Source: Mucilaginibacter gotjawali (GTDB lineage: Bacteria > Bacteroidota > Bacteroidia > Sphingobacteriales > Sphingobacteriaceae). Taken from it: a DNA stretch of 64,000 nt. Below are positions 1-64,000 of this stretch, piece after piece (position 1 is the stretch's first letter; every line of letters starts with the position of its first letter). A program made the position numbers and the translations under genes. The notes under the pieces were generated by a model. The model did not search any database and was not told the origin of the DNA. It worked only from the letters and a program-made list of their open reading frames with translations. The stretch covers positions 1,116,001-1,180,000 of the forward strand of contig NZ_AP017313.1 in the NCBI RefSeq assembly GCF_002355435.1. The letters are read 5' to 3'.

Positions 1-1
1 T

Positions 2-847
2 GAAGGTTTTGCGATCACTTCAGTTCGTTTTTCGGGAGTGATGCATGAGTTTTCAACCATAAAAGGAGTTGTTGAAGACGTTACCGAGATCATCCTTAAC
101 CTTAAACAGGTTAGGTTTAAAAAATCAGGGGAAACAGGTGAGAGCGAAAAGATATTTGTGATCATCAATAACCAGGATGCGTTTAAAGCCGGTGATATCA
201 CAAAGTTCTCAAACAACTTTACAGTTTTAAATCCTGATTTGGTTATCTGTAACATGGATTCGTCAGTAACGCTTGAAATTGAGCTTACTGTAAACAAGGG
301 CCGTGGTTATGTACCCAGCGAAGAAAATAAAAATCCTGATGCCAATGTAGGTGTGATCGCTATCGATTCTATTTATACGCCCATCAAGAACGTAAAATAT
401 ACCATCGAAAACTATCGTGTAGAACAAAAAACAGACTATGAAAAATTAGTACTTGATATTGCTACCGATGGCTCGATCCATCCTGAAGATGCGCTGAAAG
501 AAGCTGCTAAGATCCTGATTCAGCACTTTATGCTGTTCAGCGATGAAAACATGATGCTTGAAGCACAGGCTAAGGAAGAAACCAAAGAAGTTGACGAAGA
601 GATCCTGCACATGCGCAAGATTCTGAAAACCGAACTGGTTGATCTTGATCTTTCTGTTCGTGCACTAAACTGCCTTAAAGCTGCTGATATCCGCAGCCTG
701 GCCGATTTGGTTTCATACGACGTAGCAGATATGCTTAAGTTCAGGAACTTTGGTAAAAAATCATTAACAGAAATTCAGGACCTGGTTAAATCAAAAGGCT
801 TGTCATTCGGCATGAACCTTTCGAAATTTAAACTGGACGAAGAGTAA
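2..847 (+). CDS. rpoA: DNA-directed RNA polymerase subunit alpha, 5'-truncated by the window edge
   Basis: Alpha subunit of RNA polymerase; it dimerises to nucleate core assembly, and its C-terminal domain contacts UP elements and activators. The reading frame is open from base 2 ([19 protein letters not shown]) upstream of the first ATG at 38, so about the first 50 residues lie outside the window and the ATG at 38 is internal. The N-terminal assembly domain has the family's [17 protein letters not shown] segment and the [18 protein letters not shown] stretch. The last 70 residues form the alpha-CTD ([18 protein letters not shown]...FGKKSLTEI). rplQ follows, as in the usual ribosomal alpha-operon order, but 186 bases away rather than closely coupled. 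Identification is certain; only the start is missing. Confidence 0.97.
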
Positions 848-965
848 TTTAGAGATTAGCGATTAGAGATAAGAGAATAGATTCTCAAAACTTTAATCGC
901 TAATTTATTTTATAAGGGTTGGCAGATAGAAACTAATCTCTAATCACCAACCTCTGATCACTAAC
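848..965. repeat. Inverted pair of degenerate 'GATTAGAGAT' words between rpoA and rplQ
   Basis: The left arm (about 848-880) repeats variants of GATTAG/AGAGAT. The right arm (about 931-965) carries the complementary words CTAATCTCTAATC and ACCTCTGATCACTAAC. Together they could fold into a long imperfect hairpin. No coding potential is visible. The same word (CTAATCACCAACCTCT) recurs near 2504-2520. Confidence 0.6.
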
Positions 966-1033
966 ATAGGCATAATTCCGCGGGCTTGACAAATAGCCGC
1001 CCAACGGTATGCACGTGAAAACATAACAAAACA

Positions 1034-1618
1034 ATGAGACACGGAAAAAAAGTTAACCACTTAGGCCGCACCAACAGTCACCGCAAAGCGATGCTTGGTA
1101 ACATGGCTACCTCGCTTATCTTACATAAGCGCATCACTACTACATTAGCAAAAGCTAAAGCATTACGCATATATGTAGAGCCGATCATCACCAAATCAAA
1201 AAATGATACTACGCACTCACGCCGTACAGTATTCAGCTATTTACAGGATAAAGACGCTGTTACCATATTGTTCCGCGAAATTGCTGAAAAAGTAGCAACC
1301 CGCCCAGGCGGTTATACCCGGATCATTAAAATGGAAAACCGTTTAGGCGACAACGCCGAAATGGCCATGATTGAACTGGTAGATTACAACACCGTTTACG
1401 GTACTGATACTGCTAAAACAGAGAAAAAATCAACACGCCGCCGTGGTGGTGCTGCTAAAGCAAAAACTGCTGCACCTGCAACTAAAGAAGAAGCTGCACC
1501 GGTTGCCGAAGAAGTTGTTGAAGTTGCTCCTGCAGTTGAAGAAGCACCAGCTGCTGAAGCTCCTGAAGCGCCAACAGCATCTGCAGAGCACGAAGAAAAC
1601 GCAGAAAAAGGCGAATAA
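1034..1618 (+). CDS. rplQ: 50S ribosomal protein L17 with acidic/alanine-rich C-terminal tail
   Basis: Large-subunit ribosomal protein bL17. Residues 1-118 are the conserved fold, starting [21 protein letters not shown] and containing [19 protein letters not shown] and the terminal [10 protein letters not shown]. Residues from about 125 to 194 are an added low-complexity tail: a short basic stretch ([14 protein letters not shown]), then Ala/Glu/Pro repeats. Escherichia coli L17 ends near residue 127, so the tail is about 65 residues extra. Extended L17 tails are common in Bacteroidota. The start is the only ATG that gives the full conserved N terminus. A strong hairpin terminator follows, ending the ribosomal operon. 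Confidence 0.97.
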
Positions 1619-1652
1619 TTTTAAATCCAAATAAATCTAATTATTAAGGAAC

Positions 1653-1685
1653 AGCCCCGCTCTCTTGAGTGGGGCTTCTTTGTTT
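1653..1685 (+). terminator. Rho-independent terminator of the rpoA-rplQ operon
   Basis: AGCCCC at 1653-1658 pairs with GGGGCT at 1671-1676, with an extra CTC/GAG inner pairing, followed by the T-rich run TTCTTTGTTTT. It lies 34 bases past the rplQ stop. Confidence 0.85.
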
Positions 1686-1705
1686 TGGTAAAAATCGCTT
1701 TATTG

Positions 1706-1737
1706 TTTGACACGTGTTACGTAATGCGTTACATTTG
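1706..1737 (+). promoter_or_regulatory. higBA promoter with palindromes between the -33 and -7 boxes
   Basis: TTTG at 1706-1709 and TACATTTG at 1730-1737 match the Bacteroidota promoter (TTTG, about 19 bases, TAnnTTTG) with a 20-base spacer. The spacer contains ACACGTGT and TTACGTAA, both perfect palindromes, plus GTAA-TGCG-TTAC. These are plausible binding sites for the HigA repressor. The predicted transcript start falls at about the higB ATG (1743). Confidence 0.7.
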
Positions 1738-1742
1738 TATTA

Positions 1743-2021
1743 ATGATTGAAAGCATTCAGCACAAAGGTTTGAGGTTGTTATGGGAAAGAGACGACATAT
1801 CTAAATTACCTGCTGTCCAAATCATGAAAATCAAGATGATTTTAACTTTACTTGATAGCGCAATAAGGGTAGAGGATATGAATTTTCCCGGTGCAGGTCT
1901 TCATCCGCTTAAAGGCGATTTGGCTGGATTTTGGTCAGTAAAAGTTAACGGGAATTACAGGATAATTTTCCGGTTTGAAAATGAAAATGCTTTTGATGTG
2001 GATTATATTGATTACCACTAA
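1743..2021 (+). CDS. higB: HigB-type toxin (RelE/ParE superfamily mRNA interferase)
   Basis: 92-residue toxin of the HigB plasmid-maintenance-killer type. These proteins cleave mRNA on the ribosome and are neutralised by HigA. Family features visible are the N terminus MIESIQHKGLRLLWERDD, the central LHPLKGDLAGFWSVKVNGNYRI block (the core beta-sheet with conserved Arg) and the end DVDYIDYH. The length is typical. The toxin-first order and a gap of 9 bases to the antitoxin are the standard HigBA layout. The ATG lies only 5 bases past the -7 box, so the message is probably leaderless or nearly so. There is no room for a ribosome-binding site. Confidence 0.9.
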   Translation: MIESIQHKGLRLLWERDDISKLPAVQIMKIKMILTLLDSAIRVEDMNFPGAGLHPLKGDLAGFWSVKVNGNYRIIFRFENENAFDVDYIDYH

Positions 2022-2030
2022 AAATACGAT

Positions 2031-2327
2031 ATGATAAAGAGAGGTATGGCGCCGGTACATCCCGGGGCAGTATTAAAAGGGCTTTACCTGGATAGCATGG
2101 AAATTTCTATCACAGAAGCAGCGATGAAATTAGGGGTTGCACGTAAAACGTTATCGCAATTGGTTAATGGCCATATGGGTGTAAGCGCCGAAATGGCGAT
2201 ACGTTTATCAAAGGCATTAAATACAACACCTCAGTTATGGATGAATATGCAGCAAGGCTATGATCTATGGGTTGCTGAAAAGAAATCCGATAGTATTCAC
2301 GTTGTTCCTTTTGCGATAGCATCATGA
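2031..2327 (+). CDS. higA: HigA-type antitoxin, XRE helix-turn-helix
   Basis: 98-residue antitoxin and likely autorepressor. The start MIKRGMAPVHPGAVLK is the typical HigA opening. The helix-turn-helix spans about residues 24-60 (ITEAAMKLGVARKTLSQLVNG, then VSAEMAIRLSKALNTT), followed by the conserved PQLWMNMQQGYDLW motif. The length is normal. It is expected to bind HigB and the palindromes upstream of higB. Its last four bases (ATGA) overlap the start of a degraded HicB-like frame, an unusual continuation for a HigBA operon. Confidence 0.93.
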   Translation: MIKRGMAPVHPGAVLKGLYLDSMEISITEAAMKLGVARKTLSQLVNGHMGVSAEMAIRLSKALNTTPQLWMNMQQGYDLWVAEKKSDSIHVVPFAIAS

Positions 2328-2494
2328 GTAAAAGGCAGCACGTTCTCGTTGATGTTGAAATTGATGAGGATGTGTTTTATGTTGTTTCCTGCCAGATGTT
2401 TAAACGTTGCCGCGCCGCCTGTAAAACTATTTTTGAGGCCATGTAAGATTTAAGTGCGGTTATTGAAATATGCCTTGAGGTGCAAATCAAGAGT
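2324..2494 (+). pseudogene. HicB-like antitoxin remnant interrupted by a stop codon
   Basis: The frame opens with ATG at 2324, overlapping the higA stop by 4 bases. It encodes 40 residues (MSKRQHVLVDVEIDEDVFYV...CKTIFEAM) before TAA at 2444. Reading through that stop, the same frame continues as DLSAVIEICLEVQ to about 2494. Joined, the pattern Y-V-V-S-C...C...K-T-I-x-EA-x-x-D-L...AIE-x-x-LE matches the HicB/UPF0150 fold, where a single partial beta-alpha domain ends in an amphipathic helix. A one-base change (for example CAA or AAA to TAA) would explain the break. No HicA toxin lies nearby. The alternative is a functional 40-residue peptide, which I consider less likely. Confidence 0.6.
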
Positions 2495-2503
2495 TACTCT
2501 TTT

Positions 2504-2610
2504 CTAATCACCAACCTCTAATCTCTAATTCCTGCCAACCTGTCACCACCAAACATCCCTAATCTGACTATTTATTACCTTTCGCCTTACACCTTTCGCC
2601 TTTCACCGCC
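2504..2610. repeat. Intergenic degenerate words (CTAATCACCAACCTCT and CCTTTCGCC types)
   Basis: About 2504-2533 contains CTAATCACCAACCTCTAATC, a near copy of the right arm at 931-960. About 2578-2610 contains tandem variants of CCTTTCGCC/CACCTTTCGCC, the complement of the GGCGAAAGG words at 9554-9590. No gene is visible in the 2447-2693 gap. Confidence 0.5.
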
Positions 2611-2632
2611 AAAAAAACTGCCAAACCTATAT

Positions 2633-2647
2633 TGGCACAAGCATTGA
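2633..2647 (+). promoter_or_regulatory. Sigma-54-like -24/-12 element upstream of dnaK
   Basis: TGGCAC (2633-2638), five bases, then TTGA (2644-2647) resembles TGGCAC-N5-TTGC with one mismatch in the key GC. Initiation about 12 bases on would leave a leader of about 35 bases before the dnaK ATG at 2694. TGCCAA/TTGGCA (2619-2624 and 2632-2637) also form an inverted repeat here. Pattern match only. Confidence 0.3.
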
Positions 2648-2693
2648 TAAACATAGTAATAAAACAATCATTCAATCAAGAAAATATAATCAT

Positions 2694-4601
2694 ATGTCTA
2701 AAATAATTGGAATCGACTTAGGAACAACGAACTCCTGCGTAGCGGTAATGGAAGGTAACGAACCTGTAGTTATTGCTAACAGCGAGGGAAAACGTACTAC
2801 GCCGTCTGTAGTGGCTTTTATTGACAACGGCGAGCGTAAAGTAGGTGATCCTGCAAAACGTCAGGCGATCACGAACCCTACAAAAACCATTTCGTCTATC
2901 AAACGCTTTATGGGTAACAACTTTAACGAAGTTACCAAAGAGGCTGCCCGCATGCCATATAAAGTGGTTAAAGGCGATAACAACACCCCGCGTGTTGAGA
3001 TCGGCGACCGCAAATATACCCCGCAGGAAATTTCGGCCATGATCCTTCAGAAAATGAAGAAAACTGCTGAAGATTTCTTAGGTACTGAAGTTACCGAAGC
3101 GGTTATTACCGTGCCTGCTTACTTTAACGATGCACAACGCCAGGCTACTAAAGAGGCTGGTGAAATTGCCGGCTTAAAAGTTCGCCGTATTATTAACGAA
3201 CCTACTGCTGCTGCCCTGGCTTATGGCCTGGATAAAGCACACAGGGATATGAAAATTGTTGTGTTTGACTGCGGTGGTGGTACACATGACGTATCGGTAC
3301 TTGACCTTGGCGATGGCGTGTTCGAAGTAAAATCAACCGATGGTGATACCCACCTTGGCGGTGATGACTTTGACCAGGTAATTATCGACTGGATGGCTGA
3401 CGAATTTAAAAGCGATGAAGGTGTTGACCTGCGTAAGGACCCAATGGCTTTGCAACGTTTAAAAGAAGCAGCTGAAAAAGCAAAGATCGAGTTATCAAGC
3501 TCAACCCAGACTGAAATCAACTTACCATACGTAACCGCTGCTGACGGCGTGCCAAAGCACTTAGTTAAAACATTAACCCGTGCTAAATTTGAGCAACTGG
3601 CCGACAGCCTGATCAAACGTACCATCGAACCTTGCAGAACTGCGTTGAAAAATGCTGGTTACAGCACTTCAGATATCGACGAGATCATCCTGGTAGGTGG
3701 TTCAACCCGTATCCCTGCTATACAGGATGCTGTTGAGAAATTCTTTGGTAAATCACCTTCAAAAGGCGTAAACCCTGACGAAGTTGTTGCCATCGGTGCA
3801 GCTATCCAGGGCGGTGTGTTAACCGGCGATGTAAAAGATGTGTTGTTACTGGATGTTACCCCGCTTTCATTAGGTATCGAAACTATGGGTGGTGTGATGA
3901 CCAGGCTGATTGAAGCCAACACAACCATCCCTACCAAAAAGACTGAGACCTTCTCTACCGCGTCTGATAACCAGCCGGAAGTGCAGATCCACGTTTTACA
4001 GGGTGAGCGCCCAATGGCAGCAGGTAACCGTACCATTGGCCAGTTCAATTTGGCAGGTATCCCGCCGGCTCCCCGTGGTGTGCCACAGGTTGAAGTAACT
4101 TTTGATATTGATGCCAACGGTATCTTGCATGTATCTGCTAAAGATAAAGCTACCGGTAAAGAGCAAAAGATCCGTATCGAAGCATCTTCAGGTTTAACTG
4201 ATGCCGAAATTAAGAGGATGAAGGACGAAGCTGAAGCAAATGCTGATGCTGACAAAAAGGCAAAAGAAGAAGTTGAAAAACTGAATGCTGCCGATGCCCT
4301 GATCTTCTCGACAGAAAAACAACTGAAGGAATATGGTGACAAAATTTCAGCTGACAAAAAAGCCCCTATTGAAGAAGGCCTGACCAAACTGAAAGAAGCC
4401 TATGCTTCGAAAAACTTCGACGCGATTGAAACCGCACAGACCGAATTAAGCAACGCGTGGAACGCTGCATCTGAAGAGATGTACAAAGCCTCTGCCGATG
4501 GTGCACAAGGCGCACAGCCGGGCCCTGATGCAGGCGCAGGCCATGCAGGTCATGCCGAAGGCGACACCGTTACCGATGTTGACTTTGAAGAAGTAAAATA
4601 A
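2694..4601 (+). CDS. dnaK: Molecular chaperone DnaK (Hsp70)
   Basis: ATP-dependent cytoplasmic chaperone. The nucleotide-binding domain spans residues 1-385: [17 protein letters not shown] at 4-20, the catalytic Lys within [10 protein letters not shown], the second phosphate loop at 192-199, and the adenosine-binding [13 protein letters not shown]. The [11 protein letters not shown] start of the substrate-binding domain follows, then the helical lid and a Gly/Ala/His-rich tail ending DVDFEEVK, which corresponds to the EEVK/EEVD-like end. The length of 635 is normal. Residues 192-199 read DCGGGTHD instead of the usual DLGGGTFD: the catalytic Thr is kept while its neighbours Leu and Phe are replaced. 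dnaJ and grpE are not adjacent. A terminator follows, so it appears monocistronic. Confidence 0.98.
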
Positions 4602-4631
4602 TACCTTTTCCTCTAAAAAGGTTTAAATAGA

Positions 4632-4671
4632 AGAACCCCGGTTATTAGCTTAGCCGGGGTTCTTTGTTTGT
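4632..4671 (+). terminator. Rho-independent terminator of dnaK
   Basis: AGAACCCCGG (4632-4641) pairs with CCGGGGTTCT (4654-4663), followed by TTGTTTG. It sits 30 bases after the dnaK stop. Confidence 0.88.
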
Positions 4672-4734
4672 AGAGTTTTTAAGACTTAAGAAAAATAGTT
4701 AATTAATATACTAGTGCATTTTTAACCGAGATGT

Positions 4735-5241
4735 TCAGCTATTGTCATTACCAATCCAAATTGAAGTTATATACCCCATTTTATTGATGGCAAATGAAAT
4801 GTACGCATCCGTGATTGTTTTATGGTTAGTGATATAAATCACAAGATTGTCGCCTTTTGATGCGCTTTTATACGATTGAGGAAAATATCTTTTGAATTTA
4901 TCTATTTGATCACCAACGCTAAAAGTTGCTCCGGCAAGTAAAATAAAATAGGACGGGTTTGTAATTGTAGCTGATTCGAAACGCTGTTTAATAAAATAAA
5001 CTTTAAGTCCGTTAAATTTATAAGTATAGACGGGCTCTCCTGAAATTTCGTCTTTACCTTTTATTCCTTTTATGTCACCCAGTGTCTTTTTTAACTCATA
5101 TTGGGACCCCAGAGAATAAATATTCTTATTACGGTTTGAAATTTTGATTTTCGAGTTTTCGATGGAATCTTCTAATTGTTGGGGTTGCTTAAGACTGCCT
5201 GTAAGTATGCAAGCAAGTGAAACGGTCAATAAAAATTTCAT
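4735..5241 (-). CDS. Putative exported protein of unknown function
   Basis: 168 residues, family not recognised. The first 16 residues (MKFLLTVSLACILTGS) form a short hydrophobic leader. A cysteine at 11 gives only a weak lipobox, so a lipoprotein is possible but not secure. The rest is soluble, basic and Lys/Ser/Ile-rich, with alternating hydrophobic positions that suggest beta structure. The gene lies 21 bases downstream of the HicB-like gene on the same strand and could share its transcript. It converges with dnaK. The base composition is more AT-rich than the neighbouring housekeeping genes, which fits a transferred gene. Confidence 0.6.
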   Translation of the reverse strand: MKFLLTVSLACILTGSLKQPQQLEDSIENSKIKISNRNKNIYSLGSQYELKKTLGDIKGIKGKDEISGEPVYTYKFNGLKVYFIKQRFESATITNPSYFILLAGATFSVGDQIDKFKRYFPQSYKSASKGDNLVIYITNHKTITDAYISFAINKMGYITSIWIGNDNS

Positions 5242-5262
5242 AAGGATAAGGTCTAATAGTAG

Positions 5263-5451
5263 CTACATTAGGGGCAACTGAATAGCGTGCTCCGTTAAGC
5301 TCTCAATATACAATTCAATGGCTTCTCTGGCATTCGCTTTTGCCTCTTCCAAATCAGATCCGTATGTGATACAACCGGGTAATGCCGGCACATTAACGGT
5401 AAAGCCGCCCTCTGGTTCGGGTTTAAGGAGTATTTTGTATGATAATGACAC
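5263..5451 (-). CDS. Orphan HicB-like (UPF0150) protein
   Basis: 62 residues from a GTG start (base 5451). The whole protein is the HicB partial RNase-H-like fold: SYKILLKPEPEGGFTVNVPALPGCITYGSDLEEA, then the amphipathic helix AKANAREAIELYIESLTE. In HicAB modules this domain binds and blocks the HicA ribonuclease. No HicA-like gene with its double-stranded-RNA-binding fold is seen within 1 kb on either side, and the usual C-terminal DNA-binding domain is absent. This is therefore a solitary antitoxin-like protein, perhaps acting in trans or left over. The ATG-less start is supported by the full conserved N terminus. Confidence 0.8.
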   Translation of the reverse strand: MSLSYKILLKPEPEGGFTVNVPALPGCITYGSDLEEAKANAREAIELYIESLTEHAIQLPLM

Positions 5452-5568
5452 GGTTAAAGTTAGTTATAGTTCGGTAAAAATCAATTTTCAATTATAAAAA
5501 CAAAGCACGGTTATCAGATTAAACAGGGTTTGTTTGCGCAGTAGCAAATAGTAGCAAGGTAAATGATG

Positions 5569-5729
5569 AAAGTGTTCGTTTGTTTAAGGGAAGTAGTGTC
5601 TGAACCAGGATATGTGGAATTATAGAATTAACACAAATCCATAAATTCCTTAATTCGATGAATTCGAGTTCAGACAAAAAAGTGTTCGTTCATTTTTAGA
5701 TGAAACAGCTGATGAAACAAACGGACGGA
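5569..5729. repeat. Nested palindromic repeats: TGTCTGAAC element flanked by a 12-base direct repeat, plus CGTCCG-family copy A
   Basis: An element with perfect 9-base inverted ends, TGTCTGAAC (5597-5605) and GTTCAGACA (5668-5676), is flanked by the direct repeat AAAGTGTTCGTT (5569-5580 and 5679-5690). Its interior contains further imperfect complementarity (GGAATTATAG against TTCCTTAATTC). The right copy of the direct repeat is also the start of a palindromic repeat that runs to ACAAACGGACGG (about 5718-5729), related to the copies at 14.4-16.6 kb and 25.5 kb. The 354-base gap 5452-5805 holds nothing else but the terminator at 5755. Confidence 0.65.
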
Positions 5730-5754
5730 TTTTCTTTATCAAAATACCCCAAAC

Positions 5755-5781
5755 AAAAAATCCCGCCGTATCGGCAGGATT
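5755..5781 (-). terminator. Rho-independent terminator of the nucleotidyltransferase gene
   Basis: On the minus strand AATCCTGCC, loop GATAC, GGCGGGATT (one T-G wobble), then TTTTTTG. It lies 25 bases past the stop at 5806. Confidence 0.8.
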
Positions 5782-5805
5782 TTAATATTTTGAACAGCTA
5801 ACCAA

Positions 5806-6708
5806 TTACGGCCACAAATTCTCAGGATAAGCGCCGCTGGCTACCAGATCCGAGATGCTTTTTTGTACGATGGGTTTATCTTCTTTATAAGTAACGCCAA
5901 ACCATTTGGCATCGGTTGGGATCACTTTAAATGAAGCCTCGCCGCTTTTGATCAGTTCATCACCAATTAATGGGATAAAGAACTCGGCTTTAGGGTCATT
6001 CTCGTTGGCTTCTACAAAAGCCTTAAACAATGGCTCCGTTTTAGCAAAAACTGCGGGTGTAAAACCCCAGAAATTCATAGATACCGGCGTGTTGGATGGC
6101 AACGGGATCTCTACGCCATTTTCTTCATATACTACGCTTCCGTCTTTTGCAAAATACACTTTCAGGCGCTCATTAATGGCAACCATATTACCGTTTTCGT
6201 CTACCTGGCAAACACCGCGGGATACGGTGCCGTAGTCAGATAACGTTTTATCCACCTGGTACCCGATGATAGAAAATTTATCATCAGCCACTTCCGTAGT
6301 TAAAAATTGGGCCATTTTATTAAATGCGTCAAAGCCGTAAAAGTCATCCGCATTAATCACACAAAAAGGCTCATGCACCTGGTTACGTGCCGAAAGCACC
6401 GCATGGGCAGTTCCCCATGGTTTTGCGCGTTCAATAGTTTTATCAATGCCGAAGGGTTTCAGGTCATAGCTTTGAAAAATATAATCAGTTTCAACACGAC
6501 CTTTTAGTTTCGGCTCAAAAATCGCTTTAAATGGCTCTGCAAACTCTTCGCGGATGATGAAACTCACTTTCCCAAAGCCGGCTTTAATGGCATCATAAAT
6601 GGAGTAGTCAATAATAGTTTCACCATGAGGGCCAAAGCCATCAACTTGTTTCATGCTTCCGTAACGGCTCGCCATTCCTGCAGCTAATATTACTAATGTA
6701 GGTTTCAT
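5806..6708 (-). CDS. Sugar-1-phosphate nucleotidyltransferase family protein
   Basis: 300-residue cytoplasmic protein with the GT-A-like nucleotidyltransferase fold. Such enzymes make NDP-sugars from NTP and a sugar 1-phosphate. The glycine-rich NTP loop is LAAGMASRYGSMKQ at about residues 8-21 (the G-x-x-x-R...K signature). The sugar-nucleotide region includes WGTAHAVLSAR and the metal-binding INADDFYGFDAF. There is no hexapeptide acetyltransferase domain, which argues against GlmU. The exact nucleotide and sugar cannot be read from the sequence; UTP or GTP with glucose or mannose are all possible. It is a single gene with its own terminator. Confidence 0.85.
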   Translation of the reverse strand: MKPTLVILAAGMASRYGSMKQVDGFGPHGETIIDYSIYDAIKAGFGKVSFIIREEFAEPFKAIFEPKLKGRVETDYIFQSYDLKPFGIDKTIERAKPWGTAHAVLSARNQVHEPFCVINADDFYGFDAFNKMAQFLTTEVADDKFSIIGYQVDKTLSDYGTVSRGVCQVDENGNMVAINERLKVYFAKDGSVVYEENGVEIPLPSNTPVSMNFWGFTPAVFAKTEPLFKAFVEANENDPKAEFFIPLIGDELIKSGEASFKVIPTDAKWFGVTYKEDKPIVQKSISDLVASGAYPENLWP

Positions 6709-6816
6709 ATACTTTATAAGGGTAGATTTATTAAATGTAAAGATGACATTTTATTTCGAAATATTATTAAAATGATTAATATTTTTTACGAAAAAAGGTT
6801 GGTCTTTGTTGGATTA

Positions 6817-7932
6817 TTATTTGATATATCTGAAATCCTGGCCCGCTTTTAAGTTTAACAATGTTTCATAAATCAACCGGATCACATTATCCACATCCTC
6901 TTTATGGATCATTTCAACCGTTGTATGCATATAGCGCAAAGGCAAAGAGATCAATGCCGACGGAACGCCGTCGTTTGAGTATGCAAATGCATCGGTATCT
7001 GTCCCGGTTGAGCGGGATGAGGCCTGGCGCTGGAACGGGATTTGAGCCTTTTCTGCTGATTCGATCAACAGCTTGTTCAGGTTGTTTTGTACCGCAGGGG
7101 CGTAAGATATTACCGGTCCTTTTCCACAAGCCAAATCGCCCTGTGTAATCTTGCTGATCATCGGGGTTTGCGTATCGTGCGTAACATCAGTTACAATGGC
7201 AACGTTAGGTTTGATATGATGTGCAATCATTTCTGCCCCGCGTAAACCTATTTCTTCCTGTACGGCGTTTACAATATACAGCCCGAATGGAAGCGTAATA
7301 TTGTTTTCTTTTAACATACGGGCCACTTCAGCAATCATAAAACCACCTGCACGGTTATCCAGTGCACGGCCTACGTAGTAACGGTCGTTAAGTACTGTAA
7401 ACTCATCCTCATATGTGATCACGCAGCCTACATGTACGCCCAATTTTTCAACTTCTTCTTTGGTTGTACAGCCGCAATCCAAAAAGATGTTTTTCAAAGT
7501 AGGGGCTTCTTCCTTTTCACCTGCACCGCGGGTATGGATTGCCGGCCAGCCGAAAACAGCCTTCACTATTCCTTTGTCGGTATGGATATTTACGCGTTTT
7601 GAAGGCGCGATCTGGTGATCTGATCCGCCGTTACGGATCACATAGATCAATCCATCGCTGGTGATGTAGTTTACAAACCACGAGATCTCATCTGCATGGG
7701 CCTCAATTACTACCTTGTATGCTGCATCCTTATTAATTATCCCTACCGCGGTGCCATAATTGTCAACATAATGGCTGTCGATATAGGGTTTGATATACTC
7801 CAGCCACATTTCCTGGCCTTTCCATTCAAAGCCGGTAGGCGAGGGGTTATTGATATATTTTTCGAAGAACGAAAGAGATTTTTTATTTACAACTGCTATA
7901 TGCTCAGGAGCATCAGATTTTTTTTTAGCCAT
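6817..7932 (-). CDS. M42 family metallo-aminopeptidase
   Basis: 371-residue dinuclear-zinc aminopeptidase of the M42 family (glutamyl aminopeptidase / tetrahedral aminopeptidase type, often annotated as endoglucanase M), expected in the cytoplasm as a large oligomer degrading short peptides. Visible ligand motifs are AHADEIS (H79, with D81), GRALDNRAGG (bridging D192), VQEEIGLRGA (catalytic E226 and ligand E227), VTDVTHD (D249) and the C-terminal HTTVEM histidine. The N-terminal 15 residues are a lysine-rich extension. The length is normal. The start ATG at 7932 is the first in frame. Confidence 0.94.
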   Translation of the reverse strand: MAKKKSDAPEHIAVVNKKSLSFFEKYINNPSPTGFEWKGQEMWLEYIKPYIDSHYVDNYGTAVGIINKDAAYKVVIEAHADEISWFVNYITSDGLIYVIRNGGSDHQIAPSKRVNIHTDKGIVKAVFGWPAIHTRGAGEKEEAPTLKNIFLDCGCTTKEEVEKLGVHVGCVITYEDEFTVLNDRYYVGRALDNRAGGFMIAEVARMLKENNITLPFGLYIVNAVQEEIGLRGAEMIAHHIKPNVAIVTDVTHDTQTPMISKITQGDLACGKGPVISYAPAVQNNLNKLLIESAEKAQIPFQRQASSRSTGTDTDAFAYSNDGVPSALISLPLRYMHTTVEMIHKEDVDNVIRLIYETLLNLKAGQDFRYIK

Positions 7933-8152
7933 AACTATTATTCATCACCACTATGAGGTGGCTGCGGCAAATATAGTTAAAAAGAGGTTAGGGGTTAATT
8001 ATTGGGAGTTAGATTTTTATAAGCTTTCAGAGGAAATTGAAACCATTATTTAATATTAAATACAGTATGATATAGCTTTTTCTTAACACTCAGTTTATTT
8101 TGTACCCGTTTCTTTGCGCCAGTTAATAATAATAGGATCAGTTTAGTTAGTT

Positions 8153-8186
8153 AAAGCCGGTTTGCGCAATGCAGACCGGCTTTTTT
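8153..8186 (+). terminator. Strong intrinsic terminator with no obvious upstream gene
   Basis: AAAGCCGGT (8153-8161) pairs with ACCGGCTTT (8175-8183), followed by T at 8181-8186. The nearest upstream gene (M42) is transcribed the other way, starting at 7932. The hairpin may therefore end a short untranslated RNA or act before the lipoprotein gene that starts at 8230. No convincing promoter was found. Confidence 0.6.
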
Positions 8187-8229
8187 CATAATGCTTTCAT
8201 AATATTATTGTATTTTGGGTGTGTTAATC

Positions 8230-9141
8230 ATGAAGACGAAAATATTAAAGATCACTGCTCTTATTTTACTTGGCTTCTTATCTGCCTGCGAACCCACCCG
8301 CTTTGTATCCGTACCGGTTGAGTACTCGGCCCGCACTTTATTCCGGCCCGATTCAACTTCTATTCTGCTGATCAATCAATTCGATTTAAGCCAGCAAACA
8401 AGATATAATAAACGGCAGCTCTCAGTCATAAAATCCGGTATAACAACCTCTGTTAAATATGCACAGGCACAGTTGGTACAACTGTCAAATGTAAAAGTGA
8501 TTAACCTGATTGATACCATGGGTTTTGTTATCAATAAAGATTCGGTAAACTACCTGGCATTAAAATACCATGCAGATTTTGTGCTGGCTCTTCAAGCCTT
8601 TAGCGCCGGTATTGATTTAGGCGCGATTGATAATTCTACACTATCATATAACAGTAATGTTGAAGTGCACTATAAGCTTTTTGCTAACGGGGGCGTGATT
8701 TACAAAGCATTAGACGGCTCAATAAACCAGGCGCTTACCGATTTGCCAAACATGGGCTTTTTCGGCAACCTCATCATGACACCCGGCATTGGCGGCAACC
8801 GCAAATCAATTGTCTCCCTGGCTGAACAGGCTACCAAAATGGCTCTGCAGGATTATTTGCCCTACACCATTACCCACAACCGGCCGCTTTATAATGATGA
8901 CTGGCTGCAGCCTGCCATACAACAAATTTATGCGGGTAATTTTGAGAAGGCGGATACTTTGCTAAAGCCGTTTTTAAAGGATGCCAACGTGAAAACGGTT
9001 AGCAAAGCTGCTTATATGCTGGCTATAGTGTATGAGTCGGAAGGGGATGTAAACCTGGCGATAGACCTGGCGCAGCAATCGTACGATAAATTTAATAATG
9101 TGTACGCCGAAGCAATTCTTAATGATCTGAAGACGGAGTGA
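8230..9141 (+). CDS. Outer-membrane-type lipoprotein with C-terminal TPR-like helices
   Basis: 303 residues from ATG 8230. An upstream in-frame TTG at 8215 is rejected because the lipoprotein signal fits best from the ATG: MKTKILKITALILLGFLSAC with Cys20 as the lipidated residue. The centre (VNYLALKYHADFVLALQAFS) is alpha/beta. The last 70 residues are helical with TPR-like spacing (IQQIYAGNFEKADTLLKPFL, AAYMLAIVYESEGDVNLAID). It resembles an uncharacterised Bacteroidota lipoprotein family (DUF6340 is my recollection, unverified). No substrate or partner can be inferred. The 3' end overlaps the opposing GNAT gene by 23 bases. Confidence 0.75.
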   Translation: MKTKILKITALILLGFLSACEPTRFVSVPVEYSARTLFRPDSTSILLINQFDLSQQTRYNKRQLSVIKSGITTSVKYAQAQLVQLSNVKVINLIDTMGFVINKDSVNYLALKYHADFVLALQAFSAGIDLGAIDNSTLSYNSNVEVHYKLFANGGVIYKALDGSINQALTDLPNMGFFGNLIMTPGIGGNRKSIVSLAEQATKMALQDYLPYTITHNRPLYNDDWLQPAIQQIYAGNFEKADTLLKPFLKDANVKTVSKAAYMLAIVYESEGDVNLAIDLAQQSYDKFNNVYAEAILNDLKTE

Positions 9142-9544
9142 GCGTTTTCTCCATGATCTCGTAATTAAAACCATTTTTTGAATATTTTTCGCCGGTTAAT
9201 ACAAAGCCATCCTTCAGGTAAAACCCTGTGGCTGTATCCCTGGCGTTGCACCAGATCCGGGTGCCGCCATTCTTTTGGGCATGGTCGGTAATGTAATTCA
9301 GTAAACTGCGCCCGATGCCTTTATGCTGAAATTCCGGGTCAACCGCCAGCTTGCGGAACTGAAAATCGGTGCCTGTTTGAAACAGCGAAACCACCCCGGC
9401 AAGCTTTACATCATTAAACGCCCCGAAATGCATGCCGTAGGTATCCTCATCCATCTCCATTTCAAATAATTTCATGGAAGGGTACAGCACATCCCGGCGT
9501 AAATGCCAGGTAAGTTCGGGAGTTATTTGTTCGATAGAAATCAT
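9119..9544 (-). CDS. GNAT family N-acetyltransferase
   Basis: 141-residue acetyl-CoA-dependent acyltransferase of the GNAT fold. The acetyl-CoA-binding motif A is FRKLAVDPEFQHKGIGRSLLNYITDHA at about residues 63-89, containing the Q-x-x-G-I-G pyrophosphate loop. Motif B follows as GGTRIWCNARDTATGFYLKDGF. The substrate is unknown. The gene is convergent with the lipoprotein gene and overlaps its end tail-to-tail. Confidence 0.88.
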   Translation of the reverse strand: MISIEQITPELTWHLRRDVLYPSMKLFEMEMDEDTYGMHFGAFNDVKLAGVVSLFQTGTDFQFRKLAVDPEFQHKGIGRSLLNYITDHAQKNGGTRIWCNARDTATGFYLKDGFVLTGEKYSKNGFNYEIMEKTLTPSSDH

Positions 9545-9553
9545 TTTATTAGC

Positions 9554-9683
9554 AGGTGAAAGGAAAAAGGCGAAAGGTAAAAGGTTTTATACCTCTAACT
9601 TTGCCACCCTTCAATATTACAACATATCTCTTCATCAATTAAAAATAAAGCTTTCGCCTTTACCCTTTTTACTTTCGCCTCCT
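9554..9683. repeat. Inverted pair of GGCGAAAGG / CCTTTCGCC words
   Basis: The left arm (9554-9590) has GGTGAAAGG, AAGGCGAAAGG and TAAAAGG variants. The right arm (9648-9683) has CTTTCGCCTTTACCC and ACTTTCGCCTCC. The arms are complementary across about 55 bases and end within the carboxylase stop region. The same word appears at 2578-2610 and, loosely (GGTGAAAGCTGAAAGG), at 11257-11300. Confidence 0.5.
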
Positions 9684-11223
9684 ACAAAGGGATATTTCCA
9701 TGCTTTTTCCGTGGGTTATTCACCACTTTGTTTTCAAGCATTTTAAAGGCATGGATCAGCTTTATTCTTGTCTCTGATGGTTCTATCACTTCGTCAATAA
9801 AACCGCGTTCAGCAGCCCTGTAAGGGTTGGCAAAGATCTCCGAATATTGCAGTTCCATTTCTTTCCACTTGGCTTCTTTATCCTCAGCTGCGTTTATCTC
9901 CCGTTTAAATATAATTTCGGCAGCCCCTTTGGCGCCCATCACGGCAATCTCTGCTGTTGGCCAGGCATAATTCATATCCGCGCCGATATGTTTGGAGTTC
10001 ATTACATCGTACGCGCCGCCATAAGCCTTGCGGGTAATAACTGTAATGCGCGGAACCGTCGCTTCGCAAAAAGCATACAGCAGTTTGGCGCCGTTGGTAA
10101 TAATGGCGTTCCATTCCTGGTCGGTGCCGGGTAAAAAGCCGGGCACATCTTCAAAAACCAGCAAAGGAATATTAAAGCTGTCGCAAAAACGCACAAACCT
10201 GGCGCCCTTGGTGGAGGAGTGAATGTCCAGCACCCCTGCCAAAAAAGCAGGCTGGTTAGCCACAATACCAATGCTTCTGCCTGCCAGGCGGGCAAAACCA
10301 ACTACTATATTTTCGGCAAAATCTTTATGTACTTCTAAAAACGACCCGCTGTCTATCACCTGTTCTATCACCTCGCGGATATCATAAGGCTGCGAAGCAT
10401 TCTCGGGCATTATCGTATCCAATGCGGCCCGCAATTCGTTTTTTACTTCGTAGGGTAAGGCAGGCGCCTTATCTTCACAATTCTGCGGCATATAGCTCAA
10501 AAGCTTCTTCACATGCTGTATTGCCTCAATCTCATTGGCACAGGCAAAATGCGTAACGCCTGATTTGGTGGCATGGGTGGTTGCCCCGCCAAGCTCTTCA
10601 GATGTTACCTCCTCGTGTGTAACCGTTTTTACCACATTGGGCCCGGTTACAAACATGTAACTGGTATTTTCAACCATTAAAATAAAATCGGTAATGGCGG
10701 GCGAATAAACTGCCCCGCCGGCACAGGGGCCCATAATGGCTGATATTTGCGGTACCACGCCTGATGCCATGGTGTTTTTATAAAAGATATCGGCATAGCC
10801 GCCAAGGGATACCACGCCTTCCTGGATGCGCGCGCCGCCTGAATCATTTAATCCAACCACTGGCGCGCCGTTCTTCATGGCGAGGTCCATTATCTTGCAG
10901 ATCTTTTCGGCATGGGTTTCAGATAACGAACCGCCAAAAACTGTAAAATCCTGCGAAAAAACATAAACCAGCCTGCCGTTAACCGCGCCATAGCCTGTTA
11001 CCACGCCATCGCCCGGATATTTCTCTTTTTCCATGCCGAAATCCGTCGACCGGTGTGATACCAGCATCCCGATCTCCTGGAACGAGCCTTCATCCATCAA
11101 AAAATGTAAACGTTCGCGTGCGGTAAGCTTGCCTTTTTTATGCTGGCTTTCGATACGCGCCTTACCGCCCCCTAATTGTGCTTCTTCCCGTTTTTGTTTA
11201 AGTAGCTTTATCTTATTATCCAC
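9682..11223 (-). CDS. Acyl-CoA carboxylase beta subunit (propionyl/methylmalonyl-CoA type)
   Basis: 513-residue carboxyltransferase that moves CO2 between carboxybiotin and an acyl-CoA, most like propionyl-CoA carboxylase beta. Both crotonase-fold halves are present. The N half includes [31 protein letters not shown] and the oxyanion-hole segment [12 protein letters not shown]. The C half includes [14 protein letters not shown]-type sequence and the second oxyanion segment [11 protein letters not shown]. It ends with the typical [11 protein letters not shown]. Biotin carboxylase and biotin carrier genes are not adjacent, so the alpha subunit must be elsewhere. Substrate assignment is by family resemblance only. 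Confidence 0.93.
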
Positions 11224-11373
11224 AGTTTTGGTTTATGTATGCAAGATGGTAAAAATAGGTGAAAGCTGAAAGGTAAAAGCTAAAAGGTAAATGGAAAAGT
11301 CAGAAAGACCGGCAGCCAGAAAGATGAATTAACGGCGACGGGGCGTCAGCGAAATCAGTTCAGGCATTAAAAA

Positions 11374-12552
11374 TCAGCTGTCCAGTTTTGCCCGGGTAGA
11401 TAGGATCACCACCAAAGCGCCCATCAACCCAACAAATAAAAACGATGCCCTTAAGGTAGCCAAACCGGCAATAAAACCAATTACAGGCGGCCCCACCAAA
11501 AAGCCAACAAAGCCAATAGTGGATACTGCTGCCAGCGCTACACCCGGCGACATGGTTTTTGATTTACCCGCAGCACTGTAAACCATAGGGACTACTGACG
11601 AAACACCCGCACCTACCAGCATAAAGCCTGCCATGGCGGTATAAACATGCGGGAAAATAACCGCGATGAGCAAACCTGTTACAGTTAACGAGCCGCTAAC
11701 CTGTAATGTTCGTCTCAAGCCGAAACGATGTGAAAAATAATCGGCGATGAAACGGCCACCGGCCATTGTGAACATAAATGCTGCAAACCCATAACCTTCG
11801 ATCGCGCTTGGTGCCGATAAAACGTTTTTAAAGTAGATCACACTCCAGTCGAACATGGCTCCTTCGCAGATCATGGAACAAAAAGCAATGCTGCCAAGTG
11901 GTAATAAAGGGATCATTAGCCTTAATTTTTCACGGATTGACAACGTATTCACCGGTGCGTTTTTTGCTTCCAGATGATCGTCGTATAAATATTTGGATGC
12001 AATTACAATTGTAATAAGCACAATCACCAGGATAATTATAAAATGGTGAAACGGGTCGATTCTTTTACCGATCATAAAAGCACCGATCATACCACCCATG
12101 AAACCAGCTCCGCTCCATAAGCCATGAAAGGATGCCATAATTGGCTTGTCATGCAATTTTTCTGTAGCTACTGCTTGTGTATTTACCGAAATGTTTACTG
12201 TGTTACCTGCAAATCCGTACAAAGCCAGACAGACCACCAATTGAATGGTGTTTTGTGCAAGCCCCAGCCCTATGAGCACCAGGCCGTAACCCGTTATTGC
12301 TGTTAATAATACACGTTTGCTACCAACTTTAGAAATGATCCAGCCTGAAAATGGCAATGAAAGGCTTAATCCTACAGGCAGGGAAAATAATACCAGGCCG
12401 AACGTACTGTATGATAGCCCAAGCTTATGCTGTACGGTACCAATACGCGATGCCCAGCTGGCAAAGCACAAACCCGCCATAAAAAACATCGCTCCAACGG
12501 CTATGCGGAGCACTGTTTTATGTATGGTTATGGGTTTCAATACGGTATCCAT
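11374..12552 (-). CDS. Major facilitator superfamily transporter
   Basis: 392-residue inner-membrane transporter with about 12 hydrophobic segments. The first is near residues 13-33 (RIAVGAMFFMAGLCFASWASR), and a cytoplasmic loop of about 20 residues (YDDHLEAKNAPVNTLSIREK) divides the two six-helix halves. The WASRIGTVQ opening and the ISKVGSKRVL loop 2-3 resemble the YbjJ-like group of MFS proteins, whose substrates are poorly known. It is preceded by a good Bacteroidota promoter and a 23-base palindrome, so transcription is probably repressed until a ligand is present. No adjacent regulator gene is visible. Confidence 0.88.
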   Translation of the reverse strand: MDTVLKPITIHKTVLRIAVGAMFFMAGLCFASWASRIGTVQHKLGLSYSTFGLVLFSLPVGLSLSLPFSGWIISKVGSKRVLLTAITGYGLVLIGLGLAQNTIQLVVCLALYGFAGNTVNISVNTQAVATEKLHDKPIMASFHGLWSGAGFMGGMIGAFMIGKRIDPFHHFIIILVIVLITIVIASKYLYDDHLEAKNAPVNTLSIREKLRLMIPLLPLGSIAFCSMICEGAMFDWSVIYFKNVLSAPSAIEGYGFAAFMFTMAGGRFIADYFSHRFGLRRTLQVSGSLTVTGLLIAVIFPHVYTAMAGFMLVGAGVSSVVPMVYSAAGKSKTMSPGVALAAVSTIGFVGFLVGPPVIGFIAGLATLRASFLFVGLMGALVVILSTRAKLDS

Positions 12553-12568
12553 TTATTTCCCCTTTCTA

Positions 12569-12634
12569 CTTAGTGTATTTATTACACTAAGCTAAGTTTA
12601 CACAAAAATAGGGATTTTTGTTTTAAAATGCAAC
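12569..12634 (-). promoter_or_regulatory. Promoter and 23-base palindromic operator of the MFS gene
   Basis: On the minus strand GTTG (plus coordinates 12631-12634), a 20-base spacer and TATTTTTG (12603-12610, a perfect TAnnTTTG) form the promoter. Downstream, 12569-12591 is CTTAGTGTA - TTTAT - TACACTAAG, two perfect 9-base arms, ending 16 bases before the start codon. A repressor bound here would block elongation just after initiation. Confidence 0.72.
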
Positions 12635-12648
12635 AGTGCAAAAGTAAG

Positions 12649-12907
12649 TCATTTAGTGAAGTTCCAGTCAGTAATATTTTCATCCGCGAAGAAATCCGGA
12701 ATTACCATTTGATCGTCGCAGTTAGCAGCCATTTCTTTAAGAGCTTTAGCCCGGCCCTGGCGTTTTATGTCCTCAATGGTACTTAAAATGATTTGGCTGT
12801 CGTTTAATTCTATCTTAAGCCTCACTTTCAGCAAAGGCCTCTTTTAAGAGGTTTTCGGGGAAAATTACACCCCTTAATTTCCCCGTTTTTGTTAGCCTCG
12901 TTTTCAT
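12649..12907 (-). pseudogene. Frameshifted MazE-like (AbrB/SpoVT) antitoxin gene
   Basis: From ATG 12907 one frame encodes 30 residues (MKTRLTKTGKLRGVIFPENL, then LKEAFAESEA) and stops at 12815. The next frame continues as LKIELNDSQIILS...QGRAKALKEMAANCDDQMVI and ends near DWNFTK at 12649. Skipping one base after ...AESE joins them as a single chain of about 84 residues. The result has the swapped-hairpin AbrB domain first, then the MazE tail with its conserved R...A-x-x-x-MA-x-x-x-DD...IPD...W. No MazF/PemK toxin gene lies downstream; the MFS promoter follows at once. It is probably a decayed antitoxin. A sequencing indel is the main alternative. Confidence 0.68.
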
Positions 12908-12985
12908 AATTCATGATCGGGAGTTTTCGATATAAATAACTAATCAATAGTTGGTTTTATAATAGCCAAGAATAGTTTTCGAGTT

Positions 12986-13354
12986 TTAAAAACTCAGGAT
13001 AATACAGTCCAGTTCTTTAATGTTGACAAAGCCTTTATCAGCTGTAATAAGTGGTAATTTTAATAATTGTGACGATGCGGCTATTATAGCATCCGGAAGT
13101 TTAATATTATTGTTTCTTTTTAGTGTGATTGCTAAATCACTAAGTTTTTGAGAATGGTTTATTTTATAACAAGTATCCAACATTTCTCTTATCATGGAAT
13201 CCTCGCGCCTGGTAAGTCCTTTTTTACTTAAAAGTTCAATTTCAGTAATATAAGAAAACGCCCAGTCGTGAGATAGAAATGGAGATATTATTGGATTTTG
13301 ATCAAGTAGATAAATAAAACAGTTGGTATCTGCAAGATATTTAATTCCATTCAT
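12986..13354 (-). CDS. VapC-like PIN-domain toxin
   Basis: 122-residue PIN-domain ribonuclease. The acidic active-site residues expected of VapC are visible: D9 (KYLADTNCFIYLL), E40 (YITEIELLS), D88 (IKLPDAIIAAS) and D106 (LITADKGF). These toxins cleave tRNA or rRNA when their antitoxin is lost. The start ATG overlaps the 3' end of the upstream antitoxin gene by 14 bases, the tight coupling usual for VapBC. The length is normal. Confidence 0.9.
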   Translation of the reverse strand: MNGIKYLADTNCFIYLLDQNPIISPFLSHDWAFSYITEIELLSKKGLTRREDSMIREMLDTCYKINHSQKLSDLAITLKRNNNIKLPDAIIAASSQLLKLPLITADKGFVNIKELDCIILSF

Positions 13355-13508
13355 CCCTCAGTTTTTTCTGATATTCAAGGCCGTCACCAAACACGCCTTT
13401 AAGTTTTCCATAAAAGCTGCTTAGCTTTTTCTTTTTAGATTTTTGCATCTTTTTGAGCGCCTCATCTAATTCTTCGGGCTTCGTATCTTTATTTGTTGTA
13501 ATTACCAT
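13341..13508 (-). CDS. Small VapB-like antitoxin of the PIN toxin
   Basis: 55 residues from ATG 13508 to TAA 13341. The product is highly charged: MVITTNKDTKPEELDEALKK, then a lysine run (KSKKKK) and a C-terminal stretch with SFYGKLKGVF and DGLEYQKKLRDEWN. The C-terminal segment, with a conserved-looking FYGKLKG...D...Y-Q-K-x-x-RDEW pattern, is the kind of peptide that wraps a PIN toxin in this antitoxin class (my recollection of DUF2281-type antitoxins). No N-terminal DNA-binding domain is recognised. A TATTTTTG -7 box lies at 13534-13541, 26 bases upstream, placing the pair in one two-gene operon. Confidence 0.8.
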   Translation of the reverse strand: MVITTNKDTKPEELDEALKKMQKSKKKKLSSFYGKLKGVFGDGLEYQKKLRDEWN

Positions 13509-13590
13509 ATCAATTTACTTATTAAGCTCATAACAAAAATAATAAAAATTTATGGCTATCACTTATAGCAAATATCCCAAAGGTATTTCC

Positions 13591-14295
13591 TTAACAATCC
13601 CCATCCGGCCCGCAGCTTTCGCCTTCAATAATTTCCAGCTTTGGTTTGGGGTTTTCCTGTTGCCATTCGGTATAAGCTTTTTGCAGGGTTTGCTCAAATA
13701 CCGGCACCGCCTGCGCGCCTGATACGCCGTATTTATTGTTCATCACAAAAAAAGGTACACCCTGTATGCCTAATTGCTGTGCTTCGGCTATATCGCGCTT
13801 AACCTCATCAGCAAAGGCGTTACTTTCAAGCGTTTTCCTTACTTCAGTTGCGTCCAGGCCTATCGCCGTGCCTAATTCAACCAAGGTATCCAGGTCGTCG
13901 ATGTTTTTGCCATCGGTAAAATAGGCTCTAAACAACTGCTCTTCAGCCTCAATACCTTTGCCCTGCTTTTTGGCCAGGTGGCTGTACCTGTGTGCATTAA
14001 AGCTATTGGCGACCACCGATCTATCAAAATTATAGGTGAGCCCCACTTCGGCAGCCATTTGGGTAACATGGTTGTTTAATTGTTTGGCATGATCGAGGGT
14101 AAACCCTTTTACTTCGGCCAGGTATTGGTCTATGCTGATAGCAGGATTGGTAACCATGTTGGGGTTCAACTGGAAGCTTTTCCATTCCACTTCAATATCC
14201 TCCTGCTGCGCAAAACCTGCTAGCGCCTGCTCAAAGCGCCTTTTGCCAATATAACAAAAAGGGCACATCACATCCGACCATATTTCAACTTTCAT
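13591..14295 (-). CDS. DsbA/FrnE-family thiol oxidoreductase
   Basis: 234-residue cytoplasmic protein of the thioredoxin-fold FrnE group (DsbA-like without a signal peptide). The active site is C11-P-F-C14 in MKVEIWSDVMCPFCYIGKRR. The conserved cis-Pro loop is GIQGVPFFVMNNKYGVSGAQ near residue 177-196. The chain ends GESCGPDGDC, a cysteine pair that could be a metal- or redox-active tail. FrnE relatives include stress-linked disulfide isomerases and polyketide-pathway oxidoreductases, and the role here is not deducible. The gene stands alone between the VapBC pair and the repeat cluster. Confidence 0.9.
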   Translation of the reverse strand: MKVEIWSDVMCPFCYIGKRRFEQALAGFAQQEDIEVEWKSFQLNPNMVTNPAISIDQYLAEVKGFTLDHAKQLNNHVTQMAAEVGLTYNFDRSVVANSFNAHRYSHLAKKQGKGIEAEEQLFRAYFTDGKNIDDLDTLVELGTAIGLDATEVRKTLESNAFADEVKRDIAEAQQLGIQGVPFFVMNNKYGVSGAQAVPVFEQTLQKAYTEWQQENPKPKLEIIEGESCGPDGDC

Positions 14296-14416
14296 AAATT
14301 CATTTTTAATAATGCAAAGTTAATTCGCCGCCCTAATATTGTAGTAAGCGTAAAGTAAAAATATGCGTTGCAACTTGTTTTGGCTGGTTGTAAGAAGTTG
14401 TAATGAGTTGAAAGGA

Positions 14417-14463
14417 GTGTTTGTTCGTTTTTGGATGAAACGGTGGATGAAACAAACGGACGG
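14417..14463. repeat. CGTCCG-family palindromic repeat, copy B
   Basis: Starts GTGTTTGTTCGTTTTTGGAT and ends GAAACAAACGGACGG. The ends are imperfectly complementary. It is closest to copy A (5681-5729) and to the reverse complement of copy F (25491-25534). It lies 27 bases from the MITE-like element. Confidence 0.75.
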
Positions 14464-14490
14464 GGATATCCCAACAATAAGATAATCAAT

Positions 14491-14602
14491 TTTGTCATTT
14501 CTCTCCGCCCAAAGGCGGAGAGAAATCTTATACACTTGGCATTACCGCCTGCATAGTCCGGATGTAAAACGTATAAGATTTCTCCCTACGGTCGAAATGA
14601 CA
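14491..14602. mobile_element. MITE-like element with TTGTCATTTC ends, copy 1
   Basis: About 112 bases with long inverted ends: TTGTCATTTC...GAGAAATCTTATAC on the left and GTATAAGATTTCTC...GAAATGACA on the right. The left arm contains an inserted perfect hairpin, CTCTCCGCC - CAAA - GGCGGAGAG (14501-14522). It has no coding capacity. A second copy is at 25381-25471. It is flanked on both sides by CGTCCG-family palindromes (copies B and C). The whole 14296-14677 gap holds only these repeats. Confidence 0.7.
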
Positions 14603-14626
14603 TATCGGAGGATTGGATGGGAAGAT

Positions 14627-14670
14627 GTCCGTCCGTTTTTTGGTGAAATAAAAAATAAACAATCGGACGG
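14627..14670. repeat. CGTCCG-family palindromic repeat, copy C
   Basis: Starts GTCCGTCCGTTTTTTGGTGA and ends AAACAATCGGACGG. It lies 7 bases past the stop of the ankyrin lipoprotein gene and is nearly identical at its left end to copies D and E. Confidence 0.75.
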
Positions 14671-14677
14671 TAATCAC

Positions 14678-15556
14678 TTAGTATTTTTCCAGGTAATCTT
14701 TCGGGTATTGGTCAAGGTAATTTTCAGGGATTGGCGCTTTCCAGTAATCCATGCCATTTTTTTTCAGGTAATCAACAATCTGCATTTTCTTTTTGTATTC
14801 GTCTGATCCTAAAGGAAAACGCCAGGTTCTTAATGCATCGGTTATCAGAAAATCTTTGCCGCGAATGTTTTTCAGTACCGGCCGCCTGATATCCGCGCCT
14901 TTTTCGATCAAATAAAGCACAATATCCGGATTCTCTGCAAAAAACACTGCGGAGCCCAGCGGGTTCATATTATATTCGTTGTTGTAATTTACGTTGGCAC
15001 CTGCCTCAACCAATAATTTCACATAGGCCAAATTTCCACTGGCACTGCTGCAAGCTCGTAACAAAGGGGTGTATCTTGTATTGTTTCCTTTCCTCCGTTT
15101 ACCTTTTTCTTCGGCGTTAGGGTCACCCCCATGCACTAACAATAATCTTAAATACCGTATATCGCCCCCATATTTATCAGGGCCAATCCAATCGATTCTT
15201 GCAGCTTCCATAAACGGAGAAGAACCATCATAAGTATCCTGGATATTCGGATCAGCGCCTTGGTTAATAAGTGTTTTAACTGACTTGAATTTCAAAGTCC
15301 TAACCGCCATTTTTAGCAATGTCTGGCCAAACTTTGGCTCTCTCGATTCCAGCAGCTCTTTATTTTTTGTGACGATGCTAACGATTTTGCCGGTATCTTC
15401 ATCCTCTACTGCTTTTGCCAAAGTCCATGATTGGGTGCCCTGGAACAGCTTGAAATCATACCCATTCATGTTAGTTTTATCAACAATGGTATCCCTGCTG
15501 GTACAACTAAACAACGTAAATGCCAATCCAATAAAGCCTGAGATCATTTTTTTCAT
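14678..15556 (-). CDS. Ankyrin-repeat lipoprotein
   Basis: 292 residues. The signal MKKMISGFIGLAFTLFSC gives a lipobox with Cys18. Ankyrin-type repeats cover about residues 70-230, seen as recurring L-x-x-A-x-x-x-x-x-x-x-V-x-x-L-I-x-x-G-A-D-P/V-N units: LINQGADPNIQD, LLLVHGGDPNAEE, LLVEAGANVNYNN and YLIEKGADIRRP. Such repeats bind proteins; no enzyme domain is seen. Periplasmic or outer-membrane location is inferred. It is bracketed by palindromic repeats C (7 bases past its stop) and D (44 bases upstream of its start). Confidence 0.85.
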   Translation of the reverse strand: MKKMISGFIGLAFTLFSCTSRDTIVDKTNMNGYDFKLFQGTQSWTLAKAVEDEDTGKIVSIVTKNKELLESREPKFGQTLLKMAVRTLKFKSVKTLINQGADPNIQDTYDGSSPFMEAARIDWIGPDKYGGDIRYLRLLLVHGGDPNAEEKGKRRKGNNTRYTPLLRACSSASGNLAYVKLLVEAGANVNYNNEYNMNPLGSAVFFAENPDIVLYLIEKGADIRRPVLKNIRGKDFLITDALRTWRFPLGSDEYKKKMQIVDYLKKNGMDYWKAPIPENYLDQYPKDYLEKY

Positions 15557-15600
15557 TTAGGTTTTAAACACTAAAGATAGGATTTTGACTGACATAGAAA

Positions 15601-15646
15601 GTGTCCGTCCGTTTTTTGGTGAGACAGAAAATAAACAAACGGACGC
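15601..15646. repeat. CGTCCG-family palindromic repeat, copy D
   Basis: 46 bases starting GTGTCCGTCCGTTTTTTGGT and ending ATAAACAAACGGACGC. CGTCCGTT and AACGGACG are the complementary arms. It is in the same orientation as copy E (16551-16598), with which it brackets a 0.9-kb two-gene cassette. Confidence 0.82.
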
Positions 15647-15720
15647 TTTTTCCTTTGTTTTGTTTAAATCGACACAATTATCAAGATATTAAATGTGGAT
15701 ATTTGAACCTTATACTAACT

Positions 15721-16200
15721 ATGCTGGAATTTAATTTAAAGGGCTTTCTTGTTCCGGATCAAAATATCCGATCTTCTATTGAAGAGTTTGAGACTGTTTT
15801 TGTGAATTCTATTCAATCGGCAAAGCGAAAAGAACTATTTAACAATTACATTTCGTATTCGACGGCGCTTAAGCAATTGTGCAACGGAGTTGATTTTAAG
15901 CAATGGATTGACGGATCGTATGTAACCAAAAAAATGGAGCCAAATGATATTGACCTGGTTACGTTTTTAGATTTTTCCATTGTGGAATCTTTAGGAGATA
16001 ATTTGGACAATTATAAATACCCGGCATCACAGAACCTCTTTGGTGTTGATGCCTACATTGTCAAAATTTATCCTCCAGGTCATAAATGTCATCTTTTATA
16101 TCAATCTGATATGGCTTATTGGATCAATCACTTCAATCAAACACGGAGAAATAGAATTGGAAAAAAACAGCCCAAAGGATTTTTGGAAATTATTACCTAA
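15721..16200 (+). CDS. Nucleotidyltransferase-fold protein (DUF6932-like)
   Basis: 159 residues from ATG 15721. The frame is open back into repeat D, but no better start exists there. The diagnostic segment at about residues 61-80 is FKQWIDGSYVTKKMEPNDID, followed by LVTFLD: a G-S-Y...P-N-D-I-D-L motif like the G-S-x...D-x-D catalytic signature of the polymerase-beta nucleotidyltransferases. The protein is small and lacks other domains. It is followed 10 bases later by a 97-residue helical protein, a layout recalling minimal nucleotidyltransferase toxin-antitoxin pairs. AT-rich codon use and flanking direct repeats suggest acquisition as a unit. The function is inferred, not shown. Confidence 0.65.
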   Translation: MLEFNLKGFLVPDQNIRSSIEEFETVFVNSIQSAKRKELFNNYISYSTALKQLCNGVDFKQWIDGSYVTKKMEPNDIDLVTFLDFSIVESLGDNLDNYKYPASQNLFGVDAYIVKIYPPGHKCHLLYQSDMAYWINHFNQTRRNRIGKKQPKGFLEIIT

Positions 16201-16210
16201 ATTTGATTAG

Positions 16211-16504
16211 ATGAAAAAAGCAGAAATTTATAAGCTGATGGACTTGATAGAAGATGTCAAGAAACTAGATGAGTTGATTTCACTTCATCGGCAGGCTGAT
16301 ACATCCGATTTTATGATCAGTCAATATGAAGCAAAAAAAACTAAATTAATGGGAATACTTATAGATGAATTAGCTTCTCCTCCTGTTCAATCTACTCAAA
16401 GCTATTTGCTAATTAAAATGCTTTTAAACAAATACTATCCTGCTAAATCGGAATTGGATTACATTGTTGACAGCGATATCAGCAAATTAGCTGCGGCTAT
16501 TTAA
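16211..16504 (+). CDS. Small helical protein paired with the nucleotidyltransferase-fold gene
   Basis: 97 residues, not recognised. The sequence is strongly helical and charged (MKKAEIYKLMDLIEDVKKLD, ISQYEAKKTKLMGILIDELA), with heptad-like hydrophobic spacing over residues 1-55 that suggests a short coiled coil or helical bundle. It starts 10 bases after its partner's stop, so the two are almost certainly co-transcribed. It has no signal peptide, membrane segment or known motif. If the pair works like other nucleotidyltransferase modules, this would be the partner or substrate. This is a hypothesis from context only. Confidence 0.6.
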   Translation: MKKAEIYKLMDLIEDVKKLDELISLHRQADTSDFMISQYEAKKTKLMGILIDELASPPVQSTQSYLLIKMLLNKYYPAKSELDYIVDSDISKLAAAI

Positions 16505-16550
16505 CTATTCACCTTTTAATTGGGTGCGGGCATTGCGGTATGTCGTTTAT

Positions 16551-16598
16551 ATCCGTCCGTTCGTTTTTTGGTGAGACAAAAAATAAACAAACGGACGC
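16551..16598. repeat. CGTCCG-family palindromic repeat, copy E
   Basis: Starts ATCCGTCCGTTCGTTTTTTG and ends ATAAACAAACGGACGC. It matches copy D over nearly its full length in the same orientation, with 4 extra bases in the left arm. It lies 12 bases past the stop of the next minus-strand gene. Confidence 0.82.
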
Positions 16599-16610
16599 TT
16601 TTTGAAACAC

Positions 16611-17078
16611 TCAGAAACAAAAATTCAGATCGCTTTTCTTCATCCCGAAATGCTCAAAGCTAAAGTCATCAAACTTAATAAAGCTTTTATCGCGGTAGTA
16701 AAGAAACACCTTGCCGCTGTGATTAACATTTACGGCTACGGAATCCACCGGGCCAAAGGTTTTATCCAGGTGGCCGGCAGCGAAGGTAGCTATACCGTCC
16801 TTTATTTTGATGGCATCGTCGTCATTGTAAACGCTGAAATCCTTTACACCGGCCGAATCCAGTTTTACGCATACCTGGTAGCATTTGCTCTTCATAAATT
16901 CATAGAACCGGACATGTATTACCTTGCCCTTAAACACTAAATTACCAAATTCAGCCTGCCTGGTTTTGTGCAGCTCAGCTTTATTAAGGGCATTGATATA
17001 AGTGGATACCCCCATGCTGATCACAAACAGGGCGATTACCCCCATCAACTGGTAAATTTTTTGTTCCTGGATTTTCAT
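16611..17078 (-). CDS. Single-pass membrane protein of unknown function
   Basis: 155 residues from ATG 17078. An upstream in-frame start at 17150 would add 24 residues but destroys the usual short basic N terminus, so the internal ATG is preferred. One transmembrane segment is at about residues 11-27 (LMGVIALFVISMGVSTY). A soluble, probably extracytoplasmic beta-rich domain follows (GNLVFKGKVIHVRFYEF, GKVFLYYRDKSFIKFDDF). No family was recognised. It lies between repeat E and the M16 peptidase terminator. Confidence 0.6.
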   Translation of the reverse strand: MKIQEQKIYQLMGVIALFVISMGVSTYINALNKAELHKTRQAEFGNLVFKGKVIHVRFYEFMKSKCYQVCVKLDSAGVKDFSVYNDDDAIKIKDGIATFAAGHLDKTFGPVDSVAVNVNHSGKVFLYYRDKSFIKFDDFSFEHFGMKKSDLNFCF

Positions 17079-17148
17079 TTGCCAAATATAATTAATCTGC
17101 TGAATGACAGATTTAATAATAAATGACAAAAAGGTAAAAACAAGCCCC

Positions 17149-17175
17149 AAAAAAAAGAGCCTGCCTAAGCAAGCT
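17149..17175 (-). terminator. Rho-independent terminator of the M16 peptidase operon
   Basis: On the minus strand AGCTTGC - TTAG - GCAGGCT (one T-G wobble), followed by an uninterrupted run of T (plus-strand A at 17149-17156). It lies 24 bases past the stop at 17199. Confidence 0.75.
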
Positions 17176-17198
17176 CCTTCGCATTATGATAGGGTGGT

Positions 17199-18626
17199 TT
17201 ATTGCTTTACAGCGGGTGCGGCAACCGGTGCGGCATATTTATCAAACATGTTTACCGGGATGCCGGTTTTCTTTAAGCCATCAGTTATTTGCCCGGCGCT
17301 GCCCACTACTACAATGCGCAGGTTATCGCCCAGCATGTATTTTTGTGCTACGCGCAACACATCATCAACCGTTACGGCGTTCACCTTTTGCAGGTAGGTT
17401 TTGTAAAAATCCTTAGGCAGGTTATAGATGAGGATATTGCTGGCGAAGGTTGCTGTACGTGCCGGGTCCTCCAACCCGCGGGCAAAGGAGCCTGCGTAAA
17501 GGGCCTTGGCATTTTTCAGCTCCTCGTCGCTTACCTTTTCGCTGCGCATTTTTTTGATCTCGGCTAAAAACTCGTTAACGGCGCTGTCGGTTTTAGCGTT
17601 GCGTACCGATGCACTGGCATCAAACAGCCCCTGCAGGCGGCTCGCCCCAAGTGATGAATAGGCGCCATAAGTAAAGCTGTGCTTTTCGCGCAGGTTCATA
17701 AACAGGCGGCTTTGCGCGCCACCACCCAAAATGTAATTGGCTATCAGCGCCGGAAAATAATCCGGGCTGTTCATTTTCAGGCTGGTCAGGTTAACTATAT
17801 GGATCTCTGACTGCACAGCCGTAGGTACATCCACCAGGTCGATCTCGGTCTTAGCTGCGTTAGGGGCATCGGCTATCTTTTCCAATGTTAATTTTGCGCC
17901 CTGCCAGCTGCCTAAAACCTTTGCCGCCAGCAGTTGGGCATCGGCAGGTTTAATATCGCCGGTAATGGTTAAATAGCCCCTTGATGGCGTAATATATTTG
18001 GCATAAAAGTTTTTTACGTCCTGTAGAGTTAATTTCTGGATGCTTTCTTCGGTCTCAAACTCCCCGTCAGGGTGGTTTTTGCCGTAAGCCAGGGCATTGG
18101 TTACCCTGCCTGCAATGGCCTTGGCACTGCGGGCCTGCGCCTTTAAGCTGGTCAGCTCCTGCGATTTCAGTTTATCAAACGACTCCTGGGTAAAGGCCGG
18201 TTCTTTTAAACCCAAACCCATCAACCCAAAAGCCTTTTTAAAATAACGGGTAAGTGATGAAGCGTAACCGCCGTTCCAGCTCAGGCTAACGTTGGCGCCC
18301 AGTTTATCAACGGCTTCGTCAAACGCTGCTTTGGGCATACTTTTAGTACCCTCGTTCAGCATACTGCCCATCAGGTTCAATACGCCTGCTTTTTCTCCTT
18401 CGGTAACCGCGTTGGCATCTATCAGGTAATTGGCTGTAACTTTTGGCAGGCGATGGTCCTCAACCACCAAAACGGTAATGCCGTTGGCCAGTTTATAAAT
18501 AACCGGGTCTTTTATTTTTAATACCGGCGCAGGCCCAGGGGTGGGTTCCTTGGCGCGGTTAATGTTTTGCGCCTGTGTGTATTGTATAAACAATGCCCCG
18601 ACGGCTATCAATATCAATTTCTTCAT
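17199..18626 (-). CDS. M16-family peptidase-like subunit without the zinc site
   Basis: 475 residues with a signal peptide (MKKLILIAVGALFIQYTQAQ) and two M16 domains. The first domain has NLMGSMLNEGT where catalytic members have H-x-x-E-H, so this is the inactive partner. The second keeps the substrate-binding R...Y pair of the M16B subfamily (MNLREKHSFTYGAYS). It is expected in the periplasm as a heterodimer with the upstream gene product. It starts 23 bases after that gene's stop, so the pair is an operon. Confidence 0.9.
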   Translation of the reverse strand: MKKLILIAVGALFIQYTQAQNINRAKEPTPGPAPVLKIKDPVIYKLANGITVLVVEDHRLPKVTANYLIDANAVTEGEKAGVLNLMGSMLNEGTKSMPKAAFDEAVDKLGANVSLSWNGGYASSLTRYFKKAFGLMGLGLKEPAFTQESFDKLKSQELTSLKAQARSAKAIAGRVTNALAYGKNHPDGEFETEESIQKLTLQDVKNFYAKYITPSRGYLTITGDIKPADAQLLAAKVLGSWQGAKLTLEKIADAPNAAKTEIDLVDVPTAVQSEIHIVNLTSLKMNSPDYFPALIANYILGGGAQSRLFMNLREKHSFTYGAYSSLGASRLQGLFDASASVRNAKTDSAVNEFLAEIKKMRSEKVSDEELKNAKALYAGSFARGLEDPARTATFASNILIYNLPKDFYKTYLQKVNAVTVDDVLRVAQKYMLGDNLRIVVVGSAGQITDGLKKTGIPVNMFDKYAAPVAAPAVKQ

Positions 18627-18649
18627 GGTGTTTTTTCGTAATAGGTTTA

Positions 18650-19984
18650 TTATTTAGCTTTTGCCTTACCGGGTAAATAATACAATTCAAGGCGCTGGTT
18701 GGCATCCAGGTATTTTTTTGCCGCATCCCTTATGTCTTCCCTGGTGATGGATTTATACACCGCCAGTTCCTCATTTAGTTCGTTGGTGTTTTTATGATAA
18801 AAAGTATAACCGGTGGCCAGGCTTTCAGCAATGCCTATCTGGCGGCTGTTGGCATTTACATAGTTGTCTTCCATCTGGTTTTCCAGTTTATCATAATCTT
18901 CCTGGCTTATCAGGTCGGTTTGCAGCTTAACTATTTCCTCGTTCATGTCCTTTAACAATGCAGCAGGGGTAGCGTTGTTATTGGGCAATGCGCCGACGAT
19001 GTACATACCATAATCTTCCAGCCCGATATTAAAGGCAAGCACCTGCAGGGCGTCTTTCTTTTCGTCCACCATTTTTTTATACAGTTTGGAGGATCCGCCG
19101 GTTGACAATATGCTGCTGATCATCTGCATCACTTTGGCATCCCTGGTATTGCGGCCGGGCACACGGTAAGCTTCCAGTATCAGCGGGATCTGGATATTGG
19201 CATCATAAAAAGTGTCAATAATAGGTTTGGTTATCGGCGCCTCTTCTATTTTATGGTAAACTACTGCAGGGCCACCCGGTATAGGGCCAAAATAACTGCT
19301 GATGAGTGCCTTTGTTTTTATCGGGTCGATGTCGCCGGCAATGGTGAGCACCGCGTTGTTGGGTACGTAATATTGTTTAAAAAACTGTTTAAATTCATCC
19401 AGTTTGGCAGCATCAATATCCTTCATCTCGCCGATAACGCCGTTTTTGTAGGGGTGGGCGGCAAACAGGTCGCGGGCAACTACGTTGCTGAAGTTACCAT
19501 AGGGGCGGTTATCAAAGCTCTGGCGGCGTTCCTCTTTCACCACTTCGTCCTGTATTTTTACGCCGATATCGTTAATTACGGGGTGCATCATGCGTTCGCT
19601 TTCCAGCCAAAGCCCTGTTTCCAGGTAGTTACTTGGAAAAACCTCGAAATAAAAGGTACGGTCCTGCGTGGTATTAGCGTTATTGGTGCCGCCATTGGCC
19701 GAAACGATCTTCATAAACTGGCCACGTTTAATGTTATCGCTGCCTTCAAACAGCAGGTGCTCAAAAAAATGCGCGAAGCCGGTACGGCCAGCCACTTCGT
19801 TTTTTGATCCTACGTGGTACATTACCGATACCGCTACCACAGGTGCATGGTGGTCGGTATGCAAAATTACGTGCAATCCGTTAGGGAGGTCGTATTCGGT
19901 GAAGTCAACTTTTTGCGCCCTGGCGCTTAAGCTTATAAACGCCGCAGCAGTTAGAACGCACCATACTTTTTTTCGTATTTGCAT
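18650..19984 (-). CDS. M16-family zinc metallopeptidase, catalytic subunit
   Basis: 444 residues, exported (signal MQIRKKVWCVLTAAAFISLSARAQ). The inverted zinc motif H72-F-F-E75-H76 lies in FAHFFEHLLFEGSDNIKRG. The distal zinc-ligand Glu is at about 151/152 (DEVVKEERRQSF). M16B enzymes such as processing-peptidase relatives degrade or process peptides inside a closed chamber and typically need a non-catalytic partner, here encoded directly downstream. The peptide substrate is unknown. Confidence 0.93.
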   Translation of the reverse strand: MQIRKKVWCVLTAAAFISLSARAQKVDFTEYDLPNGLHVILHTDHHAPVVAVSVMYHVGSKNEVAGRTGFAHFFEHLLFEGSDNIKRGQFMKIVSANGGTNNANTTQDRTFYFEVFPSNYLETGLWLESERMMHPVINDIGVKIQDEVVKEERRQSFDNRPYGNFSNVVARDLFAAHPYKNGVIGEMKDIDAAKLDEFKQFFKQYYVPNNAVLTIAGDIDPIKTKALISSYFGPIPGGPAVVYHKIEEAPITKPIIDTFYDANIQIPLILEAYRVPGRNTRDAKVMQMISSILSTGGSSKLYKKMVDEKKDALQVLAFNIGLEDYGMYIVGALPNNNATPAALLKDMNEEIVKLQTDLISQEDYDKLENQMEDNYVNANSRQIGIAESLATGYTFYHKNTNELNEELAVYKSITREDIRDAAKKYLDANQRLELYYLPGKAKAK

Positions 19985-20124
19985 AAAGATTTAAGATTTT
20001 AAGGCTAAATTAAGATTTTAGTTTGAAAATTGCGCAGAAAGCGAAAGTTAAGTTATGTTAATTTTTATCCGCAATTAGCAGCAAGAATTTAATAAATGTA
20101 AATTTAAACAGCCAATGCAATAAA

Positions 20125-20517
20125 ATGACGATACCCGAATTTTTAGCCGCTTTGCCGGCCGACAGGCAGGAATTGATGAACAGCCTTCACGAGGCAATTG
20201 TTGCGAACGACCCGAAAGTGACCTGCTCCATTAAACCGATGATGGGCAAAGAAATGATCATGTACGAGGAGGGCCATTATATGAAATACGCACTGGCCAG
20301 CGTAAAAAGTCATATGTCGCTGCATTGTATGCCCATTTATATGAATGCGGCTTTCCATACCAAATATACGCCGCTGTTGCCTGCCGCCAAATTTCAAAAG
20401 GGTTGTATCAATTTTACAAGCGCCGACGACATGCCGGTTGCCATTGTTGCCGCCCTGATTGCTGATTGCGCGCCCGTCAATATCCCGGCAATGCTGGAGA
20501 ACAGGAAAAAGAAATAA
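20125..20517 (+). CDS. DUF1801-like (YdhG-type) small protein
   Basis: 130 residues. The pattern FLAALPADRQELMNSLHEAI, then CSIKPMMGKEMIMY, GHYMKYALASVKSHMSLHC and PAAKFQKGCINFTS is that of the DUF1801/YdhG fold (a frataxin-like alpha-beta sandwich of unknown function). It is cytoplasmic, with no catalytic residues known. It is preceded by 140 bases without a gene that separate it from the divergent M16 operon. Confidence 0.7.
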   Translation: MTIPEFLAALPADRQELMNSLHEAIVANDPKVTCSIKPMMGKEMIMYEEGHYMKYALASVKSHMSLHCMPIYMNAAFHTKYTPLLPAAKFQKGCINFTSADDMPVAIVAALIADCAPVNIPAMLENRKKK

Positions 20518-20686
20518 AGATTAATTTGAATATAATGAGCATGATGGATGCTTTTTTCTTAAGTACTGCGTCTTCCCCTGGCGTATCGCAGGGCACGGAC
20601 GCTGCCTTAACGATAGCTTTTTGTTTCCTTGGTTTTTATGAATAAACACCTATCTTGCAATAAATTACCTTCGCAATTTACGCTTC

Positions 20687-21391
20687 ATGGAATCCGGTTA
20701 CAAAAATGTCAGCCTGCTGTTTATTGTTATTTTCGGCATTGTTTTTTTGGGTTTTTTTAAAACCTATTTCGGGCTGTTCCCCTCGTTCAACAATGTAACC
20801 CTTATTCAGCATATCCATGGCCTGATGTTTACCACCTGGTTTGTGCTGCTATTTGTTCAGCCGCTGCTCATCCGTTACGGCAAGTACAAGGCGCACCGCA
20901 TCATAGGCAGGTTTACGTACCTGCTGGTGCCCTGCATTCTTATTTCCATTCATTTTATTGCCCGCGAGGCGTATTTAAACGCAGTTGCAGCCCATAAACC
21001 CCAACCGGCCATTCTTGCAGGGATGTACTTTCCCACTTACCAGATCTTTGATTTTTTTGTGCTGTATGTGCTGGCCGTTGCCAACAAACACCGCACACCC
21101 TACCACATGCGTTATATGATCGCCACTTCGCTTGCCATTCTTGGGGCTGGTTTGCGGCGGGCCTTTGCACATGTTTTCGGCATGAGTGGTGCAGAAGCCG
21201 TGTTATACGGCTTTTTGGTACCCGACCTGATCCTTGCCGGACTTATTGTGTATGATAAGGTTAAAGGTCAAAACAGCCGGGCCTATGTTATCGCCCTTAT
21301 TGTTTTAGCCATATCCCATTACAGCTATTATTTCCTTCCCGAATCTGCATTATGGCAGTCTGTTGCAGCGTATTTTGTGAGATTTTTTTAA
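20687..21391 (+). CDS. Multi-pass inner-membrane protein, family not recognised
   Basis: 234 residues with about seven hydrophobic segments. The first is residues 9-28 (LLFIVIFGIVFLGFFKTYFG) and the last is about 196-213 (YVIALIVLAISHYSYYF). Several histidines sit at membrane edges (IQHIHGLMFTTW, YKAHRIIGRFTY, ILISIHFIAREA, YHMRYM), which could indicate haem or metal binding, but no known motif is complete. It is a single gene. The candidate structured RNA described at 21416 lies just downstream. Confidence 0.65.
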   Translation: MESGYKNVSLLFIVIFGIVFLGFFKTYFGLFPSFNNVTLIQHIHGLMFTTWFVLLFVQPLLIRYGKYKAHRIIGRFTYLLVPCILISIHFIAREAYLNAVAAHKPQPAILAGMYFPTYQIFDFFVLYVLAVANKHRTPYHMRYMIATSLAILGAGLRRAFAHVFGMSGAEAVLYGFLVPDLILAGLIVYDKVKGQNSRAYVIALIVLAISHYSYYFLPESALWQSVAAYFVRFF

Positions 21392-21415
21392 TTGAAATAC
21401 CTCGCCTAAACCTGG

Positions 21416-21609
21416 TTTGTCATTAAGCTAAGTGTAACCGGTTTTGATAATAAATTTCATGCTTTCCGTTTCGGCAGGGCCCCTTTACCGGAAACCCTGC
21501 GAAGCCGGAAAGTTTACCGCTTGCCCCTGATAGCGCATCAGGCTGGTAAATATCGTTTCTCAGATATTTGCAACTAGTGAGTTGCGCAAATATTTTTGTT
21601 TTTTTTCAA
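21416..21609 (+). ncRNA. Candidate structured small RNA ending in an intrinsic terminator
   Basis: Promoter-like TTTG (21416-21419), 19 bases, then GTTTTG at the -7 position (TTTG 21443-21446, lacking the TA). Next is a nested hairpin: outer CTTTCCG (21462-21468) with CGGAAAG (21506-21512), inner GCAGGG (21474-21479) with CCCTGC (21495-21500). CCTGAT/ATCAGG form a second small hairpin. The end is GATATTTGCAAC against GTTGCGCAAATAT, followed by TTTTGTTTTTTTT. The predicted RNA is about 155 bases. The family is not recognised. The rest of the 413-base gap to 21805 shows nothing further. Confidence 0.35.
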
Positions 21610-21805
21610 GGCTAACAACAGGATATGAATTATACCCAATAACGACAGCTATTTGATTACAAATAATCAATTTTAAAAACATAAAACGCTATTATCGCCT
21701 ATAGTTTTACAGGCTGTTTTTTGGGGTACCCGATTGTTTTAAAAACACCAGTCTCAATAAACAAACTAACACCGTTCCACAATCCAATCACTACCTCCCC
21801 CACAA

Positions 21806-23416
21806 CTATTCGTACCCCGTACCATGGCAGCGGTAACAGGTTTGGTAAACCCTGGCAATGGTTGTGCTGCTGCTATTTGACCAGTCTTCGAGCCTGGATG
21901 TTTGGCCTGACCCAAAACATACTGAACAGGTGGTACGGATCCGTTGCACCTTACGTGTTACCGGGGCCGTATTGTTGCCGGTTTGGCTGTTGTTCTGCCG
22001 CGCTTGCTCCTGCCGGTCAAATTCTTCGAGCGATACGCCGGGGCCGTCTACAATTCTTATGGCATCAGCCGCTGCAATAGGCCAGTAAATGGTGTATAAC
22101 CAGGCGGGCCCGTCGGCTTTAAAGGGATAGGTTTTGGCTTTTTTATTGCGTACGCTGTAATATTTGCCGTCGCAATCAAAGGGGCTGTCTTTATCATCGT
22201 TTTTAAACATGCCTTCAATCACATCGTGGGTGCCCTTAGGTGTAAAAGTAACCGTGGCTGTTGGCCGGCTCCAATCATTGCTGGTCCAGGTTCCGTTCAT
22301 ATAATCGCTGTAATGGATATAAGTGCGCTTACCTTCCTTTTGAACGTTATCCAGGTAACGGCCCGATAACACCGCAATGGTATCGCCATTGCCGGATGCA
22401 TCAAAAAAGCTCACTTTTGCATCGCCGTTTAAGGCGTCGTTGCTGAAAAAGCCATCCCACTCCACTACCGTAACCCAGGCTTTTTTGCCGGCATTCCACG
22501 TTTTTTTAAATGCGCGGCTTTTACCCTCTTTTTTATCATTGCTAAAGTTCCCTTCGTAACAAATGAGGTAGGGTTTATCGCCGCCTGTTGAATCCTTTGA
22601 AGATCCCTGTCCATTGCGTAAGCCATTAACGAAGTGCCCTTTATATTGCCACGAGTTTTTGCCGTCAGCGCTCTTCAGGTATGCAAGGCCGTCGCCGGTA
22701 TTGCAATTACCGCTTTTACAACCTTGTGCTACTGTCCTGTTTTTATTATCCGCAGTCGCTATGTTTTGGTCAACCGGCAGTAGTTGCAGGGCCTTGTTCA
22801 GGTATTCGCGGGTATATTCATCTTTGGGCGTCAGGGCAAGCGCTTTTCTAAACCAATCAACAGATTCACGGTATTTGCCCCTGTCAAGGTTTAGCCTCCC
22901 TAAAATATAGTACCAGGGCGCTTTATCTTTATCGGCATCCATTAATTTGGTGAACAGCGCCTGCGATTCGTCCCAGCGTTTTAAGGTGTAATAGCTAACT
23001 GCAATACCCCGGGTTGCGTCGGCATTACCGGGCGACAGTTCAAGCACTTTGTTAAAATTTTCAAGCGCTTCTGTGCTTTTATCCTGCGAATTATAGAAGT
23101 TGCCGAGTGTGAGATAAGCATCGATATACTGCGGATCGAGCTTTATGGCTTTTTTAAAATCGGCGATGGCATCATCGTATTTTTTCAGGTCGCGGTAGCA
23201 TTCTCCGCGTAGCAGGTAGGCTTCAGCGCAGTCGTCCATTCGCAAAGCCTTTTTTGCTTTTTCCATGTTCCAGTTATACATATTGGTGTCCCAGGCACGT
23301 GCAATTTCACCTCGCAACTCAGCCCGCAGTGCTGCAGCTTTTTCCTTAGTGGTTTGTGCAGAGGCCAGTAAGCCTGCCATTATAAAAAATAGAAAAGCAA
23401 ATATCCTGGTGGTCAT
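21806..23416 (-). CDS. Exported TPR - MORN-like - DnaJ-type zinc-finger protein
   Basis: 536 residues with a signal peptide (MTTRIFAFLFFIMAGLLASAQ). About residues 60-215 hold four to five TPR units (CAEAYLLRGECYRDLKKYDD, YIDAYLTLGNFYNSQDKSTE, ADATRGIAVSYYTLKRWDE, YYILGRLNLDRGKYRES). Residues from about 265 to 420 have MORN-like Y-x-G-x-F-x-N-G repeats (YKGHFVNGLRNGQGS, YEGNFSNDKKEGKS, WDGFFSNDALNGDA). The C terminus carries two CxxCxGxG-type knuckles, CSVCFGSG and CYRCHGTG, like half of the DnaJ zinc domain. This is a scaffold rather than an enzyme; partners are unknown. The start is the first ATG with a good signal peptide. Confidence 0.8.
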   Translation of the reverse strand: MTTRIFAFLFFIMAGLLASAQTTKEKAAALRAELRGEIARAWDTNMYNWNMEKAKKALRMDDCAEAYLLRGECYRDLKKYDDAIADFKKAIKLDPQYIDAYLTLGNFYNSQDKSTEALENFNKVLELSPGNADATRGIAVSYYTLKRWDESQALFTKLMDADKDKAPWYYILGRLNLDRGKYRESVDWFRKALALTPKDEYTREYLNKALQLLPVDQNIATADNKNRTVAQGCKSGNCNTGDGLAYLKSADGKNSWQYKGHFVNGLRNGQGSSKDSTGGDKPYLICYEGNFSNDKKEGKSRAFKKTWNAGKKAWVTVVEWDGFFSNDALNGDAKVSFFDASGNGDTIAVLSGRYLDNVQKEGKRTYIHYSDYMNGTWTSNDWSRPTATVTFTPKGTHDVIEGMFKNDDKDSPFDCDGKYYSVRNKKAKTYPFKADGPAWLYTIYWPIAAADAIRIVDGPGVSLEEFDRQEQARQNNSQTGNNTAPVTRKVQRIRTTCSVCFGSGQTSRLEDWSNSSSTTIARVYQTCYRCHGTGYE

Positions 23417-23594
23417 AGCATTAGGTGGTTAGTGGAAGTATAAACGTACCTATTTTGCAACAGGCGGTCAATACCCTTCAATACGTATATTTTTTTACGT
23501 AGCGTTACCCAAGATCCGCCTTCCCGACAAAAATTTGGAACATTTGCAACAAATTACAACATTTACCACTAAATTACAGCCCATTAATAAACCA

Positions 23595-24161
23595 ATGCCT
23601 CATATTCCCTTAGACGAGAACTTACCCGGTATTACCGGTTTGCTGAATTTTCGGCAGGATACCGCTTTACCTATCCGCCAACTGACACAAATTTTGCTTC
23701 GCGGAGAGTCAACACTGTCTGAAGGCGAGCGCGAACTGATCGCCACGGTAACCTCCTTTGGTAACCAGTGCAAGTTTTGCACCGCCGCACATACTGCCGC
23801 TGCCGATGCATTGCTGGGTGAACACGAAACCGCCGAAATGGTAAAACACGACCCGGAAAACGCGCCCGTAAGCCATAAGATGAAACAATTGCTGGAGGTG
23901 GCCCGCCGTGTGCAGGCCGATGCCCGCACCGTTAGCCCCGAACTTGTAGCCAAAGCCCGTGAAGCCGGCGCTACCGATATGGAACTGCACGATACTGTGC
24001 TGATTGCCGCGCTGTTTTGCCTGTATAACAAATATGTGGACGGGCTGGCAAGTGTTACCCCCACTGAACCGGCCTTTTATGATCGCCTGGCTAATATCCT
24101 CAAAAACAACGGCTACCTGCCATCGCCAAACAGGTATGCCAGCCTGAATGAAACTAAATAA
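23595..24161 (+). CDS. AhpD/carboxymuconolactone-decarboxylase-family peroxidase-like protein
   Basis: 188 residues from ATG 23595; an upstream TTG at 23535 adds only a non-conserved leader. The AhpD-like core has GERELIATVTSFGNQCKFCTAAHTAAADALLG with C59-x-x-C62 and H66, the proton-relay and redox centre of alkylhydroperoxidase-like proteins. The C-terminal half is helical (ATDMELHDTVLIAALFCLYN, then KYVDGLA). The expected role is peroxide reduction or a related redox reaction in the cytoplasm. The stop overlaps the start of the DUF3179 gene by 1 base (TAATG), so the two are translationally coupled. Confidence 0.85.
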   Translation: MPHIPLDENLPGITGLLNFRQDTALPIRQLTQILLRGESTLSEGERELIATVTSFGNQCKFCTAAHTAAADALLGEHETAEMVKHDPENAPVSHKMKQLLEVARRVQADARTVSPELVAKAREAGATDMELHDTVLIAALFCLYNKYVDGLASVTPTEPAFYDRLANILKNNGYLPSPNRYASLNETK

Positions 24162-25360
24162 TGAAGAACCAAACTAATCCATGGCTTTTTTGGACGGGCA
24201 TGATATTGCTTGTTGTCCCCGGTTTAATACATGCTTACCTGCTGATGCCTTTCCCGGGCAGCCAGGAATTAAATGCGATGACCGTATCGTACTATCTTGA
24301 AAAAATGGTATGGCCCTTAAGGGCGGCAGGCATATTGATGCTGGTGAGATACCTGATCAAATACTTTCCCCGAAACAGCAAAACAGCAAAGATTGTTAAA
24401 GCTTCGGCGCTGGCAATTTGCCTGGTTAGTTTTTATTATACCGATTTTGCGTACAAGGCCTCCACCATGTTTGAGGAGCCGCGTACCATTAAATTCGCAA
24501 CAGCTGCCGGTAATAAAGTGCCCGAAAATTTTGTGGTGATCGGCGTCGTAAACGATGGCGTGGCAAAAGCCTACCCGGTTGATTATTTGGGTTATCACCA
24601 TAAAGTGCAGGACAATGTGGGCAAGCTGCCCGTATTGGTTACCTATTGCACCATGTGCCGCACAGGCAGGGTTTACAGCCCTATTGTTAATGGCAAAAGG
24701 CAAAACTTCAGGCTGGTAGGGGCAAGGCATTATAACGCCATTATTGAAGACGAAGACACCAAAACCTGGTGGTACCAGGCCACAGGGCTGGCTGCGGCAG
24801 GTAAACTGAAAGGACAGCGTTTAAAAGAGCTGCCATATGAGCAGGCCACTTTGAAGTCATGGCTGGCAAAGTATCCAAACTCGCTCATCCTGCAATCCGA
24901 TGCACATTTTATCAGCGATTATAACGACCTGAAAAACTACGACCGCATACAATATGTTGACCATGACAGCACTATTAAAAACAAGGATACCCTGATGCGC
25001 AAAAGCTGGGTGCTCAGCGTTATTGTACACGGGCAGGCAAAAGCGTACGACTGGCGACACCTGTTTAAAAAACGGGTACTGAACGACCGGGTTGCCGTTA
25101 CACCGGTAGTAGTAACCATTGAGCCCGACAGCCTTACCCACCATGCTTTTAACAGTTATGTAAACGGCAAAACCCTGCACTTTAAAGCGGATACGACCGG
25201 CACTTTAACCGACCTTGAAACAGCATCCACCTGGGATTGGGACGGCCTAAGCACCGCCGGAACCCTGAAAGGTACCCAATTAACCAAAATACAAGCCTAC
25301 CAGGAGTACTGGCACAGCTGGAAGCATTTTCATCCGAATACTTTGTTTTGGAAGGAGTAG
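24161..25360 (+). CDS. DUF3179-domain membrane-anchored protein
   Basis: 399 residues. There are three hydrophobic N-terminal segments (about 9-29, 48-64 and 80-94). A large extracytoplasmic DUF3179 domain follows from about residue 115. Its marker is LVTYCTMCRTGRVYSP with two cysteines, then the repeated VIVHGQAKAYDW unit, and it ends YQEYWHSWKHFHPNT. The biochemical role of DUF3179 is not established. Coupling with an AhpD-like gene suggests a redox or thiol function (inference). Confidence 0.85.
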   Translation: MKNQTNPWLFWTGMILLVVPGLIHAYLLMPFPGSQELNAMTVSYYLEKMVWPLRAAGILMLVRYLIKYFPRNSKTAKIVKASALAICLVSFYYTDFAYKASTMFEEPRTIKFATAAGNKVPENFVVIGVVNDGVAKAYPVDYLGYHHKVQDNVGKLPVLVTYCTMCRTGRVYSPIVNGKRQNFRLVGARHYNAIIEDEDTKTWWYQATGLAAAGKLKGQRLKELPYEQATLKSWLAKYPNSLILQSDAHFISDYNDLKNYDRIQYVDHDSTIKNKDTLMRKSWVLSVIVHGQAKAYDWRHLFKKRVLNDRVAVTPVVVTIEPDSLTHHAFNSYVNGKTLHFKADTTGTLTDLETASTWDWDGLSTAGTLKGTQLTKIQAYQEYWHSWKHFHPNTLFWKE

Positions 25361-25380
25361 GGGATAGGTATTAACCAATT

Positions 25381-25471
25381 TTGTCATTTCGACGAGGAAC
25401 GGGGAGAAATCTTCACCTCCATGCCCGCTGGTGCATATCGCCCGTTTAAGATTTCTCTCTTCGAAATGACA
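25381..25471. mobile_element. MITE-like element with TTGTCATTTC ends, copy 2
   Basis: 91 bases with inverted ends: TTGTCATTTCGA...GGGGAGAAATCTT on the left, AAGATTTCTCTC...TCGAAATGACA on the right. It lacks the extra GC-rich hairpin of copy 1 and is followed 19 bases later by palindrome copy F, mirroring the association at 14.4-14.7 kb. Confidence 0.7.
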
Positions 25472-25490
25472 GTGGGTTTTATATGAAAAT

Positions 25491-25534
25491 CCATCCGTTT
25501 GTTTCATCAACTGTCTCACCCAAGAACGAACACC
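25491..25534. repeat. CGTCCG-family palindromic repeat, copy F (reverse orientation)
   Basis: CCATCCGTTTGTTTCATCAA at the left and GAACGAACACC at the right. Its reverse complement matches copies A and B (GTGTTCGTTC...GATGAAACAAACGGA). Confidence 0.7.
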
Positions 25535-25617
25535 CATTAACAAACTCAATCAACCTAATCCAACCCAATCAACCAATTCAACCAAAACTCCTACCTTTAC
25601 CCCACCAATTAAACTAC

Positions 25618-27315
25618 ATGCCAACAGAACAAACAACATACGATGCCATTGTGATCGGCTCGGGCATCAGCGGTGGATGGGCCGCTAAAGAACTTTGCGA
25701 ACTGGGTTTAAAAACCCTCGTACTGGAGCGCGGCCGGGATGTGGAACACATTAAAGATTACCCCACTGCCACTATGGATCCCTGGGAGTTTAAACACCGC
25801 GGCCAGATGACATTGGAGTATCTTAAAGAGAATCCCTACATCAGCAAAGCAGCAGGTTTGGGCGAGGAATGCGCACACTTTTTTATAAAAGACAAAGATC
25901 ATCCCTATATACAGGAAAAGCCTTTTGAGTGGATCCGTGGCTACCAGGTGGGCGGTAAATCGCTCACCTGGGGGCGTGCCTGCCAGCGCTGGAGCGAATT
26001 TGAATTTACCAACCCGGCAAAGTTTGGCTACGGTATCGAGTGGCCCATTGGTTATACAGATGTGGCGCCATGGTATTCGCACGTGGAGAAATTTATTGGC
26101 GTATGCGGCAATAAGGACGGGATTGAGGCCATGCCCGACGGCGAGTTCTTACCGCCTTTTGATATGAATGCGGTGCAATCGCATTTAAGCCGCAGCATCA
26201 AACAAAACTACCCCGACCGCCACCTGGTACATGCCCGCTGGGCGCATTTAACCCAGCCCAACCAGATCCACCTTGACCAGGGCCGTGCCAAATGCCATGC
26301 CCGTAACGAGTGTATGCGCGGTTGCCCTTTTGGCGGGTATTTTAGTTCTAACAGTTCAACTTTGCCGTGGGCAAAGCGTACGGGCAACCTTACCATAAGG
26401 CCTTTTTCGGTGGTGCACTCTATCATTTATGATGAGCAAAAAGGCAAAGCCAGCGGCGTAAGGGTGATTGATGCCAATACCAAAAAAGTAACTGAGTTTT
26501 CGGCGAAGATCGTGTTTGTGAATGCATCTGCGCTCAATACCAATCTGGTGCTGCTCAACTCTACTTCAAACCGTTTCCCCAATGGTTTGGGTAATGACAA
26601 CGGTTTGCTTGGTAAATATGTCGCCTTTCAGAATTACCGGGCATCTATCACCGCTACGGTGGATGGCTTTGCCGATAGCTACTATTTCGGGCGAAATCCT
26701 ACCGAACTCATCCTGGCCAATTATACCAACCTGCACCGGCACGAGAAGGATTATTTTGGCGGATTTACCACGTTTATGGGGGCCTACAGGCCTAATCACC
26801 CGGATGTTGTGCCGGGCAATGAGATTGGGGGCGAATATAAAGATGCCTTAACAGAACCCGGCAACTGGCGCCTGTATATGTACATGCAGGGCGAAACAGT
26901 GCCCAAAGCAAGTAACCACGTACGCCTCAGCAAAGATCAAAAGGACCAATGGGGCATACCTTTATTGATTACATCGGTGGAGTATGATGATAATGATGAA
27001 CGCATGATTCAGGATTTTTTAAAGCAAAGCCGCGAAATGCTGGAGAAAGCCGGTTGCAAAAACATCGAAACCAATGAAAATAAACAGGCCCCGGGTTTGG
27101 ATATCCACGAAATGGGCGGCTGCCGTATGGGTAAAGACCCGGCAACATCCCTGCTAAACGAACATAATCAGCTGCACCATTGTAAAAACGTGTTTGTTAC
27201 TGATGGCGCCTGCATGACGAGTACCGGCAATCAAAGTCCTTCGATACTATACATGGCTTTAACGGCAAGGGCCGCTAATTTTGCTGCTGATGAGTTGAAG
27301 AAGGGGAATCTTTAG
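25618..27315 (+). CDS. GMC-family FAD oxidoreductase
   Basis: 565 residues from ATG 25618; the longer frame from 25483 runs through repeat F and is rejected. The FAD-binding Rossmann motif is YDAIVIGSGISGGWAAKELC at about 8-27, and the second FAD segment is GYQVGGKSLTWGRACQRW. CHARNECMRGCPFGGYF contains three clustered cysteines. The C-terminal active site has HEMGGCRMG and TSTGNQSPSILYMALTARAA. It resembles the soluble sugar-oxidising GMC proteins of Bacteroidota (glucoside 3-dehydrogenase type), which usually have a small partner subunit. None is adjacent here. No Tat signal is visible at this start, so the location is uncertain. Confidence 0.88.
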   Translation: MPTEQTTYDAIVIGSGISGGWAAKELCELGLKTLVLERGRDVEHIKDYPTATMDPWEFKHRGQMTLEYLKENPYISKAAGLGEECAHFFIKDKDHPYIQEKPFEWIRGYQVGGKSLTWGRACQRWSEFEFTNPAKFGYGIEWPIGYTDVAPWYSHVEKFIGVCGNKDGIEAMPDGEFLPPFDMNAVQSHLSRSIKQNYPDRHLVHARWAHLTQPNQIHLDQGRAKCHARNECMRGCPFGGYFSSNSSTLPWAKRTGNLTIRPFSVVHSIIYDEQKGKASGVRVIDANTKKVTEFSAKIVFVNASALNTNLVLLNSTSNRFPNGLGNDNGLLGKYVAFQNYRASITATVDGFADSYYFGRNPTELILANYTNLHRHEKDYFGGFTTFMGAYRPNHPDVVPGNEIGGEYKDALTEPGNWRLYMYMQGETVPKASNHVRLSKDQKDQWGIPLLITSVEYDDNDERMIQDFLKQSREMLEKAGCKNIETNENKQAPGLDIHEMGGCRMGKDPATSLLNEHNQLHHCKNVFVTDGACMTSTGNQSPSILYMALTARAANFAADELKKGNL

Positions 27316-27505
27316 ATTTGTCATTAGGTCATTGCGTCATTAGTCATTGCATTGGCGGGTTATGTGTTTTGGTAACACGCTTTGTTGTTGTGCTAAAAAT
27401 TAACCTTAAATAAACAATTATTGAGTAAACTTGTATGTCATGAAAACTGTTTAATGTAAAGCGGGCCTGATGCATCCCAGCCCCTAAAAGGAAGCATCAT
27501 CATTT

Positions 27506-28534
27506 ATGAAAACAAAAGAACTCAGTAATACCATCAAATCACTATTGGCCGGCGACAAAGGCCTGCTGGCCATGGACGAAAGTACAGGCACCTGTAATAA
27601 GCGCTTTGAAGAAGCCGGCATCCCCCAAACCATAGAATACCACCGTGCTTACCGCGAAATGATTGTTACTGCTCCCGGACTCGGCAAGTGCATCAGCGGT
27701 GCTATTTTGTTTGATGAAACCATTCACCAGGCTACAAAAGAGGGCGTGCTGTTTATTGACATACTGAAGAAAGCAGGAATAGTACCCGGTATTAAAGTTG
27801 ATGAAGGCACCACCGACCTTGCTGGTTTTCCGGGCGAAAAAATAACCCTGGGTTTGGATGGCTTAAAGGAGCGCTTAGCCAGGTATTACCAATTGGGCCT
27901 GCGCTTTGCCAAATGGCGGGCGGTAATTTCCATCAGTTCTGTACTGCCCGGCAGGGGGTGTATCGAAGCCAATATGCATGCCCTTGCCCGGTATGCGGCC
28001 CTGTGCCAGGAAGCGGGTATTGTGCCGATAGTGGAGCCCGAAGTATTAATGGATGGCCCGCACGACTTAAAAAAATGTTTTGATGTAACCTCGCGCGTAC
28101 AGCATGTTTTGTTTGACCAGTTATATGGCCAAAATGTTAATTTAAAATACCTGATACTGAAGCCCAATATGGTATTGCCCGGTTTAAGCAACCCAAAACC
28201 GGCAAGCATTGATAAAGTTGCCGAAGCTACGGTTAACTGTCTTTTACAATCCGTCCCGGCAATGGTACCCGGGATAGCTTTTTTATCAGGCGGACAATCG
28301 GCTGAGCTGGCAACCGCGCATCTTAATGCCATGCATGTAAATTTTAAGGGCAAACTACCCTGGGCGCTCACTTTCTCCTTTGCCAGGGCCATACAGCAAC
28401 CCGCTATGGAATTATGGAAAGGCAAGGATGAAAATGTAGCTGTCGCCCAAAAAATGCTTTACCATCGCGCAAGTTTGGATAACGCAGCCCGCCGGGGTGA
28501 ATATACGCCGGAGATGGAGAGGGTGTTTGTTTAG
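27506..28534 (+). CDS. Class I fructose-bisphosphate aldolase
   Basis: 342 residues, the eukaryotic-type Schiff-base aldolase splitting fructose 1,6-bisphosphate. The N terminus has KGLLAMDESTGTCNKRFE with the substrate-binding Asp. GIKVDEGTT and AKWRAVIS carry catalytic-site lysine and arginine, IVPIVEPEVLMDG carries the catalytic Glu pair, and the Schiff-base lysine is K219 in LKPNMVLPG. FLSGGQSAELATAHL is the phosphate loop. It is slightly shorter than animal aldolases (about 360). With the following genes it forms a group feeding mannose-derived sugars to glycolysis, although spacing of about 90 bases leaves co-transcription open. Confidence 0.94.
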   Translation: MKTKELSNTIKSLLAGDKGLLAMDESTGTCNKRFEEAGIPQTIEYHRAYREMIVTAPGLGKCISGAILFDETIHQATKEGVLFIDILKKAGIVPGIKVDEGTTDLAGFPGEKITLGLDGLKERLARYYQLGLRFAKWRAVISISSVLPGRGCIEANMHALARYAALCQEAGIVPIVEPEVLMDGPHDLKKCFDVTSRVQHVLFDQLYGQNVNLKYLILKPNMVLPGLSNPKPASIDKVAEATVNCLLQSVPAMVPGIAFLSGGQSAELATAHLNAMHVNFKGKLPWALTFSFARAIQQPAMELWKGKDENVAVAQKMLYHRASLDNAARRGEYTPEMERVFV

Positions 28535-28622
28535 TCTGGAGTCTTAAGTCGAAAGTCTTGAGTCGGAAAAGACTTCAACCTTGTTACAAACATTAAGGCA
28601 TGGCCAGGTGTTAATAGCCTGA

Positions 28623-29627
28623 ATGGCACCAACAGCACTTTATCCCTTAAAATTCGACCCTATTTACCAGTACCGGATCTGGGGCGGCAGAAGATTGTCA
28701 AATCTGTTATTGAAACCCTTACCGCCGGATGACCCCATAGGCGAGGCCTGGATTTTAAGCGATCGGGATGATCACCCCAGTAAAGTCAGCAACGGTAACT
28801 TGCAGGGCCAAACTATTAACCAGCTGATTGAAAACTCGTCAGCCGAATTATTAGGTAAGCTTGCAGGCAAGTTTAAAAGATTTCCATTATTATTAAAATT
28901 TTTGGATTGCCAGAAGGTGCTGTCGGTACAGGTACACCCGGCCGATCAGCTTAAAAAATATATCCCCAAAGGCGAAAACGGCAAAACAGAAGCCTGGGTA
29001 GTGCTGCAAACCGGTAAGGATGCCCTGATTTACGCAGGATTAAAACCAGGTACTACTAAAGAACTAATAAGGACGGACCTGGATGCGCATACCGTTGGCG
29101 ACGACCTGGCCAGTTTTAAACCAACCGTTGGCGACGCGGTATTAATAAAGGCAGGCACGGTACACACCCTGAATGATGTGGTGGTATTTGAGGTGCAGGA
29201 AAACAGCGATGTAACCTACCGACTGTACGATTGGGACAGGGTAGACGAAAAAACCGGCCAGCCCCGCGATTTGCAGGTAGAAGAAGCCCTGGCTTGTATT
29301 GATTTTAGTAAGACAGATATTAAGCCATCAATACCCATAAAAATTGACGAGGGCATAGATAAAGGCCATGCGCTTTGCGAAAAATTATTAAGCGATGAGC
29401 ATTTTAAAGTTTGGCGGCTAACCAGCGAATTGCCATTTATGGTAGGGAAAATGGCTACCTGCCGCATACTGGTAAATATTGAAGGCGACGGAGAAATTGA
29501 ATACAATGACGAATTGTACCCCTTTAAAAAAGGAGAAGTAATGCTGCTGCCGGCGTCGGTCGGTTCGTGCCCTTTTGTGCCTAAAGGAAAGGTGGTTTTG
29601 CTGGAGGTTGCCCTACCGGAGGGGTGA
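28623..29627 (+). CDS. manA: Class I mannose-6-phosphate isomerase
   Basis: 334-residue zinc enzyme interconverting mannose 6-phosphate and fructose 6-phosphate. Cupin-fold zinc ligands are readable: Q103 and H105 (SVQVHPADQL), E123 (GKTEAWVVL) and H181 (AGTVHTLND). The active-site Arg/Asp region is NSDVTYRLYDWDR. The length and the short C-terminal cupin are those of the bacterial small ManA (Bacillus type). The neighbouring phosphomannomutase-like and GH130 genes support a role in mannose catabolism. Confidence 0.93.
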   Translation: MAPTALYPLKFDPIYQYRIWGGRRLSNLLLKPLPPDDPIGEAWILSDRDDHPSKVSNGNLQGQTINQLIENSSAELLGKLAGKFKRFPLLLKFLDCQKVLSVQVHPADQLKKYIPKGENGKTEAWVVLQTGKDALIYAGLKPGTTKELIRTDLDAHTVGDDLASFKPTVGDAVLIKAGTVHTLNDVVVFEVQENSDVTYRLYDWDRVDEKTGQPRDLQVEEALACIDFSKTDIKPSIPIKIDEGIDKGHALCEKLLSDEHFKVWRLTSELPFMVGKMATCRILVNIEGDGEIEYNDELYPFKKGEVMLLPASVGSCPFVPKGKVVLLEVALPEG

Positions 29628-29629
29628 GA

Positions 29630-29965
29630 CAAATCATTAAGTCATTGGGGCATTAAGTCATTGTCGCATGGTAGTTAATTTATAGTTTGAAATAATTGCG
29701 CCCGCCAAACAAAAAAATCACATTTAATGACCTAATAACCAATGTCATTAAGTTAAAGGAAAAAGAAGGAAATTAATATCGAATAATGAATTTTGAATGT
29801 CAAATTTCGAACTTTCTTATTTCATTACCAGCCCGCCGGCAGGCTGGTTCAACGTTCGGCATTGGGTGTTCGATATTAAAATTCCTTAACTTAATGACAT
29901 TGCCCAATGACCCAATGACTTAATGACCCAATGACCCAATGACCCAATAACCCAATAACCCAATA
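29630..29965. repeat. Nested inverted word repeats (GTCATTAAG / CTTAATGAC) with a central hairpin
   Basis: This 336-base gap contains no gene. Outer arms: 29634-29663 (TCATTAAGTCATTGGGGCAT...) and 29884-29965 (CTTAATGACATTGCCC and then tandem ATGACCCA variants). Inner arms: GAAATTAATATCGAA near 29769 and TTCGATATTAAAATTCC near 29868-29884. The centre is ACCAGCC (29827-29833) with GGCTGGT (29842-29848). The right arm runs directly into the GTG start of the HAD gene. Confidence 0.55.
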
Positions 29966-30733
29966 GTGAAGAAACTAATTGTATTTGACCTTGACGGCAC
30001 ACTTGCCGAAAGTAAGGCCGCCATTGATGAAGAAATGTCGGTCAGGCTGGCAGCGCTGTTAAAGGTTGCCAAAGTTGCCATCATCTCCGGCGGTGACTGG
30101 CCGCAGTTTAATAAACAGGTGCTTGCCCATTTACCAAAAGGAAAGATCTTGCAAAACCTGTCAATTTTACCTGCCTGTGGTACCAAGTTCTATCAGTATA
30201 AGTCGGGCTGGAAATTGCTTTATGCGGAGAATTTTACGGATAAGCAAAAAGAAAAGATCATTACATCCTTAAATACAGCAGTTGAGAAATCGGGCTTTAA
30301 GGCTAAAAAAACATGGGGCGAAGCGATTGAGGACCGTGGGAGCCAGATCACTTATTCGGCGCTGGGGCAGCAGGCGCCGCTGGAGGAAAAGAAAAAATGG
30401 GATCCTGATTTTAAAAAGCGCGAAAAGGTTAAAAAGCTGCTGGACAAAATCATCCCTGAATTTGCGGTAAACCTGGGTGGTGCAACTTCCATTGACATCA
30501 CCAAACATGGCATCGACAAAAAATATGGGATCCATAAGCTGCGGGATGTTTTGGGGATTGCCATCAGCGAAATGTTATTTATAGGTGATGCCATTTTTCC
30601 GGGCGGGAATGATTATCCGGCAAAACAGGCCGGCGTATTTTCGGTATGTACCAGTAACGCAGATGAAACAAAAAAAATAATCGAAGGCATAATCGGATGC
30701 CTGGATGACGGTAAATTTAAAAAAGGCTTTTAA
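29966..30733 (+). CDS. HAD-IIB phosphomannomutase-type protein
   Basis: 255 residues from GTG 29966 (CAATAGTGAAG), the only start giving the complete first motif. HAD motif I is VFDLDGTLAES with nucleophile D8 and D10. AIISGGDW is motif II-like, and GDAIFPGGNDYPA is motif IV. The overall plan (cap between 85 and 190, N-terminal D-x-D-G-T-L) resembles eukaryotic phosphomannomutases (PMM2 type), which use the same nucleophile to interconvert mannose 6-phosphate and mannose 1-phosphate. A simple sugar phosphatase is the alternative. It starts right after a repetitive stretch and ends 2 bases before the GH130 start. Confidence 0.78.
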   Translation: MKKLIVFDLDGTLAESKAAIDEEMSVRLAALLKVAKVAIISGGDWPQFNKQVLAHLPKGKILQNLSILPACGTKFYQYKSGWKLLYAENFTDKQKEKIITSLNTAVEKSGFKAKKTWGEAIEDRGSQITYSALGQQAPLEEKKKWDPDFKKREKVKKLLDKIIPEFAVNLGGATSIDITKHGIDKKYGIHKLRDVLGIAISEMLFIGDAIFPGGNDYPAKQAGVFSVCTSNADETKKIIEGIIGCLDDGKFKKGF

Positions 30734-30735
30734 GC

Positions 30736-31737
30736 ATGATAACTGTAAAAAAAGAGGGCGTGCTGTTACAAAAAGCAGGTTTTGAATTTGAAGATGAAAG
30801 CGTATTAAACCCTGCAGTGATAAAAGAAGGCGATCATATTTATATGTTTTACCGGGCGGTACATACACACAATTATTCCACTATAGGTTATTGTGAACTG
30901 GATGGCCCCTTGTCTGTTAAAACGCGTTGGGAAAAGCCTTTTTTAACACCGGGATTTGAGTATGAATCGCATGGGATGGAAGATCCCCGGATCGTGAAAA
31001 TAGAGGGCACCTATTATCTTTCCTACGTAGCGTTTGACGGCGACAACGCGCTTGGGGCCTTAGCCACTTCAACAGATCTCAAAACTTTTACCAAACATGG
31101 AATCATCGTACCAAAAGTAACTTATGGTGATTTTGACCGGTACACCAAAGCGCAAAGCAAGTTAAATGAAAAATACCTGCGCTATAACCGGGACGCCCAT
31201 ATTTTGGCAGACAAGGACCTGGTTTTTTTTCCGAGGAGAATAAATGGTAAATTAACCTTTTTGCACCGCATAAAGCCTGATATCCAGTTAACGGCTGTGG
31301 ATGAGCTTACAGATTTAACGGATGAGTTTTGGGTGAATTACTTTTTGCATTTTGATGAGCATATTTTTCTTTGCCCCAAATACCCTCACGAGGTAAGTTA
31401 TGTGGGCGGCGGCTGCCCTCCGATTGAAACAGCGCATGGTTGGTTAATTATTTACCACGGCGTTAAAGATGCAATAAAAGGTTATGAGTATTCGTGCTGT
31501 GCGGCTTTGATGGATCTTGACGAACCTTTTAAAGAGATAGCCCGATTACCTTACCCGCTTTTTAAACCCGGACTGGACTATGAGTTGAAAGGAGATGTAG
31601 ATGATGTTTGTTTCCCCACCGGCACTGTTTTACAAGGCGATACCCTCTATATTTACTACGGCGCAGCGGATGAACTGGTTGCCGCCGCTTCGGTAAGTTT
31701 ATCAGGGTTGATTGAGGAGCTATTGAAAAATAAGTAG
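30736..31737 (+). CDS. GH130-family mannoside phosphorylase or mannosidase
   Basis: 333 residues with no signal peptide, so cytoplasmic. The five-bladed propeller of GH130 is seen in LNPAVIKEGDHIYMFYRAV, HGMEDPRIVKIEGTYYLSY (with the catalytic Asp83 of the E-D-P-R motif), NRDAHILADKDLVFFPRRI, GGGCPPIETAHGWLIIYHG and DVCFPTGTVLQGDTLYIYYG. GH130 enzymes phosphorolyse or hydrolyse beta-mannosides, giving mannose 1-phosphate in the phosphorylase group. That product fits the PMM-type and ManA neighbours. Which subfamily applies cannot be settled by eye. Confidence 0.9.
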   Translation: MITVKKEGVLLQKAGFEFEDESVLNPAVIKEGDHIYMFYRAVHTHNYSTIGYCELDGPLSVKTRWEKPFLTPGFEYESHGMEDPRIVKIEGTYYLSYVAFDGDNALGALATSTDLKTFTKHGIIVPKVTYGDFDRYTKAQSKLNEKYLRYNRDAHILADKDLVFFPRRINGKLTFLHRIKPDIQLTAVDELTDLTDEFWVNYFLHFDEHIFLCPKYPHEVSYVGGGCPPIETAHGWLIIYHGVKDAIKGYEYSCCAALMDLDEPFKEIARLPYPLFKPGLDYELKGDVDDVCFPTGTVLQGDTLYIYYGAADELVAAASVSLSGLIEELLKNK

Positions 31738-31740
31738 ATA

Positions 31741-31880
31741 TGCAATTTAAGGATGTGCAAATGTGCAGATTTCAGATGTGCAGATGGTAAATGATCATAT
31801 TGTCATGGCGCCAGCGTATGGTTCCCGCCGACCCATCAAAAAATCATCTGCACATCCGCACATTTGCATATCTGCACATT
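31741..31880. repeat. Inverted pair of GTGCAGAT / ATCTGCAC words between convergent genes
   Basis: The left arm (31741-31788) has tandem GATGTGCAAATGTGCAGAT-like units. The right arm (31842-31880) has CATCTGCACATCCGCACATT and CATATCTGCACATT. It lies tail-to-tail between GH130 and GH3, where a two-way transcription stop would be useful. Confidence 0.55.
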
Positions 31881-31886
31881 AAAAAA

Positions 31887-34040
31887 TTAATCTACCGTAA
31901 TAGTTGCGCTTTGTTCAATATCCCGTGAGGAAGTACCGGCCAGCAGTTTATATTTACCCGGTTCAACTACCCATTTGCTGGTTTTTACATCGTAATAAGC
32001 CAGGTCTTTTACCGGGATACTCAGGGTAACAGCAGCAGTTTCGCCAACGGCAACGCTGATCTTTTTAAAGGCTTTTAACTCTTTGTCGGCGCGCTCAACT
32101 ACCGAGCCTGTTTTGCTTACGTACAATTGTACGGTTTCTTTACCGGCGTATTTACCTGTGTTTTTTACCTTTAAACTAACGGTGATATGATCGGTTGTTT
32201 TATAGCTCTTTTTATTGGTATAAAAGCCCGAATATTTAAAGCCAGTATAGCTCAAGCCATAGCCGAAGCAATAAAGCGGCTCGATTTTCTTGGTATCAAA
32301 CCAGCGGTAACCTACCAGGATACCTTCTTTATAGTCAACCTTCAGGTTTTCACCTGGGTAGGCATTCAAAGCATGTGCAGGAGAATCTTTTAGCGAAGCA
32401 GGGAAAGTAAAGGGCAATTTGCCTGACGGATTGATTTTACCGGTCAATACATCGGCCAGCGCGTTGCCATTTTCCGATCCGTTATACCAGCTCCAAACAA
32501 TGGTGTGGTTATTTTCCTTGATCTTACCAATATCATATGGCGCACCGCCTACTACCACCACAATGGTATTGGGGTTGGCCGCGGTAACAGCATCTACCAA
32601 AGCCTGTTCCGCAAAGGGTAGCGACAAGTCTTTACGGTCCTGGCTTTCACTTTCGTAATCGCGGTTACCGCCAACAAATAAAATAGCCATATCGGTGCTT
32701 TTGGCGGTGGCAACGGCTTGTTGTATCAAAGCGGCGTCCGGTTTAAATTCGGTATGGCTACCGAATTTGTAAGCGCCGGAATATCCTTGTGCAAATTTAA
32801 TGTCTATGGAATTACCCAGGCGGTTTTTTAATCCCGCCAGGGCAGTAATTTCATATTTAGCTTTAACACCTGCACCAAAGCCACCTAAATGGAAGGTATG
32901 GGTAGCGTTATCGCCAATAACTGCCAGGCTTTTAATGGCTGATGTATTTAAAGGCAATAAATGCTTATCATTTTTCAGCAGCACGATTGATTCCGCAGCA
33001 ATATCGTACGCAGTTTTACTGTGTGCAGGCGTATTGATGCTTCCCTTCGGCAGGTTGGCGCTCATGTCGGTATGGTACAATACCCATAGCATACGATGTA
33101 CTTTCTCATCTATCACTTTCACGCTTACTTTACCTGCTTTTACTGAATCAAGTAACTTATCGGCAAAATAATAGGTATTGTATGGGGGATTTGAACCCAT
33201 CTCCAGGTCGAGCCCATTATTGGCGGCAGCAACAGTGCTGTGAGTGCCGCCCCAGTCGCTGATCACGATCCCCTTAAAGCCCCATTCGCCTTTTAAGATC
33301 TTTTTCAGCAGGTAATCATTCTCCGAGCAATAAACGCCGCGCAATTTATTGTAAGCCGACATAATGGTCCATGCTTTACCTTCAATAATGGATGCCTTAA
33401 AAGCGGGCAGGTATATTTCGCGTAAAGCGCGTTCATCAATATCAACACTAACGCGGCCGCGTTCAATCTCCTGGTTATTTACGGCATAATGTTTTACACA
33501 GGCGGCCACATGCTGGCTTTGTATGCCCTGCACCGATTGTACCGCCAAACGGCTGTTCAAAAATGGATCTTCCGAATAATATTCATAGGTACGGCCGCAA
33601 AGCGGGGTACGGCAAATGTTAAAGGCAGGGGCAAGCATTACATTTTTACCGCGTACGCGCGCTTCTTCACCCATATCATGCCCGTAACGGTAGGCCAGGT
33701 CAGGGTTCCAGGTAGCGGCAAGGGCCGATCCGTTAGGGAAAAATGTAGCCGAATCAGTAGTCAGATTGGCTGGTCCCCATCCTTCCAAAACATCTTCGCG
33801 AACGCCCAACGGCCCATCATCCGTCATTATATGCGGGATGCCCAAACGTTTGATACCGCCGGCAGAAAATATGCCGTTGGCGTGTAACAGAGAGATCTTT
33901 TCTTCGAGTGTTAATTTTTTGATGATCGAGCTGATCTTATCATCAGTTAACTTGTCGGTTTTCGATTGGGCATGAGTATAGTTTAAAGCAGACAGCAGGA
34001 GAATGCAGAACATTAAATACCCGGAAAATTTATTTTTCAT
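31887..34040 (-). CDS. GH3 family glycoside hydrolase (beta-glucosidase-type)
   Basis: 717 residues, exported (signal MKNKFSGYLMFCILLLSALNYTHAQ). The N-terminal TIM barrel has MTDDGPLGVRED, the KHYAVNNQE substrate-binding block and the nucleophile D262 in VISDWGGTHS. The second alpha/beta domain carries LLKNDKHLLPL and VVVVGGAPYDIG. A C-terminal fibronectin-III-like domain is present (SLKVKNTGKYAGKETVQLYV). The length is typical of three-domain GH3 enzymes releasing terminal beta-linked sugars in the periplasm. It is transcribed away from the rest of the sugar locus. Confidence 0.95.
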   Translation of the reverse strand: MKNKFSGYLMFCILLLSALNYTHAQSKTDKLTDDKISSIIKKLTLEEKISLLHANGIFSAGGIKRLGIPHIMTDDGPLGVREDVLEGWGPANLTTDSATFFPNGSALAATWNPDLAYRYGHDMGEEARVRGKNVMLAPAFNICRTPLCGRTYEYYSEDPFLNSRLAVQSVQGIQSQHVAACVKHYAVNNQEIERGRVSVDIDERALREIYLPAFKASIIEGKAWTIMSAYNKLRGVYCSENDYLLKKILKGEWGFKGIVISDWGGTHSTVAAANNGLDLEMGSNPPYNTYYFADKLLDSVKAGKVSVKVIDEKVHRMLWVLYHTDMSANLPKGSINTPAHSKTAYDIAAESIVLLKNDKHLLPLNTSAIKSLAVIGDNATHTFHLGGFGAGVKAKYEITALAGLKNRLGNSIDIKFAQGYSGAYKFGSHTEFKPDAALIQQAVATAKSTDMAILFVGGNRDYESESQDRKDLSLPFAEQALVDAVTAANPNTIVVVVGGAPYDIGKIKENNHTIVWSWYNGSENGNALADVLTGKINPSGKLPFTFPASLKDSPAHALNAYPGENLKVDYKEGILVGYRWFDTKKIEPLYCFGYGLSYTGFKYSGFYTNKKSYKTTDHITVSLKVKNTGKYAGKETVQLYVSKTGSVVERADKELKAFKKISVAVGETAAVTLSIPVKDLAYYDVKTSKWVVEPGKYKLLAGTSSRDIEQSATITVD

Positions 34041-34341
34041 GATCGTAACGGTGTTGATTTAAGTAAATCTGGTTTATTCAGGTTGGTGTAATTTAAACAC
34101 AAAGTACAGTTAAAATATCAAATTGAAAAATAAAATTGAGCCATTAAAAACATTCGTTTAAATAGTATAAGCTTTTAATGCTGCAGGCAAATTGCTGCAA
34201 AAAAGAATACCCCTGATACCCCCGGAAATAATGATGATCCCGAAAATCAGCATGCGGATGGGCAGCCATTTGCTATTTAAAAATGCCGAACGGGCTAAAA
34301 TGGAAGAAGTAATGGTGGAAAAGAAGAAAAACAAAATAGTA

Positions 34342-34391
34342 TTTGCTAAATCGATTTATTTGATTTTTATTTGCTAAATCAATTTAGCCAT
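34342..34391 (+). promoter_or_regulatory. Two LacI-type operator sites at the SGNH esterase promoter
   Basis: Site 1 (34342-34363): TTTGCTAAA - TCGA - TTTA, half-complete on the right. Site 2 (34370-34391): TTTGCTAAA - TCAA - TTTAGC, a near-perfect palindrome reaching the ATG at 34390. If TTTG of site 1 is the -33 box, TTTATTTG (34366-34373) stands at -7 with a 20-base spacer, so both boxes are covered by operators. The rest of the 34041-34341 gap shows no gene I trust. Confidence 0.68.
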
Positions 34392-35802
34392 GAAATTAAT
34401 TTCATTTTTCTTCCGCCGTTTGTGCTTTGTTTCTATTATCCTGGTTGTCGTTTCCGGTTTAGCCGGCGGACAACAAGTATCGCCGTTTAAAAATGGCGAC
34501 AAGATTATATTTATGGGCAACAGCATCACCGATGGGGGCCATTACCATTCGTATATCTGGTTGTACTATATGACACATTTTCCCAATATGCGGATCAGTG
34601 TCGTGAATGCAGGAATCGGTGGCGATGTTTGCAAACAAATGCTGGAGCGCCTTAACGATGAAGTGTTTGCAAAAAAACCTACCATAATGACGTTTACTTT
34701 TGGTATGAATGATACCGGGTACCAATATTATGCGCCCGAAAAAGCCGACTCGGCTTATAACGCAAAGGTGAATGAGTCGTTAAAATATTTTAAATTGGTT
34801 GAGGCTGAACTGAACAAACATCCGGAGGTAAAAAAAATAATGCTGGCATCTCCTCCGTATGACGAGACCTCTAAAATAAAATTTGCGCCTTTGGTAAAAA
34901 AGAACGCAGCCATATTACGAATTGTAGCCGAACAGCAAAAAGCCGCTAAACGCAATAACTGGGGCTTTATTGATTTTAATACCCCGATGCTCCGGATCAA
35001 CCAGCGCGGGCAGCAAACCGACAGCACATTTACCATGGAATCGCCAGATCGCATCCACCCAGGCAACGACGGGCAAATGGTAATGGCCTATACTTTTTTG
35101 AATGCCCAGGGCCTTGCCGGCAGCAAAGTAGCAGCTATATCCATTAATGCTAAGGATAAAAAGGTGGGCAAAGCGGAAAATTGCAGTTTATTAAATTTAA
35201 CCGCAGGCGGCAGTCATATTTCTTTTGATTACCTCGCAAAGTCCCTTCCATACCCGCTGGATTCTGTCCCGGGGGGATTTGGTAAGCCTGCACGGTCACA
35301 ATCGGATGCATTAAAATTGATCCCTTTTACAAATGAATATAACCAGGAGATGTTAGCCATTAAGCAGCTTAACAGCGCAGCAACCTACCAGCTTAAAATT
35401 GATCATACAGTAATAGGTAACTGGACAGGCGCAGCGCTTGAAAAAGGCATTAACCTTGCCTTGATCTCCACGACGCCGGAATACCAGCAAGCGCTGGCCG
35501 TGATGCATTTGAACGAAGAAAGATGGTCGGTTGAGCGGCGATTGCGCGAATATTACTGGATCCAGTATTCCATTTTGAAACCTAAGGGATTATTGTTTAA
35601 CGATAGCGAATCAACCGCAGACTCGCTTCAGAAATATGGAAAAAAAGATTTTTTTGTGGCCGTTACTTTTCCAACGTATCAAAAAGCGCGGTTTAAAATA
35701 GTGCGCGATGCCTGGCAAAAAGAAATGGACCTGCTTACCGCCGAGATTTACCTGGTTAATAAACCTAAGTTACACCATTTTGAAATTACCTTATCACAAT
35801 AA
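34390..35802 (+). CDS. SGNH/GDSL-family carbohydrate esterase, paralogue 1
   Basis: 470 residues, exported (hydrophobic 12-27, cleavage near GLAGGQ). SGNH blocks are clear: block I MGNSITDGGHY with nucleophile S45, block II AGIGGDVC, block III GMNDTG, block V D220-R-I-H223. The family deacetylates or deacylates glycans. After about residue 245 there is a C-terminal domain of about 200 residues without a known name, shared with paralogue 2 (ERRLREYYWIQY, DAWQKEMDLLTAEIYLVNKP). The start codon abuts operator site 2, so the leader is very short. It lies 2 bases from the next gene. Confidence 0.88.
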   Translation: MKLISFFFRRLCFVSIILVVVSGLAGGQQVSPFKNGDKIIFMGNSITDGGHYHSYIWLYYMTHFPNMRISVVNAGIGGDVCKQMLERLNDEVFAKKPTIMTFTFGMNDTGYQYYAPEKADSAYNAKVNESLKYFKLVEAELNKHPEVKKIMLASPPYDETSKIKFAPLVKKNAAILRIVAEQQKAAKRNNWGFIDFNTPMLRINQRGQQTDSTFTMESPDRIHPGNDGQMVMAYTFLNAQGLAGSKVAAISINAKDKKVGKAENCSLLNLTAGGSHISFDYLAKSLPYPLDSVPGGFGKPARSQSDALKLIPFTNEYNQEMLAIKQLNSAATYQLKIDHTVIGNWTGAALEKGINLALISTTPEYQQALAVMHLNEERWSVERRLREYYWIQYSILKPKGLLFNDSESTADSLQKYGKKDFFVAVTFPTYQKARFKIVRDAWQKEMDLLTAEIYLVNKPKLHHFEITLSQ

Positions 35803-35804
35803 AA

Positions 35805-38417
35805 ATGTTACCCGATAGATCAAAAAAGTTTAGATATACCTGTTTTTGGTTTGTTTTGCTGGCTTTACTTCCCTTAAAAAAAGCCGGTGCACAAACCGCG
35901 TGGTATATTGACGGTTACCATGGGGGGATTTACGGAGGCTACCCCGAAAATTATACCCGATTCCTGGTAGATATGCTCAATAAGAACCCCGAATGGAGCA
36001 TTAACCTGGAGGTAGAGCCCGAAACCTGGGATAAGGTGCAGAAGGACGATCCTGAGGCATATGCTCAATTTAAAGCACTCGCTGCCAACCAAAGTGCGGG
36101 AGGGCGAATTGAATTCATAAATCCTGCTTATGCACAAAGCTATTTATATAATATATCGGGCGAGAGTATTATCAGGCAATTCAGTTATGGTATGGCTAAG
36201 ATAAAAGCACATTTCCCCAATGCATCGTTTACCACCTACTCCTCCGAAGAACCTTGTTTTACCAGTGCACTACCACAGATCTTAACTTCTTTTGGGTTTA
36301 AATTCGCGTCGCTTAAAAATCCCAATACCTGTTTTGGTGGTTATGCGGCCGCACACGGCGGCGAGTTGGTTACCTGGATTGGCCCTGATGGCACAGGAAT
36401 TACCACCGCGCCCCGTTACGCCATGGAAAGCCTTTCAAACAAATCAACCTGGCAAACCATAGGCTGGGAAAATTCACCCAATTATGTAAATGCTGCTTAC
36501 GCGGCCGGGATAAAGCACCCCATAGGCATGACCATACAGGATGCAGGATGGAAAGGCGGCCCCTTTATGGGTACCGGGCCCCGGTTCGGCGTAAAAACCG
36601 TTTATACCACCTGGCGCAATTATTTTGAGAATGTAAGCCCAAAAGACACTAAACCAGCCTGGAAAGCAACGCAGGAAGATTTGCTGGTGAACCTGGTTTG
36701 GGGATCGCAGGTAACGCAAAAAATAGCCCAGCAAGTTAGGGTCGCCGAAAATAAGATCATCATCGCCGAAAAAATGGCGTCGCTGGCAAGTATTTATGCC
36801 GGTGAGGTTTACCCCACAGCAGCGCTCGATTCAGCATGGCGCACACTTTTGTTGGCTCAGCACCACGATAGCTGGATAGTGCCTTATAACGGGAAACCCG
36901 GCGCAACCTGGGCCGATAAAGTGCGGGAGTGGACTAATTATACCAATAGGATATGCGACAGTTTGATAAGGGTTTCCTCAACAAGCGCACCTGGTGTAAA
37001 ATATGATGGGGGCGCTTACGTAAGGGTTTATAATACGGTGGCTGTTAAACGAAATGAATTGGTATCGATGATCATTCCGGCAGCACTTGCCAATAAGCAA
37101 ATCAATGTAACCGGCAGCAGGGGCGAGCTAATTGCAAGTCAAATATTGAATGCCCCCGGCCTTGCTGCAAAAAAAATAATATTTAATGCGTCGGTGCCAT
37201 CTTTGGGTTATAATACCTACCATCTGCAGGCGGGCAACCATGTGGCCTTTAAAGGCGCAACAATAAAAAAAACGGGTAACGGGATGTATGATATTGAAAC
37301 AGATACATACGCTATCTTATTAGATCCTGCTAGAGGCGGGGTAATAAAAAGCCTGGTTGCCAAAAAGTTGAATAATAAAGAGTTTGTAGATAAAGCTAAT
37401 CCGAGAGGCTTTAACGAATTACGCGGCAATTTTTATAAGGCCGGGGGTTTTAAATCGAGCGAAGACCATCCGGCATCGGTTCAGGTGGTTGAAAACGGGC
37501 CCTTGCAGCTCGTGATCGCTATTAAAGGCACTATTGATAACTATCCTTTCACCCAATACCTTACCCTGGGCCAGGGCCAGCAAAGAATTGACCTGAAGGT
37601 GGAAATTGATTGGAAAGGTAACCCGGGAATCGGCGCTGATACCCCGCCGGGTACCTATAAATGGCAAAACCCGGTGAAAGCCTTTTATGATGACAGGTAT
37701 AAATTGCTGACCCTGTTCCCTTTGAATCTAAAAGGGCAAAAGGTTTATAAAAACGCGCCTTTTGACGTAACCGAAAGCCACCTTACCAATACCTTTTATA
37801 CAACCTGGGACAGTATAAAAAATAATGTGATACTGAATTGGGTAGATGTTACCGACCAGCAGGGAAAATACGGACTGGCTTTGTTTACCGATCATACAAC
37901 CAGCTACACCCATGGCGGTAAATTCCCATTGGGGCTTGATGTTCAGTACTCGGGCATGGGTTTATGGGGCAGAGATTATACAATTGATGGCCCAACCACA
38001 ATTAGTTACTCCATATTGCCGCATGCGGGCAAATGGGACAAAAGCCATGTATGGACAGCAGGAACCAAATGGGCAGCACCATTGACGGCAGCTTTTACCG
38101 GGCAAAATACCGGGCAAAAAAAACCTTCAGCATCATTCATCTCGATGGATAAACCCGGATTCGAGATCAGTTCGATGACTTGCAAAGGGGACACTCTTTT
38201 TGTGCGGTTATTCAACGCGGAGGGCGACGCATTACCCGGAAAAATTATAGTGGATGGTAAAATTGCAAAAGCGCAGTTGGTTAATTTGAACGGTGCGGTG
38301 TTGGGCGATCTTAAAACAGAACCGGCTGTAAGCAAAAAGACCGCCATAAACGTGGCTATGCCGAGGTTTGGCATCAGGACTTTAAAATTAACGGGCGTAC
38401 ACGCGTCAAAATATTAA
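35805..38417 (+). CDS. Divergent GH38-like alpha-mannosidase-type protein
   Basis: 870 residues with a signal peptide ending near KKAGAQ. The N-terminal region begins WYIDGYHGGIYGGYP (D36, H39), resembling the GH38 metal-site strand. LLLAQHHDSWIVPYNG (H353-H354-D355) matches the GH38 H-H-D signature near the second metal ligand. The usual first H-x-D is missing, and the nucleophile region is not canonical (TYSSEEPCF, E148/E149). The C-terminal 450 residues are beta-rich, like the GH38 C-terminal domain (DTYAILLDPARGGVIKSLVA). Flanking GH92 and esterase genes fit alpha-mannan removal. Activity is uncertain; it could be a new branch. Confidence 0.7.
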   Translation: MLPDRSKKFRYTCFWFVLLALLPLKKAGAQTAWYIDGYHGGIYGGYPENYTRFLVDMLNKNPEWSINLEVEPETWDKVQKDDPEAYAQFKALAANQSAGGRIEFINPAYAQSYLYNISGESIIRQFSYGMAKIKAHFPNASFTTYSSEEPCFTSALPQILTSFGFKFASLKNPNTCFGGYAAAHGGELVTWIGPDGTGITTAPRYAMESLSNKSTWQTIGWENSPNYVNAAYAAGIKHPIGMTIQDAGWKGGPFMGTGPRFGVKTVYTTWRNYFENVSPKDTKPAWKATQEDLLVNLVWGSQVTQKIAQQVRVAENKIIIAEKMASLASIYAGEVYPTAALDSAWRTLLLAQHHDSWIVPYNGKPGATWADKVREWTNYTNRICDSLIRVSSTSAPGVKYDGGAYVRVYNTVAVKRNELVSMIIPAALANKQINVTGSRGELIASQILNAPGLAAKKIIFNASVPSLGYNTYHLQAGNHVAFKGATIKKTGNGMYDIETDTYAILLDPARGGVIKSLVAKKLNNKEFVDKANPRGFNELRGNFYKAGGFKSSEDHPASVQVVENGPLQLVIAIKGTIDNYPFTQYLTLGQGQQRIDLKVEIDWKGNPGIGADTPPGTYKWQNPVKAFYDDRYKLLTLFPLNLKGQKVYKNAPFDVTESHLTNTFYTTWDSIKNNVILNWVDVTDQQGKYGLALFTDHTTSYTHGGKFPLGLDVQYSGMGLWGRDYTIDGPTTISYSILPHAGKWDKSHVWTAGTKWAAPLTAAFTGQNTGQKKPSASFISMDKPGFEISSMTCKGDTLFVRLFNAEGDALPGKIIVDGKIAKAQLVNLNGAVLGDLKTEPAVSKKTAINVAMPRFGIRTLKLTGVHASKY

Positions 38418-38458
38418 ACAGCACGAAAAATATAAATTTTCAATTAATTTAACACCAA

Positions 38459-38489
38459 TTTGCTAAATCGTTTTTTTTATCTAATTTGG
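38459..38489 (+). promoter_or_regulatory. Promoter with overlapping LacI-type half-operator upstream of GH92-1
   Basis: TTTG at 38459-38462 serves both as the -33 box and as the first bases of TTTGCTAAA - TCGT - TTT. After a 19-base spacer, TAATTTGG (38482-38489) matches TAnnTTTG in 7 of 8 positions. The leader to the ATG at 38591 contains a small hairpin (GAGCCAC/GTGGCT). Confidence 0.65.
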
Positions 38490-38590
38490 CCCATATTTTA
38501 TAGCCTGATTACTTAGCCAATTGTATTCCTGGTCGTTTGAGCCACTGTGGCTGTCAAAACGACGCGCAACTTTAAAAAGTATTTAAATAA

Positions 38591-40903
38591 ATGAACGTAA
38601 AGTTATTTGTTTCCGCCATGTATGTATTACTGACGGTGGGGGTCGCGAAAGCGCAAACGCCGGCGGATGAGGTAAACCCATTTATCGGCGCCAGCACCAG
38701 TACTGCCGATGCAGGCGTTTATCATGGCCTTGGCAAAACTTTCCCCGGGGCGGCAACGCCTTATGGCATGGTGCAGCTTAGTCCGAATACCATTACCGGC
38801 GGCGACAATGGCTCAGGTTATAGTTACGAGCATACAAGTATCGAGGGGTTTGCTTTTACGCAGATGAGCGGGATAGGCTGGTTTGGAGACCTTGGTAACT
38901 TTTTGGTGATGCCCACTACGGGAAAGTTAAAAACTTCTGCCGGAAGCCTGGATCATCCCGAAGAGGGCTACCGGTCTCGTTATACAAAAAGTAGCGAAAC
39001 AGCAAAGGCAGGGTATTATGCTGCCTATTTGAGTGATTATAAAGTTAAAGCTGAGATGACTGCTGCACCACACAGTGGTATATTAAGGTTTACCTTCGCC
39101 CAAAATAAACAAGCCCGGATCCAGATCGACCTGGCCCGCAGGGTTGGCGGTACCTCAACGCTGCAATACGTAAAGGTAGTAAATGACCATACGATTGAAG
39201 GCTGGATGAAGTGTACGCCAGACGGGGGCGGATGGGGCGATGGCGCCGGTCACGCCGAATACACTGTATATTTTTATGCTGAATTCAGCAAACCCTTAAA
39301 TAACTTTGGGGTATGGAGCGCCGATATACCTGACAGCTGGAGCCGGAAACGTGAAGATGTGGAAAGCGCAAAATATCAGCAGCAGATAGCAAATGCAGCC
39401 ATCCTAAAGGGCGTGAAAGAAAAAGAAGGTAAGCACCTGGGATTTTATACGGAGTTTGCTGCTAACGATAACGAGCAGGTATTGGTAAAATCAGGCATCT
39501 CCTTCGTTAGCGTAAGCGGCGCTAAAAATAATCTTGAATCGGAAATACCGGGATGGGACTTTGATGCAGTGCACCGGCAGGCCCGCAATTTGTGGAACAA
39601 GGCCCTGTCCAAAGTAAACATACAAGGCGGCACGCCGGAAGAACGCATTGTTTTTTATACCGCCCTTTACCATACCATGATCGATCCGAGGATCATCAGC
39701 GATGTTGATGGCCATTATCCCGGTGGTGACGGTAAAGCACATTTTGCGGCCAACTTTAACAAACGCACCATATTTAGCGGATGGGATGTTTTCAGGAGCC
39801 AGATGCCTTTACAAACCATCATCAATCCATCATTGGTGAATGACCTCGTCAACTCCCTGGTAAGTCTCGCCCACGAAAAGAAAAAAGATTACCTGGAACG
39901 CTGGGAAATGATGAACGCCTACAGTGGTTGCATGATCGGTAACCCCGCCGTGTCGGTAATTGCCGATGCTTATGCCAAAGGCATCCGTAATTATGACGTA
40001 GGCCAGGCCTATCGCCTTTGTATCAACTCGGTCAATAAGTTTGGTAACGGCGACAAAGGGTATACACCGGAACCGCTAAGCATCTCGTACACGCTGGAGT
40101 ATGCCTATGCTGACTGGTGCGCATCGCAGTTTGCAAAGTATCTTCATAAACCGTTGGATGAAAAGAAATATGCCGGTCGCAGTGAAGATTATAAAAATAT
40201 TTTTGATAAAGACAAAGGCTGGTTCAGGCCGAAAGATAACGAGGGCAACTGGTTGCCATGGCCGGATTCCGGCAGGCTAAAACAATGGTACGGCACTATC
40301 GAAAGCAACCCATACCAGCAGGGGTGGTTTGTTCCGCAGGATGTGGATGGCATGGTAAAATTAATGGGCGGCAAAGAAAAAGTTATTGCCGACCTGGATA
40401 ACATGTTTGAAAAGACACCCGATAACATGATGTGGAACGATTATTTTAACCAGGCCAACGAGCCGGTGCATCATGTTCCGTTTTTATATAACCGCATGGG
40501 CGCGCCATGGCTAACCCAAAAGTGGAGCCGGGCCATTTGCCGCAGGGCCTACAAAAACTCGGTAGAGGGGCTGGTGGGTAATGAAGATGTTGGCCAGATG
40601 TCGGCCTGGTATGTATTGGCTGCCAGTGGCCTGCACCCGGTTTGCCCCGGAGACCCAAGGCAGGAGATCACCAGCCCGGTATTTAATAAAATAACCCTTA
40701 AGCTTGATCCCAAATACGCTACAGGAAAATCATTTACTATCCTGGCGCACAACAACTCGGCCGCCAATATTTATATCCAAAGTGCCAAACTAAATGGCAA
40801 ACCGTATAATAAATGCCATATCGACTACAAGGATATTGCCAGGGGCGGAATACTTGAATTAACTATGGGTGATACACCAAATAAAAACTGGGGAACAAAA
40901 TAA
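38591..40903 (+). CDS. GH92 alpha-mannosidase-type enzyme, copy 1
   Basis: 770 residues, exported (MNVKLFVSAMYVLLTVGVAKAQ). GH92 enzymes are calcium-dependent exo-alpha-mannosidases. The N-terminal beta-sandwich opens VNPFIGASTSTADAGVYHGL and FPGAATPYGMVQLSP. The (alpha/alpha)6 domain has the catalytic-acid motif QANEPVHHVPFLYN with E624, and NEDVGQMSAWYVLAASGLHPV with E665/D666. The catalytic acid is not preceded by the common G (Q-A-N-E-P). The linkage preference is not deducible. SGNH paralogue 2 follows after 4 bases, in one operon. Confidence 0.94.
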   Translation: MNVKLFVSAMYVLLTVGVAKAQTPADEVNPFIGASTSTADAGVYHGLGKTFPGAATPYGMVQLSPNTITGGDNGSGYSYEHTSIEGFAFTQMSGIGWFGDLGNFLVMPTTGKLKTSAGSLDHPEEGYRSRYTKSSETAKAGYYAAYLSDYKVKAEMTAAPHSGILRFTFAQNKQARIQIDLARRVGGTSTLQYVKVVNDHTIEGWMKCTPDGGGWGDGAGHAEYTVYFYAEFSKPLNNFGVWSADIPDSWSRKREDVESAKYQQQIANAAILKGVKEKEGKHLGFYTEFAANDNEQVLVKSGISFVSVSGAKNNLESEIPGWDFDAVHRQARNLWNKALSKVNIQGGTPEERIVFYTALYHTMIDPRIISDVDGHYPGGDGKAHFAANFNKRTIFSGWDVFRSQMPLQTIINPSLVNDLVNSLVSLAHEKKKDYLERWEMMNAYSGCMIGNPAVSVIADAYAKGIRNYDVGQAYRLCINSVNKFGNGDKGYTPEPLSISYTLEYAYADWCASQFAKYLHKPLDEKKYAGRSEDYKNIFDKDKGWFRPKDNEGNWLPWPDSGRLKQWYGTIESNPYQQGWFVPQDVDGMVKLMGGKEKVIADLDNMFEKTPDNMMWNDYFNQANEPVHHVPFLYNRMGAPWLTQKWSRAICRRAYKNSVEGLVGNEDVGQMSAWYVLAASGLHPVCPGDPRQEITSPVFNKITLKLDPKYATGKSFTILAHNNSAANIYIQSAKLNGKPYNKCHIDYKDIARGGILELTMGDTPNKNWGTK

Positions 40904-40907
40904 AAAA

Positions 40908-42293
40908 ATGAAAAAACTATTTATTATCCTGCTTGGCAGTTTATTTTTAACTAACACTTACGCCCAAAAAGCAGCGCCCTTTCGCGCGGGCGACCGGATT
41001 GCTTTCGTGGGTAACAGCATCACCGACGGTGGTCATTACCATTCCTATATCTGGCTGTATTATATGACGCATTTTCCGAATATGCGTATCACCTGTTTTA
41101 ACGCAGGCATCGGCGGTGATGCCGTGAACCAGATATTTGACCGTTTTGACGATGATGTTTTCGGGAAAAAACCAAATGTTTTAACCCTTACCTGGGGAAT
41201 GAATGACAGCGGTTACTTTGAATGGTACCGCCCGGATGGCCAGGTTATTATGGATAAGCGGATCGATGGCTCGTACAAGTATTACGGTATGCTGGAAGAT
41301 AAATTAAAGAACCGCCCGGATATTAAAAAGATCATCATCCTGGGTTCGCCGTATGACGAAACTACCAAAAGCAATCCTAAAAATCTTTACCCTAAAAAAA
41401 GCATAGCATTTGGAAAGATCATTGATTTCCAGGCCGCGTCTGCAAAGAAAAACGGCTGGGATATGGTTGATTTCTTTCACCCGATGCTGGCGATTGAGCA
41501 ACGTGAGCAAGCGAAAGATTCACTATTCAGCTTAACACCCAATGATCGTGTACACCCCGACAATGACGGGCACCTGGTGATGGCCTATTTGTTTTTAAGG
41601 GCACAGGGGCTTGATAATAAACCGGTGGCAGATATTAGCCTGGATGCGGCCCGGAAAACATTTTTAAAAGCTTCAAATTGCCGGGTATCAGCACTTTCCG
41701 TTACTGCCGATTCAGTAGCATTCAATTACCTGGCAAATTCGCTGCCCTATCCGCTGGATACCATTCCGCGTGGCTGGGGTAACCGCAAAAAGCAATCCGA
41801 AGCATTAAAACTGGTGCCGTTTACCAACGAATTTAACCAGGAAATGCTCACAGTAAAGCACCTTAAAAGCAGCAACTACAGCCTGCTGATCGATGGCGAA
41901 CTGATGGGCAGCTGGAGCAGCCAGCAATTCGCTGACGGCATAAACCTGGCTGAGATCACCTCTACCCCGCAATACCAGCAGGCTATTCAAATAAGGGAGT
42001 TGAATGAAGAGCGCTGGGACATTGAGCGGCGGTTAAGGAATTATATGTGGATGGAATACGACTTCCTGAAAGGGAAAAATATGCTTTATAAAGATAATAA
42101 CGCTGCGATGGACTCTGTAAAAAAATATGCACAGAAAGATCCTTTCGTAAACGGAAACAAGGATAACTACTCAAGGGCCCGGTATAAAAGCCTGCGTGAT
42201 GCATGGCAAAAAGAAATGAACGCATTAACAGACGAAATTTATGCCATCAACAAGCCCCAAACACACCGTATTACTTTAATACAAGTGAAATAA
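40908..42293 (+). CDS. SGNH/GDSL-family carbohydrate esterase, paralogue 2
   Basis: 461 residues from ATG 40908; an earlier in-frame ATG at 40869 lies inside the GH92 gene and disrupts the signal peptide (MKKLFIILLGSLFLTNTYAQ). Catalytic blocks are VGNSITDGGHY with S37, AGIGGDAV, GMNDSG and D213-R-V-H216. The C-terminal region is shared with paralogue 1 (NSLPYPLDTIPRGWG against KSLPYPLDSVPGGFG; ERRLRNYMWMEYD). The two copies, 5 kb apart, probably arose by duplication and then diverged, perhaps to treat different acyl positions. Confidence 0.88.
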   Translation: MKKLFIILLGSLFLTNTYAQKAAPFRAGDRIAFVGNSITDGGHYHSYIWLYYMTHFPNMRITCFNAGIGGDAVNQIFDRFDDDVFGKKPNVLTLTWGMNDSGYFEWYRPDGQVIMDKRIDGSYKYYGMLEDKLKNRPDIKKIIILGSPYDETTKSNPKNLYPKKSIAFGKIIDFQAASAKKNGWDMVDFFHPMLAIEQREQAKDSLFSLTPNDRVHPDNDGHLVMAYLFLRAQGLDNKPVADISLDAARKTFLKASNCRVSALSVTADSVAFNYLANSLPYPLDTIPRGWGNRKKQSEALKLVPFTNEFNQEMLTVKHLKSSNYSLLIDGELMGSWSSQQFADGINLAEITSTPQYQQAIQIRELNEERWDIERRLRNYMWMEYDFLKGKNMLYKDNNAAMDSVKKYAQKDPFVNGNKDNYSRARYKSLRDAWQKEMNALTDEIYAINKPQTHRITLIQVK

Positions 42294-42313
42294 TACTGAA
42301 AAGAATAGAAACG

Positions 42314-43144
42314 ATGATTACTTATAAGAGATTTCTTACGCTGTCGCTCATATTTTTGACAGCTGCTTTGCTAAAAGTGCATGCTGCCACGGTAGATACT
42401 GTACTTACGCATAGCGCTGCGATGAATAAAGATATTAAGGCAGTGGTTATCAGGCCGGATGATTATTCCACTGCCAAGAAATTCCCGGTGCTTTACCTGT
42501 TGCACGGCTTTAGCGGCAATTACTCCGATTGGATTTTAAAGGTTCCTTCCATCAAAAAGTTGTCGGATGTTTACAATATGGTAATTGTTTGCCCGGATGG
42601 CGGCTTTGCGAGCTGGTATTTTGATAGCCCTGTTAGCAGGGAATGGCAGTTTGAGACCTATATTTCAAAGGAATTGATCAGTTATATTGATAGTCACTAT
42701 TCAACAATTACCGATCGTTCCGGGCGGGCCATCACGGGCCTGAGTATGGGTGGTCACGGGGCGTTTTACCTGGCATTTAAACACCTGGAGCTTTATGGCG
42801 CCGCAGGCAGCATGAGCGGGGGGGTAGATCTGCGACCATTTCCGGATAGCTTTGGGATTGAGCAGGTGTTGGGTAAATACAGCTTGTTTCCGCAACGCTG
42901 GGAGCAAAACAGCGTCATCAATATGGTTTATTTATTAAAACCCAACTCGCTGGCTATTATATTTGACTGTGGTTCATCTGATTTCCTGTTTGAGGCCAAC
43001 AAAGCTTTGCATGAAAAGTTGCTGGAACGGAATATTCCGCATGATTTTACCGTAAGGCCCGGGGCACATAGCTGGGATTACTGGGGTAATTCAATCAACT
43101 ACCAGGCGCTTTTTTTTAGCCGGTTTTTTAATAAGGAAAAATAA
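42314..43144 (+). CDS. Esterase D/CE1-like alpha/beta hydrolase
   Basis: 276 residues from ATG 42314 with a signal peptide (MITYKRFLTLSLIFLTAALLKVHAA). The Ser-Asp-His triad is readable: S144 in ITGLSMGGHGA, an acid residue in FDCGSSDFL (D218 or D223) and H252 in GAHSWDYW. LLHGFSGNYSDWI is the oxyanion-hole strand. This group includes acetyl- and feruloyl-esterases and formylglutathione hydrolase relatives. The export signal and the neighbours favour a glycan esterase. It starts 20 bases after the SGNH gene, probably the last gene of the operon from 38591. Confidence 0.85.
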   Translation: MITYKRFLTLSLIFLTAALLKVHAATVDTVLTHSAAMNKDIKAVVIRPDDYSTAKKFPVLYLLHGFSGNYSDWILKVPSIKKLSDVYNMVIVCPDGGFASWYFDSPVSREWQFETYISKELISYIDSHYSTITDRSGRAITGLSMGGHGAFYLAFKHLELYGAAGSMSGGVDLRPFPDSFGIEQVLGKYSLFPQRWEQNSVINMVYLLKPNSLAIIFDCGSSDFLFEANKALHEKLLERNIPHDFTVRPGAHSWDYWGNSINYQALFFSRFFNKEK

Positions 43145-43198
43145 CAGATAGTATGAAGTTATACCGTATTTTATATTGAAAAAATATTTTAAAAAAAA

Positions 43199-43229
43199 TT
43201 TGCTAAATCGTTTTTATAATGTAATTTAG
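43199..43229 (+). promoter_or_regulatory. Promoter with overlapping LacI-type half-operator upstream of the Sus operon
   Basis: TTTG (43199-43202) starts TTTGCTAAA - TCGT - TTTT. After 19 bases comes TAATTTAG (43222-43229), 7 of 8 to TAnnTTTG. The arrangement is almost identical to 38459-38489, base for base, across the first 17 positions. Confidence 0.68.
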
Positions 43230-43319
43230 CACTCGGAATATTGATATTCTAAAAAACAAAACCAATTATACAGTAACCGCAAAATTTAGTAAAATTTAAT
43301 TTTTGTGTTTTTTTTAAGA

Positions 43320-43341
43320 TTTGCTAAAACGATTTTTCAAT
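43320..43341 (+). promoter_or_regulatory. Second LacI-type operator in the Sus operon leader
   Basis: TTTGCTAAA - ACGA - TTTTTCAAT: left arm complete, right arm weak, and the LacI-like central CG kept. It lies 121 bases downstream of the first site and 50 bases before the susD-like ATG, a spacing that could support looping or roadblock. Confidence 0.6.
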
Positions 43342-43391
43342 TGTTCGAGCAATAAATAAATAGATGATTAATTGTTTATAAACGCCTTGAT

Positions 43392-45173
43392 ATGAAGAAA
43401 ATTTACTTTCAGTTTTTTGTTCTTTCAGCCTTTTTGAGCTTTATCTTGTTTGCACCATCGTGCAAAAAAAGCGGAAGTTTTCTTGCTCAAACGAACACCA
43501 CCAATCTTACGCAAGCAAGCGTATTTACTGATAGTTCAAGAACCGAGGGCTTTCTCGCCAATATATATGCAAGCGCGGGAATTAGCAGCAGCCCATCACG
43601 GTTTTCTGCCAACAATTTTATTTGCGGCGGGTTGGATGCCGCAAGTGATGAATCTGAGCCCTCGCATACTTACGCTACTGATGCTGCGGGGTTTGCCACA
43701 GGTACCATAAACGCAGGTACGGTGAGCAACGAGCCCTATAATACCTGTTATACGCAGATACGGGCAGTAAATCAACTGCTGGCGAATATTCATAGCACTA
43801 AAATGATGGCCTCCAATAAGGCCGGAGTGCTGGCTGAAGCGCGCTTCCTGCGGGCATGGTATTACAGTATATTACTTGAACATTACGGCGGGGTGCCAAT
43901 TGTTGGCGACAGCCTTTTTACTTACGCCACGCCAATTAATGTAAAACGCTCCACCTATGCGGCATGCGTTACGTATATAACTACGGAGTGCGATGCTGCT
44001 GCAACGGTGCTTCCGCTTACCCAAAACGGGCTTAACTGGGGCCGTGCATCCGGCGGTGCCTGCCTGGCTTTAAAGGCCCGTGTTTTACTTTATGCGGCAA
44101 GTCCTTTGTTTAATGGCACTACTTTGCCTGCCGATGCCGGAAAAAGTTCAAGCGGTACGGTAGATCCATCGCTGGTTGGCTACCCAACGGCAGACCCGGC
44201 GCGGTGGCAGCTTGCCGAAAATGCTGCCCAGGCAGTAATTGCGTCAGGGGCATATACTTTAAATACAGTAAATACCTATCAAACAGCTGCACCTGGCTAT
44301 GGTTTCCAGGGTTTGTTTCCGCAACGCGTAAATACCGAATATATTTTTCAATTAATGCGGGGGCCGAATACCGATCTTGAAGACCTGTTCCTGCCACCAT
44401 CACGAAGCGGCGGTAATGGTGCTTTCCCTTACCAGGGGCTTGTGGATGCTTTCCCGATGAACAATGGCAAACTCATTACCGACCCGGCTTCAGGATACGA
44501 CCCTACGAACCCTTATAATAACCGCGACCCGCGTTTAAATTATAGTATTATTCACGACCAAACCATATTAAACGTAAGAACCGGTAACGGCCTGATCAGC
44601 GGGCAGGCGCCTGTAAATATTTATCTCGGAAATAATAATGGCCAGAATCCTGATGCTGTTCACCAGGGAACGGTTACCGGCTATTATTGCAATAAGATGC
44701 TGGATCCTGCGGCTATTGCGGCAACAATCGCCTTTAAATCAAACCGCTGCCTGCCTTTGATCAGGTACGCCGAAATATTACTGGACTATGCCGAAGCGGC
44801 CAATGAATTCGAGGGGCCAACGGCTAATGTATACAATGCCGTTCAGGCTATCAGGCAACGTGCGGGTTTAAACCCTTACCAGTTGCCTGCAGGATTGAGC
44901 CAGGCCGATATGCGCAGCTATATCCAAAATGAACGGAGGATAGAGCTTGCGTTTGAAGGGCACCGCTTTTTTGATGTACGACGCTGGAAAATTGCGCCGG
45001 TAACCGAAAATATACAGGCAAAAGGCATGGAGGTGGATGAAAATGGCAGTACAATAACCTATAATACATTTAACGCCACCAAGCACAATTTCAGGCCGGC
45101 GATGTATTTGTGGCCATTCCCGATAAGCGAAACGGGTAAATCGCCTACACTGATTCAAAACCCGGGCTATTAA
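43392..45173 (+). CDS. SusD/RagB-like surface glycan-binding lipoprotein, copy 1
   Basis: 593 residues. The lipoprotein signal MKKIYFQFFVLSAFLSFILFAPSC lipidates Cys24. The SusD fold shows the N-terminal helical TPR scaffold (AEARFLRAWYYSILLEHYGGVPIV) and the typical C-terminal block RQRAGLNPYQLP...YIQNERRIELAFEGHRFFDVRRWK, ending with LWPFPISETGKSPTLIQNPGY. It caps a SusC porin and binds glycan at the cell surface. Unusually it is the first gene of the operon, with no SusC immediately upstream. Confidence 0.95.
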   Translation: MKKIYFQFFVLSAFLSFILFAPSCKKSGSFLAQTNTTNLTQASVFTDSSRTEGFLANIYASAGISSSPSRFSANNFICGGLDAASDESEPSHTYATDAAGFATGTINAGTVSNEPYNTCYTQIRAVNQLLANIHSTKMMASNKAGVLAEARFLRAWYYSILLEHYGGVPIVGDSLFTYATPINVKRSTYAACVTYITTECDAAATVLPLTQNGLNWGRASGGACLALKARVLLYAASPLFNGTTLPADAGKSSSGTVDPSLVGYPTADPARWQLAENAAQAVIASGAYTLNTVNTYQTAAPGYGFQGLFPQRVNTEYIFQLMRGPNTDLEDLFLPPSRSGGNGAFPYQGLVDAFPMNNGKLITDPASGYDPTNPYNNRDPRLNYSIIHDQTILNVRTGNGLISGQAPVNIYLGNNNGQNPDAVHQGTVTGYYCNKMLDPAAIAATIAFKSNRCLPLIRYAEILLDYAEAANEFEGPTANVYNAVQAIRQRAGLNPYQLPAGLSQADMRSYIQNERRIELAFEGHRFFDVRRWKIAPVTENIQAKGMEVDENGSTITYNTFNATKHNFRPAMYLWPFPISETGKSPTLIQNPGY

Positions 45174-45204
45174 AAATATTGATGAATTTAACCAGGAATT
45201 AAGT

Positions 45205-45654
45205 ATGAATAATCATTTTATATTGAAAAAGCAGGCATATTTATTTATTGCGGCGATGGCTTTGCTCTGGACATCTTGTAAGATGGAAAGAATAGCCCCT
45301 GTTACCGAATCGAAAAAGGACCTCACCGGCACCTGGAAAGTTGTGCAGGCAACGCGCAACGGTACAAATTTGCTTCCTATTTATGATTTCACCCAGTTCA
45401 GTATCAAGTTTGATGCTACTACGGGCAATTATAATTTATTAAACCCGGTACCATTTATAGTTGGTGCAGATGGTAAGTTCTCATTGGATGATCCGCAATA
45501 TCCTTATAAGTTAACATTTACAGCTACTGGCGGGGCGGCGGTTGCAACTGCTTTCAATTACCCCATCATCAACGGAACGCGGCAGATCATCATGACATTT
45601 AGCCCGGGATGCTCACAAAATACTTACGTATTTACATTATCAAAAACCAACTGA
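45205..45654 (+). CDS. DUF5004-like surface lipoprotein
   Basis: 149 residues with lipobox AMALLWTSC (Cys25). The rest looks like a single lipocalin-like beta-barrel: DLTGTWKVVQATRNGTNLLP at the start, then FSIKFDATTGNYNLL and QIIMTFSPGCSQNTYVFTLS. The L-T-G-T-W-K-V opening and position next to SusD match the DUF5004 family of Sus-type loci (from memory). A role in surface glycan binding is inferred from context. Confidence 0.72.
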   Translation: MNNHFILKKQAYLFIAAMALLWTSCKMERIAPVTESKKDLTGTWKVVQATRNGTNLLPIYDFTQFSIKFDATTGNYNLLNPVPFIVGADGKFSLDDPQYPYKLTFTATGGAAVATAFNYPIINGTRQIIMTFSPGCSQNTYVFTLSKTN

Positions 45655-45677
45655 TCCAGACAAAAAATACAAACTAT

Positions 45678-46712
45678 ATGAAAGTACGTTTACATATAAA
45701 AGGAAAAAATTTATGGCGGCTATGCACACTGATTGTATTGTGTATTGTGCTGAGCTGCTGTTACACGATTATTGATAGTGTAGACCAGCCGGGCAGCGCT
45801 GTTGTAGGGTCGACGGTGAAGATTACCGTTAATGTTAAAAACTCATGCAACAGCAGCGGTACCGCGCGTATTATTTTTGGATTTTTAACCCCAAAGGGAT
45901 GGAAAACAGGAGACAATGCCAAGGTAACTTACTCCAGCAGCAAAGGCGACGGAAATATGGTGCTCCTTCCTGCCAATTCACCTATTATCGCTGCTCATAG
46001 CAATGGCGTTAACTGGCCAACTTACATGAAAAACTTTTTTGGCAATGCTGGAAATTTAATAGATGACGTTGAATGGGTTGCTTATCAAAGTGATGTGCCG
46101 GTTAATTACAACAACGGAGATAAGATCACCGGTACAATTAACATCACGATCAATAATATTGGCGCCGATGGCAATCCTACCCTGGTTAAACTGGCCTATG
46201 TTGTTGCAAACGACCAGAACGGTTTTACATTTGACGGCAACGACGGAGATTCGAGCCCTACCACAGAATATTATAATGAATTTGTGAACCCTAACTGTTT
46301 TGAACTTACCGGCGGAACCGGCGACCTTGTTGACTTCTGTAACCCCCAGTTAACTACAATTGATCCGCCGAAATCATTGGACAATGATATTGTTACGCTT
46401 ACCTACAATAACAATGTGGTAACACCGGCGCTGTTAGCAAACAGTTCTGCGGTTTATTTATGCGCTACCGCTACCATGAGCGATGGTAAAACGGTTACCG
46501 TATGCGATCAATCCGCACAAACAATGCTCACGCAAACCTCGGCGACCAGCGGGATCTACCGGCTTACTTTTTGGCCGCGTAAGCTGTTCGGCGCGACGAC
46601 GGGGCAAACGGTGGTAAGTATGACTTATTTTATTACCGATAAATCGGGATCGACGAAGATAGGTTACGGCGGTACAAGTTCACCATTTACCTATAAATTT
46701 AAGTGTACATAA
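45678..46712 (+). CDS. DUF4961-like surface lipoprotein
   Basis: 344 residues from ATG 45678; the frame is open back to 45609 inside the previous gene, but the lipoprotein signal begins here (LWRLCTLIVLCIVLSC, Cys27). The mature protein is beta-rich, with two immunoglobulin-like portions: about 35-225 (VDQPGSAVVGSTVKITVNVK, RIIFGFLTPKGW) and 240-344 (VTLTYNNNVVTPAL, SATSGIYRLTFWPRK). This is probably the SusE/F-like binding lipoprotein of the system. The family name is from recollection. The ATG is 21 bases after the DUF5004-like stop. Confidence 0.7.
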   Translation: MKVRLHIKGKNLWRLCTLIVLCIVLSCCYTIIDSVDQPGSAVVGSTVKITVNVKNSCNSSGTARIIFGFLTPKGWKTGDNAKVTYSSSKGDGNMVLLPANSPIIAAHSNGVNWPTYMKNFFGNAGNLIDDVEWVAYQSDVPVNYNNGDKITGTINITINNIGADGNPTLVKLAYVVANDQNGFTFDGNDGDSSPTTEYYNEFVNPNCFELTGGTGDLVDFCNPQLTTIDPPKSLDNDIVTLTYNNNVVTPALLANSSAVYLCATATMSDGKTVTVCDQSAQTMLTQTSATSGIYRLTFWPRKLFGATTGQTVVSMTYFITDKSGSTKIGYGGTSSPFTYKFKCT

Positions 46713-46843
46713 AATACCTAGGTTAAAAGTAATAATCTAATTAACAGTATTTTACAATAATTGCAACAGCCTTTGTACTATAATAATGCAAGGTATGACG
46801 GCCCAAATTATGTTCAATAAATTAACAATTTAAATCTGATTCT

Positions 46844-49800
46844 ATGCTTAATTGCTACTCACAGAAATACTTAACGGGAATCATTATGCTGATGCTGTTG
46901 GTGTTCAATATCAGTTTCGCCGTTGCACAGCAGGATACTACGGTTAAAGCCACTGTTCATCCTGGCTGGGCCAGCGGCATTGTATTAGATGAATATAGTC
47001 AGCCTTTAAAAGGTGTGAACATCCGCATCAAAGGCAACGCTGTTTTTACCACTTCCGATGCGGCCGGTCAGTTTCAAATTGACGCTGCACCCGGTACTAC
47101 CCTGGTGTTTAGTTACACCGGCCACCTGGTGCGTGAACTGACTATTAAAGATAACAGTAAAATAACGGTAAAGCTTGATGATAACTATCTCAGGAACCCG
47201 CAAAATATTGATGTATTATACGGTACGCAAAAAAAAGAAAGTGAGCTGGGCGCAATTTCAACCGTATATACCAACCAACTGACAACAACGCCGGCTTCCC
47301 TGTTTGTGTATGCTTTTCCGGGGCAATTAGCCGGAGTATATACACAACAGCAGAGCGGATTTACTTCCTTTCATACGGCATCAATTTCATCACCTTCCGT
47401 TATCGGGCAAAACCTGGTGAATACGGCATCAAACAATAACAGCACTTCTGATAATTCCGAGATGATGGTGACCGTTCGTGGCCAAACCCCCATCACGGTG
47501 ATAGATGGCGTTCAGCGCGAGATCTCGTCTATTGATCCGGAGTCAATCGAATCCATATCGGTATTGAAGGACGGTTTGTCAACTATCCTGATGGGTGTAA
47601 ACAGCTCAAGGCCGATAGTGCTCGTGACCACCAAGCGTGGCGAGGTAGGCAAGCCGCGTATTACTTTTACCGCTGAGACTGGTTTGCAGAAATCATTGGG
47701 CCTGCCAACGCCTTTGCCCGCCTATCAGTATGCATACCTGATCAATGAAACGTTAACCAGCGACAGTAAATTGCCGCAGTATTCCGCAGCTGATTTTAAC
47801 GCATACCGCGATCATACCGATCCGACGGGACATCCTGATGTAAATTGGTTTAAAACGATTTTAACCGATTACGCGCCGATGACGCAATATAAATTGAATG
47901 TAAACGGTGGCTCAAACATCGCCAAATACTCCATTTCGCTGGGTTATTTTGACCAGGCAGGCATCTTTAATACTGCAAGTGAAGTGCCGTATAATACCAA
48001 TAACGATCTGAGCCGTTATATTATCAATTCGGATGTAGGCGTACAGGTAAATAAGAATTTGAATGTTGACCTGCAATTATTTGGCAGGGTACAAACAACT
48101 ACCGAGCCTGGCGGAAATAATGGCGGGGGTTACACCAGTGTACTCAACTCACTTTATAATACACCAAATAACGCCTACCCCGTTCGTAACCCTGACGGTT
48201 CATTCGGCGGTTCAATTATTGGCGGTAATACAGGGCCATACAGCAATAACCTGCTCTCGCAAACCGAGTATTCCGGCTATATTCAAAACCTTACCGATGA
48301 TATCCTGGCCAACCTCGACCTGAATTATAATTTAAACAGTGTATTAAAGGGTTTGACCGCAAAACTGAAAGGTAATTTAAGCTATCAATCAATTACGGCG
48401 CTTAACCGCAGTTTGCAAAATCCTTCATTTATCCTTAATAAAGATAGTACCTATTCGCAATATGGCGCTATTGTAGCCCAAAGCAATGTTTTTAATACGG
48501 TGTATACGTCACGGCAGTCATTTGGCCAGGCGGCTTTAAATTACGAGAGGCAATTTGGTAAAAACCAGGTGAATGCGATCGCGCTTTATGACAGCAAATC
48601 ATTGGTTACCAATTATGACCTTCCGGAAGTGGTTACTGATATCGCCTTAAAAGGCACCTACAATTACGATGGTAAATATTTTGCAGAAGCAGCTGTAAAT
48701 CGCAGCGGGAACAACCGGTATCCGCCGGGCCATCAGTTCGGCACCTTTTACGCTGCCGGCCTTGGATGGCAAATGGGCAAAGAAAGCTTTATTAAAGACA
48801 ATTTCAGCTGGATCGATTCATGGAAATGGCGCGGCACCTATGCCCGTACCGGAAATGGCAATATCGCCCAGCAGGCTTCATTGTACTATGCTTATCAGCA
48901 AACTTACAGTAACAACAATTTTAATAAACAATACCAGATAGGCACGGGCTACGTAACCAACTATTACTGGTACGAAGATGCGCTGGCCAATCCTTATATC
49001 ACCTGGGAAAGCGCTGATAAGATAGATTTCGGGATGGACATCTCTTTGTTTAAGGACAAATTCCTGATCACGGCCGATTATTACCACGACAAGTATTCCA
49101 ATGTACTTGGCTTGCGCGGCAATTCAATAGCATTACTGGGCGCACCATATCCGCTGGAAAATATCGGCATCAACCTTTACCAGGGAGCGGAACTGAGCCT
49201 TACCTACCAGGATCACACCGGTAATTTTAATTACTTCGTTACCGGCAATATCAATTTGCAGGCTTCAAAAATTGTATACCAGGATGAGTTAAATTCACCC
49301 TATCCATGGACAAGGCAAACAGGGAACCCTGTTAACGGTGTTATTTATGGCTATACCGCCCAGGGGCTTTATCAAACCGCGCAGGATGCAGCCACAAGCC
49401 CGCATATTGCCGGATACGTACCGCAGGCAGGAGATATTAAATACAAAGACCTTAACGGAGACGGCGTAATTAACCAGTTTGACGAATCGGCAATAGGGGG
49501 TACAAAGCCAATTGTTTTCTACGGACTTAACCCGGGGTTCAGCTATAAAGGGTTTAGCCTGTCGGTTATTATCCAGGGTGTTACTAACCGCCAGATCTAC
49601 GTGGGCTACAATAACATAGCTACCCAGTTCGGGCTCGACTATTCAACGATCAACCAGCAGGCTTACACAGGGGCAACCGGGCGCTGGACACCCGAAACGG
49701 CTTCAATAGCGACTTTACCGAGGCTGGCTGTTTCGGCCTACAATAATAACGGGTTAACCTCCTCCTTTTACGTACGGTCGGGCAACTATTTGCGAATAAA

Positions 49801-49993
49801 AAATGCTGAAGTCGGGTACACCTTTCCGGTTAGTGTAACACAAAAACTCAGGCTGGCAGGTTTAAGGGTATTTGTTAACGGCGAAAACCTGGCAACGCTG
49901 GCGGGCCTTAAAGGCATTGATCCGGAAGAAACATCAATGACCGCATACCCTGTTCAACGGGTGATTAATGCAGGTATTACAGTTAAACTTTAA
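46844..49993 (+). CDS. SusC-like TonB-dependent outer-membrane transporter, copy 1
   Basis: 1049 residues, exported (hydrophobic 13-30, cleavage near AVAQQ). A carboxypeptidase-regulatory-like domain covers about 42-115 (ASGIVLDEYSQPLKGVNIRI). The plug follows and the 22-strand barrel begins about residue 275. The plug is divergent: the usual V-V-V-G-Y-G TonB-box region reads NIDVLYGTQKK, and the normal G-A-N-G-V-I-L-V-T-T-K-R-G reads NSSRPIVLVTTKRG. It ends with the expected aromatic-rich strand (RVINAGITVKL). It imports oligosaccharides together with the SusD encoded 26 bases downstream. Confidence 0.94.
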   Translation: MLNCYSQKYLTGIIMLMLLVFNISFAVAQQDTTVKATVHPGWASGIVLDEYSQPLKGVNIRIKGNAVFTTSDAAGQFQIDAAPGTTLVFSYTGHLVRELTIKDNSKITVKLDDNYLRNPQNIDVLYGTQKKESELGAISTVYTNQLTTTPASLFVYAFPGQLAGVYTQQQSGFTSFHTASISSPSVIGQNLVNTASNNNSTSDNSEMMVTVRGQTPITVIDGVQREISSIDPESIESISVLKDGLSTILMGVNSSRPIVLVTTKRGEVGKPRITFTAETGLQKSLGLPTPLPAYQYAYLINETLTSDSKLPQYSAADFNAYRDHTDPTGHPDVNWFKTILTDYAPMTQYKLNVNGGSNIAKYSISLGYFDQAGIFNTASEVPYNTNNDLSRYIINSDVGVQVNKNLNVDLQLFGRVQTTTEPGGNNGGGYTSVLNSLYNTPNNAYPVRNPDGSFGGSIIGGNTGPYSNNLLSQTEYSGYIQNLTDDILANLDLNYNLNSVLKGLTAKLKGNLSYQSITALNRSLQNPSFILNKDSTYSQYGAIVAQSNVFNTVYTSRQSFGQAALNYERQFGKNQVNAIALYDSKSLVTNYDLPEVVTDIALKGTYNYDGKYFAEAAVNRSGNNRYPPGHQFGTFYAAGLGWQMGKESFIKDNFSWIDSWKWRGTYARTGNGNIAQQASLYYAYQQTYSNNNFNKQYQIGTGYVTNYYWYEDALANPYITWESADKIDFGMDISLFKDKFLITADYYHDKYSNVLGLRGNSIALLGAPYPLENIGINLYQGAELSLTYQDHTGNFNYFVTGNINLQASKIVYQDELNSPYPWTRQTGNPVNGVIYGYTAQGLYQTAQDAATSPHIAGYVPQAGDIKYKDLNGDGVINQFDESAIGGTKPIVFYGLNPGFSYKGFSLSVIIQGVTNRQIYVGYNNIATQFGLDYSTINQQAYTGATGRWTPETASIATLPRLAVSAYNNNGLTSSFYVRSGNYLRIKNAEVGYTFPVSVTQKLRLAGLRVFVNGENLATLAGLKGIDPEETSMTAYPVQRVINAGITVKL

Positions 49994-50019
49994 GTGGTAA
50001 TTATTAAATACTAGAGTAA

Positions 50020-51768
50020 ATGAAAAATCATATAAATAAGATACTGCCAGCGATAATACTACTATGTGTTGTTTATGGGTGTAAAAAGTATGAACAATTT
50101 CCGGTTGATAAGATCACTGCAAACTATGTGTTCGATCCGCGCGATTCAGCCGGGGCCAATGCGCAGTCGTTCCTCTACGGGATATATGCGATAGTACCCA
50201 ATGGCAATAACCGGGTAGGCAGTGATTACCTTGACGCAGCTTCGGATGATGCGGTGTCATCCCAAACGGGTACCGCACAGGTGACCTTAATGTCAACCAA
50301 TGCGGCAACATCACAATCGTTCCCCTCTACCGAGAACCCATGGGAGGGAACAAACCCGACCGGTACGCCCAATTCATTTTGGGCCGGTATACGCTCGGCA
50401 AATGAATTTATCAATAATATTGGGGTTGTTCCGGTTAAAGGCACGTTGCCAAACGGCGTGGGTACCCGTTGGGTATGGCAAAGCGAAGCACGTTTTTTAA
50501 GGGCGTACTTTTATTTTGAGCTGGTGAAGCGCTATGGCGGGGTACCGCTGCTGGGGAATAAGGTTTATAATGTTAATGATGCGATAACCGTACCACGCAG
50601 CAGCTTTTCAGATTGTATCACCTATATAGTGAATGAATTGAACGCTGTAAAGGATAGCCTGATCACTGCCCCGTTGGCTATCTCCAGCGACAATTTCCGG
50701 ATTACCAAAGGGGCTGCTTTGGCTTTAAAAGCCCGCGTTTTGTTATATGCCGCCAGCCCATTGTTCAATGGTGGAAACATTGATGCAGCCAACCCGCTCA
50801 CCGGTTATACAAGTTACGATATAAACCGCTGGACACTGGCCGCTAACGCCGCGCGTGACGTAATTAGTTTAGGCACCTACCAGCTGGATACCAGCTACCG
50901 CGATATCTTTTTAACGCAGAATAATTTGGAAAGGATAATGATAAGGCCGGGTGGCAATAGCATCAGTGTCGAAACGTACAATGGTCCTGTAGGTTTCCAG
51001 GCGGCCTCGGCGGTGGGCAACACAAGCCCTACGCAGGAATTGGTTAATTCATTCCCGATGCAAAACGGACTGGCTATTACTGATCCGTCGTCAGGCTTTA
51101 ACCCATCCGATCCTTACGCAGTAAATTCAACGCCAAAGCGCGATCCACGATTAGCATGGACTATTCTTTATAATGGGCACACCTGGCTCAATACCTCCGT
51201 GCAAACTTACGAAGGGGGCCAGAGCAAACCCGATGTGAATACCCAGCAAACGGTTACAGGTTACTATATGCGTAAATTTATGGGCCTTTTTGAAAATACC
51301 ACCACTTATAGCAGCCATTCGTCAGACTGGGTTGTATTCAGGTATGCCGAAGTATTATTAACGCTTGCCGAAGCCGAAAACGAAGCTGCAGGTTCGCCGC
51401 CGGCTGATTGTTACGCCCAGCTTTATGCCTTACGAAAAAGAGCGGGGATTGACCCGGGGGCAGGGATCACTTACGGCGTGCCGCAAAACATGAGTACTGC
51501 CGAGATGCGGGCTTTTATACAAAATGAATGGCGCATTGAATTTGCTTTTGAAGAGCACCGCTACTTTGATATTAAAAGATGGAAACTGGCGCAAACGCTC
51601 ATGAATCAACCAAGGACAGGGGTGTCTATTGTAAAAACAGGTTCAAACTTAACATTCAACCCGATTAACGTGTTGAGTACAACGTTTACCACCAAGCAAT
51701 ATTTTCACCCTATCCCATACAACGAAATACTAAAAGATCCGAATCTGAAACAAAACCCGGGTTGGTAA
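50020..51768 (+). CDS. SusD/RagB-like surface glycan-binding lipoprotein, copy 2
   Basis: 582 residues. The lipobox is CVVYGC (Cys21). The N-terminal scaffold has WQSEARFLRAYFYFELVKRY and GGVPLL. KGAALALKARVLLYAASPLFNGG and the C-terminal RKRAGIDPG...FIQNEWRIEFAFEEHRYFDIKRWK are SusD hallmarks, as is the end YFHPIPYNEILKDPNLKQNPGW. It pairs with the SusC 26 bases upstream. It shares the LKARVLLYAASPLFNG block with copy 1, but overall the two are clearly diverged paralogues. Confidence 0.95.
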   Translation: MKNHINKILPAIILLCVVYGCKKYEQFPVDKITANYVFDPRDSAGANAQSFLYGIYAIVPNGNNRVGSDYLDAASDDAVSSQTGTAQVTLMSTNAATSQSFPSTENPWEGTNPTGTPNSFWAGIRSANEFINNIGVVPVKGTLPNGVGTRWVWQSEARFLRAYFYFELVKRYGGVPLLGNKVYNVNDAITVPRSSFSDCITYIVNELNAVKDSLITAPLAISSDNFRITKGAALALKARVLLYAASPLFNGGNIDAANPLTGYTSYDINRWTLAANAARDVISLGTYQLDTSYRDIFLTQNNLERIMIRPGGNSISVETYNGPVGFQAASAVGNTSPTQELVNSFPMQNGLAITDPSSGFNPSDPYAVNSTPKRDPRLAWTILYNGHTWLNTSVQTYEGGQSKPDVNTQQTVTGYYMRKFMGLFENTTTYSSHSSDWVVFRYAEVLLTLAEAENEAAGSPPADCYAQLYALRKRAGIDPGAGITYGVPQNMSTAEMRAFIQNEWRIEFAFEEHRYFDIKRWKLAQTLMNQPRTGVSIVKTGSNLTFNPINVLSTTFTTKQYFHPIPYNEILKDPNLKQNPGW

Positions 51769-51803
51769 TAAATCATAGTCATTTAACTATTAAATAAGCA
51801 GTT

Positions 51804-54800
51804 ATGAGAAAATTAATACTTTTCTTTCTTGTCATCTTCAGTATCCTTCCGGCATTGCTATATGCGCAAAACAGAGTAGTTTCGGGGGTAGTGAGAGACG
51901 ACGGAGGAGTTTTGCCCGGGGCGTCGGTTGTTGAAAAAGGTATGCCCGGCAACGGCGTTACCACCAATATAAAAGGCCGGTTTACATTAACCTTAAAAGG
52001 CAGTTCAAATATTATTGTAGTACAATTTATTGGCTATGCACGGCAGGAAGTAAATGTTGCCGGCAAAGTTGACAATATCGATATTACCTTAAAATCAAAC
52101 AGCCAGGATCTTAACGAAGTGATTGTGGTGGGTTTTGGTAAAACAAAGCGTATTACAACCACCGGATCGGTTAGTACAATTTCGGCCCAGGATATCCGGA
52201 CCGTTCCAACGGCAAACGTGCAAAACACGCTGTCAGGCAAAATACCGGGATTTTTTTCCCAGCAAAGCTCGGGGCAGCCTGGTAAAGATGCTTCTGACTT
52301 TTTTATCCGTGGCGTAAGCTCACTTAACCCGGCAGGAAATCAACCATTGATCATTGTTGATGACATTGAATATACCTATGATCAGCTGCAGCAGATCAAT
52401 GTAAACGAAATAGAAAGTATCAGCGTTTTAAAAGATGCGGCTACTACTGCTATCTATGGTATAAAAGGAGCCAACGGTGTTTTAGTGGTAACCACCCGGC
52501 GCGGAAAAGCCGGTAAACCCCAGGTTAACTTCCGGAATGAAGCGGGGGTGCAGGCGCCTACAATTACGCCAAAATTCCTGAATGCCTACCAATCGGCGGT
52601 ATTGATCAATCAAGCCGAAACAAACGACGGGACATTGCCTGATAAGCTCACTTTCAGCCCGAACGACCTGGTATTATACCAAAATCATTCCGATCCTTAT
52701 GGGCACCCTGACGTAAACTGGTATGATAAGATCTTCAATAAATACAGCTACCAGGCCAATTCAAACCTGGACATATCCGGCGGTACCGATCAGTTAAAGT
52801 ATTTTATTTCGGGCGGTATATTGCAGCAAAACGGATTGGTGAAACATTTTACCGATCCTGTGGCAAACATCAATAACAACTACGAATTCAGCCGGTATGA
52901 TTTCAGGTCGAACCTGGATTTAAAGGCAAATAAAACACTTGATATCAGGCTGGATGTAACCACCCGTTTTTCGAGTACAAATTCGCCAAACGAATCTGCT
53001 TCAAGCACCCTTTCCGACGTTTATAATTTTGCACAGGAAACCCCGTTTACAGCGCCATTTTTAAACCCGAACGGCAGCTACGCTTATGCATATTCAAATT
53101 TCAACCCCAGCCATTTGCCCACCCTGAATGCGCGGCTGGCTACAGGCGGATATCAAAACGAAAAGCGAACTGATTATAACGTGTTGTTTAACATTAAGCA
53201 AAACCTTGATGCAATTACCAATGGCTTATCGGTAACCGGCCGGGTAGCCTATTCAAGCACGGAAGCTTTTACCCGTTCTACCGGAAATTATGGCCCTATT
53301 CCAACGTACCATTACGATCCTGCAACTGGTCAAACTATATTAAACCCTGCAGGCAGTTATGTATTTCCGCAGATCTATTATGCAGGTAACGTAAATATCT
53401 ATACTACCAATGTAAACCTGCAGGCATTTGCCAACTACGACCGTACTTTTAACGGTAAAAACCATGTTACCGGGTTGGTATTGTTAAATCAATCGTCCCA
53501 AACCTATGATGCCAATGCGTTTCTTGATGCTACATCGGTAGGCGTTCCCGCTAAATTCAGGGGGATCTCGGCCAGGGGAACATATGATTATGCCGGGAAA
53601 TATCTGTTCGATATCAATGCCGCGTATAATGGAACAGACCGTTTCGCCGCAAATCACCGGTATGGCTGGTTTCCGGCGGTGAGCGTAGGGTATAACATTA
53701 CAAAAGAAGATTATTTCAAAAAAATAACCTCAGTTTTCAGTTTGCTCAAAATCAGGGGATCATATGGAATTGTGGGCTCGGATGTGGCCCCGGGTAATAC
53801 CTACATCTATAGTCAATACTATAATCAAAATTCCAACCAGTATAATTTTGGCACATCGCCCAATTACTATAATCAATATTACGAAGGTGCGCTTTCAAAC
53901 GCCAACGTAGTGTGGGAGCGGCAAAAAGAACTTGACCTTGGCCTGGATATGAACTTATTTAAAGATCATTTATCTTTTACGGCAGACTATTTCCATAACG
54001 TTCGTTACGACCAGTTGATCATACCCAATAATGTGCCGCTTGTTTTAGGCGTAGGTTTGCCGGCTATCAACCTTGGCCGTACCCAAAATAATGGGTTCGA
54101 CGGGCAGATCGGCTACCATAATAGCATAAGGGACGTTCAGTATGGTGTTAATTTTGTGTTTTCGTATGCAAAGAACAAGATTCTTTTTGAAAGCGAAGCG
54201 CAAGCCGCATACCCATGGCTCGCACGCACCGGGCATTCTATTAACCAACCGTTTGGCTATCATTCACTGGGTTATTATACACCTGGCGATGTTGCTGCTA
54301 TTAACGCGTATAAAGCAGGGCACAGTGGCAGTAATGCAGGTGACCCGATTGCTGTACCAGATAATGGCGAGACAATACAGGCAGGGGATCTGAAATACCA
54401 GGATTTGAATCATGATGGCTATATTAATGTTTTTGACCAAAAGGCCATCGGTCATCCTAATTTACCAAATACAACGCTGGGTTTAAATTTAACTGCCGGC
54501 TACAAGGGTTTTAGCGCCAGTGTATTGTTGCAGGGAGCGTTTAATTATAGCTTTATGATTACCGGTACCGGAATTGAGCCGTTTCAAAGCCAATTTCAGC
54601 CCATTCATTTGACAGCATGGACGCCGGAAAATGCATCAAGCGCGCAATTTCCGCGGTTGACTACCAACCCGCAAACCATCAATAGCCCAACCTACTATCC
54701 GTCAGACTATTGGCTTTTAAACGCCTATTATATCCGGCTGAAAACAGTGGATATCGGCTACCAGTTCCCGAGCAAGTCATTGCCGTTTCACCTGGATAAC

Positions 54801-54947
54801 GCAAGGGTTTACCTGAGCGCCTATAACCTGTTTACCTGGGATAACTATAAACGCTACCAGCAGGATCCGGAAATACAGACCAATACTGCCGGCGACGCTT
54901 ATATCAACCAGCGCGTGATCAACTTTGGTATACAATTAGGATTTTAA
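51804..54947 (+). CDS. SusC-like TonB-dependent outer-membrane transporter, copy 2
   Basis: 1047 residues with signal MRKLILFFLVIFSILPALLYAQ. The regulatory-like domain is at about 24-97 (VVSGVVRDDGGVLPGASVVE). The TonB-box-like segment LNEVIVVGFGKTKR and the plug (FFIRGVSSLNPAGNQPLIIV, IYGIKGANGVLVVTTRRG) are canonical. The barrel ends QRVINFGIQLGF. No susD gene follows it; the operon closes with a terminator. Its natural partner by order would be the susD-like gene at 43392. Confidence 0.95.
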   Translation: MRKLILFFLVIFSILPALLYAQNRVVSGVVRDDGGVLPGASVVEKGMPGNGVTTNIKGRFTLTLKGSSNIIVVQFIGYARQEVNVAGKVDNIDITLKSNSQDLNEVIVVGFGKTKRITTTGSVSTISAQDIRTVPTANVQNTLSGKIPGFFSQQSSGQPGKDASDFFIRGVSSLNPAGNQPLIIVDDIEYTYDQLQQINVNEIESISVLKDAATTAIYGIKGANGVLVVTTRRGKAGKPQVNFRNEAGVQAPTITPKFLNAYQSAVLINQAETNDGTLPDKLTFSPNDLVLYQNHSDPYGHPDVNWYDKIFNKYSYQANSNLDISGGTDQLKYFISGGILQQNGLVKHFTDPVANINNNYEFSRYDFRSNLDLKANKTLDIRLDVTTRFSSTNSPNESASSTLSDVYNFAQETPFTAPFLNPNGSYAYAYSNFNPSHLPTLNARLATGGYQNEKRTDYNVLFNIKQNLDAITNGLSVTGRVAYSSTEAFTRSTGNYGPIPTYHYDPATGQTILNPAGSYVFPQIYYAGNVNIYTTNVNLQAFANYDRTFNGKNHVTGLVLLNQSSQTYDANAFLDATSVGVPAKFRGISARGTYDYAGKYLFDINAAYNGTDRFAANHRYGWFPAVSVGYNITKEDYFKKITSVFSLLKIRGSYGIVGSDVAPGNTYIYSQYYNQNSNQYNFGTSPNYYNQYYEGALSNANVVWERQKELDLGLDMNLFKDHLSFTADYFHNVRYDQLIIPNNVPLVLGVGLPAINLGRTQNNGFDGQIGYHNSIRDVQYGVNFVFSYAKNKILFESEAQAAYPWLARTGHSINQPFGYHSLGYYTPGDVAAINAYKAGHSGSNAGDPIAVPDNGETIQAGDLKYQDLNHDGYINVFDQKAIGHPNLPNTTLGLNLTAGYKGFSASVLLQGAFNYSFMITGTGIEPFQSQFQPIHLTAWTPENASSAQFPRLTTNPQTINSPTYYPSDYWLLNAYYIRLKTVDIGYQFPSKSLPFHLDNARVYLSAYNLFTWDNYKRYQQDPEIQTNTAGDAYINQRVINFGIQLGF

Positions 54948-54993
54948 TGCCGCATAGCGTATAAGAGATAAATAAAGTAAAATAACCTTTCAC

Positions 54994-55048
54994 AGCTTTT
55001 TAAATTATGGGGGACTAACCATTCTCCTGATTTAAAAAGCTTTTTTTT
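54994..55048 (+). terminator. Rho-independent terminator of the Sus operon
   Basis: AGCTTTTTAAAT (54994-55005) pairs with ATTTAAAAAGCT (55030-55041), with an inner GGGGGA/TCTCC pairing and a terminal run of T (55041-55048). It begins 47 bases past the SusC stop. Confidence 0.82.
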
Positions 55049-55063
55049 GTATAATTTAGAGGT

Positions 55064-56233
55064 ATGTTCCCAACTGTAGGCGATTTGCTGCGCTATCTTT
55101 TTCATGTCAACATTACTTTCCCGGTTCAAACCTTTGGTTTTTTTGTCGCCCTGTCTTTCTTTTTAACTTATTTCGTTTTTGTAGCTGAATTTAAAAGGAA
55201 AGAAGCAGACGGCCTTATCTCCGCCTACAAAGAAGAAGAAATTATTGGGTTGCCCGCTTCTTTTTTGGAGTTGCTGGTGAATGGTTTGCTGGGGTTTGTG
55301 CTGGGGTTCAAGATATCGGGGGCGGTTATTAATTATAAAGTAATTAAAATCGACCCTGTCGCGTACATTTTTTCGGTGCAGGGTAATTTATGGGGCGGGT
55401 TACTGTTTGCGGCGGCCTTTGTTTTATGGATTTATACCGACCGGAGAAAGCAGCTGTTGCCAAAGCCCAAAATAGTTGAAACGGTAGTTCACCCTTACCA
55501 GTTAATGGGTTACCTGGCGTTTGCTTTAGGTTTTTGGGGATTTATCGGCGCTAAATTATTTAATACCGCAGAAAACCTTCAGCTGTTTATGCGGCATCCT
55601 ATAGACACCTTGTTTTCAGCCAATGGGTTCACCTATTATGGCGGGCTGATATTCGGCTCGGTTACTTACTTATATATCTGCCATAAAAAGGGGATGAAAC
55701 TGGTACACCTTGCAGATATTGGTTCGCCGGGGATGATGCTGGCCTATGGTATCGGGCGGATTGGATGCCATTTGGCCGGCGACGGAGACTGGGGGATTGT
55801 AAACAACCACCCCAAACCCGCGTTGCTTGCCTGGCTGCCCGATTGGATGTGGTCGTTTAAATATCCGCACAATACCATCGACGCGGGTATAAAAATAGAT
55901 GGCTGCTTTGGCGACCATTGCGAGCAATTGCGCGGCGGAGTTTACCCGACATCATTTTATGAGGTAGTGATTTGCATTGGTTTATTTGGATTGATGTGGC
56001 TGTTACGCAAACGCATCAAAATTCCGGGATTGATGTTTTATTCCTTCCTGGTGTTAAGCGGTATCGAAAGGATCCTGATCGAAATAATTCGCGTTAACGA
56101 GCGCTATGCTATTTTAGGCCTGCAGTTAACCCAGGCAGAAATGATCTCGATAGGGATGATCGCAGGCGGCATTGTCGGCATCTCCTCAATTATTTACCGG
56201 CAAATAAAAAATGGCGGGCGTCTGCATCTTTAA
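55064..56233 (+). CDS. lgt: Prolipoprotein diacylglyceryl transferase
   Basis: 389 residues, multi-pass inner-membrane enzyme transferring diacylglycerol to the lipobox cysteine of prolipoproteins. The Lgt signature appears as AYGIGRIGCHLAGDGDWG at about residues 226-243. The conserved Y-P-T-S-F-Y-E and the late ERILIEIIRVNERY are also present. About seven hydrophobic segments are visible. The length is at the long end, as in other Bacteroidota. It lies directly after the Sus terminator. Whether this is the organism's only Lgt cannot be told from the window. Confidence 0.9.
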   Translation: MFPTVGDLLRYLFHVNITFPVQTFGFFVALSFFLTYFVFVAEFKRKEADGLISAYKEEEIIGLPASFLELLVNGLLGFVLGFKISGAVINYKVIKIDPVAYIFSVQGNLWGGLLFAAAFVLWIYTDRRKQLLPKPKIVETVVHPYQLMGYLAFALGFWGFIGAKLFNTAENLQLFMRHPIDTLFSANGFTYYGGLIFGSVTYLYICHKKGMKLVHLADIGSPGMMLAYGIGRIGCHLAGDGDWGIVNNHPKPALLAWLPDWMWSFKYPHNTIDAGIKIDGCFGDHCEQLRGGVYPTSFYEVVICIGLFGLMWLLRKRIKIPGLMFYSFLVLSGIERILIEIIRVNERYAILGLQLTQAEMISIGMIAGGIVGISSIIYRQIKNGGRLHL

Positions 56234-56271
56234 AAATAGTTAAATTTACAATGTCTCTTTTCCAATAATCA

Positions 56272-57471
56272 ATGAAAAAGCTTTCTTTAATAATTCTTTC
56301 CGGGGTGTTTGTTTTCTGTTTTACCGGTGTAAAAGGCCAGGCTGTGAGCGATAAAAAGACGGCGGACCTGGAGCATATCAATTTTACCGTTGAACCTGCG
56401 CCGGAATGGTCCGGTCTTCTGAAACGGGATTCGGGTTGGTTTGGCGGTGATGGTATTTATACGATGCGGCTTAATGGTGTGCGTGGCCCTGCCGCGACTC
56501 CGAATGATAAAATACTCTTCCTTTTTAGTGACAGTATGATCGGCGAGATCAGGGATCACACCATGCTGCCTGGCTATAAAATGATCCATAATTCTGTAGC
56601 GGTGCTAAGCGGAGACAAGCCGGTTGCCCAAAAAATGCTTTTTTCATGGGCAAAGGATACAGCAGGACAGGCGGAATCAATTTTTGTTCCGCATACGCCA
56701 AAAACACAAAATGGCGACTATTACTGGCTTGGCGATGGCTTTGTTAACCAGGAGCTCGGTAACGCTATTTACATTTTTGGTTACCGGGTACGCAATGTGA
56801 GTGATGGGGCATTCGGATTTAAGGAAGTGGGCAATACGCTGATAAAAATACCGGCAGGCAGCGTGTCGCCCTACTTAAACCAGCAGCAGATGGATACCCC
56901 CTTTTTTCTCACGGACAGTGCAGGTGACAGTGGATCTTTTGGCGCGGGAATTTACGTGAACACAAAGAAAGCGGGTGCGCTACACCCCGATGGCTATATT
57001 TATGTATATGGCGTAAGAGGTATGGCAAAAAGACTGATGATTGCCAGGGTATTGCCAAAAGATTTTGAACATTTTGAAAAATGGACCTATTGGGATGGCG
57101 CCAAATGGGTGACTGAAATAAATAAAGTTGCCGATGTTACGAAAGATGTATCCAACGAGCTGAGCCTGACGGCGCTGCCCGATGGGCGCTATGCGCTGGT
57201 TTTCCAGTTGGATGGCATGACTACAACGGTAGGCATGAGGATAGGGGCTACACCGTACGGGCCTTTCGGGCCGGTTATAAAATTATGGGACTGCAAGCCT
57301 GATTTGCTTAAAAACACTTATTTAGTTTACAATGCCAAGGCGCACCCTTCCATATCTAATCCGGGTGAATTGCTTATCAGTTATAACATCAATTCCACAG
57401 AATTTATAAAAGACTTAACTACGGACCCCAATTTATACCGGCCGCGCTTTATAAGGGTTAGATTTAAATAG
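56272..57471 (+). CDS. Exported beta-propeller-like protein (DUF4185/DUF5005-type)
   Basis: 399 residues, signal MKKLSLIILSGVFVFCFTGVKGQ. Repeated strands with aromatic and Asp turns suggest a five-bladed propeller of the GH43/GH117-like clan: GWFGGDGIYTMRLNG, ILFLFSDSMIGEI, IHNSVAVL, ELGNAIYIFGYRV, DGYIYVYGVRGMAKRLMIAR and YNAKAHPSISNPGELLISYN. The S-D-S and H-P-S motifs resemble annotated DUF4185 proteins (from memory). A glycosidase acting on the same glycan is possible. No catalytic pair is firmly assigned. Confidence 0.6.
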   Translation: MKKLSLIILSGVFVFCFTGVKGQAVSDKKTADLEHINFTVEPAPEWSGLLKRDSGWFGGDGIYTMRLNGVRGPAATPNDKILFLFSDSMIGEIRDHTMLPGYKMIHNSVAVLSGDKPVAQKMLFSWAKDTAGQAESIFVPHTPKTQNGDYYWLGDGFVNQELGNAIYIFGYRVRNVSDGAFGFKEVGNTLIKIPAGSVSPYLNQQQMDTPFFLTDSAGDSGSFGAGIYVNTKKAGALHPDGYIYVYGVRGMAKRLMIARVLPKDFEHFEKWTYWDGAKWVTEINKVADVTKDVSNELSLTALPDGRYALVFQLDGMTTTVGMRIGATPYGPFGPVIKLWDCKPDLLKNTYLVYNAKAHPSISNPGELLISYNINSTEFIKDLTTDPNLYRPRFIRVRFK

Positions 57472-57485
57472 TTTTCACAAAAAAA

Positions 57486-57534
57486 TTTGATAATTAAATC
57501 TTAAAACATATTTTTGCTAAAACAATTTAGCAAA
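57486..57534 (+). promoter_or_regulatory. Promoter with full LacI-type operator upstream of GH92-2
   Basis: TTTG (57486-57489), exactly 19 bases, TATTTTTG (57509-57516): a perfect Bacteroidota promoter. The operator 57513-57534 is TTTGCTAAA - ACAA - TTTAGCAAA with perfect 9-base arms. It shares its first four bases with the -7 box and covers the start of transcription. Confidence 0.8.
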
Positions 57535-57603
57535 GCTTATTGATCATTGCAAAGAAGTCGGCTGTGTTGAGTGTGTTTTAAAAAATAGCGTTAGTTGATT
57601 AAG

Positions 57604-57631
57604 AAAGGGGGTGGGAGCACCTCCTTTTTTT
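57604..57631 (+). terminator. Intrinsic terminator inside the GH92-2 leader
   Basis: AAAGGGGGTG (57604-57613), loop GGAG, CACCTCCTTT (57618-57627; one G-T wobble), then T to 57631. It lies between the promoter at 57486-57516 and the start codon at 57703, so transcripts must read past it. Confidence 0.75.
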
Positions 57632-57702
57632 AAGGTTCCATTGATGTGAGACCCATTTCCGAAAAACCCGAATTGCATTACCGGCAGTATTATAAACACC
57701 CC

Positions 57703-59982
57703 ATGAAGAAAGCCTTATTTTTAATTGTTTTTTTGAGTTGCGCAATCAGCATCTTAAACGCTCAGCAACGCGATCTTGTTAAATATGTAAATACCCGGCA
57801 GGGCACAAATTCAAAATATGAATTTTCGTACGGGAACACCTACCCGGCTACCGCGCTGCCATTCGGAATGAATACCTGGACGCCACAAACAGGTAAAAAC
57901 GGCGACGGCTGGAAATACCAGTATTTCGTACACACTATCCGCGGTTTTCAGCAGTCGCATCAATGCAGCTCGTGGGTGAATGATTACGCCGTTTTTTCGC
58001 TGATGCCTGTATCGGGCAAACTGGTTGTAAATGAAGATGAGCGGGCGGCTTCTTTCAGCCATGATAACGAAATTGCGCAGCCAGGCTATTACAAGGTTAA
58101 GCTGGATAATAATATCACCACAGAAATAAGCCCTACTGAACGGGGCGCTCATTTGCGTTTTACATTCCCTCATTCAAAATCCACCTATATTGTTTTGGAT
58201 GGCTATACCAAAATGAGCATGGTGAAGATCGATCCTGATCACAAAAAAATTACCGGTTATGTTAATAACTGCCGTTGGGCGCCATCCAATTTCAAAAACT
58301 ATTTTGTAATTGTGTTTGATAAGCCATTCAAAGGCTATGGCACCTGGGAGAATAAGCATAATCAAATCACACCCGATAGCCTGTTTGCCGAAGGCGAGGG
58401 CAGGGGCGCATATATTAAGTTTAAAGATGGCGAAACCGTGCAAGCCAGAGTTGCCTCATCCTATATCAGCCCGGAACAGGCTGAGCTCACCCTGCAAACG
58501 GAGTTGGGCAAATATAAATCCTTTGATGAAACGCATGCGGCAGCCGATAAAGTTTGGAATACACTGCTTGGCAGGATGCTGGCTGAAGGCGGCACGGAAG
58601 AGCAGAAGGCGACATTTTACTCGTGCCTGTATCATGCCAACCTGTTTTCGCACCAGTTTTTTGAATATAACAAAGATGGTAAACCCTATTATTTTAGCCC
58701 CTACGATGGAAAAGTACATGATGGATACATGTATACTGACAATGGCTTTTGGGATACTTTCAGGGCGCAATTTCCGCTGAATACCATCATACACCCGGCC
58801 ATGGAGGGCCGTTACGCGCAGGCATTGCTGGATGCGCAGCAACAATGCGGATGGCTGCCTGCATGGTCGTTCCCGGCCGAAACCGGGGGGATGCTGGGGA
58901 ATCATTCCATCTCCATATTAGCGGATGCCTGGGTAAAAGGGATCCGGACATTTGACCCGAAAAAAGCGCTCGAAGCTTATTACCACGAAGCTACCAATAA
59001 GGGCCCCTGGGGCAGCGCTAACGGCAGGCCGGGCTGGAAAGAGTATTTTGCAGATGGCTATGTACCGTACAGCGCCAAAACCCAGGGCGCAACTGCCTGG
59101 ACGCTGGAGTTTGCTTATGACGATTTTTGCGCTTACCAGTTAGCCAAACAGACCGGCAACAAGTTTTATGAAAATGTATTTGCCCGGCAGATGTACAACT
59201 ATAAAAACCTGTTCGACCCGAAAACGCGGTTTATGCGTGCCAAAGATGAAGCCGGAAACTGGATTGAGCCGTTTGACCCGATGGACTGGGGCGGCCCTTA
59301 TACAGAAGGCAACGCCTGGCACTGGACCTGGTCGGTTTTTCATGACACGCAGGGGCTGATAGATTTGATGGGCGGAAACAAAAATTTCACGGCAAAACTC
59401 GACTCGGTGTTTACTGAACCGGGAACGATCAAGGTAGGCGGATACGGTACGGTGATCCACGAAATGACAGAAATGGCCGCCTTTAATATGGGCCAGTATG
59501 CCCAGGGAAATGAGCCGATCCACCATATGATCTACCTGTACAATTATGCCGGCGAACCCTGGAAAGCACAGCAGCATATCCGGGAGGTGATGGACAAAAT
59601 GTACAATGCTACGGAAAACGGTTATCCCGGCGATGAAGACGAGGGGCAAATGTCGTCCTGGTATGTTTTAAGCGCTGCCGGTATCTACAGCGTTTGCCCG
59701 GGAACGGACCAATACGTAATAGGCAGCCCGGCATTTAATAAAATAACCATCACCCTTGAAAACGGAAATAAGTTTACGATAGAAGCAAATAACAACAGCA
59801 AAACGAATGTTTATATCCAATCTGCTACTTTAAACGGGAAGCCATATACCCATCACTGGATAACGCAGGCCGATATTATGAATGGCGGTGTACTCCATTT
59901 TGAAATGGGTGACAAGCCCAATTTTCAACGCGGGCTAAATGCAGACGATAAACCATTTTCACTGTCGAAGCGGGTATTATAA
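57703..59982 (+). CDS. GH92 alpha-mannosidase-type enzyme, copy 2
   Basis: 759 residues from ATG 57703; an in-frame GTG at 57646 would add 19 residues ahead of a good signal peptide (MKKALFLIVFLSCAISILNAQ) and is rejected. GH92 markers are LVKYVNTRQGTNSKYEFSYG, YPATALPFGMNTWTPQ, catalytic QGNEPIHHMIYLYN with E604, and GDEDEGQMSSWYVLSAAGIY. The N-terminal domain keeps Q-C-S-S-W-V-N-D-Y aromatic residues typical of the sugar pocket. It is clearly a different subtype from copy 1. Its leader contains both an operator and a terminator. Confidence 0.94.
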   Translation: MKKALFLIVFLSCAISILNAQQRDLVKYVNTRQGTNSKYEFSYGNTYPATALPFGMNTWTPQTGKNGDGWKYQYFVHTIRGFQQSHQCSSWVNDYAVFSLMPVSGKLVVNEDERAASFSHDNEIAQPGYYKVKLDNNITTEISPTERGAHLRFTFPHSKSTYIVLDGYTKMSMVKIDPDHKKITGYVNNCRWAPSNFKNYFVIVFDKPFKGYGTWENKHNQITPDSLFAEGEGRGAYIKFKDGETVQARVASSYISPEQAELTLQTELGKYKSFDETHAAADKVWNTLLGRMLAEGGTEEQKATFYSCLYHANLFSHQFFEYNKDGKPYYFSPYDGKVHDGYMYTDNGFWDTFRAQFPLNTIIHPAMEGRYAQALLDAQQQCGWLPAWSFPAETGGMLGNHSISILADAWVKGIRTFDPKKALEAYYHEATNKGPWGSANGRPGWKEYFADGYVPYSAKTQGATAWTLEFAYDDFCAYQLAKQTGNKFYENVFARQMYNYKNLFDPKTRFMRAKDEAGNWIEPFDPMDWGGPYTEGNAWHWTWSVFHDTQGLIDLMGGNKNFTAKLDSVFTEPGTIKVGGYGTVIHEMTEMAAFNMGQYAQGNEPIHHMIYLYNYAGEPWKAQQHIREVMDKMYNATENGYPGDEDEGQMSSWYVLSAAGIYSVCPGTDQYVIGSPAFNKITITLENGNKFTIEANNNSKTNVYIQSATLNGKPYTHHWITQADIMNGGVLHFEMGDKPNFQRGLNADDKPFSLSKRVL

Positions 59983-59993
59983 AAATGGAACAC

Positions 59994-60110
59994 GTTGATT
60001 ATCAACCGCTCCATCGATTGCTGTTAAATATAGCATTTGTGTTGGCGTTGATTATCAATTGCTTACATAAATTCAGCTATTTATAAAAAAGTGGAACATG
60101 TTGATAATAA
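59994..60110. repeat. Three GTTGATTATCAAC-type palindromes between GH92-2 and GH31
   Basis: GTTGATTATCAAC (59994-60006, perfect palindrome), GTTGATTATCAA (60047-60058) and GTTGATAATAA (60100-60110). The first and third are preceded by TGGAACAC/TGGAACAT. TGTTCC and GGAAC words cluster downstream to 60153. The 326-base gap 59983-60308 has no gene, and no clear promoter was found. It is possibly a second regulator's binding region. Confidence 0.45.
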
Positions 60111-60308
60111 GCATGTTTCGCAATGTTCCGCAGTGTTCCGTGTAAAATGGAACGCTTGAAACCGAGAAAATCAATGAGCGTAATCGGAAGCTCATACGAA
60201 TGATACAACCTCTTTTGATGATACTAAACGGGGCTGGTGCTAATTAAAAACATGAAGCAATTATTTACCAAACAATCTAACAGGCGGTAACGCTAAATTC
60301 CCCAAAAA

Positions 60309-62489
60309 ATGAAAAATAAAAAAGTACAACTGATCTTAATGCTGATCGCAATAATACAGGCAGCCACCGTTTTTTTCGCCAATGCCCAAATTACTAAAAT
60401 ACCGCACGGCATATTGGTTAAAGCCGGGGGCAAGCAAATAGGGTTGACGACCGCCAACGACGCTGCATTTTGCTTAAGCTTAAACGACTCGATCGCGCTA
60501 TCCGCTATTAAAAGCGTTTTTATAGATAACAGCAACAAGGCGGCAGCGCAATTCACCGTGATTTCTGCTGCTCCATCCTACGGGATTAAAACACCGTACG
60601 GAAAACTGATGATAAATACCGGGACCGGCACGTGGTCGTTGTATGACGCGGCCGGGCGGGTACTTATCCCGGATGGCGCTTATTCAACTAATGGCAATAC
60701 CGTACAAATTACTTATTCAACGAAAGGAATGTTATATGGCTCGGGGAACAGAACGTCAAAAGAGCTGGAGAAAAACGAGTCGGCTTCAACGGTATGGAAT
60801 GGTGCTGCTGATATTCCCTATTTTTGGAACAGTTTGGGCTACAGCGCGTTTGGCGTTTCGGCAAATGATGATAAACCCACAACATGGAACCGTGCAAAGG
60901 GAAAAACTGACCTGACCTGGAAATTTACCGGCAAAGAGGCAAATTTATACCTGTGGCCTGCTAAAACTATTTATGATGGCGCCAGTGGCTATGTTAAACT
61001 TACCGGGCGCCCCAAACTGCCCCCAAGGTGGGCATTTGGTTACCTGCAAAGCCAATGGGGCTGGGCGGACAGTACTTACGTAGCCAACGTTGCAACTAAA
61101 TTCCGTACCCATACATTGCCCGTTGATGCTTTTATTTTCGATTTCGAGTGGTATACCACTACCCCGGATTATTCTTTAGGCAGGGATGGCAAAGTTGGAT
61201 TTACCGATTTTACATTTAATCCCAAAGTGTTTCCGTCGCCAGCCAGGCAGATAGCTGACTTAAAAAGCCAGGGCATTAAATTTATTGGTATCCGTAAGCC
61301 AAGGCTGGGCAGCACAACACTGCTGGATACTGCCAGGAAAAACGGCTGGCTGATCAGCCCGAAAACAGATAACCGTGATTTAAATTACAGCAATTCCGGC
61401 TTGCGAAAATGGTATGATGAAAAAAACAGGCCTTTGATTAAAGCTGGAGTTGACGCCTGGTGGGATGATGAAGGCGAATCCTATTATACCTGTTATTATT
61501 GGTGGAATACCGCACAGTACGATTTGCTGGCATCCGCCAGGCCAAATTATCGTCATTTTACCTTAAACAGGGCTTTTAGCCCGGGTACCCAGCGTTTGGG
61601 CTATTGCACCTGGAGCGGTGACATCCCTTCAACCTGGCCATCATTGGCTGAAGTGCCGATGGATCTGCTTAACTTCAGCCTTGCCGGCATGTACTACGGC
61701 TCATGTGATATTGGTGGTTTCCAGGGTACGCCGACCAAAGAAATGCTGGTTCGCTGGTTCCAGGCAGGGGTATTTTTGCCGATCATGCGCTCACACTCCA
61801 ATATTGGCACAACTGCCCGGTTCCCTTATTTATGGGGCACTGATGGGGAAGCCGCTATGCGTAAAGCGCTTGACCTGCGTTACCAATTGCTGCCCTACAT
61901 TTATAGCCTTGGGCACGAAGCCTATACCACCGGCGCGCCTATTATGCGGCCACTGGTGATGGAGTTTCCGGCAGATACCACCGTGGCCAATATGCGGGAT
62001 GAATGGCTGGTAGGAAAGGGCCTGTTAGCTGCACCGGTATTGAATGAAGGCGGCAAGCGTACCATATACTTACCAAACGATACCTGGTTTAACTACTATA
62101 CAGGTGAGGTGATCAGGGGACCCAAAACCATTTCAGTTGATAAGGCGCTTGACGAAATACCTGTATATGTCCGTGCTGGAACCATCCTACCCATTGGCCC
62201 TGTTGTTCAATATTCAGAACAAACGTCAGCTACTCCGCTCGAAATCCATATTTATCCGGGTAAAAACGGCACTTTTAAAATGGTTGAAGATGATGGTGTG
62301 TCCTATAATTACACTAAAGGCAATACCCGTACAACAACGTATAGCTGGAACGATGCCACCAAAACCTTATCATGGAAAGTGAGTGGCGCCTACGCAGGTA
62401 AAAATGTTTATAAAAGTATAAAAGCGGTTTTAGGAAAAGCAGAAAAGACCGCGCTTGTTGGCAATACCGGGAGCCTGGTTTTTAAGTGA
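60309..62489 (+). CDS. GH31 family alpha-glycosidase
   Basis: 726 residues, exported (signal to about FANAQ). After an N-terminal beta domain, the TIM barrel starts near residue 237 (PPRWAFGYLQSQWGWADSTY). The nucleophile is D387 in GVDAWWDDEGES (usual W-x-D-M-N-E, here W-D-D-E-G-E). The acid/base is D438 in CTWSGDIPSTW. PIMRSHSNIGTTARFPYLWG and GKGLLAAPVL are conserved family blocks. Alpha-glucosidase and alpha-xylosidase are the common activities, but the altered nucleophile motif leaves the specificity open. It lies at the end of the mannan-type locus, so it may trim a side chain. Confidence 0.92.
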   Translation: MKNKKVQLILMLIAIIQAATVFFANAQITKIPHGILVKAGGKQIGLTTANDAAFCLSLNDSIALSAIKSVFIDNSNKAAAQFTVISAAPSYGIKTPYGKLMINTGTGTWSLYDAAGRVLIPDGAYSTNGNTVQITYSTKGMLYGSGNRTSKELEKNESASTVWNGAADIPYFWNSLGYSAFGVSANDDKPTTWNRAKGKTDLTWKFTGKEANLYLWPAKTIYDGASGYVKLTGRPKLPPRWAFGYLQSQWGWADSTYVANVATKFRTHTLPVDAFIFDFEWYTTTPDYSLGRDGKVGFTDFTFNPKVFPSPARQIADLKSQGIKFIGIRKPRLGSTTLLDTARKNGWLISPKTDNRDLNYSNSGLRKWYDEKNRPLIKAGVDAWWDDEGESYYTCYYWWNTAQYDLLASARPNYRHFTLNRAFSPGTQRLGYCTWSGDIPSTWPSLAEVPMDLLNFSLAGMYYGSCDIGGFQGTPTKEMLVRWFQAGVFLPIMRSHSNIGTTARFPYLWGTDGEAAMRKALDLRYQLLPYIYSLGHEAYTTGAPIMRPLVMEFPADTTVANMRDEWLVGKGLLAAPVLNEGGKRTIYLPNDTWFNYYTGEVIRGPKTISVDKALDEIPVYVRAGTILPIGPVVQYSEQTSATPLEIHIYPGKNGTFKMVEDDGVSYNYTKGNTRTTTYSWNDATKTLSWKVSGAYAGKNVYKSIKAVLGKAEKTALVGNTGSLVFK

Positions 62490-62556
62490 TAAAATTATAT
62501 TTCCTAACCACCCATATTTATCGCCGGCTAGGAACAGCTTACTTCTCCACAAAAAA

Positions 62557-64000
62557 ATGAAAATTAAAAAAGGACTACCGATTTTATTACTAAGCGTAGT
62601 ATTACTGCCGGCCACAATTTTTACCGCCGGTGCACAAACTAAAAACCCGGACCAGATCCGGGTCAATTATGCCGGGAAGGTAAACACGGTTATCGGCACA
62701 AAGGGCAAAGGAAAAGGCCCGGAAGAAATGTACCTGGAGGCAGGCTTTACTTTTCCGGGGGCTACTTATCCATTTGGTATGGTACAATTTACCACCACTT
62801 TTTTTGATGAAAATAAGGGATTTGTGGTTAACCAGTTAAGTGGTGCCGGTTGTCCGCATATGGGCAATTTTCCCACCCTGCCTTTAAACGGCGATCTGCT
62901 GGTCTCGCCAAATGACATGAAGGGATCCAATCCACAGTATCATATCGAAAAGGCGATGGCCGGTTACTATAAAGTGAATTTAGGCAACAGCAATATTGAT
63001 TGCGGGTTGACTGTAACGAAAAGAACCGGTATGGCGCAATACCGGTTTTCAGATACCGCCAGCCGGGCTACCATCATTATCGGATCGGGTATAAATGCAA
63101 CAAAAATAAATGATGCGCATATTACCATTACCGGCCCCGGTAAATGTGAAGGCTACGCTGACGGTGGTTCCTTTTGCGGGATCAACACCGCTTATAAAGT
63201 TTATTTTGCGGCAGAATTTGATGTTGTGCCAATTGTATCAGGCACATGGAAAGATAACAAGATCAATATTTCCTCCGTTGCTGACAGCGGCGCAAACTCG
63301 GGCGCCTACTTTACCTTTAAGGTTCCTTCGAACAAAATCATCCAGTATAAATTTGGATTGTCGTACGTTTCGATAAAAAATGCAAAGGAAAATTTAAAAG
63401 CGGAAAACTCCGGTTGGGACTTTGCAATGGTAAAAAATAACGCGGTACGCGCCTGGAACAACAAATTAGGAAAAATTGAAGCCATGGGTGGCAGCAATGA
63501 CTTGACCACGCAGTTTTATACGCATTTGTACCATGCCTTTATCCATCCCAGCATTTCAAATGATGTAAATGGCGAATATATTGGCGCTGACAATAAGATT
63601 AAAAAAGCAAGCGGCTTTAATGACTATACGGAGTTTAGTAACTGGGATACATACCGTACACAAACGCCCCTGATCGCCATGCTGGCCCCAAAGGAGACCG
63701 GTGATATGATGGAATCGATCGTAAAATTTGCGCGTCAGTCTGGCGGAGGGTTTCCGCGATGGGTAATGGTAAATAAAGAAACAGGTATTATGCAAGGCGA
63801 CCCAACCTCGATAGTAGTGGCCAACGCTTATACTTACGGTGCAAAAAACTTTGACACTAAGGCTGCACTTGAAATTATGCGCAGCGGGGCAGAAGTGCCG
63901 GGTACCGCATCGCAGGGCCAGCTGACGCGCCCGCAATTGGATCAGTACCTGACCAAGGGCTATGCGCAGGCATCCATGAGTCTTGAATATAATTCAGCAG
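62557..64000 (+). CDS. GH92-family enzyme, copy 3, 3'-truncated by the window edge
   Basis: Open from ATG 62557 to the end of the window (481 residues seen, family usual about 750). It is exported, with signal MKIKKGLPILLLSVVLLPAT followed by IFTAGAQ. GH92 N-terminal sandwich markers are VNTVIGTKGKGKGPEEMYLE, AGFTFPGATYPFGMVQFT and GCPHMGNFPTLPL. The helical domain starts WNNKLGKIEAMGG, then FYTHLYHAFIHPSISNDVNG and FSNWDTYRTQTPLIAML. The catalytic N-E-P segment lies beyond the edge and cannot be checked. It is 67 bases downstream of GH31, probably the same transcript. Confidence 0.9.
   Translation, partial: MKIKKGLPILLLSVVLLPATIFTAGAQTKNPDQIRVNYAGKVNTVIGTKGKGKGPEEMYLEAGFTFPGATYPFGMVQFTTTFFDENKGFVVNQLSGAGCPHMGNFPTLPLNGDLLVSPNDMKGSNPQYHIEKAMAGYYKVNLGNSNIDCGLTVTKRTGMAQYRFSDTASRATIIIGSGINATKINDAHITITGPGKCEGYADGGSFCGINTAYKVYFAAEFDVVPIVSGTWKDNKINISSVADSGANSGAYFTFKVPSNKIIQYKFGLSYVSIKNAKENLKAENSGWDFAMVKNNAVRAWNNKLGKIEAMGGSNDLTTQFYTHLYHAFIHPSISNDVNGEYIGADNKIKKASGFNDYTEFSNWDTYRTQTPLIAMLAPKETGDMMESIVKFARQSGGGFPRWVMVNKETGIMQGDPTSIVVANAYTYGAKNFDTKAALEIMRSGAEVPGTASQGQLTRPQLDQYLTKGYAQASMSLEYNSA

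Follow-up and report, generated by a model that had tools for sequence, protein, structure and literature searches.

The polysaccharide locus in this window (the whole analysed stretch of 64,000 nucleotides from Mucilaginibacter gotjawali) has a LacI-type operator common to its promoters, as the first-pass annotation had proposed. These sites are very probably the operators of a LacI-family protein encoded in the same locus, predicted to be the local repressor of an alpha-mannoside-type polysaccharide utilization locus (PUL). Judged from the sequence, the repressor would replace a hybrid two-component or ECF switch. The annotation had also assumed an unlinked repressor, which we rejected, since the LacI-family gene was found linked, 5.2 kb past the window end.

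Operator sites and layout of the locus

Six sites had been claimed for the window, and all were located at their coordinates. They are confirmed as real and lie far above chance:

34342..34363, forward strand: operator 1a, TTTGCTAAATCGATTTATTTGA; its own TTTG is a candidate -33 box
34370..34391, forward strand: operator 1b, TTTGCTAAATCAATTTAGCCAT; extends into the SGNH1 start codon at 34390
38459..38480, forward strand: operator 2, TTTGCTAAATCGTTTTTTTTAT; coincides with a candidate -33 box
43199..43220, forward strand: operator 3a, TTTGCTAAATCGTTTTTATAAT; on a -33 box (TTTG-19-TAATTTAG)
43320..43341, forward strand: operator 3b, TTTGCTAAAACGATTTTTCAAT; 3' of the promoter and 121 bases after 3a
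57513..57534, forward strand: operator 4, TTTGCTAAAACAATTTAGCAAA, a perfect palindrome

The left half-site is present in all six, while the right half, originally described as full or partial, is complete only in the perfect palindrome at 57513; 34370 is two bases and 43320 three bases off, and in 34342, 38459 and 43199 the left half and centre are intact but the right half matches at only 4-5 of its 9 bases. Likewise, the CG centre holds for four of the six sites and gives way to CA in the two best palindromes (TCAA at 34370, ACAA at 57513). The motif TTTGCTAAA occurs 10 times in the window (2.2 expected; maximum of 6 in 100 shuffles), and a 22-base palindrome with at most three mismatches three times (0.12 expected). 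The remaining TTTGCTAAA copies named (6040, 8958, 42367) fall within open reading frames. The consensus of our matrix, TTTGCTAAATCGATTTAGCAAA, is an even palindrome with a central CG, a trait of LacI/GalR operators (the matrix is symmetric by construction), and is the predicted operator for the linked LacI protein.

The locus had been put at about 24 kb. The site-bearing stretch is in fact about 38 kb, with two extra sites beyond the window (69103, 72785). It can be split into the following putative transcription units and neighbouring features, with window coordinates continued past 64000:

34390..38417, forward strand: unit 1, SGNH/GDSL hydrolase and GH38-type alpha-mannosidase
38591..43144, forward strand: unit 2, GH92, second SGNH/GDSL hydrolase and esterase
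43392..57471, forward strand: unit 3, SusD, DUF5004, DUF4961, SusC-like, SusD, SusC, LGT-like protein and DUF4185
57646..64000, forward strand: unit 4, window part, GH92, GH31 and start of a third GH92
to 69110, forward strand: unit 4 beyond the window, GH92, GH2 and MFS
69103-69124, beyond the window: operator 5, overlapping the 3' end of the MFS gene and preceding lacI
69200-70243 (G000:C1:1185200-1186243), forward strand: lacI, LacI-family regulator gene
70327-72768, beyond the window, reverse strand: divergent GH78-like gene
72785-72806, beyond the window: operator 6, before the divergent GH78-like gene

The interior of unit 3 contains no site scoring 10 or more. A gap of 327 bases 5' of the GH31 gene in unit 4 is also free of sites, and could hold a separate promoter.

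A LacI-family gene within the locus

The regulator gene thus adjoins its putative targets and is itself preceded by operator 5. Its product combines an N-terminal LacI helix-turn-helix (HTH; PF00356, residues 7-54, 35.0 bits against a cut-off of 27) with a C-terminal periplasmic-binding-protein-like sugar domain (PF13377, 6.8e-25; PF00532, 9.5e-21). The operator before lacI scores 23.7 in the own genome, but in relatives only 4 of 20 reach 15 and 10 of 20 reach 11, which leaves autoregulation of lacI weakly supported.

The first-pass annotation had seen neither a LacI gene nor a hybrid two-component or ECF gene. The former lies just beyond the window, while the absence of the latter two held up: among the locus proteins scanned, there was no hybrid two-component gene, ECF sigma gene or FecR anti-sigma gene. 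In a genome search confined to Reg_prop-type hybrids, the nearest Reg_prop sensor match was at 899 kb, about 251 kb off, and of the six FecR genes in the genome the nearest is at 2.07 Mb, about 0.9 Mb away. The STN domain, the transducer part of ECF/anti-sigma systems, was absent from the SusC matches listed.

The genome encodes six LacI-family proteins, and one of the genes (4313060) is 51% identical to the linked lacI, with a similar DNA-binding domain. Another regulator, such as this paralogue, might therefore bind the sites, the linked LacI protein being incidental. We consider this improbable: no site scoring 14 or more was found in the 15 kb around the paralogue, its recognition helix reads AKST as opposed to SKTT in the linked LacI protein, and it is the linked lacI that keeps its position in the locus.

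Operators and promoter boxes

Overlap of the sites with promoter boxes had been reported in four places; two of these, 43199 and 57513, are firm, while the case is weaker at 38459 and at 34342/34370. At 43199, before the first SusD gene of unit 3 (SusDa), exactly 19 bases separate TTTG from TAATTTAG, and the own genome is among the 14 of 16 that keep the arrangement TTTG-19-TAnnTT(A/T)G. At 57513, before the first GH92 gene of unit 4 (GH92b), the operator's TTTG forms the last bases of a perfect -7 box, TATTTTTG (57509..57516, forward strand), 19 bases after a TTTG at 57486; of 19 genomes, two show this layout: the own one and that of a close relative. At 38459 (GH92a), the box 19 bases after TTTG is an imperfect TAATTTGG, and the strict pattern fits none of 17 genomes. 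Before SGNH1 (34342/34370), the -7-like box TTTATTTG is imperfect and the gap is 20 bases, with 0 of 18 genomes fitting the strict pattern; for GH78, the strict pattern with the operator on the box fits 0 of 12. As the strict pattern occurs at SusDa and GH92b and at none of GH92a, SGNH1 and GH78, promoter occlusion is seen at some of the sites only.

The TTTG at 43199 and 38459 stands exactly 19 bases 5' of a -7-like box, as would be expected if TTTGCTAAA were merely part of a Bacteroidota promoter (the -33 TTTG and its surroundings). However, the 57513 site lies in a -7 box, the 43320 site follows the first SusD site at a distance of 121 bases, others are near start codons, and the second SusD site lacks TTTG in most relatives. 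Besides, remote copies mostly precede carbohydrate genes and the motif tracks lacI across genomes (see below), all of which leaves a mere promoter element very improbable.

Of 16 genomes, 12 carry both sites at the SusD promoter, with 99-121 bases between them. Across 149 same-genus genomes, a close operator pair was found in 37, against one reversed-control match in total; start-to-start spacings in these 37 range from 92 to 117, with 31 at 107-111, and the spacing of 121 in G000 and G049 falls beyond that range. The ten distinct spacings showed no helical phase (resultant 0.20-0.31), so spacing speaks neither for nor against DNA looping.

Proposed mechanism

LacI-family regulators mostly act as repressors. 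As a dimer without inducer, the LacI-family protein would occupy DNA at or near the promoters of the SGNH-GH38, GH92-SGNH-esterase, SusD/SusC and GH92-GH31-GH92-GH2-MFS units and of the GH78-like gene, perhaps also of lacI itself, and would block RNA polymerase. The inducer may be a breakdown product present in the cytoplasm, with mannose, a mannosyl-oligosaccharide or a phosphorylated form of either as the likeliest candidates; the MFS transporter would bring it in, and it would free the protein from DNA. Since the sign of regulation is unreadable from sequence, we infer repression rather than activation, just as we do binding, inducer and substrate. Activation or dual control at some promoters, in the manner of Cra, appears unlikely: some sites cover no recognisable promoter box and the DNA-binding domain is nearest to Cra, which is itself dual-acting according to the part of PMC4052901 drawn on here, yet the 43199 and 57513 sites overlap promoter boxes, the usual position for repression.

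Conservation in relatives and remote sites

A matrix built from the own genome alone gave 83 matches of at least 19 in 20 held-out same-genus loci, selected for the presence of a lacI relative, against 0-1 in five shuffles, and 82 of the 83 lay outside matched genes. In these loci, an MFS gene is directly 5' of lacI in 19 of 20, at least one GH92 gene is nearby in 20 of 20, and SusC/SusD homologues are nearby in 18 of 20. With the same matrix, a site was found upstream of GH92a in 14 of 16 relatives, of SusDa in 14 of 15 and of GH78 in 9 of 11; for SGNH1 and GH92b, 9 of 17 and 8 of 18 relatives have one at a distance of at most 350 bases. SusCa has an upstream site in 3 of 16, and there was no site before EST, DUF5004, DUF4961, SusDb, SusCb, LGT or DUF4185 in any of the 13-18 relatives compared for each.

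Across the 149 same-genus genomes, with lacI counted as present at 66% identity or more, site and lacI were both present in 53, both missing in 76 and discordant in 20, namely 11 with lacI but without TTTGCTAAATCGWTTT and 9 with TTTGCTAAATCGWTTT but without such a lacI (Fisher p 6e-20 for 53/11/9/76, phylogeny ignored). Three of the nine site-only genomes (G141, G158, G055) are 70-85% complete assemblies. Among named Mucilaginibacter lacI loci, two at 66-67% identity (L132, L135) lacked any site scoring at least 13 within 10 kb, and a single one, scoring 14.2, was found for L136.

Near lacI relatives in other genera, 9 loci together hold the core at 13 places, where dinucleotide shuffles gave 0.25. 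Against a reversed-pattern control, neither the loose core genome-wide (28 versus 33) nor the matrix in 14 named-contig loci (17 versus 14) was enriched; because TTTGCTAAATCGTTTT is nearly its own mirror, this control is unsound, and dinucleotide shuffles were used in its place. In two of three loci inspected, all reversed matches overlie forward candidates, and the third locus had none.

Within the own genome (6.34 Mb), the core GCTAAAWYRWTTT is found at 26 distinct places, 8 of them within the 38.5 kb of the locus where 0.11 would be expected. The motif is thus not equally frequent elsewhere, the core being about 70 times denser at the locus. Of 20 remote sites chosen by motif, 15 lie upstream of homologues of locus genes or of similar carbohydrate genes, including copies at GH78-like genes. 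The regulon probably includes unlinked members, a GDSL gene near 940.7 kb being one of those predicted.

Comparison with known systems

LacI genes in PULs are already known, and this locus is well supported as a new member of that group. The Gramella flava xylan PUL likewise holds a LacI-family gene within a SusCD locus, yet its substrate differs, and in the part of PMC5306329 drawn on here LacI appears as an annotation, with no operator given. In the Bacteroides thetaiotaomicron alpha-mannan regulons (HTCS_Man; ManR, a GntR regulator), alpha-mannosidases are controlled together with SusC/SusD as they would be here, but by hybrid two-component or GntR regulators, and the LacI regulators in a table of that source (KdgR, UxaR, UxmR, UxuR) serve uronates (PMC3878776, in part). 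LacI regulons generally feature even palindromes with a central CG and usual autoregulation (PMC4052901, in part). Local LacI-family sugar regulons described there share with our locus a linked regulator, an even palindrome with mostly a CG centre, sites near start codons and possible autoregulation; by contrast, ours is a SusCD-type polysaccharide locus of about 38 kb that carries paired operators, has five or more units with sites and probably extends to unlinked members. The TamL paper was set aside as a precedent, lacI there being merely a tool. In the open-licence literature, we found no paper joining Mucilaginibacter, LacI and polysaccharide utilization, nor one joining LacI, operator, Pedobacter and polysaccharide.

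More broadly, in Mucilaginibacter and some related Bacteroidota, control of alpha-mannoside-type loci may have passed to a LacI repressor whose HTH is Cra-like, a possibility we take seriously without favouring it. The operator of this repressor would be built into the promoter, doubled at SusD and also acquired by unlinked glycosidase and esterase genes scattered over the genome. If so, the locus would be a dispersed LacI regulon, whose genes are movable with their operator, and not a self-sufficient PUL equipped with a membrane sensor. With its operator defined, its regulator gene named and unlinked targets predicted, this polysaccharide regulon of a soil bacterium is directly testable, and in other genomes the operator can reveal members of the regulon that would escape a search by gene neighbourhood, as with the remote GH78-like genes.

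As for the DNA-binding domain, its closest relative in the PDB is Cra/FruR, by a gap-free alignment, whereas CcpA requires a three-residue gap. Over the full length, 1rzr (Glucose-resistance amylase regulator, CcpA) and 7ff4 (LacI-family) match best, with Cra ranking lower, and we rejected a Cra/FruR orthologue because the full-length protein is closer to CcpA-type proteins and only its HTH is Cra-like. According to parts of PMC4052901, Cra represses some genes and activates others, and is a global regulator of central metabolism in enterobacteria and the fruBKA regulator in Vibrionales and Pseudomonadales. Cra/FruR boxes, given as TGAAACGTTTCA and TGAATCGATTCA (PMC4521459, PMC8088597; both in part), are one base per half apart from the TAAAWCGWTTTA of this locus.

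In two genomes (G026, G048), too small a number for a reading of operator-HTH covariation, a CCG-type variant of the operator accompanies small changes in the HTH.

Candidate operator sites across the locus

The locus lies partly within the window (G000:C1:1116001-1180000 of the 6.34 Mb genome) and continues past its end. Its three GH92 genes and one GH38 gene suggest an alpha-mannoside substrate, which its esterases indicate is perhaps acetylated. Among named relatives, the nearest one found, a Mucilaginibacter MAG, has a LacI protein that is 98% identical.

Gene content of the locus
SGNH-GH38: within window
GH92-SGNH-esterase: within window
SusD-DUF5004-DUF4961-SusC-like-SusD-SusC-LGT-like-DUF4185: within window
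GH92-GH31: within window
GH92, GH2, MFS transporter, LacI-family regulator, divergent GH78-like gene: past window end

The gene order at 43392-54947, with SusD ahead of DUF5004, DUF4961 and a SusC-like gene and then a second SusD-SusC pair, looks unusual. The first SusC-like protein is named so by size and place, carboxypeptidase-regulatory-like domains being its sole domain matches.

Candidate operator sites and regulator gene (window positions)
34342: left half and centre kept, nothing more
34370: near-palindrome
38459: left half and centre kept, nothing more
43199: left half and centre kept, nothing more
43320: near-palindrome
57513: perfect palindrome
69103: past window end
72785: past window end
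69200-70243 (+): lacI, gene of the LacI-family protein P0001, past window end

The six window sites that the first-pass annotation described as a shared LacI-type operator are present as it stated. Its account of their form stood in part: all six are real, but their quality is uneven, with a CG centre in four and CA in two. Once 69103 and 72785 are counted, a site stands ahead of each transcription unit, as units were divided in this analysis; the 327-base gap before GH31, which could be the start of a further unit, contains no site. All eight sites score at least 21 in leave-one-out scoring with a matrix built from this genome, and the runner-up place in 92 kb reaches 16.7 with the full matrix.

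Genome-wide, the core GCTAAAWYRWTTT has 28 matches at 26 distinct places, eight of which fall within 38.5 kb (1150345 to 1188800) against 0.11 expected from the rate outside (Poisson 5e-13, not an independent value, unlike the tests in other genomes, as the core was derived from these very sites). The reversed pattern, used as a control, gave 33 matches versus 28 forward, the motif being nearly its own mirror.

At 34370-34391 the operator reaches into the SGNH1 start codon, and the SGNH1 transcript may therefore have a very short leader. Between both operators in the SusD gene leader lies AAACCAATTA (43259-43268), whose ACCAA is shared by every one of the 16 genomes aligned.

The probable regulator and known systems

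P0001 (347 aa) combines a LacI HTH with sugar-binding domains. In the PDB, the best matches of residues 1-66 are to Cra/FruR (1.5e-9 to 5.8e-9), followed by CcpA (2e-5), which is the best match of the full-length protein. The Cra boxes TGAAACGTTTCA and TGAATCGATTCA (PMC4521459, PMC8088597) differ from the operator TAAAWCGWTTTA by one base per half, and TAAAACGTTTTA ahead of Enterobacter scrAB is mentioned as a Cra-like box (PMC4521459). Of 1303 LacI-family regulators described in PMC4052901, 1251 have a motif that is an even palindrome and 1173 one with a central CG; nearly 90% of the regulators are given as local and 72% as autoregulated.

LacI genes in PULs are of an already known kind, since the annotation of a xylan PUL in Gramella includes one (PMC5306329). 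In Bacteroides thetaiotaomicron, mannan loci are described as controlled by HTCS or by ManR, a GntR regulator, and LacI regulators are listed under uronates (PMC3878776). The accessible portions of the open-licence literature searched yielded no description of the present operator.

Conservation within and beyond the genus

The own-genome matrix was applied to 20 held-out same-genus loci (973 kb), picked by their lacI. It found 114 sites scoring at least 15 and 83 scoring at least 19, against 5-9 and 0-1 in five local dinucleotide shuffles; 82 of the 83 lie outside the genes matched to the own locus. The species are not independent: G015 is close (LacI 94% identical) and the other relatives are akin to each other.

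Loci with a site scoring at least 15 within 350 bases upstream of the gene (genes below 60% alignment or 40% identity left out)
GH92a: 14/16
SusDa (first SusD): 14/15
GH78: 9/11
SGNH1: 9/17
GH92b: 8/18
GH2: 6/12
lacI: 4/20
SGNH2: 3/17
SusCa (first SusC-like gene): 3/16
GH92c: 1/2
GH38: 1/14
MFS: 1/19
GH31: 0/1
EST, DUF5004, DUF4961, SusDb, SusCb, LGT, DUF4185: 0/13-18 each

The genes placed within units (SGNH2 and those below it in the list) have few or no sites upstream. Some same-genus lacI loci at 66-69% identity have few or no sites nearby, and two (L132, L135) have no nearby site of at least 13. The joined loci of G019, G013, G017, G043 and G006 carry a further, mostly weaker site ahead of the first SusC-like gene, scoring 12.9-20.2 and in all but one of the five being of GCTAAAACGATATTT type; no such site was seen in the window. 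In those of G026 and G048, CCG replaces TCG in some sites (GCTAAACCG), which may reflect a change in operator specificity.

Of the 149 genomes from the same genus, 64 encode a LacI of at least 66% identity, a threshold chosen after inspection of the list, and 62 have TTTGCTAAATCGWTTT; 53 hold both, 11 lacI alone, nine the motif alone and 76 neither (Fisher 6e-20, phylogeny ignored). This co-occurrence shows linkage of site and regulator rather than binding, because part of it is no more than joint presence of the locus.

Beyond the genus, the core occurs within ~10 kb of LacI relatives (52-61% identity) in Pedobacter arcticus, two Desertivirga, Arachidicoccus, Ferruginibacter, Pontibacter and Fulvivirga; it was not found within that distance in a Hymenobacter (48%) or a Cyclobacteriaceae MAG (39%). 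Nine loci gave 13 core places versus 0.25 in shuffles, with gene content matching in part only.

Promoter overlap and probable mode of action

On the best reading, the LacI protein would repress at the promoters. At 43199 the operator covers the -33 box of a TTTG-19-TAnnTT(A/T)G promoter, an arrangement kept in 14 of 16 genomes including the own; the promoter pattern alone occurs at 0.036 per kb in these loci. At 57513 the operator starts inside a perfect -7 box, an arrangement seen in two of 19 genomes including the own. The strict pattern with operator was found at GH92a in 0/17, SGNH1 in 0/18 and GH78 in 0/12 genomes, and occlusion at these three is predicted from the nearness of the sites. 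These promoter counts lowered our confidence in the full statement and slightly raised that in the LacI protein acting as an activator; the full statement, repression included, nevertheless appears quite likely. The second SusD site (43320), downstream, persists in 12 of 16 genomes with TTTG mostly missing, and operator constraint is therefore separable from promoter constraint.

Sites remote from the locus

Twenty places away from the lacI locus, out of a larger number among the motif matches listed, were picked with their genes not known beforehand, and ~6 kb was fetched around each; three (L195, L196, L197) came from genomes without a lacI of at least 66%. Eleven adjoin a homologue either of a locus gene or of the GDSL gene that lies unlinked in the own genome (seven GH78-like; GH31, GH92, GDSL and SGNH once each). 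Another four stand by carbohydrate-related genes (SASA acetylesterases at two, DUF4185 and SusC-like at one each), and five are unclear or unrelated (a RadA/KaiC-like-domain ATPase, a protein with NHL repeats, one with a sorting tail, a frame of 139 residues and a place whose site scores below 15).

In the own genome, a site scoring 22.1 (L019:4160-4181; G000:C1:5217159) lies between a minus-strand gene for an ECF sigma factor and a protein of 418 residues with no Pfam match. Another, at 940626 (L113:15626-15647), ~210 kb from the locus, scores 25.7, its end 70 bases upstream of the start codon (ATG) of the GDSL esterase, a probable unlinked regulon member; its 72% identical homologue in G025 (L191) has a site upstream too.
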